From Rubrivivax sp. (GTDB lineage Bacteria; Pseudomonadota; Gammaproteobacteria; Burkholderiales; Burkholderiaceae_C), in contig JAHCKS010000024.1 in the NCBI GenBank assembly GCA_026125665.1, positions 1 through 59,816 on the forward strand: 59,816 nucleotides of DNA. Reading direction: 5' to 3'. Shown here piece after piece: positions 1 to 59,816 of the stretch. A model generated the notes under the pieces. It was given only the letters and a program-made list of their open reading frames with translations. It ran no database searches and had not been told where the DNA came from. Within the stretch, counting starts at the first letter, position 1, and each line of letters begins with the position of its first letter. The position numbers and the translations under genes are program-made.

Positions 1-2
1 AG

Positions 3-194
3 CTTCAGACCGATCTGCTCGCGCTCGGCCAGGTTGGCGAGGCGAGGCCGGGACAGGCCAGCCAGTACGGCCAGAAGTACGAGGTGAGTGGTATTCTTCG
101 GGGGCCAAACGGCCGGCAGGCGTTGTTCACTACCATCTGGCTTGTCCCGTCTGGCGAGAGCGACCCGCGCTTCATCACAGCCTTTCCGGGGTAG
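3..194 (+). CDS. DUF6883 domain protein, 3' part
   Basis: An open frame runs from the window edge to a TAG at 192-194 and gives the last 63 residues of a protein. The pattern YGQKYEV, then G-x-L-x-GPNGR, then a W and a closing PGESDPR-like and ITAFPG segment matches the C-terminal half of the DUF6883 family as I remember it. The molecular function of the family is unknown. The next gene starts 4 bp downstream and encodes DUF4926, a frequent neighbour of DUF6883, so the two probably form a translationally coupled pair. The start codon lies outside the window. Both genes sit in one integron cassette. Confidence 0.7.
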   Translation, partial: LQTDLLALGQVGEARPGQASQYGQKYEVSGILRGPNGRQALFTTIWLVPSGESDPRFITAFPG

Positions 195-198
195 CGCT

Positions 199-426
199 AT
201 GTACAAGCTGCTCGAAACCGTTGCACTCACGCACGACCTGCCCGCTGTTGGGCTTCGCGCTGGTGACGTTGGCGCTGTGGTCGAAGTGCTCGTCCCGGAC
301 GCGTACGAGGTCGAGTTCGTCGCCGCCTCTGGGCGCACACAGGCGCTCGTGACCCTCGGTGAATCAGACGTTCGAGCCTTGGGCGACCAAGACCTCCTTG
401 CGGTGCGCTCGCTCGCGGCCGTCTAA
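199..426 (+). CDS. DUF4926 domain protein
   Basis: This encodes 75 residues. The pattern VALTHDLPAVGLRAGDVGAV, then YEVEF, then a short loop and ALVTLGESDVRAL is the typical compact DUF4926 fold, an SH3-like small beta protein of unknown function. ATG 199 is chosen because it lies 4 bp after the stop of the DUF6883 gene; the longer frame from 88 runs through that gene and is spurious. The stop codon TAA overlaps the first box of attC (GTCTAAC), as is common in compact cassettes. The pairing with DUF6883 may represent a two-protein module of toxin-immunity or stress type; that is an inference only. Confidence 0.72.
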   Translation: MYKLLETVALTHDLPAVGLRAGDVGAVVEVLVPDAYEVEFVAASGRTQALVTLGESDVRALGDQDLLAVRSLAAV

Positions 427-549
427 CCCCTCGCTCGAGAGGCGACCCTCCACGGCCGGCTGCTTTGCCCGGCGGACCGAGGTGGGCAATTGTCGGTCCG
501 CCGGGCAAAGCATCCGTCCGCTCCCGGCGCCTCAGCTCGAACGTTAGGC
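421..549 (+). other. Integron attC recombination site 1
   Basis: The left simple site begins with GTCTAAC (421-427), which fits RYYYAAC. The right simple site ends with GTTAGGC (543-549), which fits GTTRRRY; the two are complementary except at one position. Inner boxes CTCGAG-AGGCG and GCGCCTCAGCTCGAA pair with extra unpaired bases, as expected for attC. The variable middle contains a perfect 20-bp inverted repeat (461-480 and 493-512) around a 12-nt loop. Length 129 bp is in the normal attC range. Confidence 0.85.
461..512. repeat. Perfect 20-bp inverted repeat inside attC 1
   Basis: The arm TGCTTTGCCCGGCGGACCGA (461-480) is followed by a 12-nt loop and its exact reverse complement (493-512). 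It forms the variable terminal structure of attC 1. It is longer and more perfect than most such structures and could also act as a transcription terminator after the DUF4926 gene, although no T-tract follows. Confidence 0.85.
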
Positions 550-1468
550 CCCGCAGACCCCTCTCGCTCCCCTCGAAAGGTTGTCAAGCATGCGCCTCCC
601 GGCGATCTACATCTCGCATGGGGGCGGCCCTTGGCCGTTTGTCGACATCCCCTTCATTCCCAGCGGCGCCATGGAGCCGCTGCGGTCGTACCTGACCCGC
701 CTGATCACGTCGCTGCCGGTGCGCCCCAGGGCTGTCCTCATCGTGTCGGCGCACTGGGAGGCGCCAGTCGCGACGATCATGACGAACCCGCAGCCTCCCA
801 CGCTGTACGACTACACGGGATACGCGGCGGAGGCTTACACGTTGCAGTGGCCTGCCGCAAGTGCTCTCTTCCTGGTTGGCCGGGTCAAGGACCTGCTGGC
901 CAGCGCAGGACTCCGGACCGCCGAAGACCCGGACAGGGGGTTCGACCACGGCACCTTCGTGCCCCTGATGGTCGCGCTGCCCGAGGCCGACTTGCCGGTA
1001 CTTCAGCTGTCGCTGTTGCGCTCGCTCGATCCAGCGGAGCACCTGGCGATGGGCCGGGCACTGGGGCCGCTGCGAGACGAAGGCATCCTGTTGCTTGGCA
1101 GCGGGAACAGCTATCACAACATGCGCGGCTTCGGCCATCCGGAATCCACGGAACCAAGCCGTGCTTTCGATCAATGGCTGGCGCATGCCGTCACATGCGA
1201 GCCGGGTGAACGTAATCGCCGTCTGGAAGCCTGGGAGCGCGCTCCCGCTGCGCGCCACTGTCATCCCCGCGAGGAGCATCTCCTTCCATTGCATGTCATG
1301 GCCGGCGCCGCGCTGGATGACACCGCGACGCTCCCGATCCGGATGAAGGCTCTCAGCGTGTACGTCAGCGGCGTTCAGTTCGGCTGAGTGCGCAGCCGGC
1401 ACCGTCGCGGTGCGGCCTGACCCCTCGCTCGCGAGGGCCCCCCACAGCGTGTCGCCTCGGCTCGAGCG
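544..1468 (+). mobile_element. Integron gene cassette 2 (dioxygenase cassette)
   Basis: A complete cassette of 925 bp runs from the cleavage point in attC 1 (543/544) to the one in attC 2 (1468/1469). It carries a single forward gene with its own ribosome-binding site and no obvious promoter. No attC-like boxes follow, so this looks like the last cassette of the array. The next gene (DUF1203) lies on the opposite strand and has no attC. Confidence 0.78.
590..1387 (+). CDS. LigB/DODA-type extradiol dioxygenase family protein
   Basis: This encodes 265 residues with the class III extradiol dioxygenase layout. It opens with LPAIYISHGGGPWP (the SHGGGP metal-binding His), followed by PRAVLIVSAHWE, DRGFDHGTFVPL with the catalytic His, and LLLGSGNSYHNMR. 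The C-terminus has the expected HPREEHLLPLHV motif. Members open catechol rings (for example 4,5-DOPA dioxygenase) with a non-heme Fe(II) or Zn site; the substrate here is unknown. ATG 590 is preferred over TTG 581 because AAAGG at 576-580 is correctly spaced. The gene is the sole cargo of an integron cassette, an unusual place for a ring-cleavage enzyme. Confidence 0.85.
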   Translation: MRLPAIYISHGGGPWPFVDIPFIPSGAMEPLRSYLTRLITSLPVRPRAVLIVSAHWEAPVATIMTNPQPPTLYDYTGYAAEAYTLQWPAASALFLVGRVKDLLASAGLRTAEDPDRGFDHGTFVPLMVALPEADLPVLQLSLLRSLDPAEHLAMGRALGPLRDEGILLLGSGNSYHNMRGFGHPESTEPSRAFDQWLAHAVTCEPGERNRRLEAWERAPAARHCHPREEHLLPLHVMAGAALDDTATLPIRMKALSVYVSGVQFG

Positions 1469-1474
1469 TTAGGC
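1415..1474 (+). other. Integron attC recombination site 2
   Basis: The site is 60 bp long. It starts with GCCTGAC (1415-1421, one deviation from RYYYAAC) and ends with GTTAGGC (1468-1474). The inner boxes CCTCGCTCGCGAGG and CCTCGGCTCGAGC pair with a bulge. The flanking boxes are nearly the same as in attC 1 (CCCTCGCTCG after the left box, GCTCGA before the right box), which suggests one sedentary integron with a shared attC type. It is the last attC seen in the window. Confidence 0.8.
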
Positions 1475-1499
1475 AGCGCAGGGCACCCGTCGGGCCTTT

Positions 1500-1964
1500 C
1501 TAACCCCGCTCCACGCGGCATTGGAAGCAGTTGAACTTGGATCGGATGTGCACGTACGCCACCTCCGGGTTGGCCAGGATCGTCCGGCACGCCGCCGTCA
1601 GTTCGTCGCCCGAGACCACGGCGCCGGTCTCGTAGCGGATCCAGTCGTCGTGGCCGTAGCCGCGGATGACGGCAGGGGTCAGGTAGGCGAACCACGTGGG
1701 CAGGGCGTCGGCGTCGTACCTGGGGCACTCGCCGGCGTGCAGGAAGATGGGCCCCACCTCCGCGTAGGGCTGCGCCTGCTCGAACGGGCGATAGGCCAGC
1801 ACGAGCTTCTGCTCGCCCTCGGGAATCAGCTGCAGGCAGTGGCGGCAGGGGTTCGCCAGGCCCTGCGCCACGCGGCGCAGCGCGGGCTGGCCGTTGGCAT
1901 CGGGGCCCCCTGCGCGCAGCTGGTGGGCGTGAACGGTCGGTATGCCTCTGACGGCCAGTCTCAT
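1500..1964 (-). CDS. DUF1203 domain protein
   Basis: This encodes 154 residues. ATG 1964 begins MRLAVRGIPTVHAHQLRAGG; the frame extends further upstream but without a family match. The motif NPCRHCLQLIPEGE, then LAYRPFEQAQPYAEVGPIFLH and C-x-RY, and the ending VAYVHIRSKFNCFQC are typical of DUF1203. The family is cytosolic and of unknown function; the paired cysteines (CRHC) and closing FNCFQC suggest metal or redox chemistry, which is an inference. Its stop lies only about 26 bp from attC 2 and it reads toward the array, so it marks the chromosome side of the cassette boundary. Confidence 0.8.
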   Translation of the reverse strand: MRLAVRGIPTVHAHQLRAGGPDANGQPALRRVAQGLANPCRHCLQLIPEGEQKLVLAYRPFEQAQPYAEVGPIFLHAGECPRYDADALPTWFAYLTPAVIRGYGHDDWIRYETGAVVSGDELTAACRTILANPEVAYVHIRSKFNCFQCRVERG

Positions 1965-2091
1965 GGGCTCTCTCCCGGTGGCAGGGTCGCTGGTTGGGTG
2001 GGTAGGATCCCATTGCACTGTTCCCGCGGCCGCACGGCGCGCCGCTTTCGGACGCGTGATTCCACAGCCACCCGAGCCCCTCGGAGATGCC

Positions 2092-2343
2092 ATGACGTTC
2101 TCTCGATCGACGGTCTTTCTCGCGGCCGCTGCGGCCGCCGTTGCCCTGGCGGCAGCGGCCTCCGTGGCTCTCTACGCCCCGGCCCGCGCCCAGGCGGGGC
2201 CGGCGCCGTGCACGTGCTCGGCGCCCGTGGAGGTGGCGACGAGCAACCTGCCGGCCGCGCCTCGGGTCTGGATGACCAATTGCCAATGTGGCGCGCAGAG
2301 CTGCGCCGTGCTGAACAGCCAGGTCCTGCAGTGCAACAAGTAG
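2092..2343 (+). CDS. Small exported cysteine-rich protein, hypothetical
   Basis: This encodes 83 residues. The N-terminus has a long Ala/Val-rich hydrophobic stretch ending YAPARAQA, a convincing Sec signal with an A-x-A cleavage site near residue 34. The mature part is about 50 residues with five cysteines in two clusters (PCTCS and NCQCGAQSC) and one near the end, which suggests disulfides or metal binding in the periplasm. I do not recognise a family. It is divergent from the DUF1203 gene, with about 127 bp between them, and 43 bp upstream of the AAC(3)-I-like gene. Confidence 0.65.
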   Translation: MTFSRSTVFLAAAAAAVALAAAASVALYAPARAQAGPAPCTCSAPVEVATSNLPAAPRVWMTNCQCGAQSCAVLNSQVLQCNK

Positions 2344-2386
2344 GTGCCGCGGTGGCCGCGGGCCCGGCGGCGCGCGCGCCTCGCCG

Positions 2387-2848
2387 ATGATGCAGCAGCC
2401 CTACCGCATCCACGTCCTGGGTGCCGCCGACACGGCGGCCCTGCGCTCGATGCTCGCCATGTTCGGCACCGCCTTCGACGACGTGGCCACCTACACCGCC
2501 CGGCAGCCGAGCGAGGGCTACCTGCAGCAGCTGCTGGGCAGCAGCACCTTCGTGGCCGTGGCGGCGATGGAAGGGCCGCAGGTCATCGGCGGCCTGGCCG
2601 GCTACGTGCTGCCGAAGTTCGAGCAGGCGCGCAGCGAGCTCTACCTCTACGACCTGGCCGTCGCCGAGCCGCACCGCCGCCGGGGCGTGGCCACGGCGCT
2701 GATCGAGGAGCTGAAGGCGCTCGCGGCCCGGCGCGGCATCTACGTCATCTTCGTGCAGGCCGACCACGGCGACGCACCGGCCATCGCGCTGTACAGCAAG
2801 CTGGGAAGCCGGGAAGACGTGCTTCACTTCGACATCGCGCCGAAGTAG
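2387..2848 (+). CDS. aac(3)-I: AAC(3)-I-like aminoglycoside 3-N-acetyltransferase, GNAT fold
   Basis: This encodes 153 residues. Characteristic AAC(3)-I segments are present in order: FDDVATYTARQP, GYLQQLL, TFVAVAA, GGLAGYVLPKFEQARSELY, YDLAV, HRRRGVATALIEELK (acetyl-CoA pyrophosphate loop RRRGVA), GIYVIFVQADHGD, ALYSKLGSREDVLHFDI. These follow the clinical AAC(3)-Ia sequence closely as I recall it, including the VLPKFEQ and VQAD blocks. The family acetylates the 3-amino group of gentamicin-type aminoglycosides using acetyl-CoA in the cytoplasm. Clinical relatives travel as class 1 integron cassettes; this copy has no attC after it and lies about 0.9 kb beyond the cassette array. Base composition matches its neighbours. 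Activity is not proven. Confidence 0.82.
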   Translation: MMQQPYRIHVLGAADTAALRSMLAMFGTAFDDVATYTARQPSEGYLQQLLGSSTFVAVAAMEGPQVIGGLAGYVLPKFEQARSELYLYDLAVAEPHRRRGVATALIEELKALAARRGIYVIFVQADHGDAPAIALYSKLGSREDVLHFDIAPK

Positions 2849-2902
2849 AACCGCCCGTTCGTCTTCGCCGCGGGCCGTCCGTGCCGAACCACCGGGCCCC
2901 TC

Positions 2903-3346
2903 ATGCGTGAATCCCCAGCGATGCCACTGCCGCTTCCCGCCCCCCTGAGAACACCCGCCGCACGCAGCCGCTTCGGCTGGTTCGCCTTGCGCCTGCTGCT
3001 CGCCGGCCTCATCGCCGCGCACGGCTGGGCGCGTTGGCTTGCGGGCGGCGTGCCGCCTTTCGGCACGTTCCTCGAGTCGCAGGGCTTCCCGCAAGGCTTC
3101 GTGCTGGCCGCGGCCGTCACGGGGCTCGAGATCGCCGGCTCGGTGTTGCTGGCCCTCGGGCGCTTCGTCGCGCCGTTGTGCGCCCTCTTCGCCGTCGTCT
3201 ACGCCACCGGCATCGCGCTGGTTCACGCGAAGGCCGGGTGGTTCGTCGTCGGCCTGGGGCGCAACGGCGCGGAGTTCAGCGTGCTGCTGATCGTGTGCCT
3301 GTTGTGCGTCGGGTTGCAGCATGTGCGGGCGGCGAGCGAGTCTTGA
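2903..3346 (+). CDS. DoxX family membrane protein
   Basis: This encodes 147 residues with four predicted membrane segments. Helix 1 is FGWFALRLLLAGLIAAHGW. It is followed by the DoxX-typical short loop PPFGTFLESQGFP, helix 2 around FVLAAAVTGLEIAGSVLLAL, helix 3 around APLCALFAVVYATGIAL and helix 4 VLLIVCLLCVGL. The G-x-x-x-AHG-x-x-(K/R) and GLEI-x-G patterns support DoxX. Family members sit in the inner membrane and are linked to redox balance, but their exact role is unclear. ATG 2903 is used; ATG 2921 is possible. The gene follows the acetyltransferase by 54 bp in the same direction. Confidence 0.75.
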   Translation: MRESPAMPLPLPAPLRTPAARSRFGWFALRLLLAGLIAAHGWARWLAGGVPPFGTFLESQGFPQGFVLAAAVTGLEIAGSVLLALGRFVAPLCALFAVVYATGIALVHAKAGWFVVGLGRNGAEFSVLLIVCLLCVGLQHVRAASES

Positions 3347-3447
3347 CCGCCGGCTCCGCGCCGACGCTGCCGCCGCAAGCTTCCCGGCGGCCGCGGGCGC
3401 AGACCCAGGCAGACCCATGGGGCTCGATTCGAACGAAAGGTGTCGCC

Positions 3448-3876
3448 ATGCCCACCGCGCCAGCCACCCGCCGGGTGCAGGCCTTCTTCTACGGCCTGTT
3501 CATGGACGAGGCGGTCCTTCGGCAGAGCGGCGTCGTGCCCGGCAACCCACGGCGGGCCAGGGTGGCGGACTTCGCTCTTCGCATCGGCCAGAGGGCCACG
3601 CTCGTGCCGATGGCTGGCGCGCAGGCGTTCGGCATGGTGATGTCGCTCACGCATGCCGAGCTCAACGCGCTCTACGGCGCGCCGGGCCTCGAGCTCTACC
3701 GCCCGGAAGCCGTGCTCGTGCAGACGCTCGAGGACGGCCTGTCCGTGCCCGCCCTCTGCTACAACCTGCGCGAGCCCCCGGAGGCTGGCGAGCGGAACCC
3801 CGAGTACGCCAAGCGTCTGCGGGCAGTGCTCAGCAAGCTCGGCTTTCCGGTGGAGTACGTCGAATCCATCCAATGA
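3448..3876 (+). CDS. Gamma-glutamylcyclotransferase-like (GGCT/AIG2 fold) protein
   Basis: This encodes 142 residues. The opening VQAFFYGLFMDEAVLR matches the nucleotide-like YGxL loop of GGCT proteins, and ELYRPEAVLVQTLEDGLSVPALCYNL resembles the later strand region. Active GGCT enzymes cleave gamma-glutamyl amino acids to 5-oxoproline using one glutamate; I cannot place that residue with certainty, so the enzymatic role is tentative. ATG 3448 has GAAAGG at 3435-3440. The gene ends 42 bp before the convergent stop of regulator R1. Confidence 0.6.
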   Translation: MPTAPATRRVQAFFYGLFMDEAVLRQSGVVPGNPRRARVADFALRIGQRATLVPMAGAQAFGMVMSLTHAELNALYGAPGLELYRPEAVLVQTLEDGLSVPALCYNLREPPEAGERNPEYAKRLRAVLSKLGFPVEYVESIQ

Positions 3877-3918
3877 GAGCGAGGCATGACCCTCGCTCGG
3901 TCGGCTCTGGGTCGCAAC

Positions 3919-6411
3919 TCAGGCAAAGGCCAGCGCGTACGCCTGCGTGCGGCTGAGCGCCGCGCCTTCTCCGAGCAGCTTCTCGGCGTCGCCGGCCGGC
4001 AGCTGCGCAGCCACGCGCGAACCGGTCTGCGCCCGGCGCCTGGCTGCCGCCGGCCAGCGCACGAGGCCCTGGGCAGCCAGCGCGGCATCCACGTGGCCGA
4101 GCACCCGCACCGCCACCGCCGGGTGCCCGCGGTGCAGGGCTATCGCCGCCAGCGGCTCGAGCAGCCGCAGGTCGTCGCCGTCCGCGGCAAGCCTGCGCTG
4201 CGCCTCGCGCGCCACCGGCAGCGCCTCGTCGAAGAGGCCCTGCATCACGAGCGCGAGCGCCAACCCCTCGTACACGCCGCCGGTGCGGCCGTCGTCGATT
4301 CCGGCAGCGCGCAGGTCCTGGAGCGCCGCGCGGGCGCGCGCCTCGGCCTCGGCGAAGCGGCCGAGCGCGATCTCGCAGTCGACCACGTTGACACCAGTCA
4401 GCCGCAGGGTGAACACGGGGTCGCGCCGCGCCGAGAGCTCACCCTGCTCGAGCGCAAGTCGCAGCGCCGCCTCGTCGTCGCCGGCGCGGCGCAGGCTGCG
4501 GTAGTGCGCCCAGCGGAAGAACGAACGCAGCGCCGGCGGCCACTCCGCCTGCTCGAGCGCCTGCGCCTCAGCGGCCCAGGTGCGCAGAGGCAGCTCCTCG
4601 GCGCGGTTGGCGCCGATCAGGAGCGCGCAGCACAGCGCCTCATAGAACAGCATCGCGTCGCCGAGGTCGCGGTTGACCACGACCGCGTGCCCGGCGGCCT
4701 CGGCCGCGCTTGCACTGGCCGACTTCACGCCGGCGCGTGCCAGGTGCAGCCAGAAACGCCCCGCCACATCGCGCGGCACATCGTCACCGACGCGCTCGCG
4801 CAGCTTCAGCAGGCTCCGCAGGTATTCGTTCATCTGGTCGGCGCGCACGAAGGCCATCGCCACGTTGGCGGCCACGCCGACGGCGACAACGCCGTCGCTG
4901 GCGGCAGCAGCCCAGCCGAGCGCGGCACGGGCGTTGTCGATCTCGGCGGCGTCGGCGACGAACTGCGCCGGCGTGGCCGTCCAGCGCCGCGGCAGGCTGC
5001 CGCTGGCCGCCAGCAACTCGCCTGTCGCCAGGGCGTGGCGCCGCATGGCCGACTCCGTCTCGCCGGAAGCGGCCAGCTGTTCCAGCGCGAACAGCCGAGT
5101 CGTCTCCAGCATGCGGTAGCGCGGCTGGCCGCTGCCTTCTGCCAGCACCAGCGACTTGTCGACCAATGAACCGAGATGCTCGAGCACGTCCCATCGGTCG
5201 ATGGCCTCGTCCTCGGCCACTGCCTGGGCAGCTTCGAGGGTGAAGCCGCCGACGAAGCAGCCCAGCCGCGCGAACACCGCCTGCTCGGGCTCGGCCAGCA
5301 GGCCATGGCTCCATTCGAGCGTGGCCCGCAGCGTCTGGTGCCGCCGCAGCGCCACGCGCGCGCCCGCGGTCAGCACACGGAAGCGTTCGTCCAGCCGCCG
5401 GCACAGCCCGTCCACGCCAAGCAGCCCGACCCGGCCGGCGGCGAGCTCGATGGCCAACGGCAGGCCGTCGAGCCGGCGGCAGATCTGCACCACGCCCGCC
5501 CGGTTGTCGGGGCCCAGCCGGAAGCCGGCGTCGACGGCCTGCGCCCGCAGGACGAACAGCGCAACGGCACCGCTGGTCTCGGCGTCGGCATCATCTTCGG
5601 GCAGGGCCAGCGGTGGCAGGCGGAAGATCTGTTCACCGGCGACGCGCAGCAGTTCCTGGCTGGTGACGAGCAGCCGCACCGCCGGCGCGGCGAGGCGAAG
5701 CGCTTCGACGAAGGCGGCGACACCATCGACCAGATGCTCGGCGTTGTCGAGCACGAGCAACCCCTCCTGGCCGCGCAGGAAATCGCAGACGGCGCGCGCC
5801 GGGTCGGCCGTGCCGTCCACCGATGCGCCAACAGCGCGGCCGACACTGTGGGGAATCAGCTGCGCGTTGGCCAGCGGCGCCAGGTCGACCCAGTGCACCA
5901 CCGACCCCCGCGCTGCGCAGCGCGCCGCCGCCGCCTGCGCCAGCCGCGTCTTGCCGATGCCGCCCGCGCCGACCACGGTGACCATCGCCTGCTGGTCGAC
6001 GAGGGCGCAGAGTGCCTCGAGCTCGGCCGCGCGCCCGACCAGTTCGGGCGTCGCCACGCGCGGCGCCGGCGCGGGCGGTGGCGGCGGCGCCGGCGCGTCG
6101 CCACCCTGCAGCTGCACCGGCAGCGTGAAGCGATAACCGCGCCCGGGCACGGTGCTGATCGCCGGGTGGCCGAGCAGCTTGCGCAGGGTGACCACCTGCA
6201 CCTGCAGGTTGTTCTCCTCGACCACCAGGCCGGGCCACACCACGTCGAGCAGCTCGTCCTTGCCGACCACGCGCTCACGCCGCTCCACCAGTGCCACCAG
6301 CATGTCGAGCGCGCGTGCGCCGAGCTTGACCGCCGTCTCGCCGGCGAAGAGCACACGCTGCGCCGGCACCAGGCGGAAGGCGCCGAACAGGTAGGCCAGG
6401 GGCGTGGACAT
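3919..6411 (-). CDS. Winged-helix / STAND-ATPase transcriptional regulator R1
   Basis: This encodes 830 residues. Residues 1-105 form an OmpR/CadC-type winged helix with recognition helix VVEENNLQVQVVTLRKLLG and wing GRGYRF. A proline-rich linker follows. An NB-ARC-like ATPase begins near residue 140 with P-loop VVGAGGIGKTRL, then Walker B LLVLDNAEHL and the sensor-like LDGLPLAIELAAGRV. From about residue 440 to the end there are helical TPR-like repeats. No membrane span is seen, so it should act in the cytosol as a ligand-gated activator (MalT/AfsR-like logic, COG3903 family). It is divergent from an exported protein gene, and a TTTAAG tandem repeat (site A) lies between them. Confidence 0.85.
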   Translation of the reverse strand: MSTPLAYLFGAFRLVPAQRVLFAGETAVKLGARALDMLVALVERRERVVGKDELLDVVWPGLVVEENNLQVQVVTLRKLLGHPAISTVPGRGYRFTLPVQLQGGDAPAPPPPPAPAPRVATPELVGRAAELEALCALVDQQAMVTVVGAGGIGKTRLAQAAAARCAARGSVVHWVDLAPLANAQLIPHSVGRAVGASVDGTADPARAVCDFLRGQEGLLVLDNAEHLVDGVAAFVEALRLAAPAVRLLVTSQELLRVAGEQIFRLPPLALPEDDADAETSGAVALFVLRAQAVDAGFRLGPDNRAGVVQICRRLDGLPLAIELAAGRVGLLGVDGLCRRLDERFRVLTAGARVALRRHQTLRATLEWSHGLLAEPEQAVFARLGCFVGGFTLEAAQAVAEDEAIDRWDVLEHLGSLVDKSLVLAEGSGQPRYRMLETTRLFALEQLAASGETESAMRRHALATGELLAASGSLPRRWTATPAQFVADAAEIDNARAALGWAAAASDGVVAVGVAANVAMAFVRADQMNEYLRSLLKLRERVGDDVPRDVAGRFWLHLARAGVKSASASAAEAAGHAVVVNRDLGDAMLFYEALCCALLIGANRAEELPLRTWAAEAQALEQAEWPPALRSFFRWAHYRSLRRAGDDEAALRLALEQGELSARRDPVFTLRLTGVNVVDCEIALGRFAEAEARARAALQDLRAAGIDDGRTGGVYEGLALALVMQGLFDEALPVAREAQRRLAADGDDLRLLEPLAAIALHRGHPAVAVRVLGHVDAALAAQGLVRWPAAARRRAQTGSRVAAQLPAGDAEKLLGEGAALSRTQAYALAFA

Positions 6412-6448
6412 CGCGGCAAATGTAGGGCGGCGCGCGCCCAGGGGAGGG

Positions 6449-6480
6449 TTGAAGCGGCTCGCGTTTAAGGTCTTTTAAGC
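6449..6480 (+). promoter_or_regulatory. Candidate regulator-binding repeats, site A
   Basis: TTGAAG at 6449 is followed by TTTAAGGTCT (6464-6473) and TTTAAGCCGG (from 6474), a 10-bp direct repeat between divergent R1 and the exported protein gene. It resembles the promoter-proximal part of site D (GGTCTTTAAGCCGGC shared almost exactly). It probably binds R1 or a paralogue. It is a weaker match than sites C to G and lacks a clear GGACAGT element. Confidence 0.45.
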
Positions 6481-6548
6481 CGGCGACCATGACGCGCCGC
6501 AGCCCGCTGCCGACGATCCGCTCGCCCTCAACCCACACGGAGATCGTC

Positions 6549-7040
6549 ATGTCCCCTTCATCGCGCAAGGTCGTCGCCATCGCCCTGCTGCCCTCGGTGG
6601 CGACGATGCTGTTCGTGCAGGCCTGCGGCGGCGGTGGCCTCGCGCTCGCGCAAGAAGCGGCCGACCCCATCGAAGGTGTCTGGGAGAACGTGATCACGCA
6701 GCGTGACTGCAACTCGCAGGCCGCGCTCGCCACGTTCCGCGGCATGCAGGTCTACCACCGCGGCGGCACGCTCGCCGACACGAGCGGCGCACCGACGACG
6801 ACACGCAGCGCTGGCTTCGGCCTGTGGCAACGCAGCGGGAACGAGATCACGACGAGGTTCCGCTTCTTTCGCTACAACGCCGACGGCAGCCTGGCCGGCA
6901 GCACCGTCGTCACGCGCACCGTGACACCGGCGGCCGACGGCATGACGGTGGCCGGGCACTCGCAGACTGCGCTGCTCGACGTCGCCGGCAACGAGGTCGC
7001 ACGCGGCTGTGCCACGGACACCGGCACGCGCTTCCGCTGA
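6549..7040 (+). CDS. Exported or lipid-anchored hypothetical protein
   Basis: This encodes 163 residues. The signal-like start SRKVVAIALLPSVATMLFVQ ends in QACGGGG, which could be a non-canonical lipobox (VQAC), or cleavage could occur after ALAQ. The mature part contains IEGVWENVITQRDC and repeated short strands (TTRFRFFRYNADGSLAGS and similar), as in small lipocalin-like or beta-barrel-like domains; I assign no family. ATG 6549 is preferred because GGAG at 6539-6542 is well spaced; ATG 6489 adds 20 unlikely residues. It is divergent from R1, so R1 is its likely regulator. Confidence 0.65.
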   Translation: MSPSSRKVVAIALLPSVATMLFVQACGGGGLALAQEAADPIEGVWENVITQRDCNSQAALATFRGMQVYHRGGTLADTSGAPTTTRSAGFGLWQRSGNEITTRFRFFRYNADGSLAGSTVVTRTVTPAADGMTVAGHSQTALLDVAGNEVARGCATDTGTRFR

Positions 7041-7099
7041 ACGGCACGCGGGCCCGACCCGTGGCCTCGGCCGCGACCCTCGCCCTAGACTCGCCACCC

Positions 7100-8089
7100 A
7101 TGAACCGCCCTGCACCTGCGATGCACCAGCGCCGCGCGCTGCTGGCCGCCTGCCTGGCATGCGCACTCCATCCGGCGCGCGCGCAGCCGACTTCGGCGCG
7201 CGCGCTGCGCATCGTCGTGCCGGCCGGCCCCGGCTCGGTACCCGACGTGCGAGCGCGCTGGCTGGCCGAACGGCTGGGCGTGGAACTGGCGCGGCCGGTG
7301 CTGGTCGAGAACCGGCCGGGCGCCGGCGGCAACCTGGCGATGGAGGCGGTGGCGCGCAGCGAGCCCGACGGGCAGACGATGGTCATGACGCACGTCGGAC
7401 TGATGGTCTTCAACCCGCTGCTGTACGAACGCCTCGGTTACGACGCGCGGCGCGACTTCACGCCGCTGACTCGGGTGGGCGTGGGCCCGATGCTGCTGCT
7501 CGTGCGGCCGGCGTCGCCACACGCCTCGCTGGGGGAGCTGCTTGCGCGGGCACGCCGCGAGCCGCGCTCGCAGAGCTTCGCGTCGCAGGGCATCGGCACG
7601 CCGCCGCACCTGGCGGCCGAGTTGCTGCAGCAGCAGGCCGGCATCACCGCCGTGCACGTGCCCTATACCAACCCGGCGCAGCCGGTGGCCGACCTGCTGG
7701 CCGGCCAGATCGACTGGCTGTTCGAAGGCACGCCGGTCGCTTTGCCGTTGGTGCGCGGCGGCCGGCTGCGGGCGCTGGCCGTCACCGCGCCCGAGCGGCT
7801 GAACGAGCTGCCGGAGGTGCCGACGATGGCCGAAGCGGGCCTGCCATCGATGAACTTCGAAGGCTGGACCGGTCTGGCACTGCCGGCGGCCACGCCACCG
7901 GCCGTGGTAGATGCGCTCTACGCAGCGGTGGCTCGCGTGCTCGCGAGCGACGAGGCGCGCCAGTGGTTCGCCAGCGTCGGCAACCGCCCGGGCGGCGAAA
8001 CACCGCAGCAGCTGGCCGAGCTCGTGCGTGCCGAACTGCAGCGCTGGGGCGCGGTGCTCGCCGCCGCTGGGTTGCGCGGCTCGCGCTGA
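7100..8089 (+). CDS. Bug-family tripartite tricarboxylate transporter receptor
   Basis: This encodes 329 residues. The signal peptide (RRALLAACLACALHPARAQ) is followed by RIVVPAGPGSVPDVRARWLA and RPVLVENRPGAGGNLAMEAV, the hallmark Bug motifs. The conserved GTPPHLAAELLQQQAGI and HVPYTNPAQPVADLLAGQI regions are also present. Bug proteins are periplasmic receptors that bind small carboxylates or related solutes and are hugely expanded in Burkholderiales. No TctA/TctB membrane genes are adjacent, so this is an orphan receptor. The ligand is unknown. A glycosyltransferase gene follows after 12 bp. Confidence 0.9.
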   Translation: MNRPAPAMHQRRALLAACLACALHPARAQPTSARALRIVVPAGPGSVPDVRARWLAERLGVELARPVLVENRPGAGGNLAMEAVARSEPDGQTMVMTHVGLMVFNPLLYERLGYDARRDFTPLTRVGVGPMLLLVRPASPHASLGELLARARREPRSQSFASQGIGTPPHLAAELLQQQAGITAVHVPYTNPAQPVADLLAGQIDWLFEGTPVALPLVRGGRLRALAVTAPERLNELPEVPTMAEAGLPSMNFEGWTGLALPAATPPAVVDALYAAVARVLASDEARQWFASVGNRPGGETPQQLAELVRAELQRWGAVLAAAGLRGSR

Positions 8090-8101
8090 GGACCGCAGCG
8101 C

Positions 8102-9322
8102 GTGCGAATCCTCTTCGTCGCTGTGGGTGGCCGGGGCCACGTGCAGCCGCTGCTCGGCCTGACGCTGCAGGCGCACGCCCTGGGCCACACCGTGGCCTGG
8201 GCCACGGCACGCAGCGAGTGGCCGCTGTTGCAGGCGCTGGGCATCGAGACCTTCGAGGCCGGCCGGCCGCTCGAGGAGTGCGTGGCCGAGTTCCAGCGCA
8301 ACCAACCCGACCTGGCGCACACGCCACCGCGAGACCATGCGCTGCACGCCTTCCCGGGCCTGTTCGCACGGGTCGTCGCGCCACCGATGCTTGCGGCGCT
8401 GGCCGGCATCGTCGGGCGGTGGCGGCCCGCCCTGGTGGTGGGCGAGCCGGCGGCGCTCGCCGCGCCGCTGGCCGCTCGCGCTGCTGGCGTGCCTTTCGTC
8501 GCGCACGAATTCGGCCTGCCACTGCCGCGCCGGCTGCTCGAGCGCGCCGCCGAGGTGATGGCGCCGGCGTGGCGGGCGGCGGGGCTCGCCGTCGATGCCG
8601 ACGCCGGCGTGTACGCCGAGGCGGTCGTGCGCATCGTGCCGCCGCGGTTGGCCGCGGCCGGGCACCAGCCGCCGCCGGCGGCGCGATTGCTCGCGCAGCA
8701 GCCGGCGTCGGTGCACGGGGTGCCCGGTGCGCCTGCGCCCGAGACGCTCGCGCGCTTCCTGGAGCGGCAGGAAGGGCGACCGCTGCTGTATGTCACCTTC
8801 GGAACGCTGCACGCGGCGGCACCGCCGTGGCAGCGGCTGCTGGCCACGTTGCGCGAGCTGCCGGCGGCCTGCGTCGTCACGTGCGGGCCGCGCAACGAGC
8901 CACCCCGCGACCTGCCGGCGCACTGGTGGGCGGACCGCTACCTGCCACAGGCCACCGTGCTGCCCCATTGCTCCGCGGTCGTGTCGCACGGTGGCGCCGG
9001 TACCGCGCTGGCCGCAGCGGCGCTCGGGCTGCCGCAGCTGTGCCTGCCGCAAGGTGCCGACCAGTTTCGCAACACCGATGCGCTGGCGGCCTGCGGCGCG
9101 GCGCTGGCCATCGAGGGGCCCATCGAACCCAGGGCATTGGCCGAAGCCGTGAACAGACTGCTCGAGGACCCGCCGCTGCGCGTTGCAGCACAGGCGCTCG
9201 GCAGCGAGTTCCAGCAGTTGCCCGAAGCCGCAGCGACGGCGGTCGAACTGGCGCGGATGTTCGCCATCCATCAAGGAGGCCGTCGGCCAGATCACCCTTC
9301 CGACTCGCGACAAGCGCATTGA
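8102..9322 (+). CDS. GT1-type glycosyltransferase (UGT/MGT-like)
   Basis: This encodes 406 residues from a GTG start. The N-terminal RILFVAVGGRGHVQPLLGL is the acceptor-side motif of the GT-B glycosyltransferases related to macrolide and sterol glucosyltransferases. The C-terminal donor domain has TVLPHCSAVVSHGGAGTALA, then LPQLCLPQGADQFRNT, the usual HGG and DQ sugar-nucleotide contacts. It should transfer a sugar from a UDP- or dTDP-sugar to a small hydrophobic acceptor in the cytosol; the acceptor is unknown. Its 12-bp spacing from the Bug gene suggests co-transcription. Confidence 0.82.
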   Translation: MRILFVAVGGRGHVQPLLGLTLQAHALGHTVAWATARSEWPLLQALGIETFEAGRPLEECVAEFQRNQPDLAHTPPRDHALHAFPGLFARVVAPPMLAALAGIVGRWRPALVVGEPAALAAPLAARAAGVPFVAHEFGLPLPRRLLERAAEVMAPAWRAAGLAVDADAGVYAEAVVRIVPPRLAAAGHQPPPAARLLAQQPASVHGVPGAPAPETLARFLERQEGRPLLYVTFGTLHAAAPPWQRLLATLRELPAACVVTCGPRNEPPRDLPAHWWADRYLPQATVLPHCSAVVSHGGAGTALAAAALGLPQLCLPQGADQFRNTDALAACGAALAIEGPIEPRALAEAVNRLLEDPPLRVAAQALGSEFQQLPEAAATAVELARMFAIHQGGRRPDHPSDSRQAH

Positions 9323-9330
9323 CCACTGCC

Positions 9331-9639
9331 ATGTCGATTACCTCCAAGTCAATGGCCGCGACTGCGGCCCTGTTGCTGTCCTCCGCCGCTTTGGCAGCGC
9401 TGGCACCAAACTTCCAGAACATCGAGGACCTGGAGGTCATGCTTCGGCTCGGGGGGCAGCACACCCATGTCGCCGCCACCGTGACGAGCCTGCGCGTGCG
9501 CCGCAACGTCATCCATTGCGGCAAGGCGTGCGAAGCCGTCTTCGAGCGCGCCCCACGCGATGCGTCGAAGCCCCCCATGCCGGGCCCGCAGGCACCGCTG
9601 GTGTTCACGGTTTCGAACTGTTCGCTGACGGGGCCGTGA
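9331..9639 (+). CDS. Exported hypothetical protein
   Basis: This encodes 102 residues. The start MSITSKSMAATAALLLSSAA, ending ALAALA, is a plausible Sec signal. The mature region is about 80 residues with two cysteines close together (HCGKAC) and one near the C-terminus (NCSLTGP). No family is recognised. It lies 8 bp after the glycosyltransferase stop and may belong to the same transcript. The start is ATG 9331; the long upstream frame overlaps the glycosyltransferase and is a shadow. Confidence 0.55.
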   Translation: MSITSKSMAATAALLLSSAALAALAPNFQNIEDLEVMLRLGGQHTHVAATVTSLRVRRNVIHCGKACEAVFERAPRDASKPPMPGPQAPLVFTVSNCSLTGP

Positions 9640-9677
9640 GCCGGCGTGAGCCGCCTGCCCGCGGAGAGGTTCGAGCC

Positions 9678-10349
9678 GTGCCCCGCTTCGTCGACCTGCC
9701 GCTCGCCACGCCGCGCCTGCATCTGCGCCCGCTGCGGCCGCGTGATGCCCAGGCGCTGTTCGGCATCTTCTCCGACCCGCTGGCGATGCGGTACTGGTCC
9801 ACGCCGCCGTGGACCTCGCCGCAGCAGGTGGTGGCGCGCATCGAGCAGGACACCCTGTGGCTCGAGGAAGGCTCGGCGTTGCGCCTGGCGCTCGAGCCGC
9901 GGGTAGGTGGCACCGAGGGCGGCGAGGGCACGCAGAGCACCGAGAGCACCGAGGGCACACGCAGCGCCGAGGGCGCCGAACGCACCGACAGCCCCGAGGG
10001 CCCGGCGATCGTCGGCACGGTCAGCCTGTTCGCCTTCGACGCAGGCAACCAGCGCGCCGAGATCGGCTACATCCTCGGGCCGCACGCGTGGGGCCGGGGT
10101 CTCATGCACGAGGCGCTGCAGGCGCTGGTGGGCTACGCATTCGGTGCGCTCGGCCTGCGGCGCCTGGAGGCCGACATCGACCCGCGCAACGAGCGCTCGG
10201 GCCTCTCGCTGGAGCGCCTGGGCTTCCGGCGTGAAGGCCTGCTGCGCGAGCGCTGGTGCGTGGCCGGCGAGGTGAGCGACAGCGCGCTGTACGGGCTGCT
10301 GGCGCGCGAGTGGCGTGAACGGAGCGAGGGGCGCCACGGGCCCGGGTAG
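9678..10349 (+). CDS. RimJ/RimL-type GNAT acetyltransferase with low-complexity insert
   Basis: This encodes 223 residues from GTG 9678. TPRLHLRPLRPRDAQALFGI is the RimJ/L opening, AEIGYILGPHAWGRGLMHEA holds the acetyl-CoA site, and RLEADIDPRNERSGLSLERL is the asparagine-containing C-terminal motif. The family acetylates N-terminal amines of ribosomal proteins, antibiotics or other small amines. Between strands, residues about 78-110 are a Gly/Glu/Thr/Ser low-complexity stretch encoded by imperfect GCACCGAGGGC-like repeats, absent from ordinary relatives. It stays in frame, so the gene probably remains functional. Confidence 0.78.
   Translation: MPRFVDLPLATPRLHLRPLRPRDAQALFGIFSDPLAMRYWSTPPWTSPQQVVARIEQDTLWLEEGSALRLALEPRVGGTEGGEGTQSTESTEGTRSAEGAERTDSPEGPAIVGTVSLFAFDAGNQRAEIGYILGPHAWGRGLMHEALQALVGYAFGALGLRRLEADIDPRNERSGLSLERLGFRREGLLRERWCVAGEVSDSALYGLLAREWRERSEGRHGPG
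9910..10005 (+). repeat. Imperfect short tandem repeat inside the GNAT gene
   Basis: Repeated CACCGAGGGC / CGCCGAGGGC / CACCGAGAGC units spaced about 9-12 bp apart fill roughly 96 bp. They encode an in-frame TEGGEG, TEST, TEGTRSAEGAERT-like loop. The array interrupts a conserved domain at a surface-loop position and may change length by slippage. Confidence 0.7.
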
Positions 10350-10485
10350 CAGGGGCAGCCCGGGCTTTGGGGCCGGCGGCACAATGCGCGCGGTCCGACC
10401 GAGCCGGTCATCCGCCCTGCCGGCACGGCAGGCTCGCCCTGCCGCCCAGCGGTGGCCTCTTTCACCTTCTCGTTCGACCTCCTGA

Positions 10486-11115
10486 ATGACCTCCCTCACC
10501 TTCATCACCTTCCTCGCCGCGGCCATCGTGCTGGCCATCACGCCGGGGCCGGGCATGGCCTACGTCGTGGCGCGCACGGTGGCGGGCGGGCGTTCCGAGG
10601 GGCTGGCCTCCTGCCTCGGCACCGCGCTCGGGGGCCTCTTGCACGTGGCGGCGGCGGCGCTGGGCCTCTCTCTGCTGGTGGCGCAGTCGGCCACGGCCTT
10701 CAGCGTCGTCAAGTACGTCGGCGCCGCGTACCTCGTCTACCTGGGCGTGCGCATGCTGTTGCGCAGGGAGACGGCGTTCCAGGTCGACACCTCGGTCGCC
10801 ACGCAGGGCGCTCGCCGCGCGCTCTTCGACGGCATCGTCGTGGAGGCGCTGAACGTCAAGACCGCGCTCTTCTTCCTCGCATTCCTGCCGCAGTTCGTGG
10901 TGCCGGGCGAGCCGCTGGTGCCGCAGCTCGTGCTGATGGGCAGCATCTGCGTCGCGCTCAACACGTGGGTCGATGTCGTGGCCGTGTTCGCAGCCGCGCG
11001 GCTGCTGCGTTCGGGCGCGGCGCGCGCAGCCCGCGCGCGGCTGATGACGCGCGCTTCGGGCGCCACGATGGTGGGCCTGGGCGCCTGGCTCGCGCTCGCG
11101 CGCCGCGAAGCCTGA
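10486..11115 (+). CDS. LysE/RhtB family amino-acid exporter (copy 1)
   Basis: This encodes 209 residues with about six membrane helices. The N-terminal FLAAAIVLAITPGPGMAYVV carries the TPGPG motif of the LysE/RhtB family, and the later NVKTALFFLAFLPQFV is the second family signature. Members export amino acids or homoserine lactone-like metabolites across the inner membrane; the substrate is not evident. Three genes follow in the same direction with short gaps (thioesterase, SnoaL-like, DUF4256), a possible transcription unit. Confidence 0.88.
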   Translation: MTSLTFITFLAAAIVLAITPGPGMAYVVARTVAGGRSEGLASCLGTALGGLLHVAAAALGLSLLVAQSATAFSVVKYVGAAYLVYLGVRMLLRRETAFQVDTSVATQGARRALFDGIVVEALNVKTALFFLAFLPQFVVPGEPLVPQLVLMGSICVALNTWVDVVAVFAAARLLRSGAARAARARLMTRASGATMVGLGAWLALARREA

Positions 11116-11150
11116 CGACCGGCCAGCCCCTCTCGACGCACAGGCCACGC

Positions 11151-11579
11151 ATGCCCGGCATCTGGAAGCAGCCGTTCTCGATCGAGACGCTGACGCGCAT
11201 CCACAAGGACACCGCGCCCGAGAGGCTCGGCGTCGAGTTCCTCGAGGTCGGCGACGACTTCATCCGTGCCCGCGTGCCGGTGGACGCGCGCACGAAGCAG
11301 CCCTACGGCATCCTGCACGGCGGCGTGTCGGTGGTGCTGGCCGAGACGCTGGGCTCGTGCGGCGCCGCCTATGCGTGCCCGCCGGGCCGGCGGCCGGTGG
11401 GCCTGGACATCAACGCCAACCACATCCGCAGCGCCGCGAGCGGCTGGGTCACGGGGGTCGCGCGGCCGGTGCACATCGGCCGCTCGACGCACGTGTGGCA
11501 CATCGACATGGCGAACGACGCGGGGCAGCTCACCTGCGTCTCGCGGCTGACGCTGGCGATCCTGCCGGCGGACTCGTGA
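11151..11579 (+). CDS. Hotdog-fold thioesterase (PaaI/YbdB-like)
   Basis: This encodes 142 residues. The motif QPYGILHGGVSVVLAETLGS is the classical hotdog active site, with HGG and the downstream Glu on the long helix. It is followed by GLDINANHIRSAASGWVTG and RSTHVWHIDMANDAGQLTC. Such enzymes hydrolyse acyl-CoA thioesters such as hydroxyphenylacetyl-CoA, 1,4-dihydroxynaphthoyl-CoA or enterobactin-synthesis by-products. The exact substrate cannot be read from sequence. The start is ATG 11151, 35 bp after the LysE gene. Confidence 0.87.
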   Translation: MPGIWKQPFSIETLTRIHKDTAPERLGVEFLEVGDDFIRARVPVDARTKQPYGILHGGVSVVLAETLGSCGAAYACPPGRRPVGLDINANHIRSAASGWVTGVARPVHIGRSTHVWHIDMANDAGQLTCVSRLTLAILPADS

Positions 11580-11610
11580 ACGCAGGCAGGCGATGGAAGG
11601 GAAGCCGCTC

Positions 11611-12018
11611 ATGGACGAATCGCACCCCGTCGGCCGCTGGCACGCGATGCTCCAGCGCCGCGACCCGCGCGAGCTCGACGGCTGGCTGGCCGACGACGTG
11701 ACGTTCTGGTCGCCCGTCGTGCACAAGCCGCAGCAGGGCAAGGTGCTGACGACGTGGTACCTGGCCGCGGCCTTCCGCGTGTTCTTCAACGACAGCTTCC
11801 GCTACGTGCGCGAGATCGTCGGGCCGAACGACGCGATGCTCGAGTTCGAAACCACGATCGACGGCACACTCGTCAACGGCGTGGACCTGCTCAAGTGGAA
11901 CGACGCCGGCCGAGTGACCGAGTTCAAGGTGATGGTGCGGCCGCTGAAGGCCATCCAGCTCATCCACGAACGCATGGCTTCGATGCTGCAGGTGCTGCAA
12001 CAGCAGCAGCAGCAGTGA
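11611..12018 (+). CDS. SnoaL/NTF2-like fold protein
   Basis: This encodes 135 residues from ATG 11611, chosen because GAAGGGA at 11596-11602 fits as ribosome-binding site; ATG 11593 adds six residues. The pattern HAMLQRRDPRELDGWLADDV with later GPNDAMLEFETTIDGTLVNG and ITEFKVMVRPLKA-like strands is the SnoaL-like cone fold. Relatives are often annotated only as NTF2-like and may be isomerases, hydratases or structural proteins. The C-terminus ends in a run of glutamines. It lies 31 bp after the thioesterase gene. Confidence 0.7.
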   Translation: MDESHPVGRWHAMLQRRDPRELDGWLADDVTFWSPVVHKPQQGKVLTTWYLAAAFRVFFNDSFRYVREIVGPNDAMLEFETTIDGTLVNGVDLLKWNDAGRVTEFKVMVRPLKAIQLIHERMASMLQVLQQQQQQ

Positions 12019-12043
12019 CCTGCCGAACCGAAGGCGACACTCG

Positions 12044-12589
12044 ATGAAGGCGCCAGAACGCGAGCAGCTCCTGCGGGCCCTGAAGGCCCGCTTCGACAAG
12101 CACAAGCAGCGGCACCCGGGGCTGGCCTGGGACAAGGTGCAGGTGCGCCTGGAAGCGAACGCCGCCGCGCTGGAGTCGCTGCGCCGGATGGAGGCCAGTG
12201 GCGGCGAGCCGGACGTGATCGGCCACGACCCGGCCACCGGCCAGGTCGTCTTCTGCGACTGCGCCGCGGAGAGCCCGAGCGGCCGCCGCAGCCTGTGCTA
12301 CGACCGCGAAGCGCTCGACGCCCGCAAGGAGCACAAGCCCGAAGGCAGCGCCGTCGAGGTGGCCGCCGAGATGGGCATCGAGCTGCTGACGGAAGAGCAG
12401 TACCGCGCGCTGCAGCGGCTGGGCGAGTTCGACCTGAACACCTCGAGCTGGATCGCCACGCCGCCCGACGTGCGTGCGCTCGGCGGCGCGCTCTTCTGCG
12501 ACCGCCGCTACGGCAAGGTGTTCGTCTATCACAACGGCGCGCAGTCGTACTACGCAGCACGGGGCTTTCGCGGCACGCTGCGCGTGTGA
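12044..12589 (+). CDS. DUF4256 domain protein
   Basis: This encodes 181 residues. The run LLRALKARFDKHKQRHPGL, then EPDVIGHDPATGQVVFCDCA, CYDREALDARKEHKP, MGIELLTEEQYRALQ, FDLNTSSWIATPPDVRALGG and the closing DRRYGKVFVYHNGAQSYY is characteristic of DUF4256, a conserved cytosolic family without known function. The gene starts 25 bp after the SnoaL-like gene in the same direction and is probably co-transcribed with it. Confidence 0.85.
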   Translation: MKAPEREQLLRALKARFDKHKQRHPGLAWDKVQVRLEANAAALESLRRMEASGGEPDVIGHDPATGQVVFCDCAAESPSGRRSLCYDREALDARKEHKPEGSAVEVAAEMGIELLTEEQYRALQRLGEFDLNTSSWIATPPDVRALGGALFCDRRYGKVFVYHNGAQSYYAARGFRGTLRV

Positions 12590-12672
12590 GCAGGCCGCCG
12601 GGCATGTAACCGCGGCGCCGCCCCGCGGCCGAGCGGCCGCCTTGTTACCCCTTTGCACCCTCGACCGCACCT

Positions 12673-12678
12673 AGAATA
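12673..12678 (+). promoter_or_regulatory. Possible -10 element of the small gene
   Basis: TAGAAT stands out in very GC-rich DNA 45 bp upstream of ATG 12724. No good -35 hexamer exists at 16-18 bp, so the promoter is only a suggestion. Confidence 0.35.
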
Positions 12679-12723
12679 CGGCTCGTTACAGGTGTTCCCG
12701 GCCACGGTCGCGAGGTGCCCCAG

Positions 12724-12915
12724 ATGAAGCCGCCTTTCCTGAGCACGGACTTCTCGGAGTCGAGGATCGAAGACGAACCCATCCTGGGCACGGTGCTCAG
12801 GCTGCCCGACGGGCGCGTGCAGCCGCTGACCTGGTGGGAGCGGCTCCTCGTCGCGCTTCGCGTGACGAACGCCAAGGCGCTCGAAGGTCGCTACGCACGG
12901 CCGGCACGGGCCTGA
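12724..12915 (+). CDS. Small hypothetical protein
   Basis: This encodes 63 residues from ATG 12724 (GAGG just upstream; GTG 12715 would add three residues). It reads as a compact soluble protein, with a strand pair around LGTVLRLPDGRVQPLTWWER and a helix LLVALRVTNAKALE. I do not recognise the family. A TAGAAT box at about 12673 sits 45 bp upstream and may be its -10 element, which argues for a separately expressed small gene rather than chance. Confidence 0.5.
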   Translation: MKPPFLSTDFSESRIEDEPILGTVLRLPDGRVQPLTWWERLLVALRVTNAKALEGRYARPARA

Positions 12916-13008
12916 GCTACTCGCCGCGGCGCCTGCCCGGCGCCTGACCCCCAATCTGAGCGGCCGGGGCCGGCGGCCGCCGGCTCACCTTGCCCGAAGC
13001 GCGCGCGC

Positions 13009-13635
13009 ATGGATCTCGACACCTGGCTGCTCTACCTGCTGGCGGCAACCGGCCTGTCGCTCTCGCCGGGGCCCAACGGCCTGCTCGCGCTGACGCACGG
13101 GGCGTTGCACGGCCGGCGCCGGGCGCTCTACACGGTCAGCGGTGGCGTGGCGGGCTTCGTCGCCATCATTGCGCTGTCGATGTTCGGCATCGGCGCGCTG
13201 CTGCAGGCTTCGCTGCTGTGGCTCACGGTGCTGAAGTGGGCGGGCGGCGCCTACCTGGTGTGGCTGGGCGTGCAGGTGTGGCGCTCGCCGCCGGTCGGCA
13301 CTGTTGGCGCCGCGCCCGGTACCCAGGCCCCGCCGGGGGCGCGCAGCGGCCCGTCGCTGTTCCGCCAGGGCGCGTTGTCGGCGCTGTCCAACCCGAAGGC
13401 GATCCTCTTCTTCGCCGCCTTCCTGCCGCAGTTCATCGACCCCGCACGCAGCCTCGTCGTGCAGTTCGCCGTCATGGCCGGCACCTTCGCGGCGATCGAG
13501 TTCGCGACCGAGATGTTCATCGCCAGCGTCGCGCAGCGCCTGAGCACCTGGCTGGCGCGTGTCGGGCGTGCGTTCAACCGCGTCTGCGGCGGCCTCTTCG
13601 TGGCCATCGGCGCGTGGCTGCCGCTGCGGACGTGA
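13009..13635 (+). CDS. LysE/RhtB family amino-acid exporter (copy 2)
   Basis: This encodes 208 residues and is a six-helix exporter with LLAATGLSLSPGPNGLLAL (the SPGPN motif) and LSNPKAILFFAAFLPQFIDP. It shares fold and signatures with the copy at 10486 but is clearly divergent in sequence, so it probably has a different substrate. Its stop codon overlaps the GTG start of the next gene (GTGA), indicating translational coupling with a cysteine-dioxygenase-like enzyme. That would suit export of a sulfur amino acid or its oxidised product, which is an inference. Confidence 0.87.
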   Translation: MDLDTWLLYLLAATGLSLSPGPNGLLALTHGALHGRRRALYTVSGGVAGFVAIIALSMFGIGALLQASLLWLTVLKWAGGAYLVWLGVQVWRSPPVGTVGAAPGTQAPPGARSGPSLFRQGALSALSNPKAILFFAAFLPQFIDPARSLVVQFAVMAGTFAAIEFATEMFIASVAQRLSTWLARVGRAFNRVCGGLFVAIGAWLPLRT

Positions 13636-14210
13636 GCGCCGCAGCCTCGCCGGCGCTTGCCGCCTTCATCGCCGAGGCCTCGGCGCGCAGCCGCCGGCAG
13701 CCCGAGCCGGCCGACTGCGTGCTGGCGCTGGCGCCGCTGATGCTGGAGCTGATCGCCGAAGCCGGCACGTTCCTCGAGCCGCAGCACTTCCGCAGCAGCG
13801 AAGCCGGCTACTCGCGCAACCTGGTCTTCGACGCGCCCGACGCGAGCCTGTCGCTGTACTCGATCGTCTGGCTGCCGGGCCAGTGGACCCCCGTGCACGA
13901 CCACGGCAGCTGGGGCGTGGTCGGCGTCGTCGAGGGGCTGCTGGAGGAGCGCAGCTGGGTGCGGCTTTCGCCCGACCGCGGCGCGGACGTCGACATCGAC
14001 CTCGCGCGCGGCGGCACCATCCTGCTGCCGCGCGGCGCCGTGACGAGCTTCGTGCCCAACCCGGACCACATCCACGTCACCGGCGTGCCGGCCGACCGCG
14101 GCCGCGCCGTGAGCCTGCACCTGTACGGCCGCACGATGAGCGACTTCAACATCTACGACGTGGGCGCGCGCACGCGCCGGCGCATCCGCGTCGCGCACAA
14201 CGAGAGCTGA
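13632..14210 (+). CDS. Cysteine dioxygenase-like cupin (thiol dioxygenase family)
   Basis: This encodes 192 residues from GTG 13632. WTPVHDHGSWGVVGVVEGLL carries the HxH pair of the thiol-dioxygenase cupin, and a third His lies in AVSLHLYGRTMS, giving the 3-His iron site of cysteine or 3-mercaptopropionate dioxygenases. The R/Y residues that distinguish the substrates cannot be assigned safely. The enzyme would convert a thiol to its sulfinic acid in the cytosol. It overlaps the LysE gene by 4 bp. The next gene is convergent after 31 bp. Confidence 0.8.
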   Translation: MSAAASPALAAFIAEASARSRRQPEPADCVLALAPLMLELIAEAGTFLEPQHFRSSEAGYSRNLVFDAPDASLSLYSIVWLPGQWTPVHDHGSWGVVGVVEGLLEERSWVRLSPDRGADVDIDLARGGTILLPRGAVTSFVPNPDHIHVTGVPADRGRAVSLHLYGRTMSDFNIYDVGARTRRRIRVAHNES

Positions 14211-14241
14211 GGAACGCCCGCGGCGGCGAGCGCGTCGCGCG

Positions 14242-14976
14242 TCAGCCGCAGGTGGCACAGGAGCCCGCTGCCTCGAACTGCGGGAACAGCACGTTGTTCT
14301 CCAGGTGGATGTGCTCGACCAGGTCGTCGGCGAACTGCCGTGCGCCGGCGTACAGCGCGCGCCACGTGTTGCACGCGTCGGCCGGCGGCCGGTAGTCGTG
14401 CGTCAGCGCCGCCAGCCGCTCGAGCTGCGCGCCGTGCGCGACGTGCTCGTGGCGCATGACGCCGATCGGCTGCACCGTCGTCGCGGGGTCCGCGGCGCCC
14501 TGCATCAGCGGGAAGAGCACTTCCTCCTCCTTGGCCATGTGCTCGAGCATCTCGGCGTGCATCTGCTCGAGCAGGTCCGCCAGGCCGGCAGGCACGGTGG
14601 CATGGCCGCGGTGCACGGCCTCGACGCGGCGCGCCATGCGCACGAGCTCGGGCAGCTGCTGCCGGTGCACGGCGTGGAAACGGGCCAGGAGGTGCTCGAC
14701 CAGCGCCGCCGATTCCTGCGGCACCGCGGTGTCGCCGTCGCGCTCCAGCGCGGCCAGTTCGCGCAGCACGGCCTCGGTGTCCAGGCCACGCGCCGCGCAC
14801 GCCTGCGCCAGCGGCGCCTGGCCGCCGCAGCAGAAGTCGAGCTTCAGGCGGCGGAACACGGCGGTGGCGCCGGGCAGCTCGACGGCAATGCGGCCGAGCG
14901 GCCGCAGCGCGCGCGGGTCGGTGGCGGGGCCGGCAGCGGCAGCCGGCAGCTCAGGCTGAAGGAAGGTGGCAGACAT
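14242..14976 (-). CDS. ytfE: Iron-sulfur cluster repair di-iron protein (RIC/YtfE/ScdA)
   Basis: This encodes 244 residues. The N-terminal ScdA-N segment has VFRRLKLDFCCGGQAPLA with the CC pair. A hemerythrin-like four-helix domain carries metal-binding His/Glu residues in VEHLLARFHAVHRQQLPE, MHAEMLEHMAKEEEVLFPLM, MRHEHVAHGAQLE and DDLVEHIHLENNVLFPQF. RIC proteins repair Fe-S clusters damaged by nitric oxide or oxidants. ATG 14976 is preferred over ATG 15012, which would overlap the regulatory palindrome. It is divergent from nsrR, with a candidate NsrR box between them, so it should be induced by nitric oxide. Confidence 0.9.
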   Translation of the reverse strand: MSATFLQPELPAAAAGPATDPRALRPLGRIAVELPGATAVFRRLKLDFCCGGQAPLAQACAARGLDTEAVLRELAALERDGDTAVPQESAALVEHLLARFHAVHRQQLPELVRMARRVEAVHRGHATVPAGLADLLEQMHAEMLEHMAKEEEVLFPLMQGAADPATTVQPIGVMRHEHVAHGAQLERLAALTHDYRPPADACNTWRALYAGARQFADDLVEHIHLENNVLFPQFEAAGSCATCG

Positions 14977-14995
14977 CGGAGGGGCCTCTTTGAAC

Positions 14996-15012
14996 ATGCA
15001 TTGTTGCTGCAT
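14996..15012. promoter_or_regulatory. Candidate NsrR operator
   Basis: ATGCA-TTGTTGC-TGCAT is an inverted repeat with a 7-bp spacer, in an AT-richer island between ytfE and nsrR. It resembles the known NsrR half-site arrangement (ATGYA repeats). It overlaps the possible nsrR -35 TTGTTG (15001-15006), so it could give autoregulation as well as repression of ytfE. Confidence 0.6.
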
Positions 15013-15029
15013 CTATTAGATCATAAAGT
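15001..15029 (+). promoter_or_regulatory. Possible sigma-70 promoter of nsrR
   Basis: TTGTTG (15001-15006), a 17-bp spacer and TAAAGT (15024-15029) lie 39 bp upstream of ATG 15068. The hexamers are moderate but the spacing is ideal, and this is one of the few AT-rich spots in the window. Confidence 0.45.
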
Positions 15030-15067
15030 TCATCACTTGCGAACCTTTTTCGACGGAGCCTGCAACG

Positions 15068-15607
15068 ATGAAGCTGACGCAGTGGAGCGACTACAGCCTG
15101 CGGGTGCTGATGTACTGCGCGGCCTGCGTCGGGCGCGAGGCGCCGGTGACGATCCACGAGATCGCCGCGGCGCACGGCGTGTCGCGCAGCCACCTGATGA
15201 AGATCGTCATGACGCTGGCCACGAACGGCTGGCTCGAGACAACCCGCGGCCGCGGCGGCGGCGTGCGGCTGGCGCGCCCCGCGCGCGAGCTCACGGTGGG
15301 CGAGGTGCTGCGCCGCACCGAGCCCGACTTCAAGCTGGTCGAGTGCTTCGACGCTGCAGCCAACAGCTGCCTGCTTGACGGCCGCTGCAGGCTGAAGACG
15401 GCGCTGCAAGGCGCGCTCGCGCGCTTCCTCGACGAGCTCGACGGCGTGACGCTCGAAGACCTGGTGCGGCCCGTGGCACGGGCGAGGGTTGCACCGGGCC
15501 GGGCCGGACGCGTGCCGATCCGCCTGTCGCCCGCGCTGCCGGCTGCGCCAGCCGTACCGGCGGAGCCCGCGCGCCGCGCGCCGGCGGGCCGCCGTGCCAC
15601 GCGCTGA
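15068..15607 (+). CDS. nsrR: Rrf2-family nitric-oxide-sensing repressor NsrR
   Basis: This encodes 179 residues. The N-terminal winged helix starts MKLTQWSDYSLRVLMYCA, with SRSHLMKIVMTLATNGWLET as recognition region and TTRGRGGGVRLA as wing. The [Fe-S] ligand cysteines appear in ECFDAAANSCLLDGRCRLK, with the NsrR spacing C-x7-C-x5-C. The cluster is destroyed by NO, releasing the repressor. A tail of about 40 residues rich in Pro, Ala and Arg follows the usual end of the family and is probably disordered. It is divergent from ytfE with a palindrome between them. Confidence 0.9.
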   Translation: MKLTQWSDYSLRVLMYCAACVGREAPVTIHEIAAAHGVSRSHLMKIVMTLATNGWLETTRGRGGGVRLARPARELTVGEVLRRTEPDFKLVECFDAAANSCLLDGRCRLKTALQGALARFLDELDGVTLEDLVRPVARARVAPGRAGRVPIRLSPALPAAPAVPAEPARRAPAGRRATR

Positions 15608-15638
15608 GCTGCGCCGGCGCCCCCCACGGGGCGCGCCG

Positions 15639-16415
15639 TCAGCCGTACTTCAGGAACATCCGGCTGTACGGCCCCTTCAGCTTGCCGATCGCCTCGCGCA
15701 CCGCGGCCTCGTCCTGGCGTGTGATGGCCGCGCGCAGCGCGCGCACCGAGCCGAGCACGGCGTCGAGCGCACCCTTGAACTCCGCATCCTTCGTCAGCGC
15801 GGCCGGCGCCTCGCCGGCGAGCCGCTTGGCCAGGTGGTCGAGCGTGCCGGCTTGCGCCGCCAGCTCGAGCAGGCCACCGGGCTGCGCCAGCATCTTCGCG
15901 CCGTCGACGAGCACGTGCTCCATCTGCTCGTGGTAGGCGTTCATGTGGTCGCTGAAGACGACGACGCCGTTGCGCCGGCGCAGCTCGGCCATCAGGTCGC
16001 GCGCCTTCTCCAGCGTCTCGTGCGCCTCGGGCAGCTGGCGCGCGGCGATCTGCGCTTCGGCGCGCGCGTAGACCTCGTCCACCTGCTTCAGCGTCGCGGC
16101 GAAGTCCGCGTCACGGTCGTACGGCGGCGCCGGCCGCGCGGCGAAGCGATCCGCGAGCGCGCGCCACTGCGTGCGCGCCGCCGCGATGGCCTGCTCGGAC
16201 TCGGGCTGCGCCTTGCTGTTGGTGCGGAACAGCGCCGCGCGATAGGGCGCATACGCGGCCTGCATCGCGTCGGTGACCGCGTCGGCGGCCGCGGCCGGCA
16301 TCGCCCAAGCGGCGAGAGCGAGGCCGGCGGTGGCGGCGGCAAGGCGAGCAGCATGCGTTGCGCGGCAGGCGCGCACGAGGCCCGCGGTCGGGAGCGGGCC
16401 AGGGGTGTTCGACAT
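15639..16415 (-). CDS. Periplasmic all-helical protein, hypothetical
   Basis: This encodes 258 residues. The hydrophobic segment LAAATAGLALAAWAMPAAAA is a clear signal peptide, with cleavage near residue 44. The mature protein is strongly helical with heptad-like charged stretches (AIAAARTQWRALADRF, EARA-like repeats, TLKQVDEVYARAEAQ). There is no CXXCH heme motif, so it is not a cytochrome despite a helix-bundle look. ATG 16415 has GAGGA six bases upstream. It is convergent with nsrR and isolated from other operons. I do not recognise the family. Confidence 0.65.
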   Translation of the reverse strand: MSNTPGPLPTAGLVRACRATHAARLAAATAGLALAAWAMPAAAADAVTDAMQAAYAPYRAALFRTNSKAQPESEQAIAAARTQWRALADRFAARPAPPYDRDADFAATLKQVDEVYARAEAQIAARQLPEAHETLEKARDLMAELRRRNGVVVFSDHMNAYHEQMEHVLVDGAKMLAQPGGLLELAAQAGTLDHLAKRLAGEAPAALTKDAEFKGALDAVLGSVRALRAAITRQDEAAVREAIGKLKGPYSRMFLKYG

Positions 16416-16628
16416 CGGATCCTCATGCCGGCGGGGTGCCGGAGGGCGCATCGTGCCCTGCACCGGTACCGGCGCCGTTGATCGACCGCAAGGCCGATCG
16501 GGCCGGCTGCCGGCCGACATGATCGGGGGACGCCCACAGCTTCTTCGCGAACGCCAGGCGCAGTCACGGGCCTGGGATGCTCTCGAGTTGATCCGGCTTT
16601 CCCGGGCACGTTGAACCCCCCGGGGGGC

Positions 16629-16648
16629 GGGCCGGGCTGGCCCGGCCC
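16629..16648 (-). terminator. Possible hairpin terminator after the outer-membrane protein gene
   Basis: GGGCCGGGC and GCCCGGCCC form a 9-bp inverted repeat with a tiny loop, next to a CCCCCCGGGGGG palindrome, just past the stop of the minus-strand gene that ends at 16658. No T-tract is visible, so intrinsic termination is uncertain. Confidence 0.4.
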
Positions 16649-16657
16649 TGGGGGCGC

Positions 16658-17317
16658 TCAGAAGCCCACGCGCAGGCCCACCAGAGCCTCCACCTGCGTC
16701 AGCGTGTCGCCACGCACGAACACCGTGCAGCCGCCCGAGCAGAAGAAGCCACCTTCGCTGTTGAGCAGCGTGAGGTGCGCGCGCAGTTCGATGCGCCAGG
16801 CGAACCCTCCGGTGCCAGCGGCGGCACGCGGGCCAAGCGCCCATTCGTGCCCGAGCGCCACGCTCATCGATGCTCGCGTGCGCGACGACGTGCCGGGCAG
16901 GTTCGGCGCCAGGTGCGTGAGGCCGAGTCCGCCGGCGACGTACGGGCCGACCCCCACCGGCCCGTCGAAGTAGTTGACGCCGCCCGCGTGCAGCGAAGTC
17001 ACCGACAGCGGCATCTCCGTGGCCGTGCCCGGCGCGGCGGCGCTGCCCAGCCGCAGCTTCGTGCGCTGCCGCGCCAGCCAAAGCTGCCAGCGCCGATGGT
17101 CGTCGTACGGCCACTCGAAGGCGAGCGCGGCGGCCGGGCCGCTGCGCAGCGGCAGCTCGGGCGCCGCGGTGTCGTTCGCGGCCTCGAAGCCACCGCCGCT
17201 GCGCACGCCGCCGAAGACGGCGATGCCGGTGCCGTCGGCATGCGCCGGCAGCGCCGACATCCCCGCCGCCGCGGCGAGGCAGAGCGGCGCGAGCAGTGCA
17301 TGCTGCAAGGAAGGCAT
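16658..17317 (-). CDS. Outer-membrane beta-barrel protein, hypothetical
   Basis: This encodes 219 residues. The signal is [21 protein letters not shown]. The mature chain alternates short aromatic strands: [63 protein letters not shown], and it ends in VGLRVGF, a C-terminal aromatic as required for outer-membrane insertion. An 8-strand barrel similar to OmpW or OmpA-like porins is likely. A short CSGGC motif lies near the end. The function is unknown. The start is ATG 17317. Confidence 0.7.
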
Positions 17318-17458
17318 GCCCGCATCGTAGACGCCCGCGGTGATGCCCGCGGTGGCCGACGGATGCTTCGGTGCACGGCGAAACGTCGCGGCATCGATCC
17401 GGCCCACAGTGCTGCCACCGAACCACCCCGCGGCCCGCACACCCGGGCCCCGCCACCC

Positions 17459-17827
17459 ATGACGCTGACCTGCTTCATCCGCTACGAGATCGACCCGTTC
17501 CAGCGCGACGCCTTCGCCGCCTACGCGCGCACCTGGGCACGCATCATCCCGCGCCTGGGCGGCCACCTCGTCGGCTACTTCCTGCCGCACGAAGGCAGCA
17601 ACGTCGAGGCCTGGGGGTTGATCGCCTTCGCCTCCCTGGCCGACTACGAGGCCTACCGCACGCGCCTGAAGGCCGACGACGAGGCACGCGCCAACTTCTC
17701 GTTCGCGCGGGACCAGCGCTTCATCGTGCGCGAGGAGCGGCGCTTCTGCGAGGTGGTGGACGAGGCGTTCCAGCGGCCGGCCTGGCCCGCCGCCGGCGGC
17801 GCGGCGGACGCCGCCAGGCTGCGGTAG
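17459..17827 (+). CDS. NIPSNAP-family protein
   Basis: This encodes 122 residues. [20 protein letters not shown], then [20 protein letters not shown], then [20 protein letters not shown] and [10 protein letters not shown] match the NIPSNAP ferredoxin-like fold. Family members occur near catabolic and stress genes but lack a defined activity. It is divergent from the outer-membrane protein (142 bp apart) and 10 bp upstream of an ArsR-type regulator gene in the same direction, so the two are probably co-transcribed. Confidence 0.8.
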
Positions 17828-17837
17828 AACGCGCCGG

Positions 17838-18713
17838 ATGCGCACGAGAAGAGCCACTGCAGTCGTCGATGCCGGCGCCGAGGCCCGCATCCGGGCCGGC
17901 ACCGGACGCACCGAGCGCGCGGCCGGCGCACGTGCCGCCGCGGCCACGCACGAGCCGCGCCTGGCGCGCATCGCGGCGCTCGTGGCCGACGCAAGCCGCT
18001 CGCGCATGCTGAGCTACCTGCTCGGCGGCGAGTACGCGAGCGCCGGCGAGCTCGCGCAGGCCGCTTCGGTGAGCGCGGCCACCGCCAGCGGCCACCTCGC
18101 GCAGCTGCTCGACGCCGGCCTCGTCGCCTGCACGCCGCGCGGCCGCCACCGCTACTACCGCCTGGCCGACGCCGACGTCGCGCATGCGCTCGAGGCGCTG
18201 GCGATGGTGGCCGAACGCACGAGCCACGTGCGCACGTGGGCGCACCCTTCGCGCGCGCGGCTGCGCTTCGCTCGCTGCTGCTACGGCCACCTCGCGGGGT
18301 GCCTGGGCGTGGCCATGCTCGAAGCCTTTCGCACACGTGGGTGGCTGCGCGAGCGCGAGGCCGGCGGCGCAGGCGACGGCGACGGTGAGTGGAGCGGCGG
18401 CTTCGCGCTCACCGAGACCGGTGCGCAGGCGCTCGACGCGCTCGGCCTCGAAGGCGCGGTGTGGCTGCGCCGCTCGCGGGGCCACGGCGCCGCCGCGGCG
18501 CGCCTGGCCTACGGCTGCATCGACTGGTCGGAGCGACGCGAGCACCTCGCCGGGCCGCTGGCCGTGGCGCTGCTCGCGCACTTCCGCGCGCGCGGCTGGC
18601 TGCGGCAGAAGGCGGGTGAACGGGCGCTCGAATGGACGCCGGCAGGCCGACGCGCGCTCGGTGGCTGGCTCGGCATGAGCGACACGGCACCGACCGCGCG
18701 CACCCCGGCCTGA
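17838..18713 (+). CDS. ArsR-type winged-helix transcriptional regulator
   Basis: This encodes 291 residues. A disordered basic N-terminus (about 40 residues) precedes an ArsR winged helix: RLARIAALVADASRSRMLSY, then LAQAASVSAATASGHLAQLL and the wing GRHRYYRLAD. The C-terminal half contains paired cysteines (RFARCCYGHLAGCLG, then AYGCIDWSERREHLAGPLA) and looks internally duplicated, with two segments sharing the HLAG pattern. A metal or redox ligand is possible. ArsR proteins are usually repressors released by an effector. It may control the NIPSNAP gene immediately upstream. Confidence 0.8.
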   Translation: MRTRRATAVVDAGAEARIRAGTGRTERAAGARAAAATHEPRLARIAALVADASRSRMLSYLLGGEYASAGELAQAASVSAATASGHLAQLLDAGLVACTPRGRHRYYRLADADVAHALEALAMVAERTSHVRTWAHPSRARLRFARCCYGHLAGCLGVAMLEAFRTRGWLREREAGGAGDGDGEWSGGFALTETGAQALDALGLEGAVWLRRSRGHGAAAARLAYGCIDWSERREHLAGPLAVALLAHFRARGWLRQKAGERALEWTPAGRRALGGWLGMSDTAPTARTPA

Positions 18714-18818
18714 CCTCGCGCCGGCGTTCCGACGCGCCCGACTTGCGGCCGACCGCCGATCGCGCCACGCAGCAGCGGCGCGCCTCGGCCGCGCTCGGGC
18801 ATCGCCCGCCTCGCGGTC

Positions 18819-20297
18819 TCAGCCGGTGCTCACCCAGTACAGGTCGCTCGCGCCCGCGCCCGGCTCGTCGGCACGCACGGAGGCGGCCCTTTCGGCGGCA
18901 ACGCGCCCGGCGAGGCCAGCCCGTGTCGCGCCATCGACGAGGATGCCGCGGCCCTCGGCCGCAGCCTGTTCCGCCAGCCGTGCCGCCAGCCGCACCGGGG
19001 CCCCCAGGCCGATGCGACGCATGCGGCGCGGCGCGCCGAGCTGGCCGACCAGCACGGGGCCGCTGGCGATGCCGACGGCCACGGCCATGCCGGCGCGGCC
19101 GGCGACGCGGCGCTCGGCGTCGTAGACCTCGAGCAGCTCCACCATCTCGAGCGCCGCGCGAGCCGCCATCAGCCGGGCGTCGACCGGGTGCGCGGCGTCC
19201 GGACGCGCCTGTGCGAAGACGGCGACGAGCCCGTCGCCCGCGGCCTCGACGACCATGCCGCCGTGGCCCACCACGGCCTCGAGCAGCAAGGTCTGCGCGC
19301 TGTCGAGCCACTCGAGCGTCTCCTCGGCACTCACGGCCACGCCAGGCGGGCTCTCGGCGCCGCGCACGCGCGCCGCGAGCACGGCGCCCTCGATGTGCGC
19401 GGCCGGTGGCATCACCTCGGCCGCCGGCACCTCCTGCGGCGGCACGGCGGCGCTCAGCTCGCGGATCAGCGCCTTCTGCTGCTCGCGCAGCCGCCGCCGC
19501 TCCAGGCTCGTACCCACGCGCGCCTTCAGCAGCACCGCGTTCACCGGCTTGCGCAGGTAGTCGTCGGCGCCCAGCTCGATGCAGCGCGCGACGTCGGCCA
19601 CGCCTTCCTTCGAGCTCGTCACGATGACCGGCAGGTCGTGCAGCTCGGGGTCGCGCGCCAGCTGCTCCAGGACGGCAAAGCCGTCCAGCTCGGGCATCTC
19701 CAGGTCCAGCAGCAGCAGGTCGAAGCGCTCGCGGCGCAGCGCGTCGAGCGCCATGCGCCCGTTCTCGACGGCCGCCACGTCGTGCCCGAGCAGCTCGATG
19801 GCGCGGCACAGCAGCAGCCGGTTGACCTTGTTGTCGTCGGCCACCAGCAGGCGGTGGCGCGCCCCGGCGCGTGCCGGTGCGGCGGGCGGGAGCGCTGTCG
19901 GCGCAACTGCCGTTGCCGCCGAAGGCGCCTCGGCCGCATCGCGCGTGGCCGGCGCGGCCACGGTTGCCGGCGGGCCGGCCGGCGCGGTGACCGCCGCCGC
20001 CAGCGGCTCGGCCGTGAAGCGGTAACCGCGCCCCTGCACCGTGGCGATGACCTGCGGCCCGAGCAGCCGGCGCAGCGCCGACACCTGCACCTGCAGGTTG
20101 TTCTCCTCGACCACGAGCCCGGGCCAGACGACGTCCATCAGCTCGCCCTTGGAGACCACGCGCTCGCGCCGCTCGACGAGAGCGAGCAGCAGGTCGAAGG
20201 CGCGGCCGCCCAGCGCCGCCGGCTGCCCGTCGACGACCAGCTGGCGCTGCGCGGCGCGGAGCTGGAAGCGACCGAAGTCGAGCGCGTGCTCAGCCAT
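18819..20297 (-). CDS. Winged-helix / receiver / degenerate adenylate-cyclase output regulator R2
   Basis: This encodes 492 residues. Residues 1-100 are a winged helix with recognition helix VVEENNLQVQVSALRRLLG. About 150-270 is a receiver domain (LVADDNKVNRLLL, phospho-acceptor in LLLLDLEMPELDG, KP loop YLRKPVN). About 315-475 resembles a class III nucleotide cyclase. The usual first metal Asp is replaced in AARVRGA, the second survives in AAGDGLVAVF, and the transition-state Asn region reads GAPVRLAARL with Arg, so catalysis is unlikely. ATG 20297 has GGAGGAAGAGG upstream. It is the terminal gene of the phosphorelay cluster and its likely output. Confidence 0.87.
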   Translation of the reverse strand: MAEHALDFGRFQLRAAQRQLVVDGQPAALGGRAFDLLLALVERRERVVSKGELMDVVWPGLVVEENNLQVQVSALRRLLGPQVIATVQGRGYRFTAEPLAAAVTAPAGPPATVAAPATRDAAEAPSAATAVAPTALPPAAPARAGARHRLLVADDNKVNRLLLCRAIELLGHDVAAVENGRMALDALRRERFDLLLLDLEMPELDGFAVLEQLARDPELHDLPVIVTSSKEGVADVARCIELGADDYLRKPVNAVLLKARVGTSLERRRLREQQKALIRELSAAVPPQEVPAAEVMPPAAHIEGAVLAARVRGAESPPGVAVSAEETLEWLDSAQTLLLEAVVGHGGMVVEAAGDGLVAVFAQARPDAAHPVDARLMAARAALEMVELLEVYDAERRVAGRAGMAVAVGIASGPVLVGQLGAPRRMRRIGLGAPVRLAARLAEQAAAEGRGILVDGATRAGLAGRVAAERAASVRADEPGAGASDLYWVSTG

Positions 20298-20370
20298 GTC
20301 CTCTTCCTCCGTCAACGCCGGCCGGCGACCACGTGCACCGCCACCGGCTGCGCCTTGCCGCGCGGCGCCT

Positions 20371-20730
20371 TCAGCCACGCGCCGCCCCGGACGCACCGTC
20401 CGCGTCGGCCAACGCGCGCAGCGCCGGCAGCGTTGCGGCGAACTCGGCGGCGAGCGCCTGCACCGGTGCCGCATCCGCCGGCAGCCCGCCGATCTCGAGC
20501 GCATGCGCCAGCTCGGCCAGCCGCGGGGCGCCGAAGGTGTGGCCGTTGCTCTTCAGCGAATGCGCGGCACGGCGGAAGCGATCGGCCGAGCCCGCGGCCA
20601 ACGCGGCGTGCAGCTCGACCAGCAGCTTCGGGCCCTCCTCGGCGAACGTCTGCACGAGCTCGGCCGCGAAGTCGGCTCCGGCCGTGGCCTGCAGCTCGGC
20701 GAAGGCGGCGCGGTCGACGGCAGCGCTCAT
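20371..20730 (-). CDS. Histidine-containing phosphotransfer (Hpt) protein
   Basis: This encodes 119 residues. The phospho-histidine helix reads [20 protein letters not shown], with the HSLKSN core of Hpt domains and flanking helices [20 protein letters not shown] and [12 protein letters not shown]. It should shuttle phosphate between the hybrid kinases' receiver domains and the final receiver protein. Its ATG overlaps the stop codon of the upstream kinase gene (ATGA), so translation is coupled. It lies 73 bp before the output regulator gene R2. Such free-standing Hpt genes inside kinase operons usually serve that relay. Confidence 0.92.
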
Positions 20731-23700
20731 GACCGCGCTCCTTCTGCAGCAGTACGCAGGCCGGCGATCGCGCGTGCGAGCGCTGCAGCCAGAGCCTCGG
20801 GCCGGATCGGCTTGGTCAGGTAGTCGTCCATTCCTGCCTCCAGGCATTGTTCCCGATCGCCTTGCATGGCGTTGGCCGTCATGGCCATGATGCGCGGGCG
20901 CGGCCTCGGCATGCCTTGCAGGGCGACGATCTGCCGGGTCGCGTCCAGCCCGTCCAGTTCGGGCATCTGCACGTCCATCAGCACCAGGTCGTAGGGTTGT
21001 CGGCGCACCGCCGCCACCGCCTCGATGCCGTTGGCCGCCACGTCGGCGCGGTAGCCCATCTGCGAGAGCAGGCGCAGGGCCAGCTTCTGGTTCACGAGGT
21101 TGTCCTCGGCCAGCAGGATGCGCAGCGGATGCCGCTCGGCCATCTTCGAATCGATGCCGGCCTTGGCCGCTGCAGTGGCCGCAAGAGGCTGCGGCGTGAG
21201 CACCGCCAGCGCCGGCGCACGGATGTGGAAGCGGAACGTGCAGCCACGGCCCGGCCCCTCGCTTTCGGCGCTCATCGAGCCGCCCATGGCTTCGGCCAGC
21301 CGCTTGCTGATGGCCAGGCCCAGGCCCGTGCCGCCGTACTTGCGCGTGGTGCTGCTGTCGGCCTGGCTGAAGCGCTGGAAGAGCTTGCCGATGCTCTCGG
21401 GCGTGAGGCCGATGCCGCTGTCGCGCACGGCGAAGTGGAGCTCGTCGCCGGCGCCGCGGCTCACGCTCAGCCGCACCCCGCCCGAGCCGGTGAACTTCAG
21501 CGCATTGCCGAGCAGGTTGAGCAGGATCTGGCGCAGCCGCGTGACATCGCCCTTCACGGAGTGCGGCACGCCATCGGCCACGGCCAGCGTCAACGCCAAT
21601 CCCTTCTCGGCGGCGCGGTGGCGCACCAGGTCGAGCGCACCACTCATGCAAGCGCGCAGATCGAAAGGCTCGCTTTCCACGTCGAGCCGGCCGGCCTCGA
21701 TCTTGGAGAAGTCGAGGATGTCGTTGATCACCGCCAGCAAAGCCTCGCCGCTGTCGCGGATGGTGCGCGCGTAGTCGCGTTGCGTCTCGTCCAGCGGCGT
21801 GTCCAGCAGCAGCCCGCTCATGCCGATGACGCCGCTCATCGGCGTGCGGATCTCGTGGCTCATCGTGGCCAGGAAGGCGCTCTTCGCTTCGTTGGCGCGT
21901 TCGGCCAGGTGGCGGGCCGCTTCGGCTTCCGCTCGCGCGCCCTCGGCCTGGGCGCGTGCCTCGCGCGCCTCGGCGCTGCGCTGCTCCAGCTGCGCGGTGC
22001 GCTCGGCCACCTTGGCCTCCAGGCTCTCGCCGAAGCGCACGTTGTCCAGCGCCACGGCCGCCTGCGCGGCGAGCACGCCCAGCAGATCGCGGTCGGTGTC
22101 GTGGAAGCGGCCGAACGCGCCGTCGAGGTCAGCGTAGAGGTAGCCGGTGACGCGGCCAGCGGCCACCAGCGGCACCACCAGGCACGAGCGCTGGTCGATC
22201 GGCTCGGCGCCCGGCGGGCCATGGCGCAGGCTCAAGCCGCGCGTGCGCTGCGCTTCGTCCAGCCAGGGCGTGATGACCTGCAGCAGCGCCTGGGCGTGCG
22301 CTTCGGTGTCGTCACCGACGGGCAGCAGCGAGCCGACGATGTGCCGGCCGCCACCCTCGCGCTCGAAGACGAGCAACACGCGTTCGGCCCCGCTCAGCTC
22401 GGTAGCCTCGTCGACCAGGAACTCGGCCAGGTCGGTGGCGTGGCGCAACTCGTTCAGGCGCAGGCCCGTATCGACCAGGCGCTGGAAAGGCTCGTTGAGG
22501 TTGCTCGCTCCCGCCAGGTGCGCTTCGCGGTCGGCCGCGGGCAGCGCGTGCTCGCGAGCGTGCTGCAGCCAGGCACGCACGATGGCGCGACGCCATTCGC
22601 TCTTGTTGATCGAGTTGCGGCGCAGGCCTTCGTCCCCCAGCCCGGCCACCACCTGCACCAGCAGCCGGTAGGCGCGCAGCAGCGCGCGCTGCGCCTGGCC
22701 GATGTGCCCGTTGGCACGCAGCGCCTCGCTGTGCCACCACCACAGCAGCTCGGGCTCGAGCACGTCGACCTTGCCCACCTGGCGGTACACGTCCACGGCG
22801 CGCTGCGTCGCCGCCAGCGCCTGGGCACTCTGGCCCGCCGCCAGCCGGGCTTGGCCGAGGTAGGTCAGGTAGGTGGCCAGGTACCCGGCGTCGTGCGCCT
22901 CCACCTCGGCGCAGGCGCGCTCGAGCAGGGCCGCGGCCTCGGCGGGCCGCCCTTCGATCAGCGCGGCGCGTCCCTCGGCATCCAGAGCGGCGCCGGCGAA
23001 TCGCCGCGCAGCCAGCCGACGCGCCAGCGCCCCGGCCTCCGCCGCTGCGGCGCGGGCGGCCTGCACGCGGCGCAACCCCAGATCGATGTCGACGAGGTTC
23101 CACAGCGCGTACATCTGCGAGTTGAGCGAGCCGACCTCGCGCGATCGTGCGGCGGCCTCCAGCGTCAGGCGGCGGGCGCGCCGGAGCAGGCCCAGCGTGT
23201 GATACGTGTTGCCGGTGTTGCCCAGGACCAGTATGAGGCCGAACTCGTTGCCCGCTGCCTCGAACGCCTGGCGCGACTGGTGGCGAATGCGCAACCGCTT
23301 TGCCTGATCGGGCTCGGCGTTGCCGAGCATGTTCAGCGCGTTCCCCAGCCCGGTCGGGTCACCGCACCGGCGGGCCAGCGCGATCGAGCGTTGCAGCGTA
23401 CGCCGCGAGTCGGCGGCCCGCCCCAATGCATCGAGCGCCACGCACACGATGGAGAGCGCGCGTCCTTCCAGCGCCACGAGTCCCAGCGCGCGGAAGACCG
23501 ACGCGGCACGTCGTCCGCCCTCGACGGCCTCGACCAGCTCGCGGCCCGCGACGGCACGAGACCAGGCCAGCCCGACAAGCGTTCGCGCCTCCAGCACGGC
23601 GAGCCCGCTTCGCCGTGCCGCCTGCACCGCGCGCAGGGCGCTCGCGACGGCTTCGTCGGCGTTGCCGCCGCGCGCCAGCATCGAGGCGCGACGCATTCCT

Positions 23701-24043
23701 GACCAGGCTTGCACTGCCGCGGCCTGCGGCGCGGCCCGCGCCAGTTCGTGCAGCGCCTCGGCGTCAGCCTTCGCAAACGCCGTTTCGGCGCGAACGGCGA
23801 AGTTCTCGGCGCGCAGTTCGAGCAGTTCGGCGCGCTGCTCGGGGCTGAGCGTCATGCCTTCGAGTGCCTCGGTGGCGCGCTCGATGGCAGCGCGGGGATG
23901 ACCCGTCCAGGTGAGCTGGCGAACCTCGGCCAGCGCGGCGGCGGCCGGCCCATCGGCGTTGGCTTTCGGGGCGTTCGCGGATGCCAGTCCGCCGGCCGGC
24001 CGCGTGCGCCGGGATCTGCGCGGCAGGGTGCGCGGTGCCCTCT

Positions 24044-24047
<4 letters not shown>
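20727..24047 (-). CDS. Hybrid sensor histidine kinase: TPR, GAF, HisKA, HATPase, receiver
   Basis: This encodes 1106 residues. About 50-490 are TPR-like helical repeats. About 520-680 is one GAF domain ([15 protein letters not shown] to AVALDNVRF). A coiled coil rich in Ala and Glu follows. The H-box [20 protein letters not shown] lies near 731, the ATPase ([21 protein letters not shown]) near 830-940, and a receiver ([28 protein letters not shown]) near 973-1093. No membrane span is evident, so sensing is cytosolic. It overlaps its neighbours by 4 bp on both sides (ATGA). Its N-terminal TPR and first GAF match those of the giant kinase upstream, indicating gene duplication. Confidence 0.93.
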
Positions 24048-31924
<7,877 letters not shown>

Positions 31925-32069
31925 GTCGGCTTTCTGCTCGTGGGCTGGGTGGCCGTCGAGGCCGCTCCATCGCCTCGATGGCGCGGGAGTCTATGCCGCC
32001 GAGCGCGGGCGCTCGCGGAGGGTTTCTCGCGAGTGCCGGCGAGCGCGCCGGTCGGGCGCACCGGGCACA

Positions 32070-32243
32070 TCAGGCGCGCGCCGCGGCGGCGGGCTTCGCG
32101 ACGGCCATCTCGGCGCTCGCCTGGCCGGCCACGGCGAGCCGGTCGATGAAGCCGGCGAGGCCGGCGTTGACGGCAATGACGAGCACGAGCACGAGGGCGC
32201 GTTGCGAACGGGACTGGCGGCGCGGCGGCTGGTAGCTGTTCAT
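32070..32243 (-). CDS. Small single-span membrane peptide B
   Basis: This encodes 57 residues: an Arg/Gln-rich N-terminus (NSYQPPRRQSRSQR), one hydrophobic segment (ALVLVLVIAVNAGLAGFI) and a tail of about 20 residues rich in Ala, ending AKPAAAARA. ATG 32243 has AGGAG seven bases upstream, and the AGGAGCCCGCCATGAAC context is the same as for the peptide gene at 57877. It is the first gene downstream of operator site B and lies 145 bp before the giant kinase gene, so it may lead the phosphorelay operon. It has the same layout as the peptides at 41350, 46728, 51549 and 57680. I know no family. Confidence 0.65.
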   Translation of the reverse strand: MNSYQPPRRQSRSQRALVLVLVIAVNAGLAGFIDRLAVAGQASAEMAVAKPAAAARA

Positions 32244-32302
32244 GGCGGGCTCCTGGGTGGCGGCTGGCGGGGGGCAGGGGGCAGGTGGTGTGTCGATGGG
32301 GT

Positions 32303-32370
32303 GCATCGTCCCCCCGCGGCCCCCTTCCCGTCCTTGAGCGCCCTGAGCGCGGCTTGAAGCGTTCTGAATT
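32303..32370 (-). promoter_or_regulatory. Operator/promoter site B (TTCAG-type repeats)
   Basis: On the minus strand TTCAGAACGC, TTCAAGCCGC, CTCAGGGCGC and CTCAAGGACG follow each other at 10-12 bp (plus-strand 32331-32370), then GGACGATGC (32303-32311), 60 nt before the start of peptide B. The first unit is identical to those of sites C and F. Confidence 0.7.
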
Positions 32371-32531
32371 GCCCGCGCCGGCCGGGGTGGCGATACTCGC
32401 CGCCTGGCCGGATGGGGCCTGCGTGCGGAGGACACCGAGTGAATCGTCCCGCCCTCCTGTTCAGTGGCGTGCCGGCGGACGGGAGGAACTTTCCCGTCTC
32501 GTCGTGAAAGGTCGTCCGGCAGGCTGAACCC

Positions 32532-32969
32532 ATGAAGCACCTCGTCTTGAACCTTCGAGACGGCACGGCGGAACAGGCCGCCGCTTTCCTGCGAGCGCAG
32601 GTGTGGGCGCTCGATCGCGACGAGCGCCACGGCGAGGCGCTTGCCCCCGGCGATCTCGCCCTGATCCATGTCGGCAGACCCCGGTGCGTGTTCATCGGCC
32701 GCGCCAGGCTTGCGACGGCTTTCGACCGCTGGACGGCCTTGCGGTCCGAGGTGGGCCACGACATGCGTTGCGACGGCGTGCTGTTGGACGATGTCGAGCA
32801 GTGGCCTCGGGCGCTGCCGCTGGATGCCGTCGTGCATCGCATCGATCCGGCAGCGTCCAACCCCTACGTCCAGGCGAACGCAGCGGGCTTTCGATCGGGC
32901 ATCGTTCTCATCACTGCCGCGGAGTACGCCATCACGGTGGCTCTCGGTCGCGAAGCTCGGCCGTCCTGA
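32532..32969 (+). CDS. EVE/PUA-like domain protein, tentative
   Basis: This encodes 145 residues. The segment LAPGDLALIHVGRPRCVFIG, then RARLATAFDRWT, resembles the strand order of EVE and ASCH (PUA-fold) domains, which bind modified bases or RNA; HVGRPRCVFIGRA matches the usual pattern of a small-molecule-exposed strand. The rest (DMRCDGVLLDDVEQWPRALP, HRIDPAASNPYVQANAAGF) fits a single-domain protein. I cannot identify the binding pocket with certainty. It is divergent from peptide B, about 290 bp apart, so site B could in principle affect both. Confidence 0.45.
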   Translation: MKHLVLNLRDGTAEQAAAFLRAQVWALDRDERHGEALAPGDLALIHVGRPRCVFIGRARLATAFDRWTALRSEVGHDMRCDGVLLDDVEQWPRALPLDAVVHRIDPAASNPYVQANAAGFRSGIVLITAAEYAITVALGREARPS

Positions 32970-33064
32970 GCCCGGTTCGGCCGCGTGGGCAGCACCGGGC
33001 GCGGCAGTTCCGCGCCAGCGCGCCTCGCTGGGTTCGTGCCGGTCCGGGTCGCGCGGCCCTGCGA

Positions 33065-33145
33065 GGCTGCCTGTGTCCAAGGCGCCTGCCGTCGAAACAC
33101 CCGTTGCGCCGTCCGAAGGAGTGCGGCTAGGCTGGCGTGACGATG
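33065..33145 (+). repeat. Copy of the regulator R4 promoter region
   Basis: This 81-bp stretch matches 41609-41689 without gaps (74 of 81 identical by direct reading), including the -35 TTGCGC (33104-33109), an 18-bp spacer, the -10 (TAGGCT here, TACGCT at R4) and the GTGACGATG at the start codon. The regulator coding sequence is absent: the ATG at 33143 opens only a 40-codon frame ending at 33265. The relic now lies 143 bp upstream of the Skp-like gene and may drive it. Confidence 0.8.
33104..33133 (+). promoter_or_regulatory. Sigma-70-like promoter upstream of the Skp-like gene
   Basis: TTGCGC (33104-33109), an 18-bp gap and TAGGCT (33128-33133). The same arrangement occurs before R4 (TTGCGC, 18, TACGCT) and R5 (TTGTGC, 18, TACGCT), which supports its being a real promoter. 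Confidence 0.5.
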
Positions 33146-33275
33146 AAAGCAGCCTTCCAACCTGAGTGGCCGCCGCAGTCGCCACGCGCGTCACTCACAG
33201 TGCCTGCGTGGCTGGCAGTCGTGACCTCACCTGCCCCTGCCGGGCGCGCGCGAGCACGCCGGTGATCGGTGGCGC

Positions 33276-33818
33276 ATGACTTCATACCTTCTTGCCGCCG
33301 TGACGCTTGCGTTCGCCTTCGTCGCGCAGGCGCAGGAGGTCGTGCCGGTTCGGATGGGCGTCGTCGACCTGCGGCAGGCCTTCCAGCGCTCGCCGCTGGC
33401 GATGACGCTCACGGTGGGTATCGGGGCCGAGTTCGAAGGTCGGCGGCGCGAGCTCCGGCGGCGCCTCATCGAACTGGGAAAGTTGCGCGATCGCGCCCAG
33501 CGCGCCGAGGGCCAGGAGCGCACCGAGCTCGAGGAGCGGATCTGGCAGGAGTCACGGTCGGCGGCCGAGGCCCAGAGCGCCTACCGCCGAGACCTCGAAG
33601 CGGCTCAGAAGCGCCTGGGGGATGAACTGCTCGCCCACGTGAGCGAGGTGGCGGCAGAGGTGGCGCGCGAAAGGGGGCTCACGCTGCTCGTGAAGACGGA
33701 GGGTGTCCTTTGGACGAGGTCGCCGGCCGTGGTGCCGATCGACATCACCGAGGACGTCGCCCGCGCCCTGCTTCAGCGGGCCGAGCGGCCCGCCGCCGCG
33801 CCGGCCACGCGCCAGTGA
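33276..33818 (+). CDS. OmpH/Skp-family periplasmic chaperone-like protein
   Basis: This encodes 180 residues. A signal peptide (SYLLAAVTLAFAFVAQAQE) leads to the Skp opening VRMGVVDLRQAFQRSPL. A long coiled coil follows (GRRRELRRRLIELGKLRDR and onward through about residue 125), then the closing domain LTLLVKTEGVLWTRSPAVVP with the terminal helix. Skp proteins form trimers that hold unfolded outer-membrane proteins in the periplasm. The true skp usually sits next to bamA and lpxD; this isolated copy is probably a paralogue with a special client. A duplicated regulator promoter lies upstream. Confidence 0.8.
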   Translation: MTSYLLAAVTLAFAFVAQAQEVVPVRMGVVDLRQAFQRSPLAMTLTVGIGAEFEGRRRELRRRLIELGKLRDRAQRAEGQERTELEERIWQESRSAAEAQSAYRRDLEAAQKRLGDELLAHVSEVAAEVARERGLTLLVKTEGVLWTRSPAVVPIDITEDVARALLQRAERPAAAPATRQ

Positions 33819-33860
33819 CGGGCGGCCCCCGGCTCGTCCAGCGCAACGCCTGACGGTGCT

Positions 33861-36023
33861 TCAGGGCGCCAACTCGAACGCGTAGAGCTTGTTGTTGCGC
33901 AACTCCGTGCCGCCGAACGTGAAGGGGACCCCGGTGACCGCCTGCAGGAACGGGGTCGAGAAGATGCCCCCGCGGCTGGCCCCGGTGCCCCAGTAGACGA
34001 CCCCGTCGACCACCGCGGGCGAAGCCTCGATCGAACCCCCGTCACGGCCTTCGAACTGCGCGCGGTGCCTGAAGAGGATCCTGCCGGAGCTCGCCTCCAT
34101 CGCGTACATCGAGCCCAGCCCATCGGCAGCCCCGCCGAACAGGACACCGTTGGCCAGCGTGACCGAGCCATGCAGGGCACCGGCAGGCGGCACGGTCTGC
34201 AAAGGGCTGCTGATGGGCGGCCGCCCCTCGGTGGGCACCGGCCGCTGCCAGACGATGCGGCCCGTCGCGGCATCCAGTGCGCTCCAGAAGCCGGTGATGG
34301 TCTTGAGGCGGCTGCCGTCGACGAACGTGGAGATGTTGTCCGGCACCGTGTCTGCGGGCGGGTTGATCAACGTCCACGCACCGCCGTCGAACCCGGGGCC
34401 GCTGGGCTGCGTCTGCGCATTCAGGAAGCCCGGGAAGCCGGGATAGATCGGATCCAGCGGGTTGCCATAGAACGGCAGGGCCCGGTCGCGGTTGGCGTTG
34501 TTGGCGTTCGAGTTGGCCGTGTAGATGAGGCGCCCGTCCGTCGCCGAGCCCCACTGCATGCCGCCGAGGATGCCGCCCGGGCCGACCTTGGTGGACCAGA
34601 CCAGGCCGCCCGTGTCGGGGTCGAGCGCCCAGAAGATGCCACTCTTCTCTCCCGCACCGACGAGGTCGCGCCGGCGGCCATCGGGCATGGCGACGTTCTC
34701 GATCAGCATCGGCGCTTGCCCGAAGCCGAAGTCGGGCCCGGGCAAGCTCGGGCACGAGGCGAGGTTGCCTTCCGGCGCCCCGAAGCCGAGCACGGGCGGA
34801 AATCCGGCCAGATAGAAGTCGGGGATCGCGCACGAATGAACCCACGAATCGTAGGCGCGCGCGCGGAAGGCCCAACGGATACGACCGCTGCGCAAGTCGA
34901 GCGCGAGCATCGAATCGACGTGGTTGCCGACCCGGTCGTTCAGGTTCTCGCAGGTCAGTGCCGCGGGCAGCTCGGGCGCCGGAAAACCGGTGGGATCGAG
35001 CCGGTGGCGCTCGCATTGCTCGGCCTTCTTTGGCACGACGTAGTTGTTGCCCGTGGCCACGTAGACCTGGCCGCGCCTGAAATCCACCGCCGGGCTGCTG
35101 CCGTAGACCACCGCGCCGCGGTAGCCGACCTCGCCCGGGGCGAGCAAACCCGCAGGCACGTCGGTGCCGGGGGTGGTGAAGGTCTGCCAGTTCAACCGGC
35201 CGTCCATCAGGTCGAGCGAGACGACGCTGCCGCGGAACGAGCAGCAGGGATAGGGCTCGTTCGGCGAGCCGCCGAACTGCGCGGCCGACGCGGTGATGGC
35301 CAGGTCCTCTTCCCAGCTGGAGACGCCGACGATCACCTGCTTGCCCACGACGATCGGCGACGATGTGATCTTCGCTGCGGGGTGAGCGTCGACGCGGGTG
35401 CTCCAAAGCAGGTTGCCGGTCTGGCGGTCGATCGCGGCCACCACCGCGCCGGTGTTGGGAATGCAGGCGGGCGCACCCTGCGGGCACGTGGCGAGGGAGA
35501 AGTGCTTCTCGCTGCCGATGATCAGCCGATCCCCCGCGATGGCTGGCGTATTGCGCGACAGCATCATGAACTTGCCGGGCCGCGAGTAGTCGAGCGGCAG
35601 GAATCTCTTCCACACCAGGCTGCCGTCCGTGGCGCGAACGGCATGCAGGTAGCCGGCCCAGTCGGGGAAGTAGAGCACGCCGTCCTTGATGGCGGGCGGC
35701 ACGCCGACGTCGCCCGTGGTGTTGGGCAGGACCCCTGCGCCTGGTTGGTCCGGGGTCGTCTGGTAGACCCATTTGACCCGCAGGCGCGAAACCCTGGCGG
35801 GCGAGATCTTCGCCTCGGTCGAAGCGTGATGGGTGTTCTGCAGATTGCCACCGAAGACGGGCCACCCGCCGTCGCCAGCCGCAAGAGTGGCCGTGGGAGC
35901 ACAGACGACGCTGGCGGCGATGACGCGGTGGACGATCAGTCTCGCCAGGTGCGGAGCCGTCCGCATCTCAGAGGACGCCACAGCGGATCGCGCACGGATT
36001 CGAAGTACGCAGGAGCGGCGCAT
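33861..36023 (-). CDS. PQQ-type beta-propeller protein (dehydrogenase-like, periplasmic)
   Basis: This encodes 720 residues. ATG 36023 is chosen for GGAGG six bases upstream; a signal-like HLARLIVHRVIAASVV, ending ATLAAG, follows. Propeller blades are marked by repeated A-x-D-x-x-TG-x-x-x-W motifs: AVRATDGSLVWKRF, AIDRQTGNLLWSTR, SLDLMDGRLNWQTF, ALDLRSGRIRWAFR, ALDPDTGGLVWSTK, ALDAATGRIVWQRP and AMEASSGRILFRH. The opening WPVFGGNLQNTHHA is typical of polyvinyl-alcohol-dehydrogenase-like and methanol-dehydrogenase-like PQQ enzymes. There is no N-terminal cytochrome domain or CXXCH, so it would need an external electron acceptor. The substrate is unknown. Confidence 0.82.
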   Translation of the reverse strand: MRRSCVLRIRARSAVASSEMRTAPHLARLIVHRVIAASVVCAPTATLAAGDGGWPVFGGNLQNTHHASTEAKISPARVSRLRVKWVYQTTPDQPGAGVLPNTTGDVGVPPAIKDGVLYFPDWAGYLHAVRATDGSLVWKRFLPLDYSRPGKFMMLSRNTPAIAGDRLIIGSEKHFSLATCPQGAPACIPNTGAVVAAIDRQTGNLLWSTRVDAHPAAKITSSPIVVGKQVIVGVSSWEEDLAITASAAQFGGSPNEPYPCCSFRGSVVSLDLMDGRLNWQTFTTPGTDVPAGLLAPGEVGYRGAVVYGSSPAVDFRRGQVYVATGNNYVVPKKAEQCERHRLDPTGFPAPELPAALTCENLNDRVGNHVDSMLALDLRSGRIRWAFRARAYDSWVHSCAIPDFYLAGFPPVLGFGAPEGNLASCPSLPGPDFGFGQAPMLIENVAMPDGRRRDLVGAGEKSGIFWALDPDTGGLVWSTKVGPGGILGGMQWGSATDGRLIYTANSNANNANRDRALPFYGNPLDPIYPGFPGFLNAQTQPSGPGFDGGAWTLINPPADTVPDNISTFVDGSRLKTITGFWSALDAATGRIVWQRPVPTEGRPPISSPLQTVPPAGALHGSVTLANGVLFGGAADGLGSMYAMEASSGRILFRHRAQFEGRDGGSIEASPAVVDGVVYWGTGASRGGIFSTPFLQAVTGVPFTFGGTELRNNKLYAFELAP

Positions 36024-36521
36024 AACAGCCTCCGAACTCGCCTTGGCGATGAAGCGAAACCGATCCCGGTTCGCGGTATCGGGCAGCCTAGAGACCTGTC
36101 TGCAGCAGTCAAGGCCGAGAACCCGGTGATCCACAGACCGGTCGGCCGGGCATGACGCGACCCAGGGTGTTCGTCGGTGGCCCTCGGTCGCAACGCTCTG
36201 CCGGTCTGAGCCGGGTTGGCCGGGTGGGCAGCGGCAGGCGTGAGAGTCCCAGGCCGACGCGCCCTCACCGGCCCGGAAAGGCATAGAGATCGGCGGCGAC
36301 CCTGAAGTCCTTCAGCCGCCGCCCCGGGCGCGTTTGAAGGCGCTGGCGCGACCGCAGCGGCACGGATAGATTCCGCGCCAGGAGGAGCCGCTTGAGAGTC
36401 CCCATGCATCGCTTCGGCCGCGTCGACGTGCGGCCGTCTCGCGAACGGTGGCGAGGCGCATGAGCCCGCGCCGCCCGCCGGAGGGCCAAGTGCCGAAGCG
36501 TGCAGCGCCAAGGCCATCCGG
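36024..36521. other. Non-coding stretch between divergent genes, with a TTCAG-like palindrome and a possible promoter
   Basis: About 500 bp separate the PQQ protein from peptide-binding protein SBP3. CTGAAG-TC-CTTCAG (36302-36315), a perfect inverted repeat, resembles the proximal part of site C (GCGGC-CTGAAGGAC-CCTTCAGG). A possible promoter for SBP3 is TGGCGC (36344-36349), 17 bp, TAGATT (36367-36372). The block GGCGCTGGCGCGACCGC near 36339 recurs near 46981 upstream of R5. No convincing gene is present in the stretch. Confidence 0.5.
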
Positions 36522-38345
36522 GTGAACGAGCCGCCAGCACGCAGCCGCGTCCGCGTTCCGGCAGCGCTTGCCCTTGGCGCGGCGACGCGCGCGTTCGCCC
36601 GCAGCGGGCCTTCGCGCTCCGCCGGCGCCGCGCCGAAGACGCTGCGCGTCGCGCTGCCGGTCACGGTCGGCGGGCTCGACCCGGTGCGGCCGAGCGACGG
36701 CTACGCTCAGGACGTTGCGGCGCACATCTTCGAGCCGCTTTACAACTACGACCCGCTGGCGCCGGGCGCGCGGCTGGTGCCCCTGACGGCGGCTGCGATG
36801 CCGGAGCATTCGGCCGACTTCAGGCAGTGGACGATCCGCCTGCAGCCAGGCATCCGCTTCGCCGACGACCCCGCGTTCGGTGGCCGGCCACGCGAGCTGG
36901 TCGCGGCCGACTACGTCTACGCGCTGCAGCGCATCGCCGACCCGCGCAACGCCAGCCTGCTGTGGGGCAACGTCGAGCCGTTGCGCATCCGCGGGCTGGC
37001 CGCGGCCCGGCAGCGTGCGCTCGAAGCGAAGCGGCCGTTCGACTACGACGCGCGCATCGAGGGCTTGCGCGCGCTCGACCGCAGCACGTTGCGCATCGAG
37101 CTGGAGGCGCCGCGGCCGCGGCTGCCGTACGCGCTGGTGGCGCCGTCGCGCGGCGCGCAGGCGCGCGAGGTGGTCGAGCGCTACGGCGACGCGTTGCCCG
37201 AGCATCCAGTGGGCACCGGGGCGTACCGGCTCGCGGAGTGGCGTCGCGCGTCGCGCATGGTGCTCGAGCGCAACCCGGCGTTCCGCGAAATGCGCTGGGC
37301 GGCGCAGCCGGCCGAGGACGACGCCCAGGGGCAGGCCATCGCCGCGCGCCTGGCAGGGCGAGCGCTGCCTCTGGCCGACCGGGTCGAGATCTCGTTCATC
37401 GAAGAGGACCAGCCGCGCTGGCTCGCCTTCCTCGAAGGCGGGCTCGACGTGATCGAGGTGCCCGGCGAGTTCGCCAGCCTGGCCATGCCCCATGGCGAGC
37501 TGGCGCCCTACCTGGCCGCGCGCGGCGTGCACGCGTGGCGCTACGCCGAGCCGGGGGCATCGCGCACGATGTTCAACCTCGACGACCCCGTGCTCGGCGG
37601 GCTGCAACCCGAGCGCATCGCGCTGCGCCGCGCCCTCGCGCTGGCGCTGGACGGGCCGCGCGAAATCCGCCTGCTGCAAGGCGGGAGCGCCGCCGTGGCG
37701 CACTCGCCGGTGTACCCCGGTTGCAGCGGCTACGACGCCGGCTTCGCCAGCGAGATGGGCGAACACAGCCCGGCGAAGGCGAAGGCACTGCTCGACCTGC
37801 ACGGCTACACCGACCGCGACGGCGACGGCTGGCGCGAGCGGCCCGACGGCACGCCGCTCGAGGTGACGATGGCGACGCAGCCCGAGCAGCGGTCGCGCCG
37901 GCTCGACGAGCTGATGAAGCTCGCCTTCGACGCCATCGGGGTGCGGCTGCGCTTCGCGCCGGCGAAATTCGCCGAGAACGTCAAGGCCGCGCGCGCCGGT
38001 CGCCTGTCGATGTGGACCTACCGCCTTGTCGCTGCGTCGCCCGACGGACTCGGCGCCCTGACGCCGTGGTACGGGCCGGCATCGGGCGGAGCCAACCTGG
38101 CCCGCTTTCGCCTGTCGGCGTTCGATGCGCTGTACGAAAGGCTCGACGAGCTGCCCGATGGTCCCGAGCGCGAGGCGCTCTTCGTGCAGGCGAAGAAGCT
38201 GGCCGTGGCGTACATGCCGTACAAGGTGCGCTGGCACCGCATCGCCTGCGAACTGGCGCAGCCGTGGGTGCGGGGTTACCGGCGCAACCCGTTCCGCTTC
38301 GACTGGTACCAGTGGGTCGACGTCGAACGGCAGGATCCTCGATGA
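36522..38345 (+). CDS. ABC-type family-5 (oligopeptide) solute-binding protein SBP3
   Basis: This encodes 607 residues from GTG 36522 (the ribosome-binding site is weak). The basic-hydrophobic start RSRVRVPAALALGAATRAFA is a likely signal. The SBP_bac_5 features include LRVALPVTVGGLDPVRPSDG, ADDPAFGGRPRELVAADYVY, LPEHPVGTGAYRLAEWRRAS (the PVGTGAY signature) and LLDLHGYTDRDGDGWRERPD. These proteins bind peptides or related solutes in the periplasm and normally deliver them to an ABC permease. No permease or ATPase gene is nearby. Its paralogues are SBP1 and SBP2. Regulator R3 follows 201 bp downstream in the same direction. Confidence 0.88.
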   Translation: MNEPPARSRVRVPAALALGAATRAFARSGPSRSAGAAPKTLRVALPVTVGGLDPVRPSDGYAQDVAAHIFEPLYNYDPLAPGARLVPLTAAAMPEHSADFRQWTIRLQPGIRFADDPAFGGRPRELVAADYVYALQRIADPRNASLLWGNVEPLRIRGLAAARQRALEAKRPFDYDARIEGLRALDRSTLRIELEAPRPRLPYALVAPSRGAQAREVVERYGDALPEHPVGTGAYRLAEWRRASRMVLERNPAFREMRWAAQPAEDDAQGQAIAARLAGRALPLADRVEISFIEEDQPRWLAFLEGGLDVIEVPGEFASLAMPHGELAPYLAARGVHAWRYAEPGASRTMFNLDDPVLGGLQPERIALRRALALALDGPREIRLLQGGSAAVAHSPVYPGCSGYDAGFASEMGEHSPAKAKALLDLHGYTDRDGDGWRERPDGTPLEVTMATQPEQRSRRLDELMKLAFDAIGVRLRFAPAKFAENVKAARAGRLSMWTYRLVAASPDGLGALTPWYGPASGGANLARFRLSAFDALYERLDELPDGPEREALFVQAKKLAVAYMPYKVRWHRIACELAQPWVRGYRRNPFRFDWYQWVDVERQDPR

Positions 38346-38546
38346 GCGCCTCGGCGAGGAGGGGCGGCGTGAGTGGCAACCATTCCATCGCTGCACCGCA
38401 CCCTCGACCGGCCTCAGGGCTCGTATGCTCGCTTCGCTCGGCAGCTCGTTTGCACCGGGCGGCCGTGCATCCGCGTGCCGCGCCTCGAGGGCACCCATAG
38501 GGGAAAAGGGGGCGAGCTGCTGCAACGAGGAGCGTCGGGCGTGACG

Positions 38547-41201
38547 ATGGGAGAAGCGTTCCGCTTCGGCCCCGGCGGCCGTTTCGAGCTGCAGCCGCTC
38601 GAACGCCGGTTGCGGGTCGACGGCCAGCCGGCCGCGCTTGGTGCGCGTGCCTTCGACCTGCTGGTGGCGCTGGCCGCACGGCCGGGCGAACTGCTGACCA
38701 AGCAGGTGCTGATCGAGGCGGTGTGGCCCGATGTGGTGGTCGAGGAAGGCAACCTCGCCACGCAGATCAGCGCGCTGCGCAAGGTGCTGGGCGGCGAGGT
38801 GATCGCGACGATCCCCGGGCGCGGCTACCGGTTCACCGCACGGGCGGCGGCGGTCGAGTCTGCTGCGTCGCCCGCACCCGCTGCAGGGGCGGCGGCGTCG
38901 TCGCCGGTCCGCTTGCCGCCCGAGGCGGACACACCCGCCGATGTGGCCGCGCCGGCGCTGCACACGCACTTGCCCGCCGAGCTGCCGCCGCTGATCGGCC
39001 GCGCCGATGACCTCGCCGCCCTCGGCGAGCTGGCGGCCCGCCACCGCCTCATCAGCATCGTCGGCGCCGGCGGCATGGGCAAGACGCGCCTGGCGCAGGC
39101 CTTCCTGCACGGCCGCCAGCACGCCTTCCCGCACGGCGTGTGCTGGGTGGACCTGTCCAACGTCACCGACGCCGCGGCGGTCCCTTCGGCCATCGGCGCG
39201 GCGCTGGGCGTGCGCGTAGGCTCCGGCAAGGCGCTGCAGGGCCTTTGCAGCGCCGTCGCGCCGCTGGACATGCTGGTGGCACTGGACAACGCCGAACACC
39301 TGCTGGACGGCACGGCCGAGGCCGCGCAGGCGCTGCTGGACGCGGCGCCGGCGCTGCGGCTCGTCGTTACCAGCCAAGCGCCGCTGAAGCTGCCGCTGGA
39401 GTGGGTGTACCGGCTCGAGGCCCTGGCCGTGCCGCCGGGCCCGCTGCCGCTGGCCGAGGTGCTCGGCTTCGGCGCGGTGGCGCTGTTCGTCGAGCGCGCG
39501 CGCGCGGCCGACCACCGCTTCGGGCTGACCGAGGCCACCGGGCCGGCGGCCATCGAGCTGTGCCGGCGCCTGGACGGCCTGCCGCTGGCCCTCGAGCTGG
39601 CCGCCGCGCGCGCGCCGATGTTCGGCGTGGCACAGCTGGCGGCTTCGATGGACGAGCGGCTCAGGCTGCTCGGCGGCGGCCGCCACCGCCGCGGCCCGGC
39701 GCGCCACCAGACGCTGCGCGCCACGCTCGAGTGGAGCCACGGCTTTCTCGACGAGGCCGAGCGCACGGTGTTCCGCCGCCTGGCCGTCTTCGCCGGCAGC
39801 GGCTCGCTGGCGATGGTGCGGCGCGTGCTGGCCGACGATGCGCTCGACGAGTGGACGGTGCTGGACGCGCTGGCGCTGCTGGTGGAGCGCTCGCTGGTGG
39901 TGGCTCTGACGCCTCTGACGACGCCCGAGCCGCAGGCCCCCGAAGCCGGCACCGAGCCGCGCTACCGCCTGCTGGACACGACGCGGTTGTACGCCCTGGA
40001 ACGCCTGCGCGAGGCCGGCGAGGAGGCCGAAGTGCGCCGCCGCCATGCGCGGGCGGTGGCCGCGCGCTTCGACGCCGCGCTGCACGAGCGCTACGACGGC
40101 AGCATCGGCGTCGAAGAATGGATGACGCGGCTGTCCGCCGACCTGGACAACGGACGTCAGGCCCTTGCCTGGGCGCTCGCCGAGGGCGATGCCACGGCGG
40201 CGCTGACGATCGCCGCCACCCTGTTTCGCGCGTTGCCCCTGGCGCTGCACGACGAGCGCGGCCGCATCTGCGATCGGTGCGAGCCGTTGTTGGCAGGCGT
40301 GGCGCGCGTCGACTTGCGCGTGCGAATGGGCGTGCTCGTCTCGACCCACTTCCACAGCTCGAACGCCGCACGCGCTATGCGGGCCGCCCGACGAGCCGTC
40401 GAGGACACACGCGCACTGGCCGACGATGCCGATGCGCGCTGGTTGCGCTACGAAGCCCTGAGCAACCTGGCCTTGAACGCCGCCCGCACGTCGGATCTGG
40501 ACACGGCCGGTGCGGCGCTCATGCAGGCCCGCAAGCTCGAAGACGCTGCCTGGCCGCCGCTGCGGCGCTTGCGGCTCTCGGAGGCAGAGTACGCGTTCGC
40601 CGCGGCGTCGGACGATCCGGCAGCCGCCCTTCGACTCGGGCGCGCGGACCTGGCGATCCGTCGCTCGGCCGGCGATCCGAGCTTCATGACGCAGGCGAAC
40701 CTCGTCGACCTGGAACTCGCCGCCGGCAACGCCGCCGCGGCCGCGCGCGATGGCGCGGCGCTGGTCGAGGCGCTCGAGGGCGGCCGCGACCCGAGGAGCC
40801 TGACGTGGGCCCGGCTCAACCTCGGCGCGGCGTGGCTGGCCCTCGACGACACGGCGCGCGCCCGCGCCGCGCTGCAGGCCGGCTGGGGCCGCGCGGCGAC
40901 GTTCTTTGCACAGATGGCCTACGCGGACTACCTGGCGCTGCTGGCTGCGCTCGAGCACCGCTGCCGCGCCGCGGCGCGCCTGGCCGGCTACGCCGACGCG
41001 CGCAATGCGGCCGCGAGCCCGCGCCAGCCGAACGAGGCGGCTGCCATCGCGCGCGCCGCAGGCTTGGCCCGCGCGGCGCTGGGCGACGCGTTGTTCGAGC
41101 GGCTGCATGCCGAGGGCGCAAGGCTGCCCGACGAAGACGTTGCGGGCCTCGCGTTCGCGGAGGTGGATGCCGGCGCGGACCGGGATACCGCAGTCGGCTG
41201 A
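38547..41201 (+). CDS. Winged-helix / STAND-ATPase / TPR regulator R3
   Basis: This encodes 884 residues. The winged helix (1-100) has VVEEGNLATQISALRKVLG and GRGYRF. The P-loop IVGAGGMGKTRL lies near 171, Walker B VALDNAEHLLDG and LDGLPLALELAAAR follow, then HQTLRATLEWSHGFL, typical of the COG3903 ATPase group. The C-terminal 400 residues are helical TPR-like repeats ending LPDEDVAGLAFAEVDAG. ATG 38547 sits in GTGACGATGG, the same context as R4. It is more diverged from R4 and R5 than they are from each other. It is co-directional with SBP3 and with the small peptide C gene 148 bp downstream. Confidence 0.87.
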   Translation: MGEAFRFGPGGRFELQPLERRLRVDGQPAALGARAFDLLVALAARPGELLTKQVLIEAVWPDVVVEEGNLATQISALRKVLGGEVIATIPGRGYRFTARAAAVESAASPAPAAGAAASSPVRLPPEADTPADVAAPALHTHLPAELPPLIGRADDLAALGELAARHRLISIVGAGGMGKTRLAQAFLHGRQHAFPHGVCWVDLSNVTDAAAVPSAIGAALGVRVGSGKALQGLCSAVAPLDMLVALDNAEHLLDGTAEAAQALLDAAPALRLVVTSQAPLKLPLEWVYRLEALAVPPGPLPLAEVLGFGAVALFVERARAADHRFGLTEATGPAAIELCRRLDGLPLALELAAARAPMFGVAQLAASMDERLRLLGGGRHRRGPARHQTLRATLEWSHGFLDEAERTVFRRLAVFAGSGSLAMVRRVLADDALDEWTVLDALALLVERSLVVALTPLTTPEPQAPEAGTEPRYRLLDTTRLYALERLREAGEEAEVRRRHARAVAARFDAALHERYDGSIGVEEWMTRLSADLDNGRQALAWALAEGDATAALTIAATLFRALPLALHDERGRICDRCEPLLAGVARVDLRVRMGVLVSTHFHSSNAARAMRAARRAVEDTRALADDADARWLRYEALSNLALNAARTSDLDTAGAALMQARKLEDAAWPPLRRLRLSEAEYAFAAASDDPAAALRLGRADLAIRRSAGDPSFMTQANLVDLELAAGNAAAAARDGAALVEALEGGRDPRSLTWARLNLGAAWLALDDTARARAALQAGWGRAATFFAQMAYADYLALLAALEHRCRAAARLAGYADARNAAASPRQPNEAAAIARAAGLARAALGDALFERLHAEGARLPDEDVAGLAFAEVDAGADRDTAVG

Positions 41202-41248
41202 CGCCCGTCGCGCCGCGTGACACACCCCGCTACCGCCCGGCCCTCCGC

Positions 41249-41312
41249 TTCAGAACGCTCCAGAACGCTGGATGCGGCCTGAAGGACCCTTCAGGGGCTG
41301 CGGGTGGACAGT
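41249..41312 (+). promoter_or_regulatory. Operator/promoter site C (TTCAG-type repeats)
   Basis: TTCAGAACGC (41249-41258) and TCCAGAACGC (41259-41268) are adjacent 10-bp repeats, followed by CCTGAAGG-AC-CCTTCAGG and GGACAGT (41306-41312). The GGACAGT lies 38 nt before ATG 41350. The arrangement matches sites D to F. Confidence 0.75.
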
Positions 41313-41349
41313 GACGCCCACCGCAGCAGCCACCCCAAGGGAGCTCATC

Positions 41350-41535
41350 ATGCAAGTCACCCGCAACGCCTGCCGGCCCGGGCGCCTGTCCAGCCTGTCG
41401 CGCCTGGCCGCCACGATCGCGAGCCTCGTGGTCTCGACCACGATCCTCGGCGCCGTGCTCGCCGCGTTCGACTCGCTGGCCGACGCGGCCGTCGTGAGCG
41501 CCATGGCCCCCGGCTCGGCGAGCCGGCAGGCCTGA
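41350..41535 (+). CDS. Small single-span membrane peptide C
   Basis: This encodes 61 residues: basic N-terminus (QVTRNACRPGRLSSLSR), hydrophobic helix (LAATIASLVVSTTILGAVLA) and a C-terminal tail (FDSLADAAVVSAMAPGSASR). ATG 41350 has AAGGGAG seven bases upstream. It is the only gene between site C and regulator R4, whose own promoter lies at 41648. The hydrophobic part could be an anchor or a signal peptide that releases a short tail; the two cannot be told apart by eye. It is a member of the peptide set seen five times in the window. Confidence 0.68.
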   Translation: MQVTRNACRPGRLSSLSRLAATIASLVVSTTILGAVLAAFDSLADAAVVSAMAPGSASRQA

Positions 41536-41647
41536 AGGGCGCACGCAAACGGGCGGCGGCGCCGCCGCGCGGCGAACACCGCCGAGGTCGCGCGGCCCGG
41601 CCTTCCGCGGCTGCCGGCGTCCAAGGCGCCCGCCGTCGAAACACCCG

Positions 41648-41677
41648 TTGCGCCGCCCGAAGGGGTGCCGCTACGCT
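41648..41677 (+). promoter_or_regulatory. Promoter of regulator R4, close to the start codon
   Basis: TTGCGC (41648-41653), an 18-bp spacer and TACGCT (41672-41677). ATG 41687 is only 10 bp after the -10, so the transcript is expected to be leaderless or nearly so. Copies of this promoter occur before R5 (47022-47051) and at 33104-33133. Confidence 0.6.
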
Positions 41678-41686
41678 GGCGTGACG

Positions 41687-44104
41687 ATGGAAGAAGCCCT
41701 CCGCTTCGGAGCAGTCGAGGTCCGCGCGGCGCAGCGCCAGGTGCTCGTCGACGGCCGCCCGGCGCCGCTCGGCTCGCGCGCGCTGGACGTGCTGCTCATG
41801 CTGCTGGAGCACCGCGACCGCGTGGTCGGGAAGGACGAGCTGATCGGCAAGGTCTGGGCGGGCCTCGTCGTCGAGGAGAACAACCTGCAAGTGCAGGTCA
41901 GCGCGCTGCGCAAGCTGCTGGGCGTCGGCGCGATCGCGACGATCCCGGCGCGCGGCTACCGCTTCGTCGCCCAGTCGGACCCGAGCCCCATCGGCCAGGC
42001 CGTGCAGGCGGCCGACGCCGCCGGTGGGGCCGACGCGGCCGAGCGTGGACCGGCCATCTCGCTGCCGAGGCACCGCTCGCCCTTCTTCGGGCGCGAGCGC
42101 GAGAGGCGCCAGGCGCTGGCGCACCTGCACGAGCACGCGCTGCTCACCTTGATCGGCATCGGCGGCAGCGGCAAGACGCGGCTGGCGCTGGAGATCGCCC
42201 GCGACGTGCAGCCGCAGCTCCCCGATGGCGTCGCCTTCGTCGACCTGGCCGCCGTCGGCGACCCGCAGGATGTCGAGGCCATCGTCGCCAGCGGCCTGGG
42301 CGTCCTGCCGGTGCCGGGCACACCGCTCCTGCAGCTGCTGCAGGAGCGGCTGCGCCGCTCGCGGCAGCTGCTCGTGCTCGACAACTGCGAGCACCTGCTG
42401 GAGCCAGTGGCGAAGCTCGTCGATGCGCTGCTGGGCCAGTGCGACGGCTTGCGCGTGCTCGTCACCAGCCGCGAGGCGCTGGGCCTGGAGGGCGAGCGCC
42501 TGCTGCCGGTGGGGGCGCTGGCGCTGGCCGCCGCCGAGGACGTGACGGCGCTGCAAGAGTGCGATGCGGTGAGGCTCTTCGCCGACCGGGCGCTCCTCGT
42601 GAACCCGGAGTTCGCCGTCGACGAACGCAACGCCGCGGCGGTGCACGAGGTCTGTCGGCGCCTGGACGGCATTCCGCTGGCCCTCGAGCTGGCCGCGGCG
42701 CGCCTGAGCGTGTTGTCCGTGGAACAACTGCGGGACCGGCTCGACGACCGCTTCCGCCTGCTGACTGGCGGGCGCCGCGCCCTGCCGCGCCAGCAGACGC
42801 TCGATGCGGTGGTGCGCTGGAGCTACGAGCACCTGAGCGCCGACGAGCAGCGGCTGCTGCAAAGGCTCGCGGTGTTCAGCGGCGGCTCGACGGTCGAGGC
42901 GGCGGTGTTCGTCTCGGCAGGTGACGCGTCGGAGCCTCAGGTCATCGAACAGCTCTCGGACCTGGCCGCGAAGTCGCTGATCGCCTTGAGCTCCGACGGG
43001 CCGCAGCCGCGCCACCGGATGCTGGAGACGGTGCGCCTGTTTGCACTCGAGCGCCTGGACGAGAGCGGACTGGCCGGTGAGGCGCGCGACCGGCACCTGG
43101 CGTTCTTCGAGAAGCGGGCCGGCGACCTGGGCCATCACGCCGACCCTGTGGTCCGTGCCAGCGCGTCGGCGCTGCTCGATGCCGACCGCGACAACGTGAT
43201 CGCGGCCCTTCGTCATGGTGCCGGCGGGGGCGATGCGCAGGCGGCCTGGCGCCTGGCGAGTTCGCTGGGGCGGTACTGGGAGAAGCGCGGGATGGCCGAG
43301 CTCGGATACTCCCTCCTTGAAGCGATGCTCTCGTCGACGCAGCCTGCGATTCAGGGCGCAGCCCGGTTGGCAGCGCTTCGAGCCGTGCGAACCGTCGCCA
43401 ACACGACCGGCCGCTTTCGACGCGGCAGGGAGCTGACGGAAGAACAGTTGCAGCTCTCGCGGGCCCTCGGCGATCGAGAGGCCGAGATCAACGCGCAGAT
43501 CGGCATGGTGGTCGCGGCGCTGGCGCTGGACGATGCACCGCAAGCCTGGTCGCACGTCGAGTCGATGGAGGCGTTGGCCGCCCGCCGGCCGCAGAGCGCG
43601 GGCGACGTACGGCATTACAAGGCAGAGACGTTGCGTGCCCTGGGTCGCCTCGACGAGGCCGAGCCCCTGTACCGGCAGAACCTGGACGAAGGCGCCGCCA
43701 TGGACACCATCGTCGCCGCCATCAACCTGGCGCTGCTCGAGCTCGCGCGCCCGGATCTCGACGCCGCCCGGGCATGGATCGAGCGCCTCGTCGAAGTTCG
43801 CAGGCAAGGAGACCACGGCGCCCACGGCGTGCTGCACCTCCTGCTCGTGGCCGCGGCCCTGCATGCCGCGGCCAACGAGGGGGTGATGGCAGCGCGCCTG
43901 CACGGCGCGGCAGAGGCGCTGCAGCAGCTCACTGGCCAGAGGCTCGAGCCGATCGACCTGGCACCGCTGGCGCCGTACCTCGCGCAGGCGCGCGCGGCCA
44001 TCCCCGCCGAGGACTATGCGAAGGCTTTCGAGGAAGGCCGCGCCCTCGATCAGGCGGCGGTGATGCAGCTGGCCGCCGACTGCTTGCCGCGCCCGGCGCG
44101 TTGA
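41687..44104 (+). CDS. Winged-helix / STAND-ATPase / TPR regulator R4
   Basis: This encodes 805 residues. The winged helix (1-100) has VVEENNLQVQVSALRKLLG and ARGYRF. The P-loop LIGIGGSGKTRL is near 155, Walker B LLVLDNCEHLL and VTSREALGLEGERLLPVGAL follow, then LDGIPLALELAAARL and QQTLDAVVRWSYEHLS. TPR-like helices fill about 470-805. R4 and R5 are near-identical in the DNA-binding and ATPase parts but differ strongly in the TPR region. R4 is convergent with SBP1 (gap about 54 bp) and downstream of peptide C. It is expected to be a cytosolic activator gated by a ligand bound by the TPR part. Confidence 0.9.
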   Translation: MEEALRFGAVEVRAAQRQVLVDGRPAPLGSRALDVLLMLLEHRDRVVGKDELIGKVWAGLVVEENNLQVQVSALRKLLGVGAIATIPARGYRFVAQSDPSPIGQAVQAADAAGGADAAERGPAISLPRHRSPFFGRERERRQALAHLHEHALLTLIGIGGSGKTRLALEIARDVQPQLPDGVAFVDLAAVGDPQDVEAIVASGLGVLPVPGTPLLQLLQERLRRSRQLLVLDNCEHLLEPVAKLVDALLGQCDGLRVLVTSREALGLEGERLLPVGALALAAAEDVTALQECDAVRLFADRALLVNPEFAVDERNAAAVHEVCRRLDGIPLALELAAARLSVLSVEQLRDRLDDRFRLLTGGRRALPRQQTLDAVVRWSYEHLSADEQRLLQRLAVFSGGSTVEAAVFVSAGDASEPQVIEQLSDLAAKSLIALSSDGPQPRHRMLETVRLFALERLDESGLAGEARDRHLAFFEKRAGDLGHHADPVVRASASALLDADRDNVIAALRHGAGGGDAQAAWRLASSLGRYWEKRGMAELGYSLLEAMLSSTQPAIQGAARLAALRAVRTVANTTGRFRRGRELTEEQLQLSRALGDREAEINAQIGMVVAALALDDAPQAWSHVESMEALAARRPQSAGDVRHYKAETLRALGRLDEAEPLYRQNLDEGAAMDTIVAAINLALLELARPDLDAARAWIERLVEVRRQGDHGAHGVLHLLLVAAALHAAANEGVMAARLHGAAEALQQLTGQRLEPIDLAPLAPYLAQARAAIPAEDYAKAFEEGRALDQAAVMQLAADCLPRPAR

Positions 44105-44158
44105 GTCGCCAAGCGCCGGCGAGGGCGCAGGCCTGCAAGTGGCCTCTGAAGGAGTCGC

Positions 44159-46006
44159 CTAGAAGGGAGCACCGCCGCCACGCCGCCGCTGTTCGGCGAC
44201 ATCAATATCGACGTACTTCCAGAACAGGCCGTTGAACGTGTGCCGGTGGTAGCCCACCACCCACGGGTGCGCCAGATCGGTCGCGATGCGATGCGTCTGG
44301 ATCTTCAGCGGCATGTACGCCACCAGCAGGCGCGTCGCCTCCTGCATCACGGCCAGCCGTTCGGGCCCATCAGGCAGGAGGCGCTGCTTCTCGTACAAGG
44401 CGTTGTAGGCGCTCAGGTCGAAGCGGCTGTGGTTGGAGCCGCCCTTGTTGGCCCCATAGCCCAGCGACAGGAAGGTGTCGCCGTCAGGCGTGGCGCCAGC
44501 CCACCCGAAGCCGAACATCATCAGCTTGCCGGCGCGGCTGGCCTTCAACTGCTCCGGCCACTGGGCGTAGTCGAACGCGATCTTCAGCCCGACCGCGTTC
44601 ATGTTCTCCTGCCACAGCTCGGCGAACTGACGACTCAACTGGTCCGGTGTCGTGGCGTAGCGCAGCACCAGCGGCGAGCCGTCGGGCTGCTCGCGCCAGC
44701 CGTCGCCGTTGCGGTCGACGTAGCCGTACAGGTCGAGCAGCGCCTTGGCGCGGGCGCGGCTGAAGTCGCTGAGCGCCGTCTTGAACCGCGGGTCGTGGCC
44801 GAAGAGGCCCGGCGGAATCGGCCCCTGCGCCGCCACGGCCTGGCCGCGCCGGGCGAGGCGGATCTCGCGCTCCACGTCCACCGCCAGCGAGATGGCGCGG
44901 CGCAGCGCCACCTTGTGCGGCTCGTAGCCGCCGACCACCGGGTCGTCCATCTGGAAGTAGGTGATCGTGGCGTCGGGCCGCGCGTAGCGGGCCATCGTGA
45001 TGCCGCGCCGAGCCAGATTGGGCGCCAGGCGGTTGTTGGGGAACGCCACGGGGGCGAAGTCCGGCGGCACGGCCTCGATCAGGTCCTGCTCGCCGTCGAG
45101 GAACGCGAGCCACCGCGGCTGCGACTCCTCGATGATCGAGATGTGCACCTCGTCGATCATCGGCAGCCGGCGGCCCTTGAAACGGCGGGCGATCTGCGCC
45201 AGGGGCTCGCTGCCGGCCGGCGGGCTTTCGTCGTAGCGCCTGTCGCGGAAGTTCGGGTTGCGCACGAGCACGATGCGCGAGCTGCGCTTCCATTGCTTGA
45301 GCATGAACGGGCCCGTACCCACCGGGTGCTCGCCGATGCCCTCGCCATAGGCCTCGACCACTTCGCGCGCCAGCGCTCCAGCCAGAGAGCCGAGCACGTA
45401 GTTCTGCAGGAAGCGCGGTGAGGGCTCGGCAAGGCGGATCTGGAAGGTGTAGCGGTCCAGCGCGCGCAGCCCCTCGGCGGGCGTGTCGTAGTCGAACGGC
45501 TGCTTGCCGTCGATGGCCTTCTTGCGCAGCTCCGAAAGCCCGAGGATCTTCTCGTTCTCGAACAGGTAGAGCTTGCCGCTCTTCCAGCGCGGGTCGTAGA
45601 AGCGCTTGATCGAATAGACGTAGTCCTCGGCGACGAGCTCGCGCTTCCTGCCCTTGAACGCCGGGTCGTCGGCGAAGTAGATCCCCGGCCGCAGGCGAAA
45701 CGTGAAGGTCGTGAAATCGGCACTGACCTCGGGCATCGCGGCCGCGGTGTTGGGCCGCGTGCCCACCGGTGCGGCGAGGAAGGTGTACTCGAGCGGCGCC
45801 TCGAAGATCCCCTCCAGCAAGGTGTTGGAGTACAGATCGGTCACCTGCACCGGGTCGAACGCCGTCTCCGCGGCCGCGAAGGCGTAGCGCAGGATCTTGC
45901 GTTCCCGGGCGTCGCCGTTTCCGCCTGCCGCGGCCGCGACGCCACCCAGCAGGGCCAGCGCTGTCGCCGCGATCCACCGCGTCAGGCGTTTGCGCATACC
46001 GATCAT
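44159..46006 (-). CDS. ABC-type family-5 (oligopeptide) solute-binding protein SBP1
   Basis: This encodes 615 residues. The signal peptide RLTRWIAATALALLGGVAAA leads to ILRYAFAAAETAFDPVQVTD. Family-5 features include FADDPAFKGRKRELVAEDYV, IGEHPVGTGPFMLKQWKRSS and LLDLYGYVDRNGDGWREQPD. It is very similar to SBP2 throughout. No ABC permease or ATPase gene accompanies it, so it may use a distant transporter or act as a periplasmic ligand receptor. The likely transcript is site D, peptide D, the exported protein at 46212, then this gene. ATG 46006 has GGAGG seven bases upstream. Confidence 0.9.
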   Translation of the reverse strand: MIGMRKRLTRWIAATALALLGGVAAAAGGNGDARERKILRYAFAAAETAFDPVQVTDLYSNTLLEGIFEAPLEYTFLAAPVGTRPNTAAAMPEVSADFTTFTFRLRPGIYFADDPAFKGRKRELVAEDYVYSIKRFYDPRWKSGKLYLFENEKILGLSELRKKAIDGKQPFDYDTPAEGLRALDRYTFQIRLAEPSPRFLQNYVLGSLAGALAREVVEAYGEGIGEHPVGTGPFMLKQWKRSSRIVLVRNPNFRDRRYDESPPAGSEPLAQIARRFKGRRLPMIDEVHISIIEESQPRWLAFLDGEQDLIEAVPPDFAPVAFPNNRLAPNLARRGITMARYARPDATITYFQMDDPVVGGYEPHKVALRRAISLAVDVEREIRLARRGQAVAAQGPIPPGLFGHDPRFKTALSDFSRARAKALLDLYGYVDRNGDGWREQPDGSPLVLRYATTPDQLSRQFAELWQENMNAVGLKIAFDYAQWPEQLKASRAGKLMMFGFGWAGATPDGDTFLSLGYGANKGGSNHSRFDLSAYNALYEKQRLLPDGPERLAVMQEATRLLVAYMPLKIQTHRIATDLAHPWVVGYHRHTFNGLFWKYVDIDVAEQRRRGGGAPF

Positions 46007-46211
46007 GCCGATGCCTCCGCACCTTCAGCCCGAGCCTCGACGCCCGGCGGTCGTGGACATCGGTCCTGCAGGAGCTCGGCCCGCCTTCGTCCGGGTGCAA
46101 GCTGCCGCCGTCCACCGAAGCGAGGCCTGCCGCAGGCGGGTCATGGTGACACCGCCAGGCCCGCGGTTGCAACGGCGCAAGGCCCGCGGGCCTGTCGGCT
46201 GTCCTCGACCT

Positions 46212-46652
46212 TCAACGGCGTGCCAACAGCGCCGGCTCGACGGCCACGATGCGCTCGCGCTGCGCCGAGGCCTCGCGGTCAAGGAAGACCACCTGCATGC
46301 GAACCGACTGGCGGCCCTGGCCGCCGCTGTGGCAGTCCAGGCGATGCACGGCACCGGCCGTGGCGCGGCGGTACGCGAGGGGGCCGCCGCTCACCTGCAC
46401 CGCCTCGACCCGATCGTCGGCGATGGTGAACGAGACATCGAGCGTGCCGCCTTCCGCTTCGCGCCAGGCGACGTGGCCCAGCATGTCCTGCAGCTGCTCG
46501 TCGACGCTGCGGCAGGCCACACGCACGCTGGCGCGCGGCGCGGTCACCTCGATGCTCTGCGTGGCGGCGACCTCCTGCTGTGCGAAGGCTGCGCCGGCGA
46601 AGGTCGTGAGCAGGATCGTGGAGGCGATGGAGGACATCGTCGTGCGCTTCAT
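46212..46652 (-). CDS. Exported protein, possible TonB-C-like fold
   Basis: This encodes 146 residues. The signal is MSSIASTILLTTFAGAAFAQ. The mature region RVACRSVDEQLQDMLGHVAW, then GTLDVSFTIADDRVEAVQVS, then the closing helix ATAGAVHRLDCHS and strand SVRMQVVFLD have the beta-alpha-beta pattern of TonB C-terminal-like domains; that is a guess from shape. Two cysteines could form a disulfide. ATG 46652 has AAGGAG upstream. It lies between peptide D and SBP1; the duplicate cluster with SBP2 lacks it, so it was gained or lost after duplication. Confidence 0.6.
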   Translation of the reverse strand: MKRTTMSSIASTILLTTFAGAAFAQQEVAATQSIEVTAPRASVRVACRSVDEQLQDMLGHVAWREAEGGTLDVSFTIADDRVEAVQVSGGPLAYRRATAGAVHRLDCHSGGQGRQSVRMQVVFLDREASAQRERIVAVEPALLARR

Positions 46653-46727
46653 GGAACTCTCCTTGGCGTGGGTGGAAGGAAAAGCCGGCGCGCGAACCTG
46701 CCCGGCGCCGAGCTGGATGCCGCGCTC

Positions 46728-46868
46728 TCAGCCGCGCGGCGTGGCCTGGGCCAGCACGGGGGCCGGCGCCTCGGGAAGGGCGTAGCTGGCGATCAGGTGC
46801 ACCATCGTGGTCGTCACGAGGAGCGAGGCGGCGAGGGCCAGGGCGCGGGTCTTGAGCGAGGTCTTCAT
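46728..46868 (-). CDS. Small single-span membrane peptide D
   Basis: This encodes 46 residues: MKTSLKTRALALAASLLVTT, then TMVHLIASYA and the tail LPEAPAPVLAQATPRG. The hydrophobic segment is followed by a possible signal-peptidase site (SYA before LPE), which would release a 16-residue peptide. ATG 46868 has GGAGAG seven bases upstream. It is nearly identical in length and pattern to the peptide at 51549 (same start, same LPE-PAP tail, same RG end), and both follow the same operator type. It is the first gene of the SBP1 transcript. Confidence 0.72.
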   Translation of the reverse strand: MKTSLKTRALALAASLLVTTTMVHLIASYALPEAPAPVLAQATPRG

Positions 46869-46913
46869 GGCTTCTCTCCGGGTGGTGCACCGAGGTGCGT
46901 TGCGATGGGATGG

Positions 46914-46979
46914 ACTGTCCGCCCGAGGGGCCCTTCAGGTCTTTAAGCCGGCTGAAGTTGCTGCTGAAACGTCCTGAGG
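46914..46979 (-). promoter_or_regulatory. Operator/promoter site D (TTCAG-type repeats)
   Basis: On the minus strand CCTCAGGACG, TTTCAGCAGC, CTTCAGCCGG and CTTAAAGACC-TGAAGG are spaced about 10-12 bp apart, followed by GGACAGT (plus-strand 46914-46920) 46 nt before peptide D. The plus strand of the same segment lies upstream of R5, so one region could serve both divergent genes. Confidence 0.75.
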
Positions 46980-47021
46980 CCGCTGGCGCGACCGCGCGCT
47001 CGCCGGACGCCTCGATATCCG

Positions 47022-47051
47022 TTGTGCCGCGGCAAGGGATGCGGCTACGCT
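47022..47051 (+). promoter_or_regulatory. Promoter of regulator R5
   Basis: TTGTGC (47022-47027), an 18-bp spacer and TACGCT (47046-47051) match the R4 promoter. The start codon is 94 bp further downstream here, so the leader is longer than at R4. Confidence 0.55.
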
Positions 47052-47144
47052 CGCTGCGCTGTCAGTTCGCCCCGAGTCAGCCGCTTCGCCCACCCGCAGC
47101 GCGAAAGGAGGCGAGCGCCACAACCGGGAGCCTCAGAGGTGGCG

Positions 47145-49568
47145 ATGGAAGAAGCCTTGCGCTTCGGAGCGGTCGAGGTCCGCGCGGCGCAGCGCCAGGT
47201 GCTGGTCGACGGCCGCCCGGTGTCGCTTGGCGCGCGCGCGCTCGACGTGCTGCTCGTGCTGCTCGAGCACCGCGACCGCGTGGTCGGGAAGGACGAGCTG
47301 ATCGGCAAGGTCTGGGCGGGCCTGGTCGTCGAGGAGAACAACCTCCAGGTGCAGATCAGCGCGCTGCGCAAGCTGCTGGGCATGGGCGCGATCGCCACCA
47401 TCCCGGCGCGCGGCTACCGCTTCGTTGCCGCGCCGGAGCCGAGCCCGGCGGCGCCGGGCGCCGCGGCCATGGATGCGGCCGGGCACGGACCTGCTTCGTC
47501 GCTGCCGAAGCTGCGCACCACCTTCTTTGGGCGCGAGCGCGAACGGCGGCAAGCGCTGGCGCACCTGCGCGACGGCCCGCTGCTCACCTTGATCGGCATC
47601 GGCGGCAGTGGCAAGACGCGGCTGGCGCTGGAGATCGCGCGCGCGGCGCAGGCGCAGTTGGGCGAGCTCGTCCGCGACGGTGTCGCCTTCGTCGACCTGG
47701 CAGCGGTGGGTGATGCACAGGACGTCGAGGCCATGGTCGCCAGTGGCCTGGGCATCCTGCCGGTCCCGGGCACGCCGCTGCTGCGGCTCCTGCAGGAGCG
47801 CCTGCGCGCTTCGCGGCGCCTGCTGGTGCTCGACAACTGCGAGCACCTGCTGGAGCCGGTGGCGGCGCTGGTCGACGCGCTGCTCGGCCACTGCGAGGGC
47901 CTGCGCGTGCTGGTCACCAGCCGCGAGGCGCTGGGCCTGGAAGGCGAGCGCCTGCTGCCGGTGGGGGCGCTGGCGCTGGCCGCCGCCGAGGACGTGACGG
48001 CGCTGCGCGAGTGCGACGCGGTGCGGCTCTTCGCCGACCGGGCGCGCGCGGTGAATCCCGCGTTCGAGGTCGACGAGCGCAACGCAGTTGCGGTGCACGA
48101 AGTCTGCCGGCGCCTGGACGGCATTCCGCTGGCCCTGGAGCTGGCAGCAGCGCGGCTGAGCGTGTTGTCGGTGGAGCAGTTGCAGGCCCGGCTGGACGAT
48201 CGCTTCCGGCTGCTGACCGGCGGGCGCCGCGCCCTGCCGCGGCAGCAGACGCTCGATGCGGTGGTGCGCTGGAGCTACGAGCACCTGAGCGCCGACGAGC
48301 AGCGGCTGCTGCAAAGGCTTTCGGTGTTCAGCGGCGGCTCGACGGTCGAGGCGGCGGTGTTCGTCTCGGCAGGTGACGCCACCGAACCCGAGGTCATCGA
48401 GCAGCTGTCGAGCCTGGCCGCAATGTCGCTGATCGCGCTGAGCTCGGACGAAACGCAGCCGCGCCATCGGATGCTGGAGACGGTGCGCCTGTTTGCGCTG
48501 CAGCGGCTGGACGAGAGTGCCAAGGGGAGCGACGCGCGCGTTCGGCACCTGGCGTTCTTCGAGAAACGCGCCCGCGAGCTCGTGGACCATGCCGACCCCG
48601 CGGTGCGCACCCGCGCGGCGGGGCTGCTCGATGCCGACCGCGACAACCTGATCGCGGCGCTCCGGCATGGCGCCAGCGGGGGCGAACCGACGCTTGCCTG
48701 GAGCCTGGCCCACTCGCTGGGGGCCTACTGGCATCGGCGAGGGTTGCTGGAGGTCGGCCACACGCTGCTCGAAGCGATGTTTGCGGCCGCCGGCGCCGAG
48801 CTTCGAGGCGCCAGCCGGATCGTGGCACTGGCGGCCTTGGACCACACGGCCACGCGCACCGGCCGCTATCGCCGGGCCATGGAATTGGCCGAAGAACGAT
48901 TGCAGCTCGCGCGCGCCCTGGGTGACCAGGACGGCGAATTCGGCGCGCTACGCACGTTGACGATGGTGACCCTGGCGCTGGGTGACATGGCGCGAGCCTG
49001 GTCGTGCGTCCAGGCGCTGGAGGCGCTGGCCGAGCAGCAGCCGGCTCGGTTGTTCAGCGCGCGGCACATGAAGGCAGAGACCCTGCGCGCGCTGGGTCGG
49101 CTGGACGAGGCCGAAGCCCTGTACCGACAGAACCTGGACGAATACACCCGGGATGGCCGCGTCGACCACGTCATCAACAGCGTGGTGAACCTGGCGCTGC
49201 TGGCGCTGGCGCGCCCGGACCTCGACGCGGCCCGTGGCTGGATTGAGCACGTCATCGAACTGCGCTCACGTGGCGACTTTGCGGCCGACGAAGTCGCCTT
49301 CATCCTGCACATCGCGGCAGCCCTGCATGCCGCGGCCAACGACCCCGTTGCGGCGGCGCGCCTGCATGGCGCGGCCGAGGCACAGCTGCAGCGCACCGGC
49401 CAGCGCCTGGAGCCGATCGACTTGGCACCGCTGGCGCGGTACTTCGCTCAGGCGCGCGCGGCCGCGCCCGCAGAGGCATATGCAAAGGCCTTCGACGAAG
49501 GCCGCGCGCTCGATCAGACGGCGGTGATGCAGCTGGCCGCCGACTGCCTGCCGCGGCCGGTGCGTTGA
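47145..49568 (+). CDS. Winged-helix / STAND-ATPase / TPR regulator R5
   Basis: This encodes 807 residues and is the duplicate of R4. The winged helix contains VVEENNLQVQISALRKLLG and ARGYRF, the P-loop is LIGIGGSGKTRL, and Walker B is LLVLDNCEHLL. The TPR half (from about residue 470) is shortened, extended and substituted relative to R4, while the last 60 residues (GQRLEPIDLAPLAR to the end) converge again. ATG 47145 (GTGGCGATGG) is used; GTG 47139 is possible. It is divergent from peptide D and convergent with SBP2 (gap about 54 bp). It is likely a peptide- or solute-gated activator of the site D or E promoters. Confidence 0.9.
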   Translation: MEEALRFGAVEVRAAQRQVLVDGRPVSLGARALDVLLVLLEHRDRVVGKDELIGKVWAGLVVEENNLQVQISALRKLLGMGAIATIPARGYRFVAAPEPSPAAPGAAAMDAAGHGPASSLPKLRTTFFGRERERRQALAHLRDGPLLTLIGIGGSGKTRLALEIARAAQAQLGELVRDGVAFVDLAAVGDAQDVEAMVASGLGILPVPGTPLLRLLQERLRASRRLLVLDNCEHLLEPVAALVDALLGHCEGLRVLVTSREALGLEGERLLPVGALALAAAEDVTALRECDAVRLFADRARAVNPAFEVDERNAVAVHEVCRRLDGIPLALELAAARLSVLSVEQLQARLDDRFRLLTGGRRALPRQQTLDAVVRWSYEHLSADEQRLLQRLSVFSGGSTVEAAVFVSAGDATEPEVIEQLSSLAAMSLIALSSDETQPRHRMLETVRLFALQRLDESAKGSDARVRHLAFFEKRARELVDHADPAVRTRAAGLLDADRDNLIAALRHGASGGEPTLAWSLAHSLGAYWHRRGLLEVGHTLLEAMFAAAGAELRGASRIVALAALDHTATRTGRYRRAMELAEERLQLARALGDQDGEFGALRTLTMVTLALGDMARAWSCVQALEALAEQQPARLFSARHMKAETLRALGRLDEAEALYRQNLDEYTRDGRVDHVINSVVNLALLALARPDLDAARGWIEHVIELRSRGDFAADEVAFILHIAAALHAAANDPVAAARLHGAAEAQLQRTGQRLEPIDLAPLARYFAQARAAAPAEAYAKAFDEGRALDQTAVMQLAADCLPRPVR

Positions 49569-49622
49569 GCCGCCGGGCGCCGGCGAGAGCGCAGACCTGG
49601 AAGTGGCCTCTGAAGGAGTCGC

Positions 49623-51482
49623 CTAGAAGGGGGCACCGCCGCCACGCCGCCGCTGTTCGGCGAGGTCGATATCGACGTACTTCCAGAACGGCCCGTTGAA
49701 CGTGTGCCGGTGGTAGCCCACCACCCAGGGGTGCGCGAGGTCGGTCGCGATGCGGTGCGTCTGGACCTTGAGCGGCATGTGCGCCACCAGCAGCCGGGTG
49801 GCGTCCTGCATCACGGCCAGCCGCTCGGGCCCGTCTGGCAGGCGGCGCTGTCGCTCGTACAGCGCGTTGTAGGCGGGCAGGTCGAAGCGGCTGTGGTTGG
49901 CGCCGCCCTTGTTAGGCCCGTAGGCCAGCGAGAGGAACACGTCGCCGTCGGGCACGCCGCTGACCCAGCCGAAGCCGAACATCATCAGCTTGCCGGCGCG
50001 GCTGGCCTTCCACTGCTCCGGCCACTGCGCGAAGTCGAACGCGATCCGGATGCCGATCGCGGTCATGTTCTTCTGCCACAGCTCGTTGTGCTGGCGGCTC
50101 ACGCCGTCGGGGGTAGTGGCATAGCGCAGCACCAGCGGCGAGCCGTCGGGCTGCTCGCGCCAACCGTCGCCGTTGCGGTCGACGTAACCGTAGAGGTCGA
50201 GCAGGGCCTTGGCGCGCGCGGGGCTGAAATCGCTCAGCTCGGTCTTGAGCTTCGGATCGTGGCCGTAGGTGCCCGGCGGAATTGGCCCCTGCGCCGGCAC
50301 GGCCTGGCCGCGCCGGGCCTGGCGGATCTCGCGTTCCACGTCCACCGCCAGCGAGATGGCGCGGCGCAGCGCCACCTTGTGCGGCTCGTGGCCGCCGACG
50401 AGCGGGTCGTCCATCTGGAAGTAGGTGATCGTGGCGTCGGGCCGCGGGTAGCGGACCATCGAGACACCGCGCCGGGCCAGGTGGGGCGCGATGCGGTTGT
50501 TCGGGAAGGCCACGGTGGCGAAGTCCGCCGGCACCGCCTCGATCAGGTCCTGCTCCTCGTTGAGGAACGAGAGCCAGCGTGGCTGCGACTCCTGGATGAT
50601 GGAGATGCGCACCTCGTCGACCATCGGCAGCCGGCGGCCCTTCAGCTGGCCGGCGACGCGCGCCAGGCGCTCGTGGCCGGCCGGCGCGCTCTCGTCGTAG
50701 CGCACGTCGCGGTAGTGCGGGTTGCGCTCGAGCACGATGAGCGAGCTGCGCTTCCACTGCTTGAGCATGAAGGGGCCGGTCCCTACCGGATGCTCGCCGA
50801 TGCGGTCGCCGTAAGCCTCCACCACTTCGCGTGCGAGCGCACCGACGAAGGCACCGAAGACGTAGTTCTGCAGGAAGCGCGGCGACGGTTCGGCGAGCTT
50901 GACCTGGAACGTGTAGCGGTCGAGCGCCCGCAGGCCCTCGGCCGGCGTGTCGTAGTCGAACGCCGTCTTGCCGTCGAGCGCCTTCCTGCGCAGCTCCGAG
51001 AGGCCGAGGATCTTCTCGTTCTCGAAGACGTAGAGCCCGCCGCTCTTCCAGCGCGGGTCGTAGAAGCGCTTGATCGAGTAGACATAGTCCTCGGCGACGA
51101 GCTCGCGCTTCCTTCCCTTGAACGCCGGGTCGTCGGCGAAGTAGATGCCCGGCCGGATGCGGAACGTGAAGGTCCTGAAGTCAGCGCTGACCTCGGGCAT
51201 CGCGGCCGCGGTGTTGGGTCGCATGCCCACCGGCGCGGCGAGGAAGGTGTACTCGAGCGGCGCCTCGAAGAGGTTCGCGAGCACGTTGCGGGAGTAGACA
51301 TCCGTCACCTGGACGGGGTCGAACGTTGTCTCGGCGGCCGGGAAGGCGTAGCGCAGGACCTTGCGGCCTTGCATGTCGCCGTCGCCGCTGCCGCCCGCGG
51401 GCGCCGCGGCGGCGACGCCTCCCCCCAGGGCCGCTGCCACGGCCGCGATCCACGGGATCAAGCTTCGCCAGATGCGGGCCAT
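49623..51482 (-). CDS. ABC-type family-5 (oligopeptide) solute-binding protein SBP2
   Basis: This encodes 619 residues. The signal MARIWRSLIPWIAAVAAALG leads to VLRYAFPAAETTFDPVQVTD. Family-5 marks include IGEHPVGTGPFMLKQWKRSS and LLDLYGYVDRNGDGWREQPD. Almost the whole chain can be aligned by eye with SBP1. ATG 51482 has GGGAGG seven bases upstream. It lies 66 bp after the small peptide E gene on the same strand and probably shares its transcript from site E. No ABC permease genes are present nearby. Confidence 0.9.
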   Translation of the reverse strand: MARIWRSLIPWIAAVAAALGGGVAAAAPAGGSGDGDMQGRKVLRYAFPAAETTFDPVQVTDVYSRNVLANLFEAPLEYTFLAAPVGMRPNTAAAMPEVSADFRTFTFRIRPGIYFADDPAFKGRKRELVAEDYVYSIKRFYDPRWKSGGLYVFENEKILGLSELRRKALDGKTAFDYDTPAEGLRALDRYTFQVKLAEPSPRFLQNYVFGAFVGALAREVVEAYGDRIGEHPVGTGPFMLKQWKRSSLIVLERNPHYRDVRYDESAPAGHERLARVAGQLKGRRLPMVDEVRISIIQESQPRWLSFLNEEQDLIEAVPADFATVAFPNNRIAPHLARRGVSMVRYPRPDATITYFQMDDPLVGGHEPHKVALRRAISLAVDVEREIRQARRGQAVPAQGPIPPGTYGHDPKLKTELSDFSPARAKALLDLYGYVDRNGDGWREQPDGSPLVLRYATTPDGVSRQHNELWQKNMTAIGIRIAFDFAQWPEQWKASRAGKLMMFGFGWVSGVPDGDVFLSLAYGPNKGGANHSRFDLPAYNALYERQRRLPDGPERLAVMQDATRLLVAHMPLKVQTHRIATDLAHPWVVGYHRHTFNGPFWKYVDIDLAEQRRRGGGAPF

Positions 51483-51548
51483 GGTGAAACCTCCCGGTGC
51501 GCAGCTTACGGCCTGGCCGCCCCGGCGGCCAATCGTGGGCCGCACGAC

Positions 51549-51689
51549 TCAGCCGCGCACCGTCGTCTCGGCCAGCAGGGGGGCCGGCTCCTCGGGCAGC
51601 GCGTAGCCGGCGATCAGGTGCACCAGCGTGAAGGTCACGAGGAGCGAGGCGACGAGGGCGGCGGCGCGGGTCGTGAGCGAGGTCTTCAT
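51549..51689 (-). CDS. Small single-span membrane peptide E
   Basis: This encodes 46 residues: MKTSLTTRAAALVASLLVTF, then TLVHLIAGYA and the tail LPEEPAPLLAETTVRG. It is the partner of peptide D, with about three quarters of positions identical by eye; differences cluster in the tail (PEEPAPLLAETTV against PEAPAPVLAQATP). ATG 51689 has GGGAGAG a few bases upstream. The charge pattern (positive N-terminus, hydrophobic core, mixed tail) fits a secreted precursor or a bitopic membrane peptide. It leads the SBP2 transcript. Confidence 0.75.
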   Translation of the reverse strand: MKTSLTTRAAALVASLLVTFTLVHLIAGYALPEEPAPLLAETTVRG

Positions 51690-51734
51690 GGCTTCTCTCC
51701 CGGGGGTGCGCCGAGGCGCGTTGCGATGGGAGGC

Positions 51735-51800
51735 ACTGTCCACCCGAGGGGCCCCTTCAGTCTTGAAGCGGCCTGAAACCGGGCCTGAAGCGTTCTGAGG
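51735..51800 (-). promoter_or_regulatory. Operator/promoter site E (TTCAG-type repeats)
   Basis: On the minus strand CTCAGAACGC, TTCAGGCCCG, TTTCAGGCCGC and TTCAAGAC-TGAAGG are spaced 10-12 bp, then GGACAGT (plus-strand 51735-51741) 46 nt before peptide E. The distances match site D closely. Confidence 0.78.
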
Positions 51801-51881
51801 CAGCCGAGCGCGGCCGCCGGCGCAGCCGCGAGCCCACCGTGTCGAAGGGATCAGGCGAGGTCCGCGGCGGGCAGCAGCGAC

Positions 51882-53177
51882 TTACCGGACCAGCCCCATC
51901 GCGATCCACGGCTGCCAGATCACCAGCGCCAGGCAGCCGAGCATCATCCCGATGAACGGCAGCGCGGCACGGCACAAGAGGCCGAACGGCTGCTTGAACG
52001 CGCCCATCGCGACGATGAGGTTCAGGCCCACCGGCGGCGTGAGGTAGGCGATCTCGAGGTTCAGGATCATCACGATGCCGAACAGCACCTTGTCGTAGCC
52101 ATAGGCCGCGGCGATCGGTGCCAGCAGGGGCGCCAGCACCAGGATGGCGGCGTCGGTCGTCATGACACAGCCCACCGCCAGCAGCAGCAGGTTCATAGCC
52201 ACCATGAAGGCGAGGGGGCTGTCGATGTGCGCCTGCACGAGCTGCACCAGCGTCGTGGGCACGCGGTGCTCGGTGAGCACGAGCGACAGGCTCAGCGCCA
52301 CCGCGATCACCGGGAAGAGCGCGCCGCCGAAGCGCGCCGCCTCCAGCACCGTGGCGTAGAGCTCGCGCGGCGCCAGCGCCTTGTGCACGAAGAGCTCGAT
52401 CGCCACGGCATAGGCGAGCGCCACCGCCGCTGCCTCGGTGGTGCTGAACAGGCCGCTGTAGATGCCGCCGAGCAGGATCACCGGCAGCATCAGCGCCCAG
52501 AGGCCCTCGCGCAGCGCGGCGCCGAACTCGCGCCGGTCGAACGGCGCGGTCGGCATGTGCCGGTTCTTCCACATGGCGTAGGTCACAAACGTGGCGGTCA
52601 GCAGGAGGCCGGGCCCGATGCCGGCCTTGAACAGCTCGACCACCGACGTCTCGGTGACGAGCGCGTACAGGATCATCGGAATCGACGGCGGAATGATGAT
52701 GCCGAGCGTGCCGCCCGACATCACCGCGCCGAGCGAGAAGCGCCTGTCGTACCCGGCCTGCAGCAGCGAGGGCACCATCACCGTGCCGATGGCGAGCATC
52801 GTGACGATGGAGCTGCCGGAGATCGACGCGTCGAGCGCGCAGCTGAGCGTGCAGGCCACCGCCAGCCCGCCGGGGATGCGCGGGGTCAGCGCGCGCATGA
52901 TGCGGATGAGCCGTTGCGCGGCCGAGCCGCGCGTCATCACCTGGCCGCACAGCATGAACATCGGGATCGAGAGGATCAGCTCCTTGTCGAGCGCGATCCA
53001 CAGGTCCTCGGCGATGTACTCGAGCCGGCCCTGGCCCCATTGCAGGTGCACCAGCGCGGCCAGCGCGAGCAGGATGAGCATCAGCGGCTGGCGCAGCACC
53101 AGCAGCGCGGCCACCAGCACGACGGGCGTGAACGGCGCCAGCGGCGCGAGCGGAGCCAGCGCCGAGAGTGCGTTCAT
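51882..53177 (-). CDS. dctM: TRAP transporter large permease (DctM)
   Basis: This encodes 431 residues with about twelve membrane helices. The characteristic segments SIPMFMLCGQVMTRGSAAQR, ASISGSSIVTMLAIGTVMVP, GGTLGIIIPPSIPMILYAL and the closing LTPPVGLNLIVAMGAFKQPF define the DctM ion-transporter family. It forms the Na+-driven channel for an organic anion together with DctQ and a periplasmic DctP. Its ATG overlaps the dctQ stop (ATGA), showing tight coupling. It is the last gene of the operon dctP-dctQ-dctM on the minus strand. Confidence 0.95.
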   Translation of the reverse strand: MNALSALAPLAPLAPFTPVVLVAALLVLRQPLMLILLALAALVHLQWGQGRLEYIAEDLWIALDKELILSIPMFMLCGQVMTRGSAAQRLIRIMRALTPRIPGGLAVACTLSCALDASISGSSIVTMLAIGTVMVPSLLQAGYDRRFSLGAVMSGGTLGIIIPPSIPMILYALVTETSVVELFKAGIGPGLLLTATFVTYAMWKNRHMPTAPFDRREFGAALREGLWALMLPVILLGGIYSGLFSTTEAAAVALAYAVAIELFVHKALAPRELYATVLEAARFGGALFPVIAVALSLSLVLTEHRVPTTLVQLVQAHIDSPLAFMVAMNLLLLAVGCVMTTDAAILVLAPLLAPIAAAYGYDKVLFGIVMILNLEIAYLTPPVGLNLIVAMGAFKQPFGLLCRAALPFIGMMLGCLALVIWQPWIAMGLVR

Positions 53178-53782
53178 GGGGCCGCTTCCGCCCGCCGCGG
53201 CCGCAACGCCGGCCAGCATGCGTAGCAGACGTAGCGCACCGCCGCCGAGGCGAAGCCGGCGGGCAGCGCGAGCTGCACCGGCCACACGAACCACTGCAGC
53301 ATCGGCGCGCGCAACCCGGTCGTGTAGGAGCCGATGACGAGCTCGGCGCTGTAAGTCGCCGCCGCCAGCAGCAGCACGCCTGAGAGCGCATCGGCGGCGT
53401 GGTTCATCGCCCCGCTCCACCGGGCTGGCACCAGGCCGAACGCCACCTGCGGCACCAGGTGCGCCGCGCTCGCGGTGGCGATGCCGATGCCCGCGTAGGT
53501 GGCCAGCACGAGCGCGAACACCGCCATCTTCTGCGCGCCGTAGAGGCCCATCGGGCCGGCATCGACGCCGAGCGCCTGCAGCAACGGCTGCAGGAACTCG
53601 CGCCCGGCCACGTCGACGACGAGCAGCAGCGCGATGAGGCCGAAGGCGCCCACCGCGATGGCGCACTCGGCGCGGTGCCAGGCGCCGAGCAGGCGCCGCA
53701 CCGCAACCGGGGCGGCGGGCTCGGCCGGTGTTTCCGCGGCCGGCGCTTCCGCGGCCGTCGCGTGCGAGGCCGAAGCCGGCAT
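53174..53782 (-). CDS. dctQ: TRAP transporter small permease (DctQ)
   Basis: This encodes 202 residues. An Ala/Pro-rich leader (about 30 residues) precedes four helices: CAIAVGAFGLIALLLVVDVA, then GAQKMAVFALVLATYAGIGI, ALSGVLLLAAATYSAELVIG, and QWFVWPVQLALPAGFASAAV. The RE-x-x-x-P pattern after helix 1 (GREFLQPLL) is the DctQ mark. It assembles with DctM. The ATG is 6 bp after the dctP stop. The family is small and poorly conserved, but the position and topology leave little doubt. Confidence 0.88.
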   Translation of the reverse strand: MPASASHATAAEAPAAETPAEPAAPVAVRRLLGAWHRAECAIAVGAFGLIALLLVVDVAGREFLQPLLQALGVDAGPMGLYGAQKMAVFALVLATYAGIGIATASAAHLVPQVAFGLVPARWSGAMNHAADALSGVLLLAAATYSAELVIGSYTTGLRAPMLQWFVWPVQLALPAGFASAAVRYVCYACWPALRPRRAEAAP

Positions 53783-53788
53783 CGAACG

Positions 53789-54841
53789 TCAGCCGCGCTT
53801 CTCGCAAGCCTTGCGGCCTGCTTCCATCTGCTCGAAGAACTTCGGCCCGCCGGGGCCGGCTTCCTGCACCATCTTCGGCCACAGCGGCGCGACGGCCTTG
53901 CGCCACTCTTCGCGCTGCTCGGGCGTGAGTTGCACGACCTGCCCGCCGGCCTTCTCGTGCATGCCGCGGATGCGTCCCTCGAAGTCGCGGATCTCCTGGC
54001 GGTTCTGAGCCACGGGCACGCGCGCGCGGGCCCGCGTCATCGCCTGTTGCTGCTCGGGGGCCAGCTTGTCCCAGGCGGCCTTGTTCATCAGGGTCACCGT
54101 GGGCAGGGGCGCCAGGTCGAGCCGCGTCAGCACCGGCGCCACCTTGCCGATGCCGGCCGGCACGTACAAGGTGGCCACGGTGGCGGCAACGTCGATGAGC
54201 CCGGTCTGGAAGTGCGAAGCGACCTCGGTGCTGTTCATCGCCGTCGGATTGGCGCCGAGGCCGGACCAGAAGTGGGCGTACATCCTCGTTCCCTGGGTCC
54301 CGGCCTTGAGGCCCTTGAGGTCGCCTGGCGCGACGAAAGGCCGCTTGCCTGCGAGGTCCAGCACACCCGCCTCGCCCCAGCCGATGAACTGCACGCCCTT
54401 GGCGGCGAACAGCTCGCTCACCGCGGGCGTGATGGCCGTATCGAGCACGCAGTCCACTTCGGACGGCGTCTTGAAGTACAGCGGCATCAGCAGCAGCGAG
54501 ACCTCAGGCACGAGCAGCGCTGCATTGCCTAGGGCGAAGCCGCCGAGGTCGATGCGTCCGCGCGCCACCTGCTGCACGGTGTCCTGCTCGCTGCCGAGCT
54601 GCGACGAATGGAACACCGCGATCCTGACCGCACCCCGGCTTTCCTCGTCGATCGCGTTGGCCCAGCGTTCGATCTGCATGATCCAAGGCGTCTTCAACGG
54701 CGCCGACGCGGTGTAGCGAAGCTCGACGGTTGGTCTTGCCTGACCCAGGGCCGGGCTGGCAACGAGCGCAGCGAGCGTGAGGACGGCTGCGGCAGCGGCC
54801 GCCTTGGCCACGGGGGCGAACGGGTTCGATGCGGCCTTCAT
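53789..54841 (-). CDS. dctP: TRAP transporter periplasmic receptor (DctP family)
   Basis: This encodes 350 residues. The signal peptide APVAKAAAAAAVLTLAALVA, ending PALGQA, is followed by VELRYTASAPLKTPWIMQIE and later SQLGSEQDTVQQVARGRIDL, typical of DctP receptors. The central motif ALLVPEVSLLLMPLYFKTPS and the region GEAGVLDLAGKRPFVAPGDL agree. It binds an organic acid ligand in the periplasm and hands it to DctQM. The exact ligand cannot be inferred. ATG 54841 has GAGGAGATTCCG upstream. The operon starts downstream of site G, a TTCAG-type operator shared with the small peptide genes. Confidence 0.92.
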   Translation of the reverse strand: MKAASNPFAPVAKAAAAAAVLTLAALVASPALGQARPTVELRYTASAPLKTPWIMQIERWANAIDEESRGAVRIAVFHSSQLGSEQDTVQQVARGRIDLGGFALGNAALLVPEVSLLLMPLYFKTPSEVDCVLDTAITPAVSELFAAKGVQFIGWGEAGVLDLAGKRPFVAPGDLKGLKAGTQGTRMYAHFWSGLGANPTAMNSTEVASHFQTGLIDVAATVATLYVPAGIGKVAPVLTRLDLAPLPTVTLMNKAAWDKLAPEQQQAMTRARARVPVAQNRQEIRDFEGRIRGMHEKAGGQVVQLTPEQREEWRKAVAPLWPKMVQEAGPGGPKFFEQMEAGRKACEKRG

Positions 54842-54876
54842 CGGAATCTCCTCGGGTGGGCTGAACGGGTGCAGCC

Positions 54877-54930
54877 AGTGTCCGTGTCGCCCCCTCGCCG
54901 GTCCTGAAGCGCGCCTCAAGCGCGTCTGAA
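54877..54930 (-). promoter_or_regulatory. Operator/promoter site G (TTCAG-type repeats) of the TRAP operon
   Basis: On the minus strand TTCAGACGCGC, TTGAGGCGCGC and TTCAGGACC repeat at exactly 11 bp (plus-strand 54901-54930), followed by GGACACT (plus-strand 54877-54883) 36 nt before ATG 54841. The 11-bp spacing is that of tandem OmpR/PhoB-type binding. Confidence 0.72.
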
Positions 54931-54949
54931 TCAGTCGATCCCTGACCCT

Positions 54950-56593
54950 TCAGGGCTTGCCGCAGCGCCGCTGGAACGCCGCGAACGCTTCGAATCGCTC
55001 CAGCGCATCCGGCAGGCCGGCCTTCAGCAGGCCCATCACCCAGTGCTGGCGATGTCGACTCAGGAATTCCTCGTTCTGGCTGTGCCTGAAGCGAAGCGCG
55101 TACTCGCGACCCTGCGGCACCTCTTCCGCCCGAGCCAGTGCGGCACGCGCTTCGTCCGGCCGATCCAAATGGGCCGACGCCGCCGCATGCAGGTGCAGCA
55201 GCGGCCACCAACGCGGCATCAAGGCTTGGGCCTTCTCGCACCACGGCAGCGCCTGCTCGTACTCGCCCGACAGCAGGTGCGCCCATGCGAGATACAGGAA
55301 CCACACCCAGCGCACGGGGTCGCGCGGCGAGAGGGTCAGCGCGCGGTGCAACAACGCTGGCGCCGCGTCGGGCTGGCCGCTCAGGATCAGGAAATGGCCG
55401 CACCAGCCCAGGGCCATGGGGTCACAAGGGTTCAGCGCCAATGCCTGATCGAGCGCCGCCTTGGCGGCGTCGAGGCGGAACTGGAGCTGGCGCACGCGCG
55501 CCAGCGTGGCGTGGCTGCGGGCATCCAGCGAGTCCTGGGCGAGCGCGCGGGTGATGTCGCTGTCGACTTGCGCGATGCGGGCCTCGTCGTCAGGCCCGGG
55601 CCAGACCGCCGTGACGGCGACCCGGAAGCGGGCTCGCACGGCCAGCGCCGGACCAAAGTCGGGTTGCAGTCGCAACGCGTGATCGCACAGGCGGATCGCG
55701 GCTTCGTATCGTTCCCGCGACGCACCCTCCCGGCTGGCGGCGAGCGCCTGCATCACCAGGTCCTGGGCTTCGAGGTTGTCGGCGCCCCCCACGAGCGAGC
55801 GTCCGGCCTCGGCGGCAATCAGCTCCAGGCCCAGCGCCGCGGCCAGCCGCGCCACCAGCTCGTGCCGGATGTGGCCGACGCCGACGCGGGGCACCTCGAT
55901 CACGTCGGACCACACCACGGCGCCCGTGGCCGCATCGGAAAGCCGCACGTTGGCTTCCACGCTCGCCTCCGTGCGCTCCACTCGGCCCTGCAGCACGTAG
56001 CGCACGCCGAGATCGCGAGCCACGGTCGCGATGTCGAGCTTCTCGCCCTTATGCGCCAACGCCGTGGAGCTGCCGATGACGTAGCTGCCGTGGATCTTGG
56101 AGAGCTGCGTCGTCACGTCGTCGGTGATCGCGTCGGCGAAATACGCCTCCTCGGGCGGCGCATGCGATTCGACGAAGGGCAGCACGATCACCGACAGGCG
56201 GCGCAGCGGCGGCCGGCTCGTCGAGGTTGGCTCGGCGGCACGCCCGCTCGCGCCGGCTTCGGGCGGTTCACGCTCAGGCTCTGGTTCGGCGGCCTCCCGC
56301 ACATCCAGCACGAAGCGGTAGCCGGCACCGGGCACGTTGAGCACCGCGTCGGCGCCGATGGCCTTGCGCAGCAGCGACACCTGCACGTGCAGGTTGCTCT
56401 CCTCGACCACGAGCCCGCGCCAGACGGTCTGGAAGAACTCGTCCTTGGTGACGAGCTGCCCAGGACGCCGCGCCAGCTGGCACAACATCGCGAAGGCGCG
56501 CGGTCCAAGCGGCACTTCGGCACCCTCGCGCAGCAGCCGCTGCTCGCCGGGCAGCAGCGTGAAGTGGCCAAAGCGCAGGGCAGAAGCGGGCAT
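54950..56593 (-). CDS. Winged-helix / TolB-like / TPR regulator R6
   Basis: This encodes 547 residues. The winged helix (1-100) contains VVEESNLHVQVSLLRKAIG and GAGYRF. About 135-260 matches the TolB-like N-terminal region found in CadC-type regulators (SVIVLPFVES, YFADAITDDVTTQLSKIHGS, LGVRYVLQGRVERTEASVEA). TPR repeats fill 290-500 (LDQALALNPCDPMALGWCGH, LLHRALTLSPRDPVRWVWFL). No transmembrane helix is seen. It sits next to the TRAP operon (108 bp upstream of dctP, same strand) and is divergent from the SDR gene. It is a good candidate to control both. Confidence 0.88.
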   Translation of the reverse strand: MPASALRFGHFTLLPGEQRLLREGAEVPLGPRAFAMLCQLARRPGQLVTKDEFFQTVWRGLVVEESNLHVQVSLLRKAIGADAVLNVPGAGYRFVLDVREAAEPEPEREPPEAGASGRAAEPTSTSRPPLRRLSVIVLPFVESHAPPEEAYFADAITDDVTTQLSKIHGSYVIGSSTALAHKGEKLDIATVARDLGVRYVLQGRVERTEASVEANVRLSDAATGAVVWSDVIEVPRVGVGHIRHELVARLAAALGLELIAAEAGRSLVGGADNLEAQDLVMQALAASREGASRERYEAAIRLCDHALRLQPDFGPALAVRARFRVAVTAVWPGPDDEARIAQVDSDITRALAQDSLDARSHATLARVRQLQFRLDAAKAALDQALALNPCDPMALGWCGHFLILSGQPDAAPALLHRALTLSPRDPVRWVWFLYLAWAHLLSGEYEQALPWCEKAQALMPRWWPLLHLHAAASAHLDRPDEARAALARAEEVPQGREYALRFRHSQNEEFLSRHRQHWVMGLLKAGLPDALERFEAFAAFQRRCGKP

Positions 56594-56650
56594 GCCGAAG
56601 GCCTTTGGACGCTGGTGCGCCGGGGGCAGCGACGAGGCCGGAGCATCGTC

Positions 56651-56684
56651 TTAAGGTCGATTGAGGTCAACCTTCAGAACGCCG
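56651..56684. promoter_or_regulatory. TTAAGG/TTGAGG/TTCAGA tandem repeats, site H
   Basis: TTAAGGTCGA (56651-56660), TTGAGGTCAACC (56661-56672) and TTCAGAACGCC (56673-56683) follow one another at 10-12 bp between divergent R6 and the SDR gene. Both strands match the regulon motif weakly; no GGACAGT element follows. Confidence 0.5.
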
Positions 56685-56799
56685 GAGCGTGAGCTGAGGC
56701 AGAGTCAGCTCCGCGAAGGGCACGGCGGCATCGCGGGGCGGCGGGGGAAGACCCGATCCCGCCTTCTGGTCAAGACCCTGAGCTCGCAAGGAGCGGCCC

Positions 56800-57636
56800 A
56801 TGAAACGCCTGCAGGACAAGGTCGCCATCGTCACCGGCGGCGCCAGCGGCATCGGCGAGGCCACGGCGCGGCTGTTCGCGGCCGAGGGCGCCGCGGTCGT
56901 CATCGCTGACGTGCAGGACGATCGCGGCCGCCGCCTCGCACACGCGCTGGGCGAGCCGGCCGTCTATCGCCACGCCGACGTGAGCCGCGAGAGCGACGTG
57001 ATGGCCTTCGTCGAGCTGGCGCTCGAGCGCTTCGGCCGCCTGGACGTGCTCTTCAACAACGCGGGTTTCGGCGGGCCGGGCGGCGGCATCGAAGAGCTCG
57101 AGGCGGACGGCTGGGACGCGACGATGGCCGTGCTGCTGCGCGGCGTGTTCCTCGGCATGAAACACGCCGCGCCGGTGATGAAGCGCCAGGGCAGCGGCAG
57201 CATCCTCAGCACCGCGAGCGTGGCCGGCCTGCGAGCGGGCCACGGCCCGCACATCTACAGCGCCGCAAAGGCGGCGGTGATCCACCTCACGCGCACGGTA
57301 GCGATGGAGCTGGGCGAATGTGGCGTGCGCGTCAACTGCCTCTGCCCGGGGGGCATCGCGACGCCGATCTTTGGCAAGGGGTTCGGGCTGGCGCCCGAGG
57401 AGGCCGACGCGACGGTGCAGACGATGCGCGGCATGCTCGCGCACATGCAGCCGATCCAACGCGCCGGTGAGCCCGAAGACGTTGCCGCTGCGGCGCTGTG
57501 GCTGGCGAGCGACGAAGCGGCCTTCGTCAACGGCCACGCGCTGGTGGTCGACGGCGGGCTGACCGGTGGGCGCCTGTGGAGCGACTCGCAGCAGCGGCGA
57601 GCGGTGATGCGTTCGGCCCTGGGGACCGACGGTTGA
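56800..57636 (+). CDS. Short-chain dehydrogenase/reductase
   Basis: This encodes 278 residues and is a classical SDR: cofactor loop TGGASGIGEATARLF, NNAGFGGPGGG, active-site Ser in SILSTASVAGL and Tyr-Lys in HIYSAAKAAVIHL (the YSAAK core), and PG in NCLCPGGIATPIFGKGFG. It uses NAD(P)H to oxidise or reduce a hydroxyl group; the substrate is unknown. The start is ATG 56800 with AAGGAG upstream. It is divergent from R6, with site H in the 206-bp gap, and convergent with the peptide F gene, so R6 control is plausible. Confidence 0.93.
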   Translation: MKRLQDKVAIVTGGASGIGEATARLFAAEGAAVVIADVQDDRGRRLAHALGEPAVYRHADVSRESDVMAFVELALERFGRLDVLFNNAGFGGPGGGIEELEADGWDATMAVLLRGVFLGMKHAAPVMKRQGSGSILSTASVAGLRAGHGPHIYSAAKAAVIHLTRTVAMELGECGVRVNCLCPGGIATPIFGKGFGLAPEEADATVQTMRGMLAHMQPIQRAGEPEDVAAAALWLASDEAAFVNGHALVVDGGLTGGRLWSDSQQRRAVMRSALGTDG

Positions 57637-57679
57637 GCTCGCCCGGCCAGTGCAGCGGCACCGGTGCACGAAGGGCAGT

Positions 57680-57877
57680 TCAGCGCACGACGCGGTTGGC
57701 AGCGGCCGAAGCCGCCGCCAGCTGCTGCGTCGGGACCGCGGGCTGGCGCCCCGGGCTCCTGGCCATCAGCTCGCTGCGCTGCGGCTCGCTGATCGAGACG
57801 ACCGCCGAGAAGAGCACGAGCGTCGTGCAGCCGGCCAGGGCGGCGGAGACCAGGCGGCGGAGGCGGTTGGCGTTCAT
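57680..57877 (-). CDS. Small single-span membrane peptide F
   Basis: This encodes 65 residues: NANRLRRLVSAALAGCTTLV, then LFSAVVSI and a hydrophilic tail of about 35 residues (SEPQRSELMARSPGRQPAVP, then TQQLAAASAAANRVVR). ATG 57877 has AGGAGCCCGCC upstream, the identical context to peptide B at 32243, and the leader also resembles that of B (GTGTCGATG, CACTGTCC). It is convergent with the SDR gene and has no neighbour in its own direction for 170 bp, so it is a single-gene unit under site F. Confidence 0.7.
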   Translation of the reverse strand: MNANRLRRLVSAALAGCTTLVLFSAVVSISEPQRSELMARSPGRQPAVPTQQLAAASAAANRVVR

Positions 57878-57924
57878 GGCGGGCTCCTGTCGTGGACGGT
57901 GGTGGTGCGGTGTCGATGAACCGC

Positions 57925-57990
57925 ACTGTCCGCCGGAAGCCTGCGTTCAGTCCTTTGGCCGCCTGAAACGGGCCTGAAGCGTTCTGAAGG
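57925..57990 (-). promoter_or_regulatory. Operator/promoter site F (TTCAG-type repeats)
   Basis: On the minus strand CTTCAGAACGC, TTCAGGCCCG, TTTCAGGCGGC and AAAGGAC-TGAA follow at 10-12 bp, then GGACAGT (plus-strand 57925-57931) 48 nt before peptide F. Its first three repeat units are almost identical to those of site E. Confidence 0.78.
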
Positions 57991-58048
57991 GCCGGCGTCG
58001 CACCGCATGCGCCGCCACCCACCCGCCCCGACAAGGGATCAGCGGGGG

Positions 58049-58675
58049 TCAGGGTGCGCCAGCGAGCGTCGCCAGGTAGTGCGCCAGATCCGCCAGGTCC
58101 GCGTCCGCGAGCCCGCGCACGGCTTCCGCCATCGTCGTGTCGCGACCACGCGCCTGGCCGGTGGCGAACTGGCGCATCGTCGCCAGCAGGTAGTCCTCGC
58201 GCTGGCCGGCCAGGCGCGGGATCTGGTCACGGCCGCGCTGGTCGCTCAGGTGGCAGCTGCCGCACAGCATGCGCTCGGCGAGGCGTTCGCCGCGCCCGGC
58301 GCGGGCCGCGTCCCGCGGCACGGCCGGTGGTGGCGGCGGCAGCGCCGCGTAGTGGCGGGCCAGCGCGACGAGCTCGGCGTCGTCGACGCCTTCGAGCAGC
58401 CCCTTCATCGTCGGCACGTCGACCAGCCCCTCGCGGATGAGTACGAGGCGGTTCTCGAGGAAGAGGCGCGGCTGCCCGGCGAGCGACGGCACGCCGCCCT
58501 GGCGCGAGATGCCGTCGGCGCCGTGGCAGGCGTCGCACGCCGCGCGGCGCGTTGCGGGCGTCTGCGCGGCGGGCGAGGACGCCTGGGCCTGCGCGACCTG
58601 CGGCGCGAGCACGAGAGCCGCGCCCAGGGCCGCGAAGGCGCGGACGGCGGCCGCCGCCGCCCGCGCGAGCGCCAC
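58049..58675 (-). CDS. Di-heme cytochrome c (c4-like)
   Basis: This encodes 208 residues from GTG 58675, seven bases after the dehydrogenase stop; the longer ATG 58744 frame would overlap that gene. The signal RAFAALGAALVLAPQVAQA is cleaved before QASSPA. There are two CXXCH heme sites, ACDACHGADGIS and MLCGSCHLSDQRG, each with a downstream Met. The two similar halves are typical of cytochrome c4-type electron carriers. It would accept electrons from the PQQ-type dehydrogenase encoded just upstream and pass them to a terminal oxidase. Confidence 0.9.
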   Translation of the reverse strand: MALARAAAAAVRAFAALGAALVLAPQVAQAQASSPAAQTPATRRAACDACHGADGISRQGGVPSLAGQPRLFLENRLVLIREGLVDVPTMKGLLEGVDDAELVALARHYAALPPPPPAVPRDAARAGRGERLAERMLCGSCHLSDQRGRDQIPRLAGQREDYLLATMRQFATGQARGRDTTMAEAVRGLADADLADLAHYLATLAGAP

Positions 58676-58682
58676 GGCGCGC

Positions 58683-59816
58683 TCAGCGCCCGTAGCTGAC
58701 GCGATAGATCGCCCCCACCTGCTCGTCGGAGATGAGCAGCGCACCGTCGGGCATCTGCAGCGCGTAGGCCGGGCGGCCCCAGAAGGTGCCGGCCGCCATG
58801 TCGTGGAAGCCGGTGATGAACGGCACGGTGCTGACGTTGCGGCCGTCGGCGTCGGCGCGCACGACGAGCACGTCGAAGCCGATCTTCTTCGTGCGGTTCC
58901 ACGAGCCCTTGCGCATCACGAACAGGGTGTTGCGGTACTCGGGCGGGAACATGTTGCCGGTGTAGAAGGTGACGCCCATCACCGCGGCGTGCGCGCCCAT
59001 CTGCGCCACCGGGAACGTCACGCCGGCGCAGGGGTTGGGCTTCTTCACGTCGGGGTCGGGCACGCCCATCTCGTGGCAGTACGGGAAGCCGAAGTTCAGG
59101 CCCGTGGCCGACAGGCGGTTCAGCTCGTCGTGCGGCGTCTCCTCGCCCATCCAGTCGCGGCCGTGGTCGGTGAACCAGAGCTCCCTGGTCACCGGATGGA
59201 AGTCGAAACCCACCGTGTTGCGCACGCCGCGCGCCAGCACCTCCATGCCGGAGCCGTCGGCGTTGTAGCGGCGGATCTGCGCGTACTCGGGCGGCGGTTC
59301 GCAGATGTTGCACGGCGCGCCGAACGGCACGTACAGCTTGCCATCGGGGCCGAAGCGGATGTACTTCCAGTTGTGGTGCTGCAGCGGTGGCAGGTTGAAG
59401 GCGGCCGTCATGTCCACCGGCGCCACCGTGGGGTTGCTCTCGATGCCGTCGAAGCGCAGCACCTTGTCGATGGCCATCACGTAGAGCGACCCGTTGCGGA
59501 ACTCCACGCCCGCCGGCTGCGTGAGGCCGCTCGCGACGACCCGGCTCGTGCGCGTGGGGCCGGTGTCGGTGACCTCGTAGACGCGGCCGATGCCGCGCGT
59601 GCCGACGTAGATCTTGCCGCCGTCGCCGCGCACCATGGCGCGCGCGCCGGGCATGCCGTGCGCCCACAGCTCGATCTTGAAGCCGGGCGGCAGCTTCAGC
59701 CGCTCGAGCGGGATCTCGGCGGGCGGCGTGACGGTGTTGCGCCCCGGCAGCGGCGCCAGCGTCGAACTGGCCATCGCGGCCGGGCGGCCCTGCTGCCAGG
59801 CCGGCGGGGGCGGGGC
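58683..59816 (-). CDS. Sorbosone/glucose-dehydrogenase-like beta-propeller protein, 5' part missing
   Basis: At least 377 residues are visible; the frame remains open through the window edge (APPPPAWQQGRPAAM precedes ATG 59774), so the true start and signal peptide lie outside. Propeller features: FKIELWAHGMPGARAMVRGD, GKIYVGTRGIGRVYEV, LYVMAIDKVLRFDG, WFTDHGRDWMGEETPHDELN (the Ca/PQQ-type loop DHGRD) and YALQMPDGALLISDEQVGAI, with the ending IYRVSYGR. It oxidises a sugar or alcohol in the periplasm, probably with PQQ. The cytochrome c gene follows after 7 bp. Confidence 0.88.
   Translation of the reverse strand, partial: APPPPAWQQGRPAAMASSTLAPLPGRNTVTPPAEIPLERLKLPPGFKIELWAHGMPGARAMVRGDGGKIYVGTRGIGRVYEVTDTGPTRTSRVVASGLTQPAGVEFRNGSLYVMAIDKVLRFDGIESNPTVAPVDMTAAFNLPPLQHHNWKYIRFGPDGKLYVPFGAPCNICEPPPEYAQIRRYNADGSGMEVLARGVRNTVGFDFHPVTRELWFTDHGRDWMGEETPHDELNRLSATGLNFGFPYCHEMGVPDPDVKKPNPCAGVTFPVAQMGAHAAVMGVTFYTGNMFPPEYRNTLFVMRKGSWNRTKKIGFDVLVVRADADGRNVSTVPFITGFHDMAAGTFWGRPAYALQMPDGALLISDEQVGAIYRVSYGR

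Follow-up and report, generated by a model that had tools for sequence, protein, structure and literature searches.

Genetic Organisation of the Locus

The window, that is, the whole analysed stretch of 59,816 nucleotides from Rubrivivax sp., encodes winged-helix regulators (R1 to R6), small peptides with one transmembrane (TM) segment, hybrid histidine kinases, solute-binding proteins and a TRAP operon, and it carries tandem arrays of short TTCAG-type units (Table 1). A Trans_reg_C domain scored above the Pfam cut-off in all six regulators. AAA_22 exceeded the cut-off in R1, R4 and R5, NB-ARC and TPR matches stayed below it, and the scans revealed no BTAD in R1–R6 at E ≤ 0.001. No receiver domain was found by Pfam in R1 and R3–R6; that of R2 sits C-terminal to the winged helix. 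In the model of R5, 37 residues, partly with pLDDT below 50, lie between the winged helix and the first ATPase helix. The top Foldseek match of R5 was the STAND-TPR protein 6mfv, and the top structural neighbours of its TPR part were Rap proteins, although TPR similarity is generic.

Table 1. Genes and tandem-unit sites of the window (positions in the window).
Feature	Position	Strand	Description and basis
R1	3919–6411	−	Winged helix-STAND-TPR regulator (Pfam); only loose TTTAAG-like units upstream
R2	18819–20504	−	Winged helix, receiver, borderline guanylate-cyclase match (Pfam); recognition helix VEENNLQVQVSALRR
Second GAF hybrid histidine kinase	20727–24047	−	Pfam
Giant GAF/hybrid histidine kinase	24044–31924	−	Downstream of peptide B; Pfam
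Peptide B	32070–32243	−	57 aa, one TM; first of a same-strand run with two GAF hybrid kinases, then R2
Site B	32283–32372	−	Units TTCAG/TTCAA/CTCAG/TCAAGGAC, 19 bp, GACGAT; putative peptide B promoter; DNA profile R1 E 5e-21 (training site)
R3	38373–41201	+	Winged helix and ATPase (ATPase match below cut-off; Pfam); recognition helix differs (VEEGNLATQISALRK); array not found upstream, where 36291–36326 gives a weak match of one unit only
Site C	41246–41334	+	Two clean units (TTCAG, TCCAG), degenerate third, CTGAAGGAC, 19 bp, GACAGT; alignment, profile
Peptide C	41350–41535	+	61 aa, one TM; peptide alignment and TM rule
R4	41687–44104	+	Winged helix-STAND ATPase-TPR (Pfam); open frame from 41648; 77% identical to R5
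SBP_bac_5 (dipeptide/oligopeptide-binding type)	44159–46006	−	Third gene after site D; Pfam; NCBIfam best DppA, below cut-off
146-aa protein	46212–46652	−	Homologue (48.5% over 103 aa) immediately follows a site of genome G008 (L077)
Peptide D	46728–46868	−	46 aa, TM then SYA^LPE; gene call, peptide alignment
Site D	46891–46980	−	Four units, GAC, 19 bp, GACAGT; divergent from R5; alignment, chain test
R5	47145–49568	+	Winged helix-STAND-TPR, 807 aa (Pfam); open frame from 47022; AlphaFold pLDDT 86.3
SBP_bac_5 after peptide E	49623–51545	−	Pfam; 83% identical to D copy
Peptide E	51549–51689	−	46 aa; peptide alignment
Site E	51711–51802	−	Four units, GAC, 19 bp, GACAGT; alignment, chain test
DctM	within frame 51882–53906	−	TRAP operon; Pfam
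DctQ	frame 53174–53782	−	TRAP operon; Pfam
DctP	53789–54841	−	TRAP operon first gene; Pfam; start picked by eye
TRAP site	54871–54932	−	TTCAG/TTGAG/TTCAG, GAC, 18 bp, GACACT; DNA profile R2 E 0.0055 (non-training)
R6	54950–56593	−	Winged helix-TPR regulator directly upstream of TRAP site; Pfam
Weaker array	56651–56682	+	TTAAG/TTGAG/TTCAG, three units; between R6 and a dehydrogenase gene
Peptide G	57680–57877	−	65 aa, SIS^EPQRSELMAR; paralogue at G000:C112
Site G	57901–57990	−	Three clean units, CAAAGGAC as last unit, 19 bp, GACAGT; alignment, chain test

Tandem Arrays in the Window

The initial annotation, whose site letters were tied to coordinates by inference, had described three or four units at 10–12 bp spacing, and the observation of tandem TTCAG-type arrays was confirmed. 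At least three loose half-sites chained at 10–12 bp were found at six loci, near 32.35, 46.95, 51.78, 54.92, 56.66 and 57.98 kb; 100 dinucleotide shuffles of the window gave a mean of 0.04 such chains and at most 2. The unit number did not hold for site C, which has two clean units and fails the three-unit test. By gene calls, five of the six arrays are intergenic, the exception being the 54.92-kb array, which overlaps the first bases of the mechanical DctP frame (54919); the likely DctP ATG is at 54841.

The sequence TTCAGAACGC occurs in exact copies at 32359–32368 (−), 41249–41258 (+), 56673–56682 (+) and 57979–57988 (−); copies that differ at one position lie at 51790 (CTCAGAACGC), 41259 and 8798. 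These seven matches compare with 2.4 expected, a number reached by 2 of 100 shuffles. Simple two-unit patterns barely exceed chance, their counts being reached by 19/100 and 2/100 shuffles. They were replaced as evidence by profile and chain tests, and the evidence therefore rests on the longer arrays.

Alignment of sites B, C, D, E and G revealed a common promoter motif of about 90 bp, overlooked in the initial annotation, with 31 of 93 columns invariant and extending through GGAC..T to CA.CG. These five sites precede the five one-TM peptide genes and another array the TRAP operon, as had been proposed; the TRAP array is weaker. Site C is the putative promoter of peptide C, and R4 follows on the same strand. 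Ten sites of the genome fit a GAC-18/19-GACAGT-like core (gaps of 17–20 allowed); unlike sites B, C, D, E and G, the array at 56.66 kb showed no GAC-19-GACAGT core. The Rfam search gave no match in the window or in six Aquabacterium-type loci.

Search of the Genome

DNA profile R1 (distinct from regulator R1) was built from the five sites aligned above. With 150 of 3109 first-look candidates scored, it found six strong matches in the 6.28-Mb genome, five of them training sites, and the motif is not scattered over the genome. The remaining match is located outside the window and is likewise flanked by a winged-helix regulator and a small peptide gene. A second profile (DNA profile R2) was based on the 21-sequence set A4; of its weak own-genome matches (ranks 7–14), 5/8 lie within about 2 kb of a Trans_reg_C place, and one of the weak matches, at C236, comprises the -10 part only.

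A de novo search for 6-mer arrays covered 36 regions, each compared with 30 shuffles of its own. Three regions exceeded all their shuffles: L121 (TTAAGG), C239 (TTTCGG) and R6, the last being a GC-rich repeat that was not counted as a site. The arrays at C221 (TTAG) and C24 (TCAGGA) fell within the range of their shuffles, and both sites rest on the GAC-18/19 core.

The regulator at C221 has the recognition helix NNITVQ and the half-site TTAG, and that at C239 has EDSLVQ and TTCGG; this co-variation comprises two cases only, one of which (C221) did not beat its shuffles. Given these different half-sites, a set of parallel regulons is just as probable as the single regulon proposed initially.

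It is unlikely that one unlinked OmpR/PhoB-type two-component response regulator controls all the promoters, the STAND regulators being bystanders in the clusters. Tandem repeats are typical of such response regulators, Trans_reg_C occurs at 44 places in the genome, often in frames of response-regulator size (230–320 aa), and no regulator lies immediately beside site E or site G, which also counts against control by a neighbouring regulator. However, the two variant half-sites of the genome adjoin other winged-helix regulators, and in loci fetched by R5 from Burkholderiales, Pseudomonas gingeri and an Acidobacteria MAG the array adjoins the R5 homologue and is divergent from it.

Conservation in Other Genomes

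The R5 protein alone was used to fetch 78 loci, the best 78 of 181, chosen partly by the recognition-helix string EENNLQVQ; thus they cannot test the co-variation of helix and half-site. Among the 77 counted, at least two units lie within 300 bp upstream of the regulator in 46 and at least three in 34. The corresponding controls were 48/7206 and 7/7206 for random windows and 7/1540 and 0/1540 for shuffled sequences. Unit pairs 8–14 bp apart on the divergent strand are spaced by 10 or 11 bp in 81 of 90 cases, and of 21 distinct pairs of GAC and -10-like hexamer up to 57 bp apart, 18, in 18 loci, have a distance of 18 or 19 bp. The view of a real promoter motif with helical spacing, linked to winged-helix regulators, was thereby borne out, as the motif adjoins the same regulator family in other genomes.

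The array points away from the regulator, on the divergent strand between it and the divergent gene, in 45 of the 46 loci with units. Such a position could suit an autorepressor operator on the regulator's own promoter, the peptide side being incidental, but this reading is quite improbable: the GAC-18/19-GACAGT core is on the divergent strand, which places the array upstream of the peptide's putative -35, no divergent regulator accompanies sites E, G or TRAP, and site C points towards R4.

In a genus search by motif, an R5 homologue was located no more than 1.2 kb from 5/10 non-own matches (E < 0.003); three of the five are in the training of DNA profile R2, having first been found by profile R1, which was blind to them. 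The sites in G012, G014 and G028 are 6.2, 4.2 and 4.0 kb from an R5 homologue. No R5 homologue is listed on the 9.6-kb contig with the strong site of G009, and likewise for the G010 match. DNA profile R2 gave 8 matches at E ≤ 0.001, own included, in 300 genomes of the order; among the seven non-own ones, L177, L178 and L179 resemble the promoter described here, placed before a small TM gene. L180–L183 look coding or chance and were rejected as sites, and matches L069, L070, L171 and L173 were judged likewise. The solute-binding proteins D and E and R3, used as queries, gave no match in loci L054–L162 at 1e-8, and OppA/SBP was treated as window-specific rather than as part of the system.

The idea that the sites had spread by duplication was sustained for D and E, evident tandem copies whose regulators are 77%, whose solute-binding proteins are 83% and whose site and leader DNA are 80% identical, but the five other compared site pairs are only 60–69% alike. 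Because only D and E are close copies and the architecture recurs in other genera with regulators 31–42% identical to R5, it is old and maintained more than recently spread. The duplicate units of D and E might also suggest inherited leader DNA without a binding role; this is highly improbable, as units and spacing are kept at the same low regulator identity and where the peptides align poorly.

Small Peptides

Of the 45 loci with an array, 16 have a small TM open reading frame (38–100 aa, start within 360 bp of the regulator match) after it, compared with 2 of the 32 loci without an array; the latter two (L111 and L146) do match DNA profile R1. The peptide alignment comprises 21 of 30 candidates. 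L077, L086, L087, L091, L093, L095, L100, L102 and L138 were left out as less alike, so the alignment tallies lean towards the family. All 21 aligned peptides have a hydrophobic segment, 13 have a signal-peptidase-like small-x-small^xP site and 17 have R, K or H in the last two positions, while the mean column identity is 26%. Peptides B and C have no cleavage-like site. No Pfam match was found for ten peptides scanned and no NCBIfam match above the cut-off for five.

The divergence of regulators and peptides is correlated (Mantel r 0.43, 0/2000 permutations, n = 17 of 18 loci, L127 being dropped as its regulator frame was not extracted), although shared descent alone could give the same result. 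Peptides C and D are only 27% identical although R4 and R5 share 77%.

Proposed Mechanism

It is quite likely, judging from the sequences, that the arrays are putative operators of the neighbouring winged helix-STAND-TPR regulators, activating a sigma70-like promoter, often that of a small peptide. Several OmpR-type winged helices would line up head to tail along a single face of the DNA, each bound to one 10–11 bp unit. The bound array would span about the -70 to -35 region, its last unit abutting a weak -35 (nnGACn), and the regulator would bring in RNA polymerase of the sigma70 type at a weak -10 (GACAGT, 17–18 bp spacer), with transcription starting near the conserved CATCG. The product would often be a one-TM peptide of 40–90 aa, probably exported and encoded next to the regulator gene, and regulator and peptide would form a local control unit; paralogous regulators may share sites. 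Several observations count against this explanation. The simple unit rule detects no array in 31/77 R5-fetched loci, and the small TM rule no such frame in 29/45 array loci; the TRAP, C24 and C239 arrays are not before small peptide genes; non-coding DNA follows the array in Aquabacterium-type loci; and R1 and R3 have no good array of their own.

A further reading, which we consider doubtful, is a STAND-based Gram-negative counterpart of the Firmicutes RRNPP loops, with the peptide signalling through the regulator to its own promoter. The peptide would be exported, processed to a short periplasmic or extracellular form and returned to the cytoplasm, in the window perhaps via the neighbouring oligopeptide-binding proteins; on binding to the STAND regulator at its Rap/NprR-like TPR domain, the peptide would drive its own promoter via the TTCAG array. 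The regulator–peptide pairing and its Mantel correlation, the cleavage-like sites, the R/K/H ends and the TPR fold neighbours are consistent with such a loop. Against it stand the lack of matches to the solute-binding proteins in the other fetched loci, the low identity of peptides C and D, the generic TPR similarity and the lack of a cleavage-like site in B and C.

Nothing was found in the open-licence PMC literature on the motif, the gene pair or targets of these STAND regulators. The conserved site beside one regulator family in many related bacteria points to a regulator–peptide gene pair that appears undescribed. The operator model provides a readable candidate operator for a STAND regulator family of Burkholderiales and beyond and brings to light an unannotated small-peptide family, probably under the control of these regulators. 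Once operator and partner gene are known, a simple reporter assay can address what the regulators sense. Were the peptide the signal, an RRNPP-like loop would exist in Gram-negatives.

Comparison with Known Systems

The proposed system would work like AfsR, HilA or PhoB, but the BTA domain was not found and the geometry is different. PhoB and OmpR bind repeats arranged head to tail at intervals of one helical turn, in front of a weak promoter, and the winged helix described here can be aligned to that of PhoB; unlike PhoB/OmpR, R1 and R3–R6 have STAND and/or TPR parts and no receiver domain was found in them. HilA/EilA and CadC are winged-helix activators of the same class, R6 likewise combines a winged helix with TPRs, and these families are among the better NCBIfam matches; however, R5 scores far below the curated cut-offs (CadC 42.7 vs 400, HilA/EilA 30.7 vs 589).

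Large SARPs such as AfsR of Streptomyces, as outlined in PMC10936776, join an OmpR-type winged helix to a NOD (STAND) ATPase and TPRs; SARPs bind direct repeats at 11 bp, the 3′ repeat lying 8 bp from the -10, at promoters whose -10 and -35 elements are weak, and the afs box has its centre at -29.5. For PimR (SARP-LAL), PMC5930380 gives three heptamers with 4-bp spacers and secondary 10-bp units. The regulators described here resemble AfsR and the large SARPs in the winged helix, STAND ATPase and TPR, the repeats at 10–11 bp and the putative weak -10 and -35. In contrast to SARPs, the array lies upstream of and into the putative -35, with GAC 18–19 bp from the presumed -10 hexamer, the carriers are mostly Proteobacteria and the target is often a small peptide. 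The NCBIfam AfsR equivalog gives R4 38.3 against a cut-off of 1430. SARP structures are absent among the VIA-align matches listed, which rules out nothing.

RRNPP pairs, as described in PMC10075063, are adjacent genes for a TPR receptor of 250–500 aa and a peptide of 10–100 aa. The pairs reported here differ in their STAND receptor of 807 aa (R5) and in belonging to Pseudomonadota; as in RRNPP systems, the TPR regulator gene adjoins a small peptide gene, here in the array loci with a small TM frame.

Tandem arrays in the window and in the genome

The initial annotation proposed tandem TTCAG-type arrays at six or more loci, and the counts agree: chains of at least three half-sites, 10–12 bp apart, occur at six loci of the window (GC content 72%) against a mean of 0.04 in 100 shuffles, and five of the six are intergenic by gene calls. 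TTCAGAACGC is present in four exact copies and three more with one base changed. The claimed three or four units per site stand as chains of at least three at the six loci, but not at site C, which has two clean units only. Sites B, C, D, E and G, aligned over about 90 bp, have 31 of 93 columns invariant, with conservation reaching far beyond the repeats, through GGAC..T.

A sequence-only profile built from these five sites (profile R1) gave six strong matches in the Rubrivivax genome (6.28 Mb, 268 contigs, 88.6% complete, the window being contig G000:C146). Five are the training sites, and the motif was not found at random places inside genes genome-wide; the sixth, G000:C112:6792-6878 (E 3e-14), has a divergent winged helix-STAND regulator on one side and the gene for a 91-aa relative of peptide G on the other. 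Next in rank was the site preceding the TRAP operon (E 0.25, or 0.0055 with the broader profile R2). Profile R2 also revealed C221:22727 (E 0.0014) and C239:478 (E 0.025); at both, a winged-helix domain is encoded on the opposite strand no more than 180 bp away. Neither profile picked up a further array of TTCAG units close to the C24 regulator, so the count for this genome is a lower bound.

Association with winged helix-STAND regulators

Named-genome loci were fetched by the protein of regulator R5 alone, and the 78 obtained (the best of 181 relatives) belong mainly to Burkholderiales, but also to Pseudomonas gingeri and an Acidobacteria MAG; the closest named homologue among these best 78 of 181, at 69%, is from a Rubrivivax MAG. 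The set is biased towards one DNA specificity because the fetch patterns included the recognition helix EENNLQVQ. Profile R1 had 35 matches in these loci (E up to 5), most of them on the opposite strand immediately upstream of the regulator. In the 300 bp upstream of the regulator, 46 of 77 loci (one more being too short) had at least two units and 34 at least three by a simple rule, compared with 48 and 7 of 7206 random windows from the same loci and 7 and 0 of 1540 shuffled upstream windows. The array is divergent from the regulator in 45 of the 46 loci with units.

The reverse search of 40 genomes of the genus with profile R2 yielded at least ten matches with E<0.003 outside the window's own genome; among the matches listed, the R5 homologue is no more than 1.2 kb away in five cases and 4.0–6.2 kb away in three, and two are on contigs for which no R5 homologue is listed. 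Five of these ten belonged to the profile R2 training set, but had first been found by profile R1, which had not seen them.

Geometry and probable promoter

Unit distances on the divergent strand of the R5-fetched loci peak at 10 bp (42) and 11 bp (39), and then at 21–22 bp (41) and 31–32 bp (11). Between the GAC of the last unit and GA[CA]A[GA]T, 18 of the 21 distinct pairs have a spacing of 18 or 19, and these come from 18 of the 20 loci having any pair; ten sites of the Rubrivivax genome, including TRAP, C24, C221 and C239, fit this spacing with gaps of 17–20 allowed. The ATG of the first gene lies 35–61 nt past the hexamer at the six window sites. If nnGACn is taken as the -35 and GACAGT as the -10 element, the spacer would be normal for sigma70 (17–18), with transcription starting near CATCG, and by virtue of this assignment the array would be a class II-like activator site.

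Half-sites vary with the recognition helix while the core is constant, in two cases only (NNITVQ with TTAG at C221, EDSLVQ with TTCGG at C239). The array G000:C239:478-545 comprises four TTTCGG/CTTCGG units at 10–11 bp spacing with a GAC-19 core, adjoins another winged-helix gene and precedes a 239-aa ORF; it is the same architecture with a different half-site.

Genes and non-coding stretches following the arrays

As had been suggested, arrays precede the five small peptide genes of the window and the TRAP operon. Small genes with one hydrophobic segment also follow sites on C112, C221 and C199, while other genes lie downstream of the TRAP, C24 and C239 arrays. A small TM ORF follows in 16 of 45 loci with a rule-based array and in 2 of 32 loci without, both of which match the motif model. 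The 21 peptides aligned, of 30 candidates, form a loose family with a basic start, a TM segment, often S-x-small then xP, and a basic end. Pfam gave no match for any of ten small peptides scanned, and none of five exceeded the NCBIfam cut-off. The peptides of L086, L091 and L095 represent a second subfamily with a LFQ.RG.P...LV.AERAC..Y.YVS....CM..WL-like pattern.

The array output is not always a peptide, since in Aquabacterium-type loci a conserved non-coding stretch of ~200–330 nt follows it, beginning with GACAAT-N7-CATTCTAAAGAAA or a sequence close to it and, in most loci, closing with a terminator-like, GC-rich hairpin and a T run. No common ORF was seen in the stretch and Rfam gave no match in the six loci tested; it is a candidate sRNA in place of the peptide.

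Gene neighbourhoods and duplication

The same-strand run headed by site B (18819-32243) encodes peptide B, a kinase of 2626 aa in which nine GAF stretches occur, another GAF hybrid kinase and regulator R2, which combines a winged helix, a receiver and a borderline guanylate-cyclase match. The window encodes three solute-binding proteins (SBPs) of peptide-binding type, and no ABC permease was found among the scanned window genes. In L085, the closest named locus, genes encoding a zinc dehydrogenase, an M19 membrane dipeptidase and TRAP DctQ/DctM accompany the regulator-peptide pair.

Coordinates of genes and conserved stretches near arrays and regulators
Feature	Locus	Position	Strand	Remark
Three SBPs, peptide-binding type	window	36522-38345, 44159-46006, 49623-51545		beside R3, R4, R5
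Genes near regulator-peptide pair	L085	3123-6080, 14385-15506		
Post-array conserved stretch	L119, L120, L122, L124, L141, L130, L136	about 7590-7990	-	
Post-array conserved stretch	L132, L145, L147, L150, L154, L156	about 7660-7990	-	

The proposed spread by duplication applies to D and E, a recent tandem pair (80% between sites with leaders, 83% between the SBP copies), but the other five site pairs compared show 60–69% and the remaining sites are older. Regulators R4 and R5 share 77% identity.

Comparison with known systems

Winged-helix activators that bind repeats are known. Searches of open-licence papers found no account of this operator, of the peptide pairing or of a connection between the operator and STAND regulators of proteobacteria. 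A signalling loop between regulator and peptide is a bolder possible reading. AfsR has the same domains as these regulators plus BTA, but its box is positioned differently from the array here (PMC10936776).
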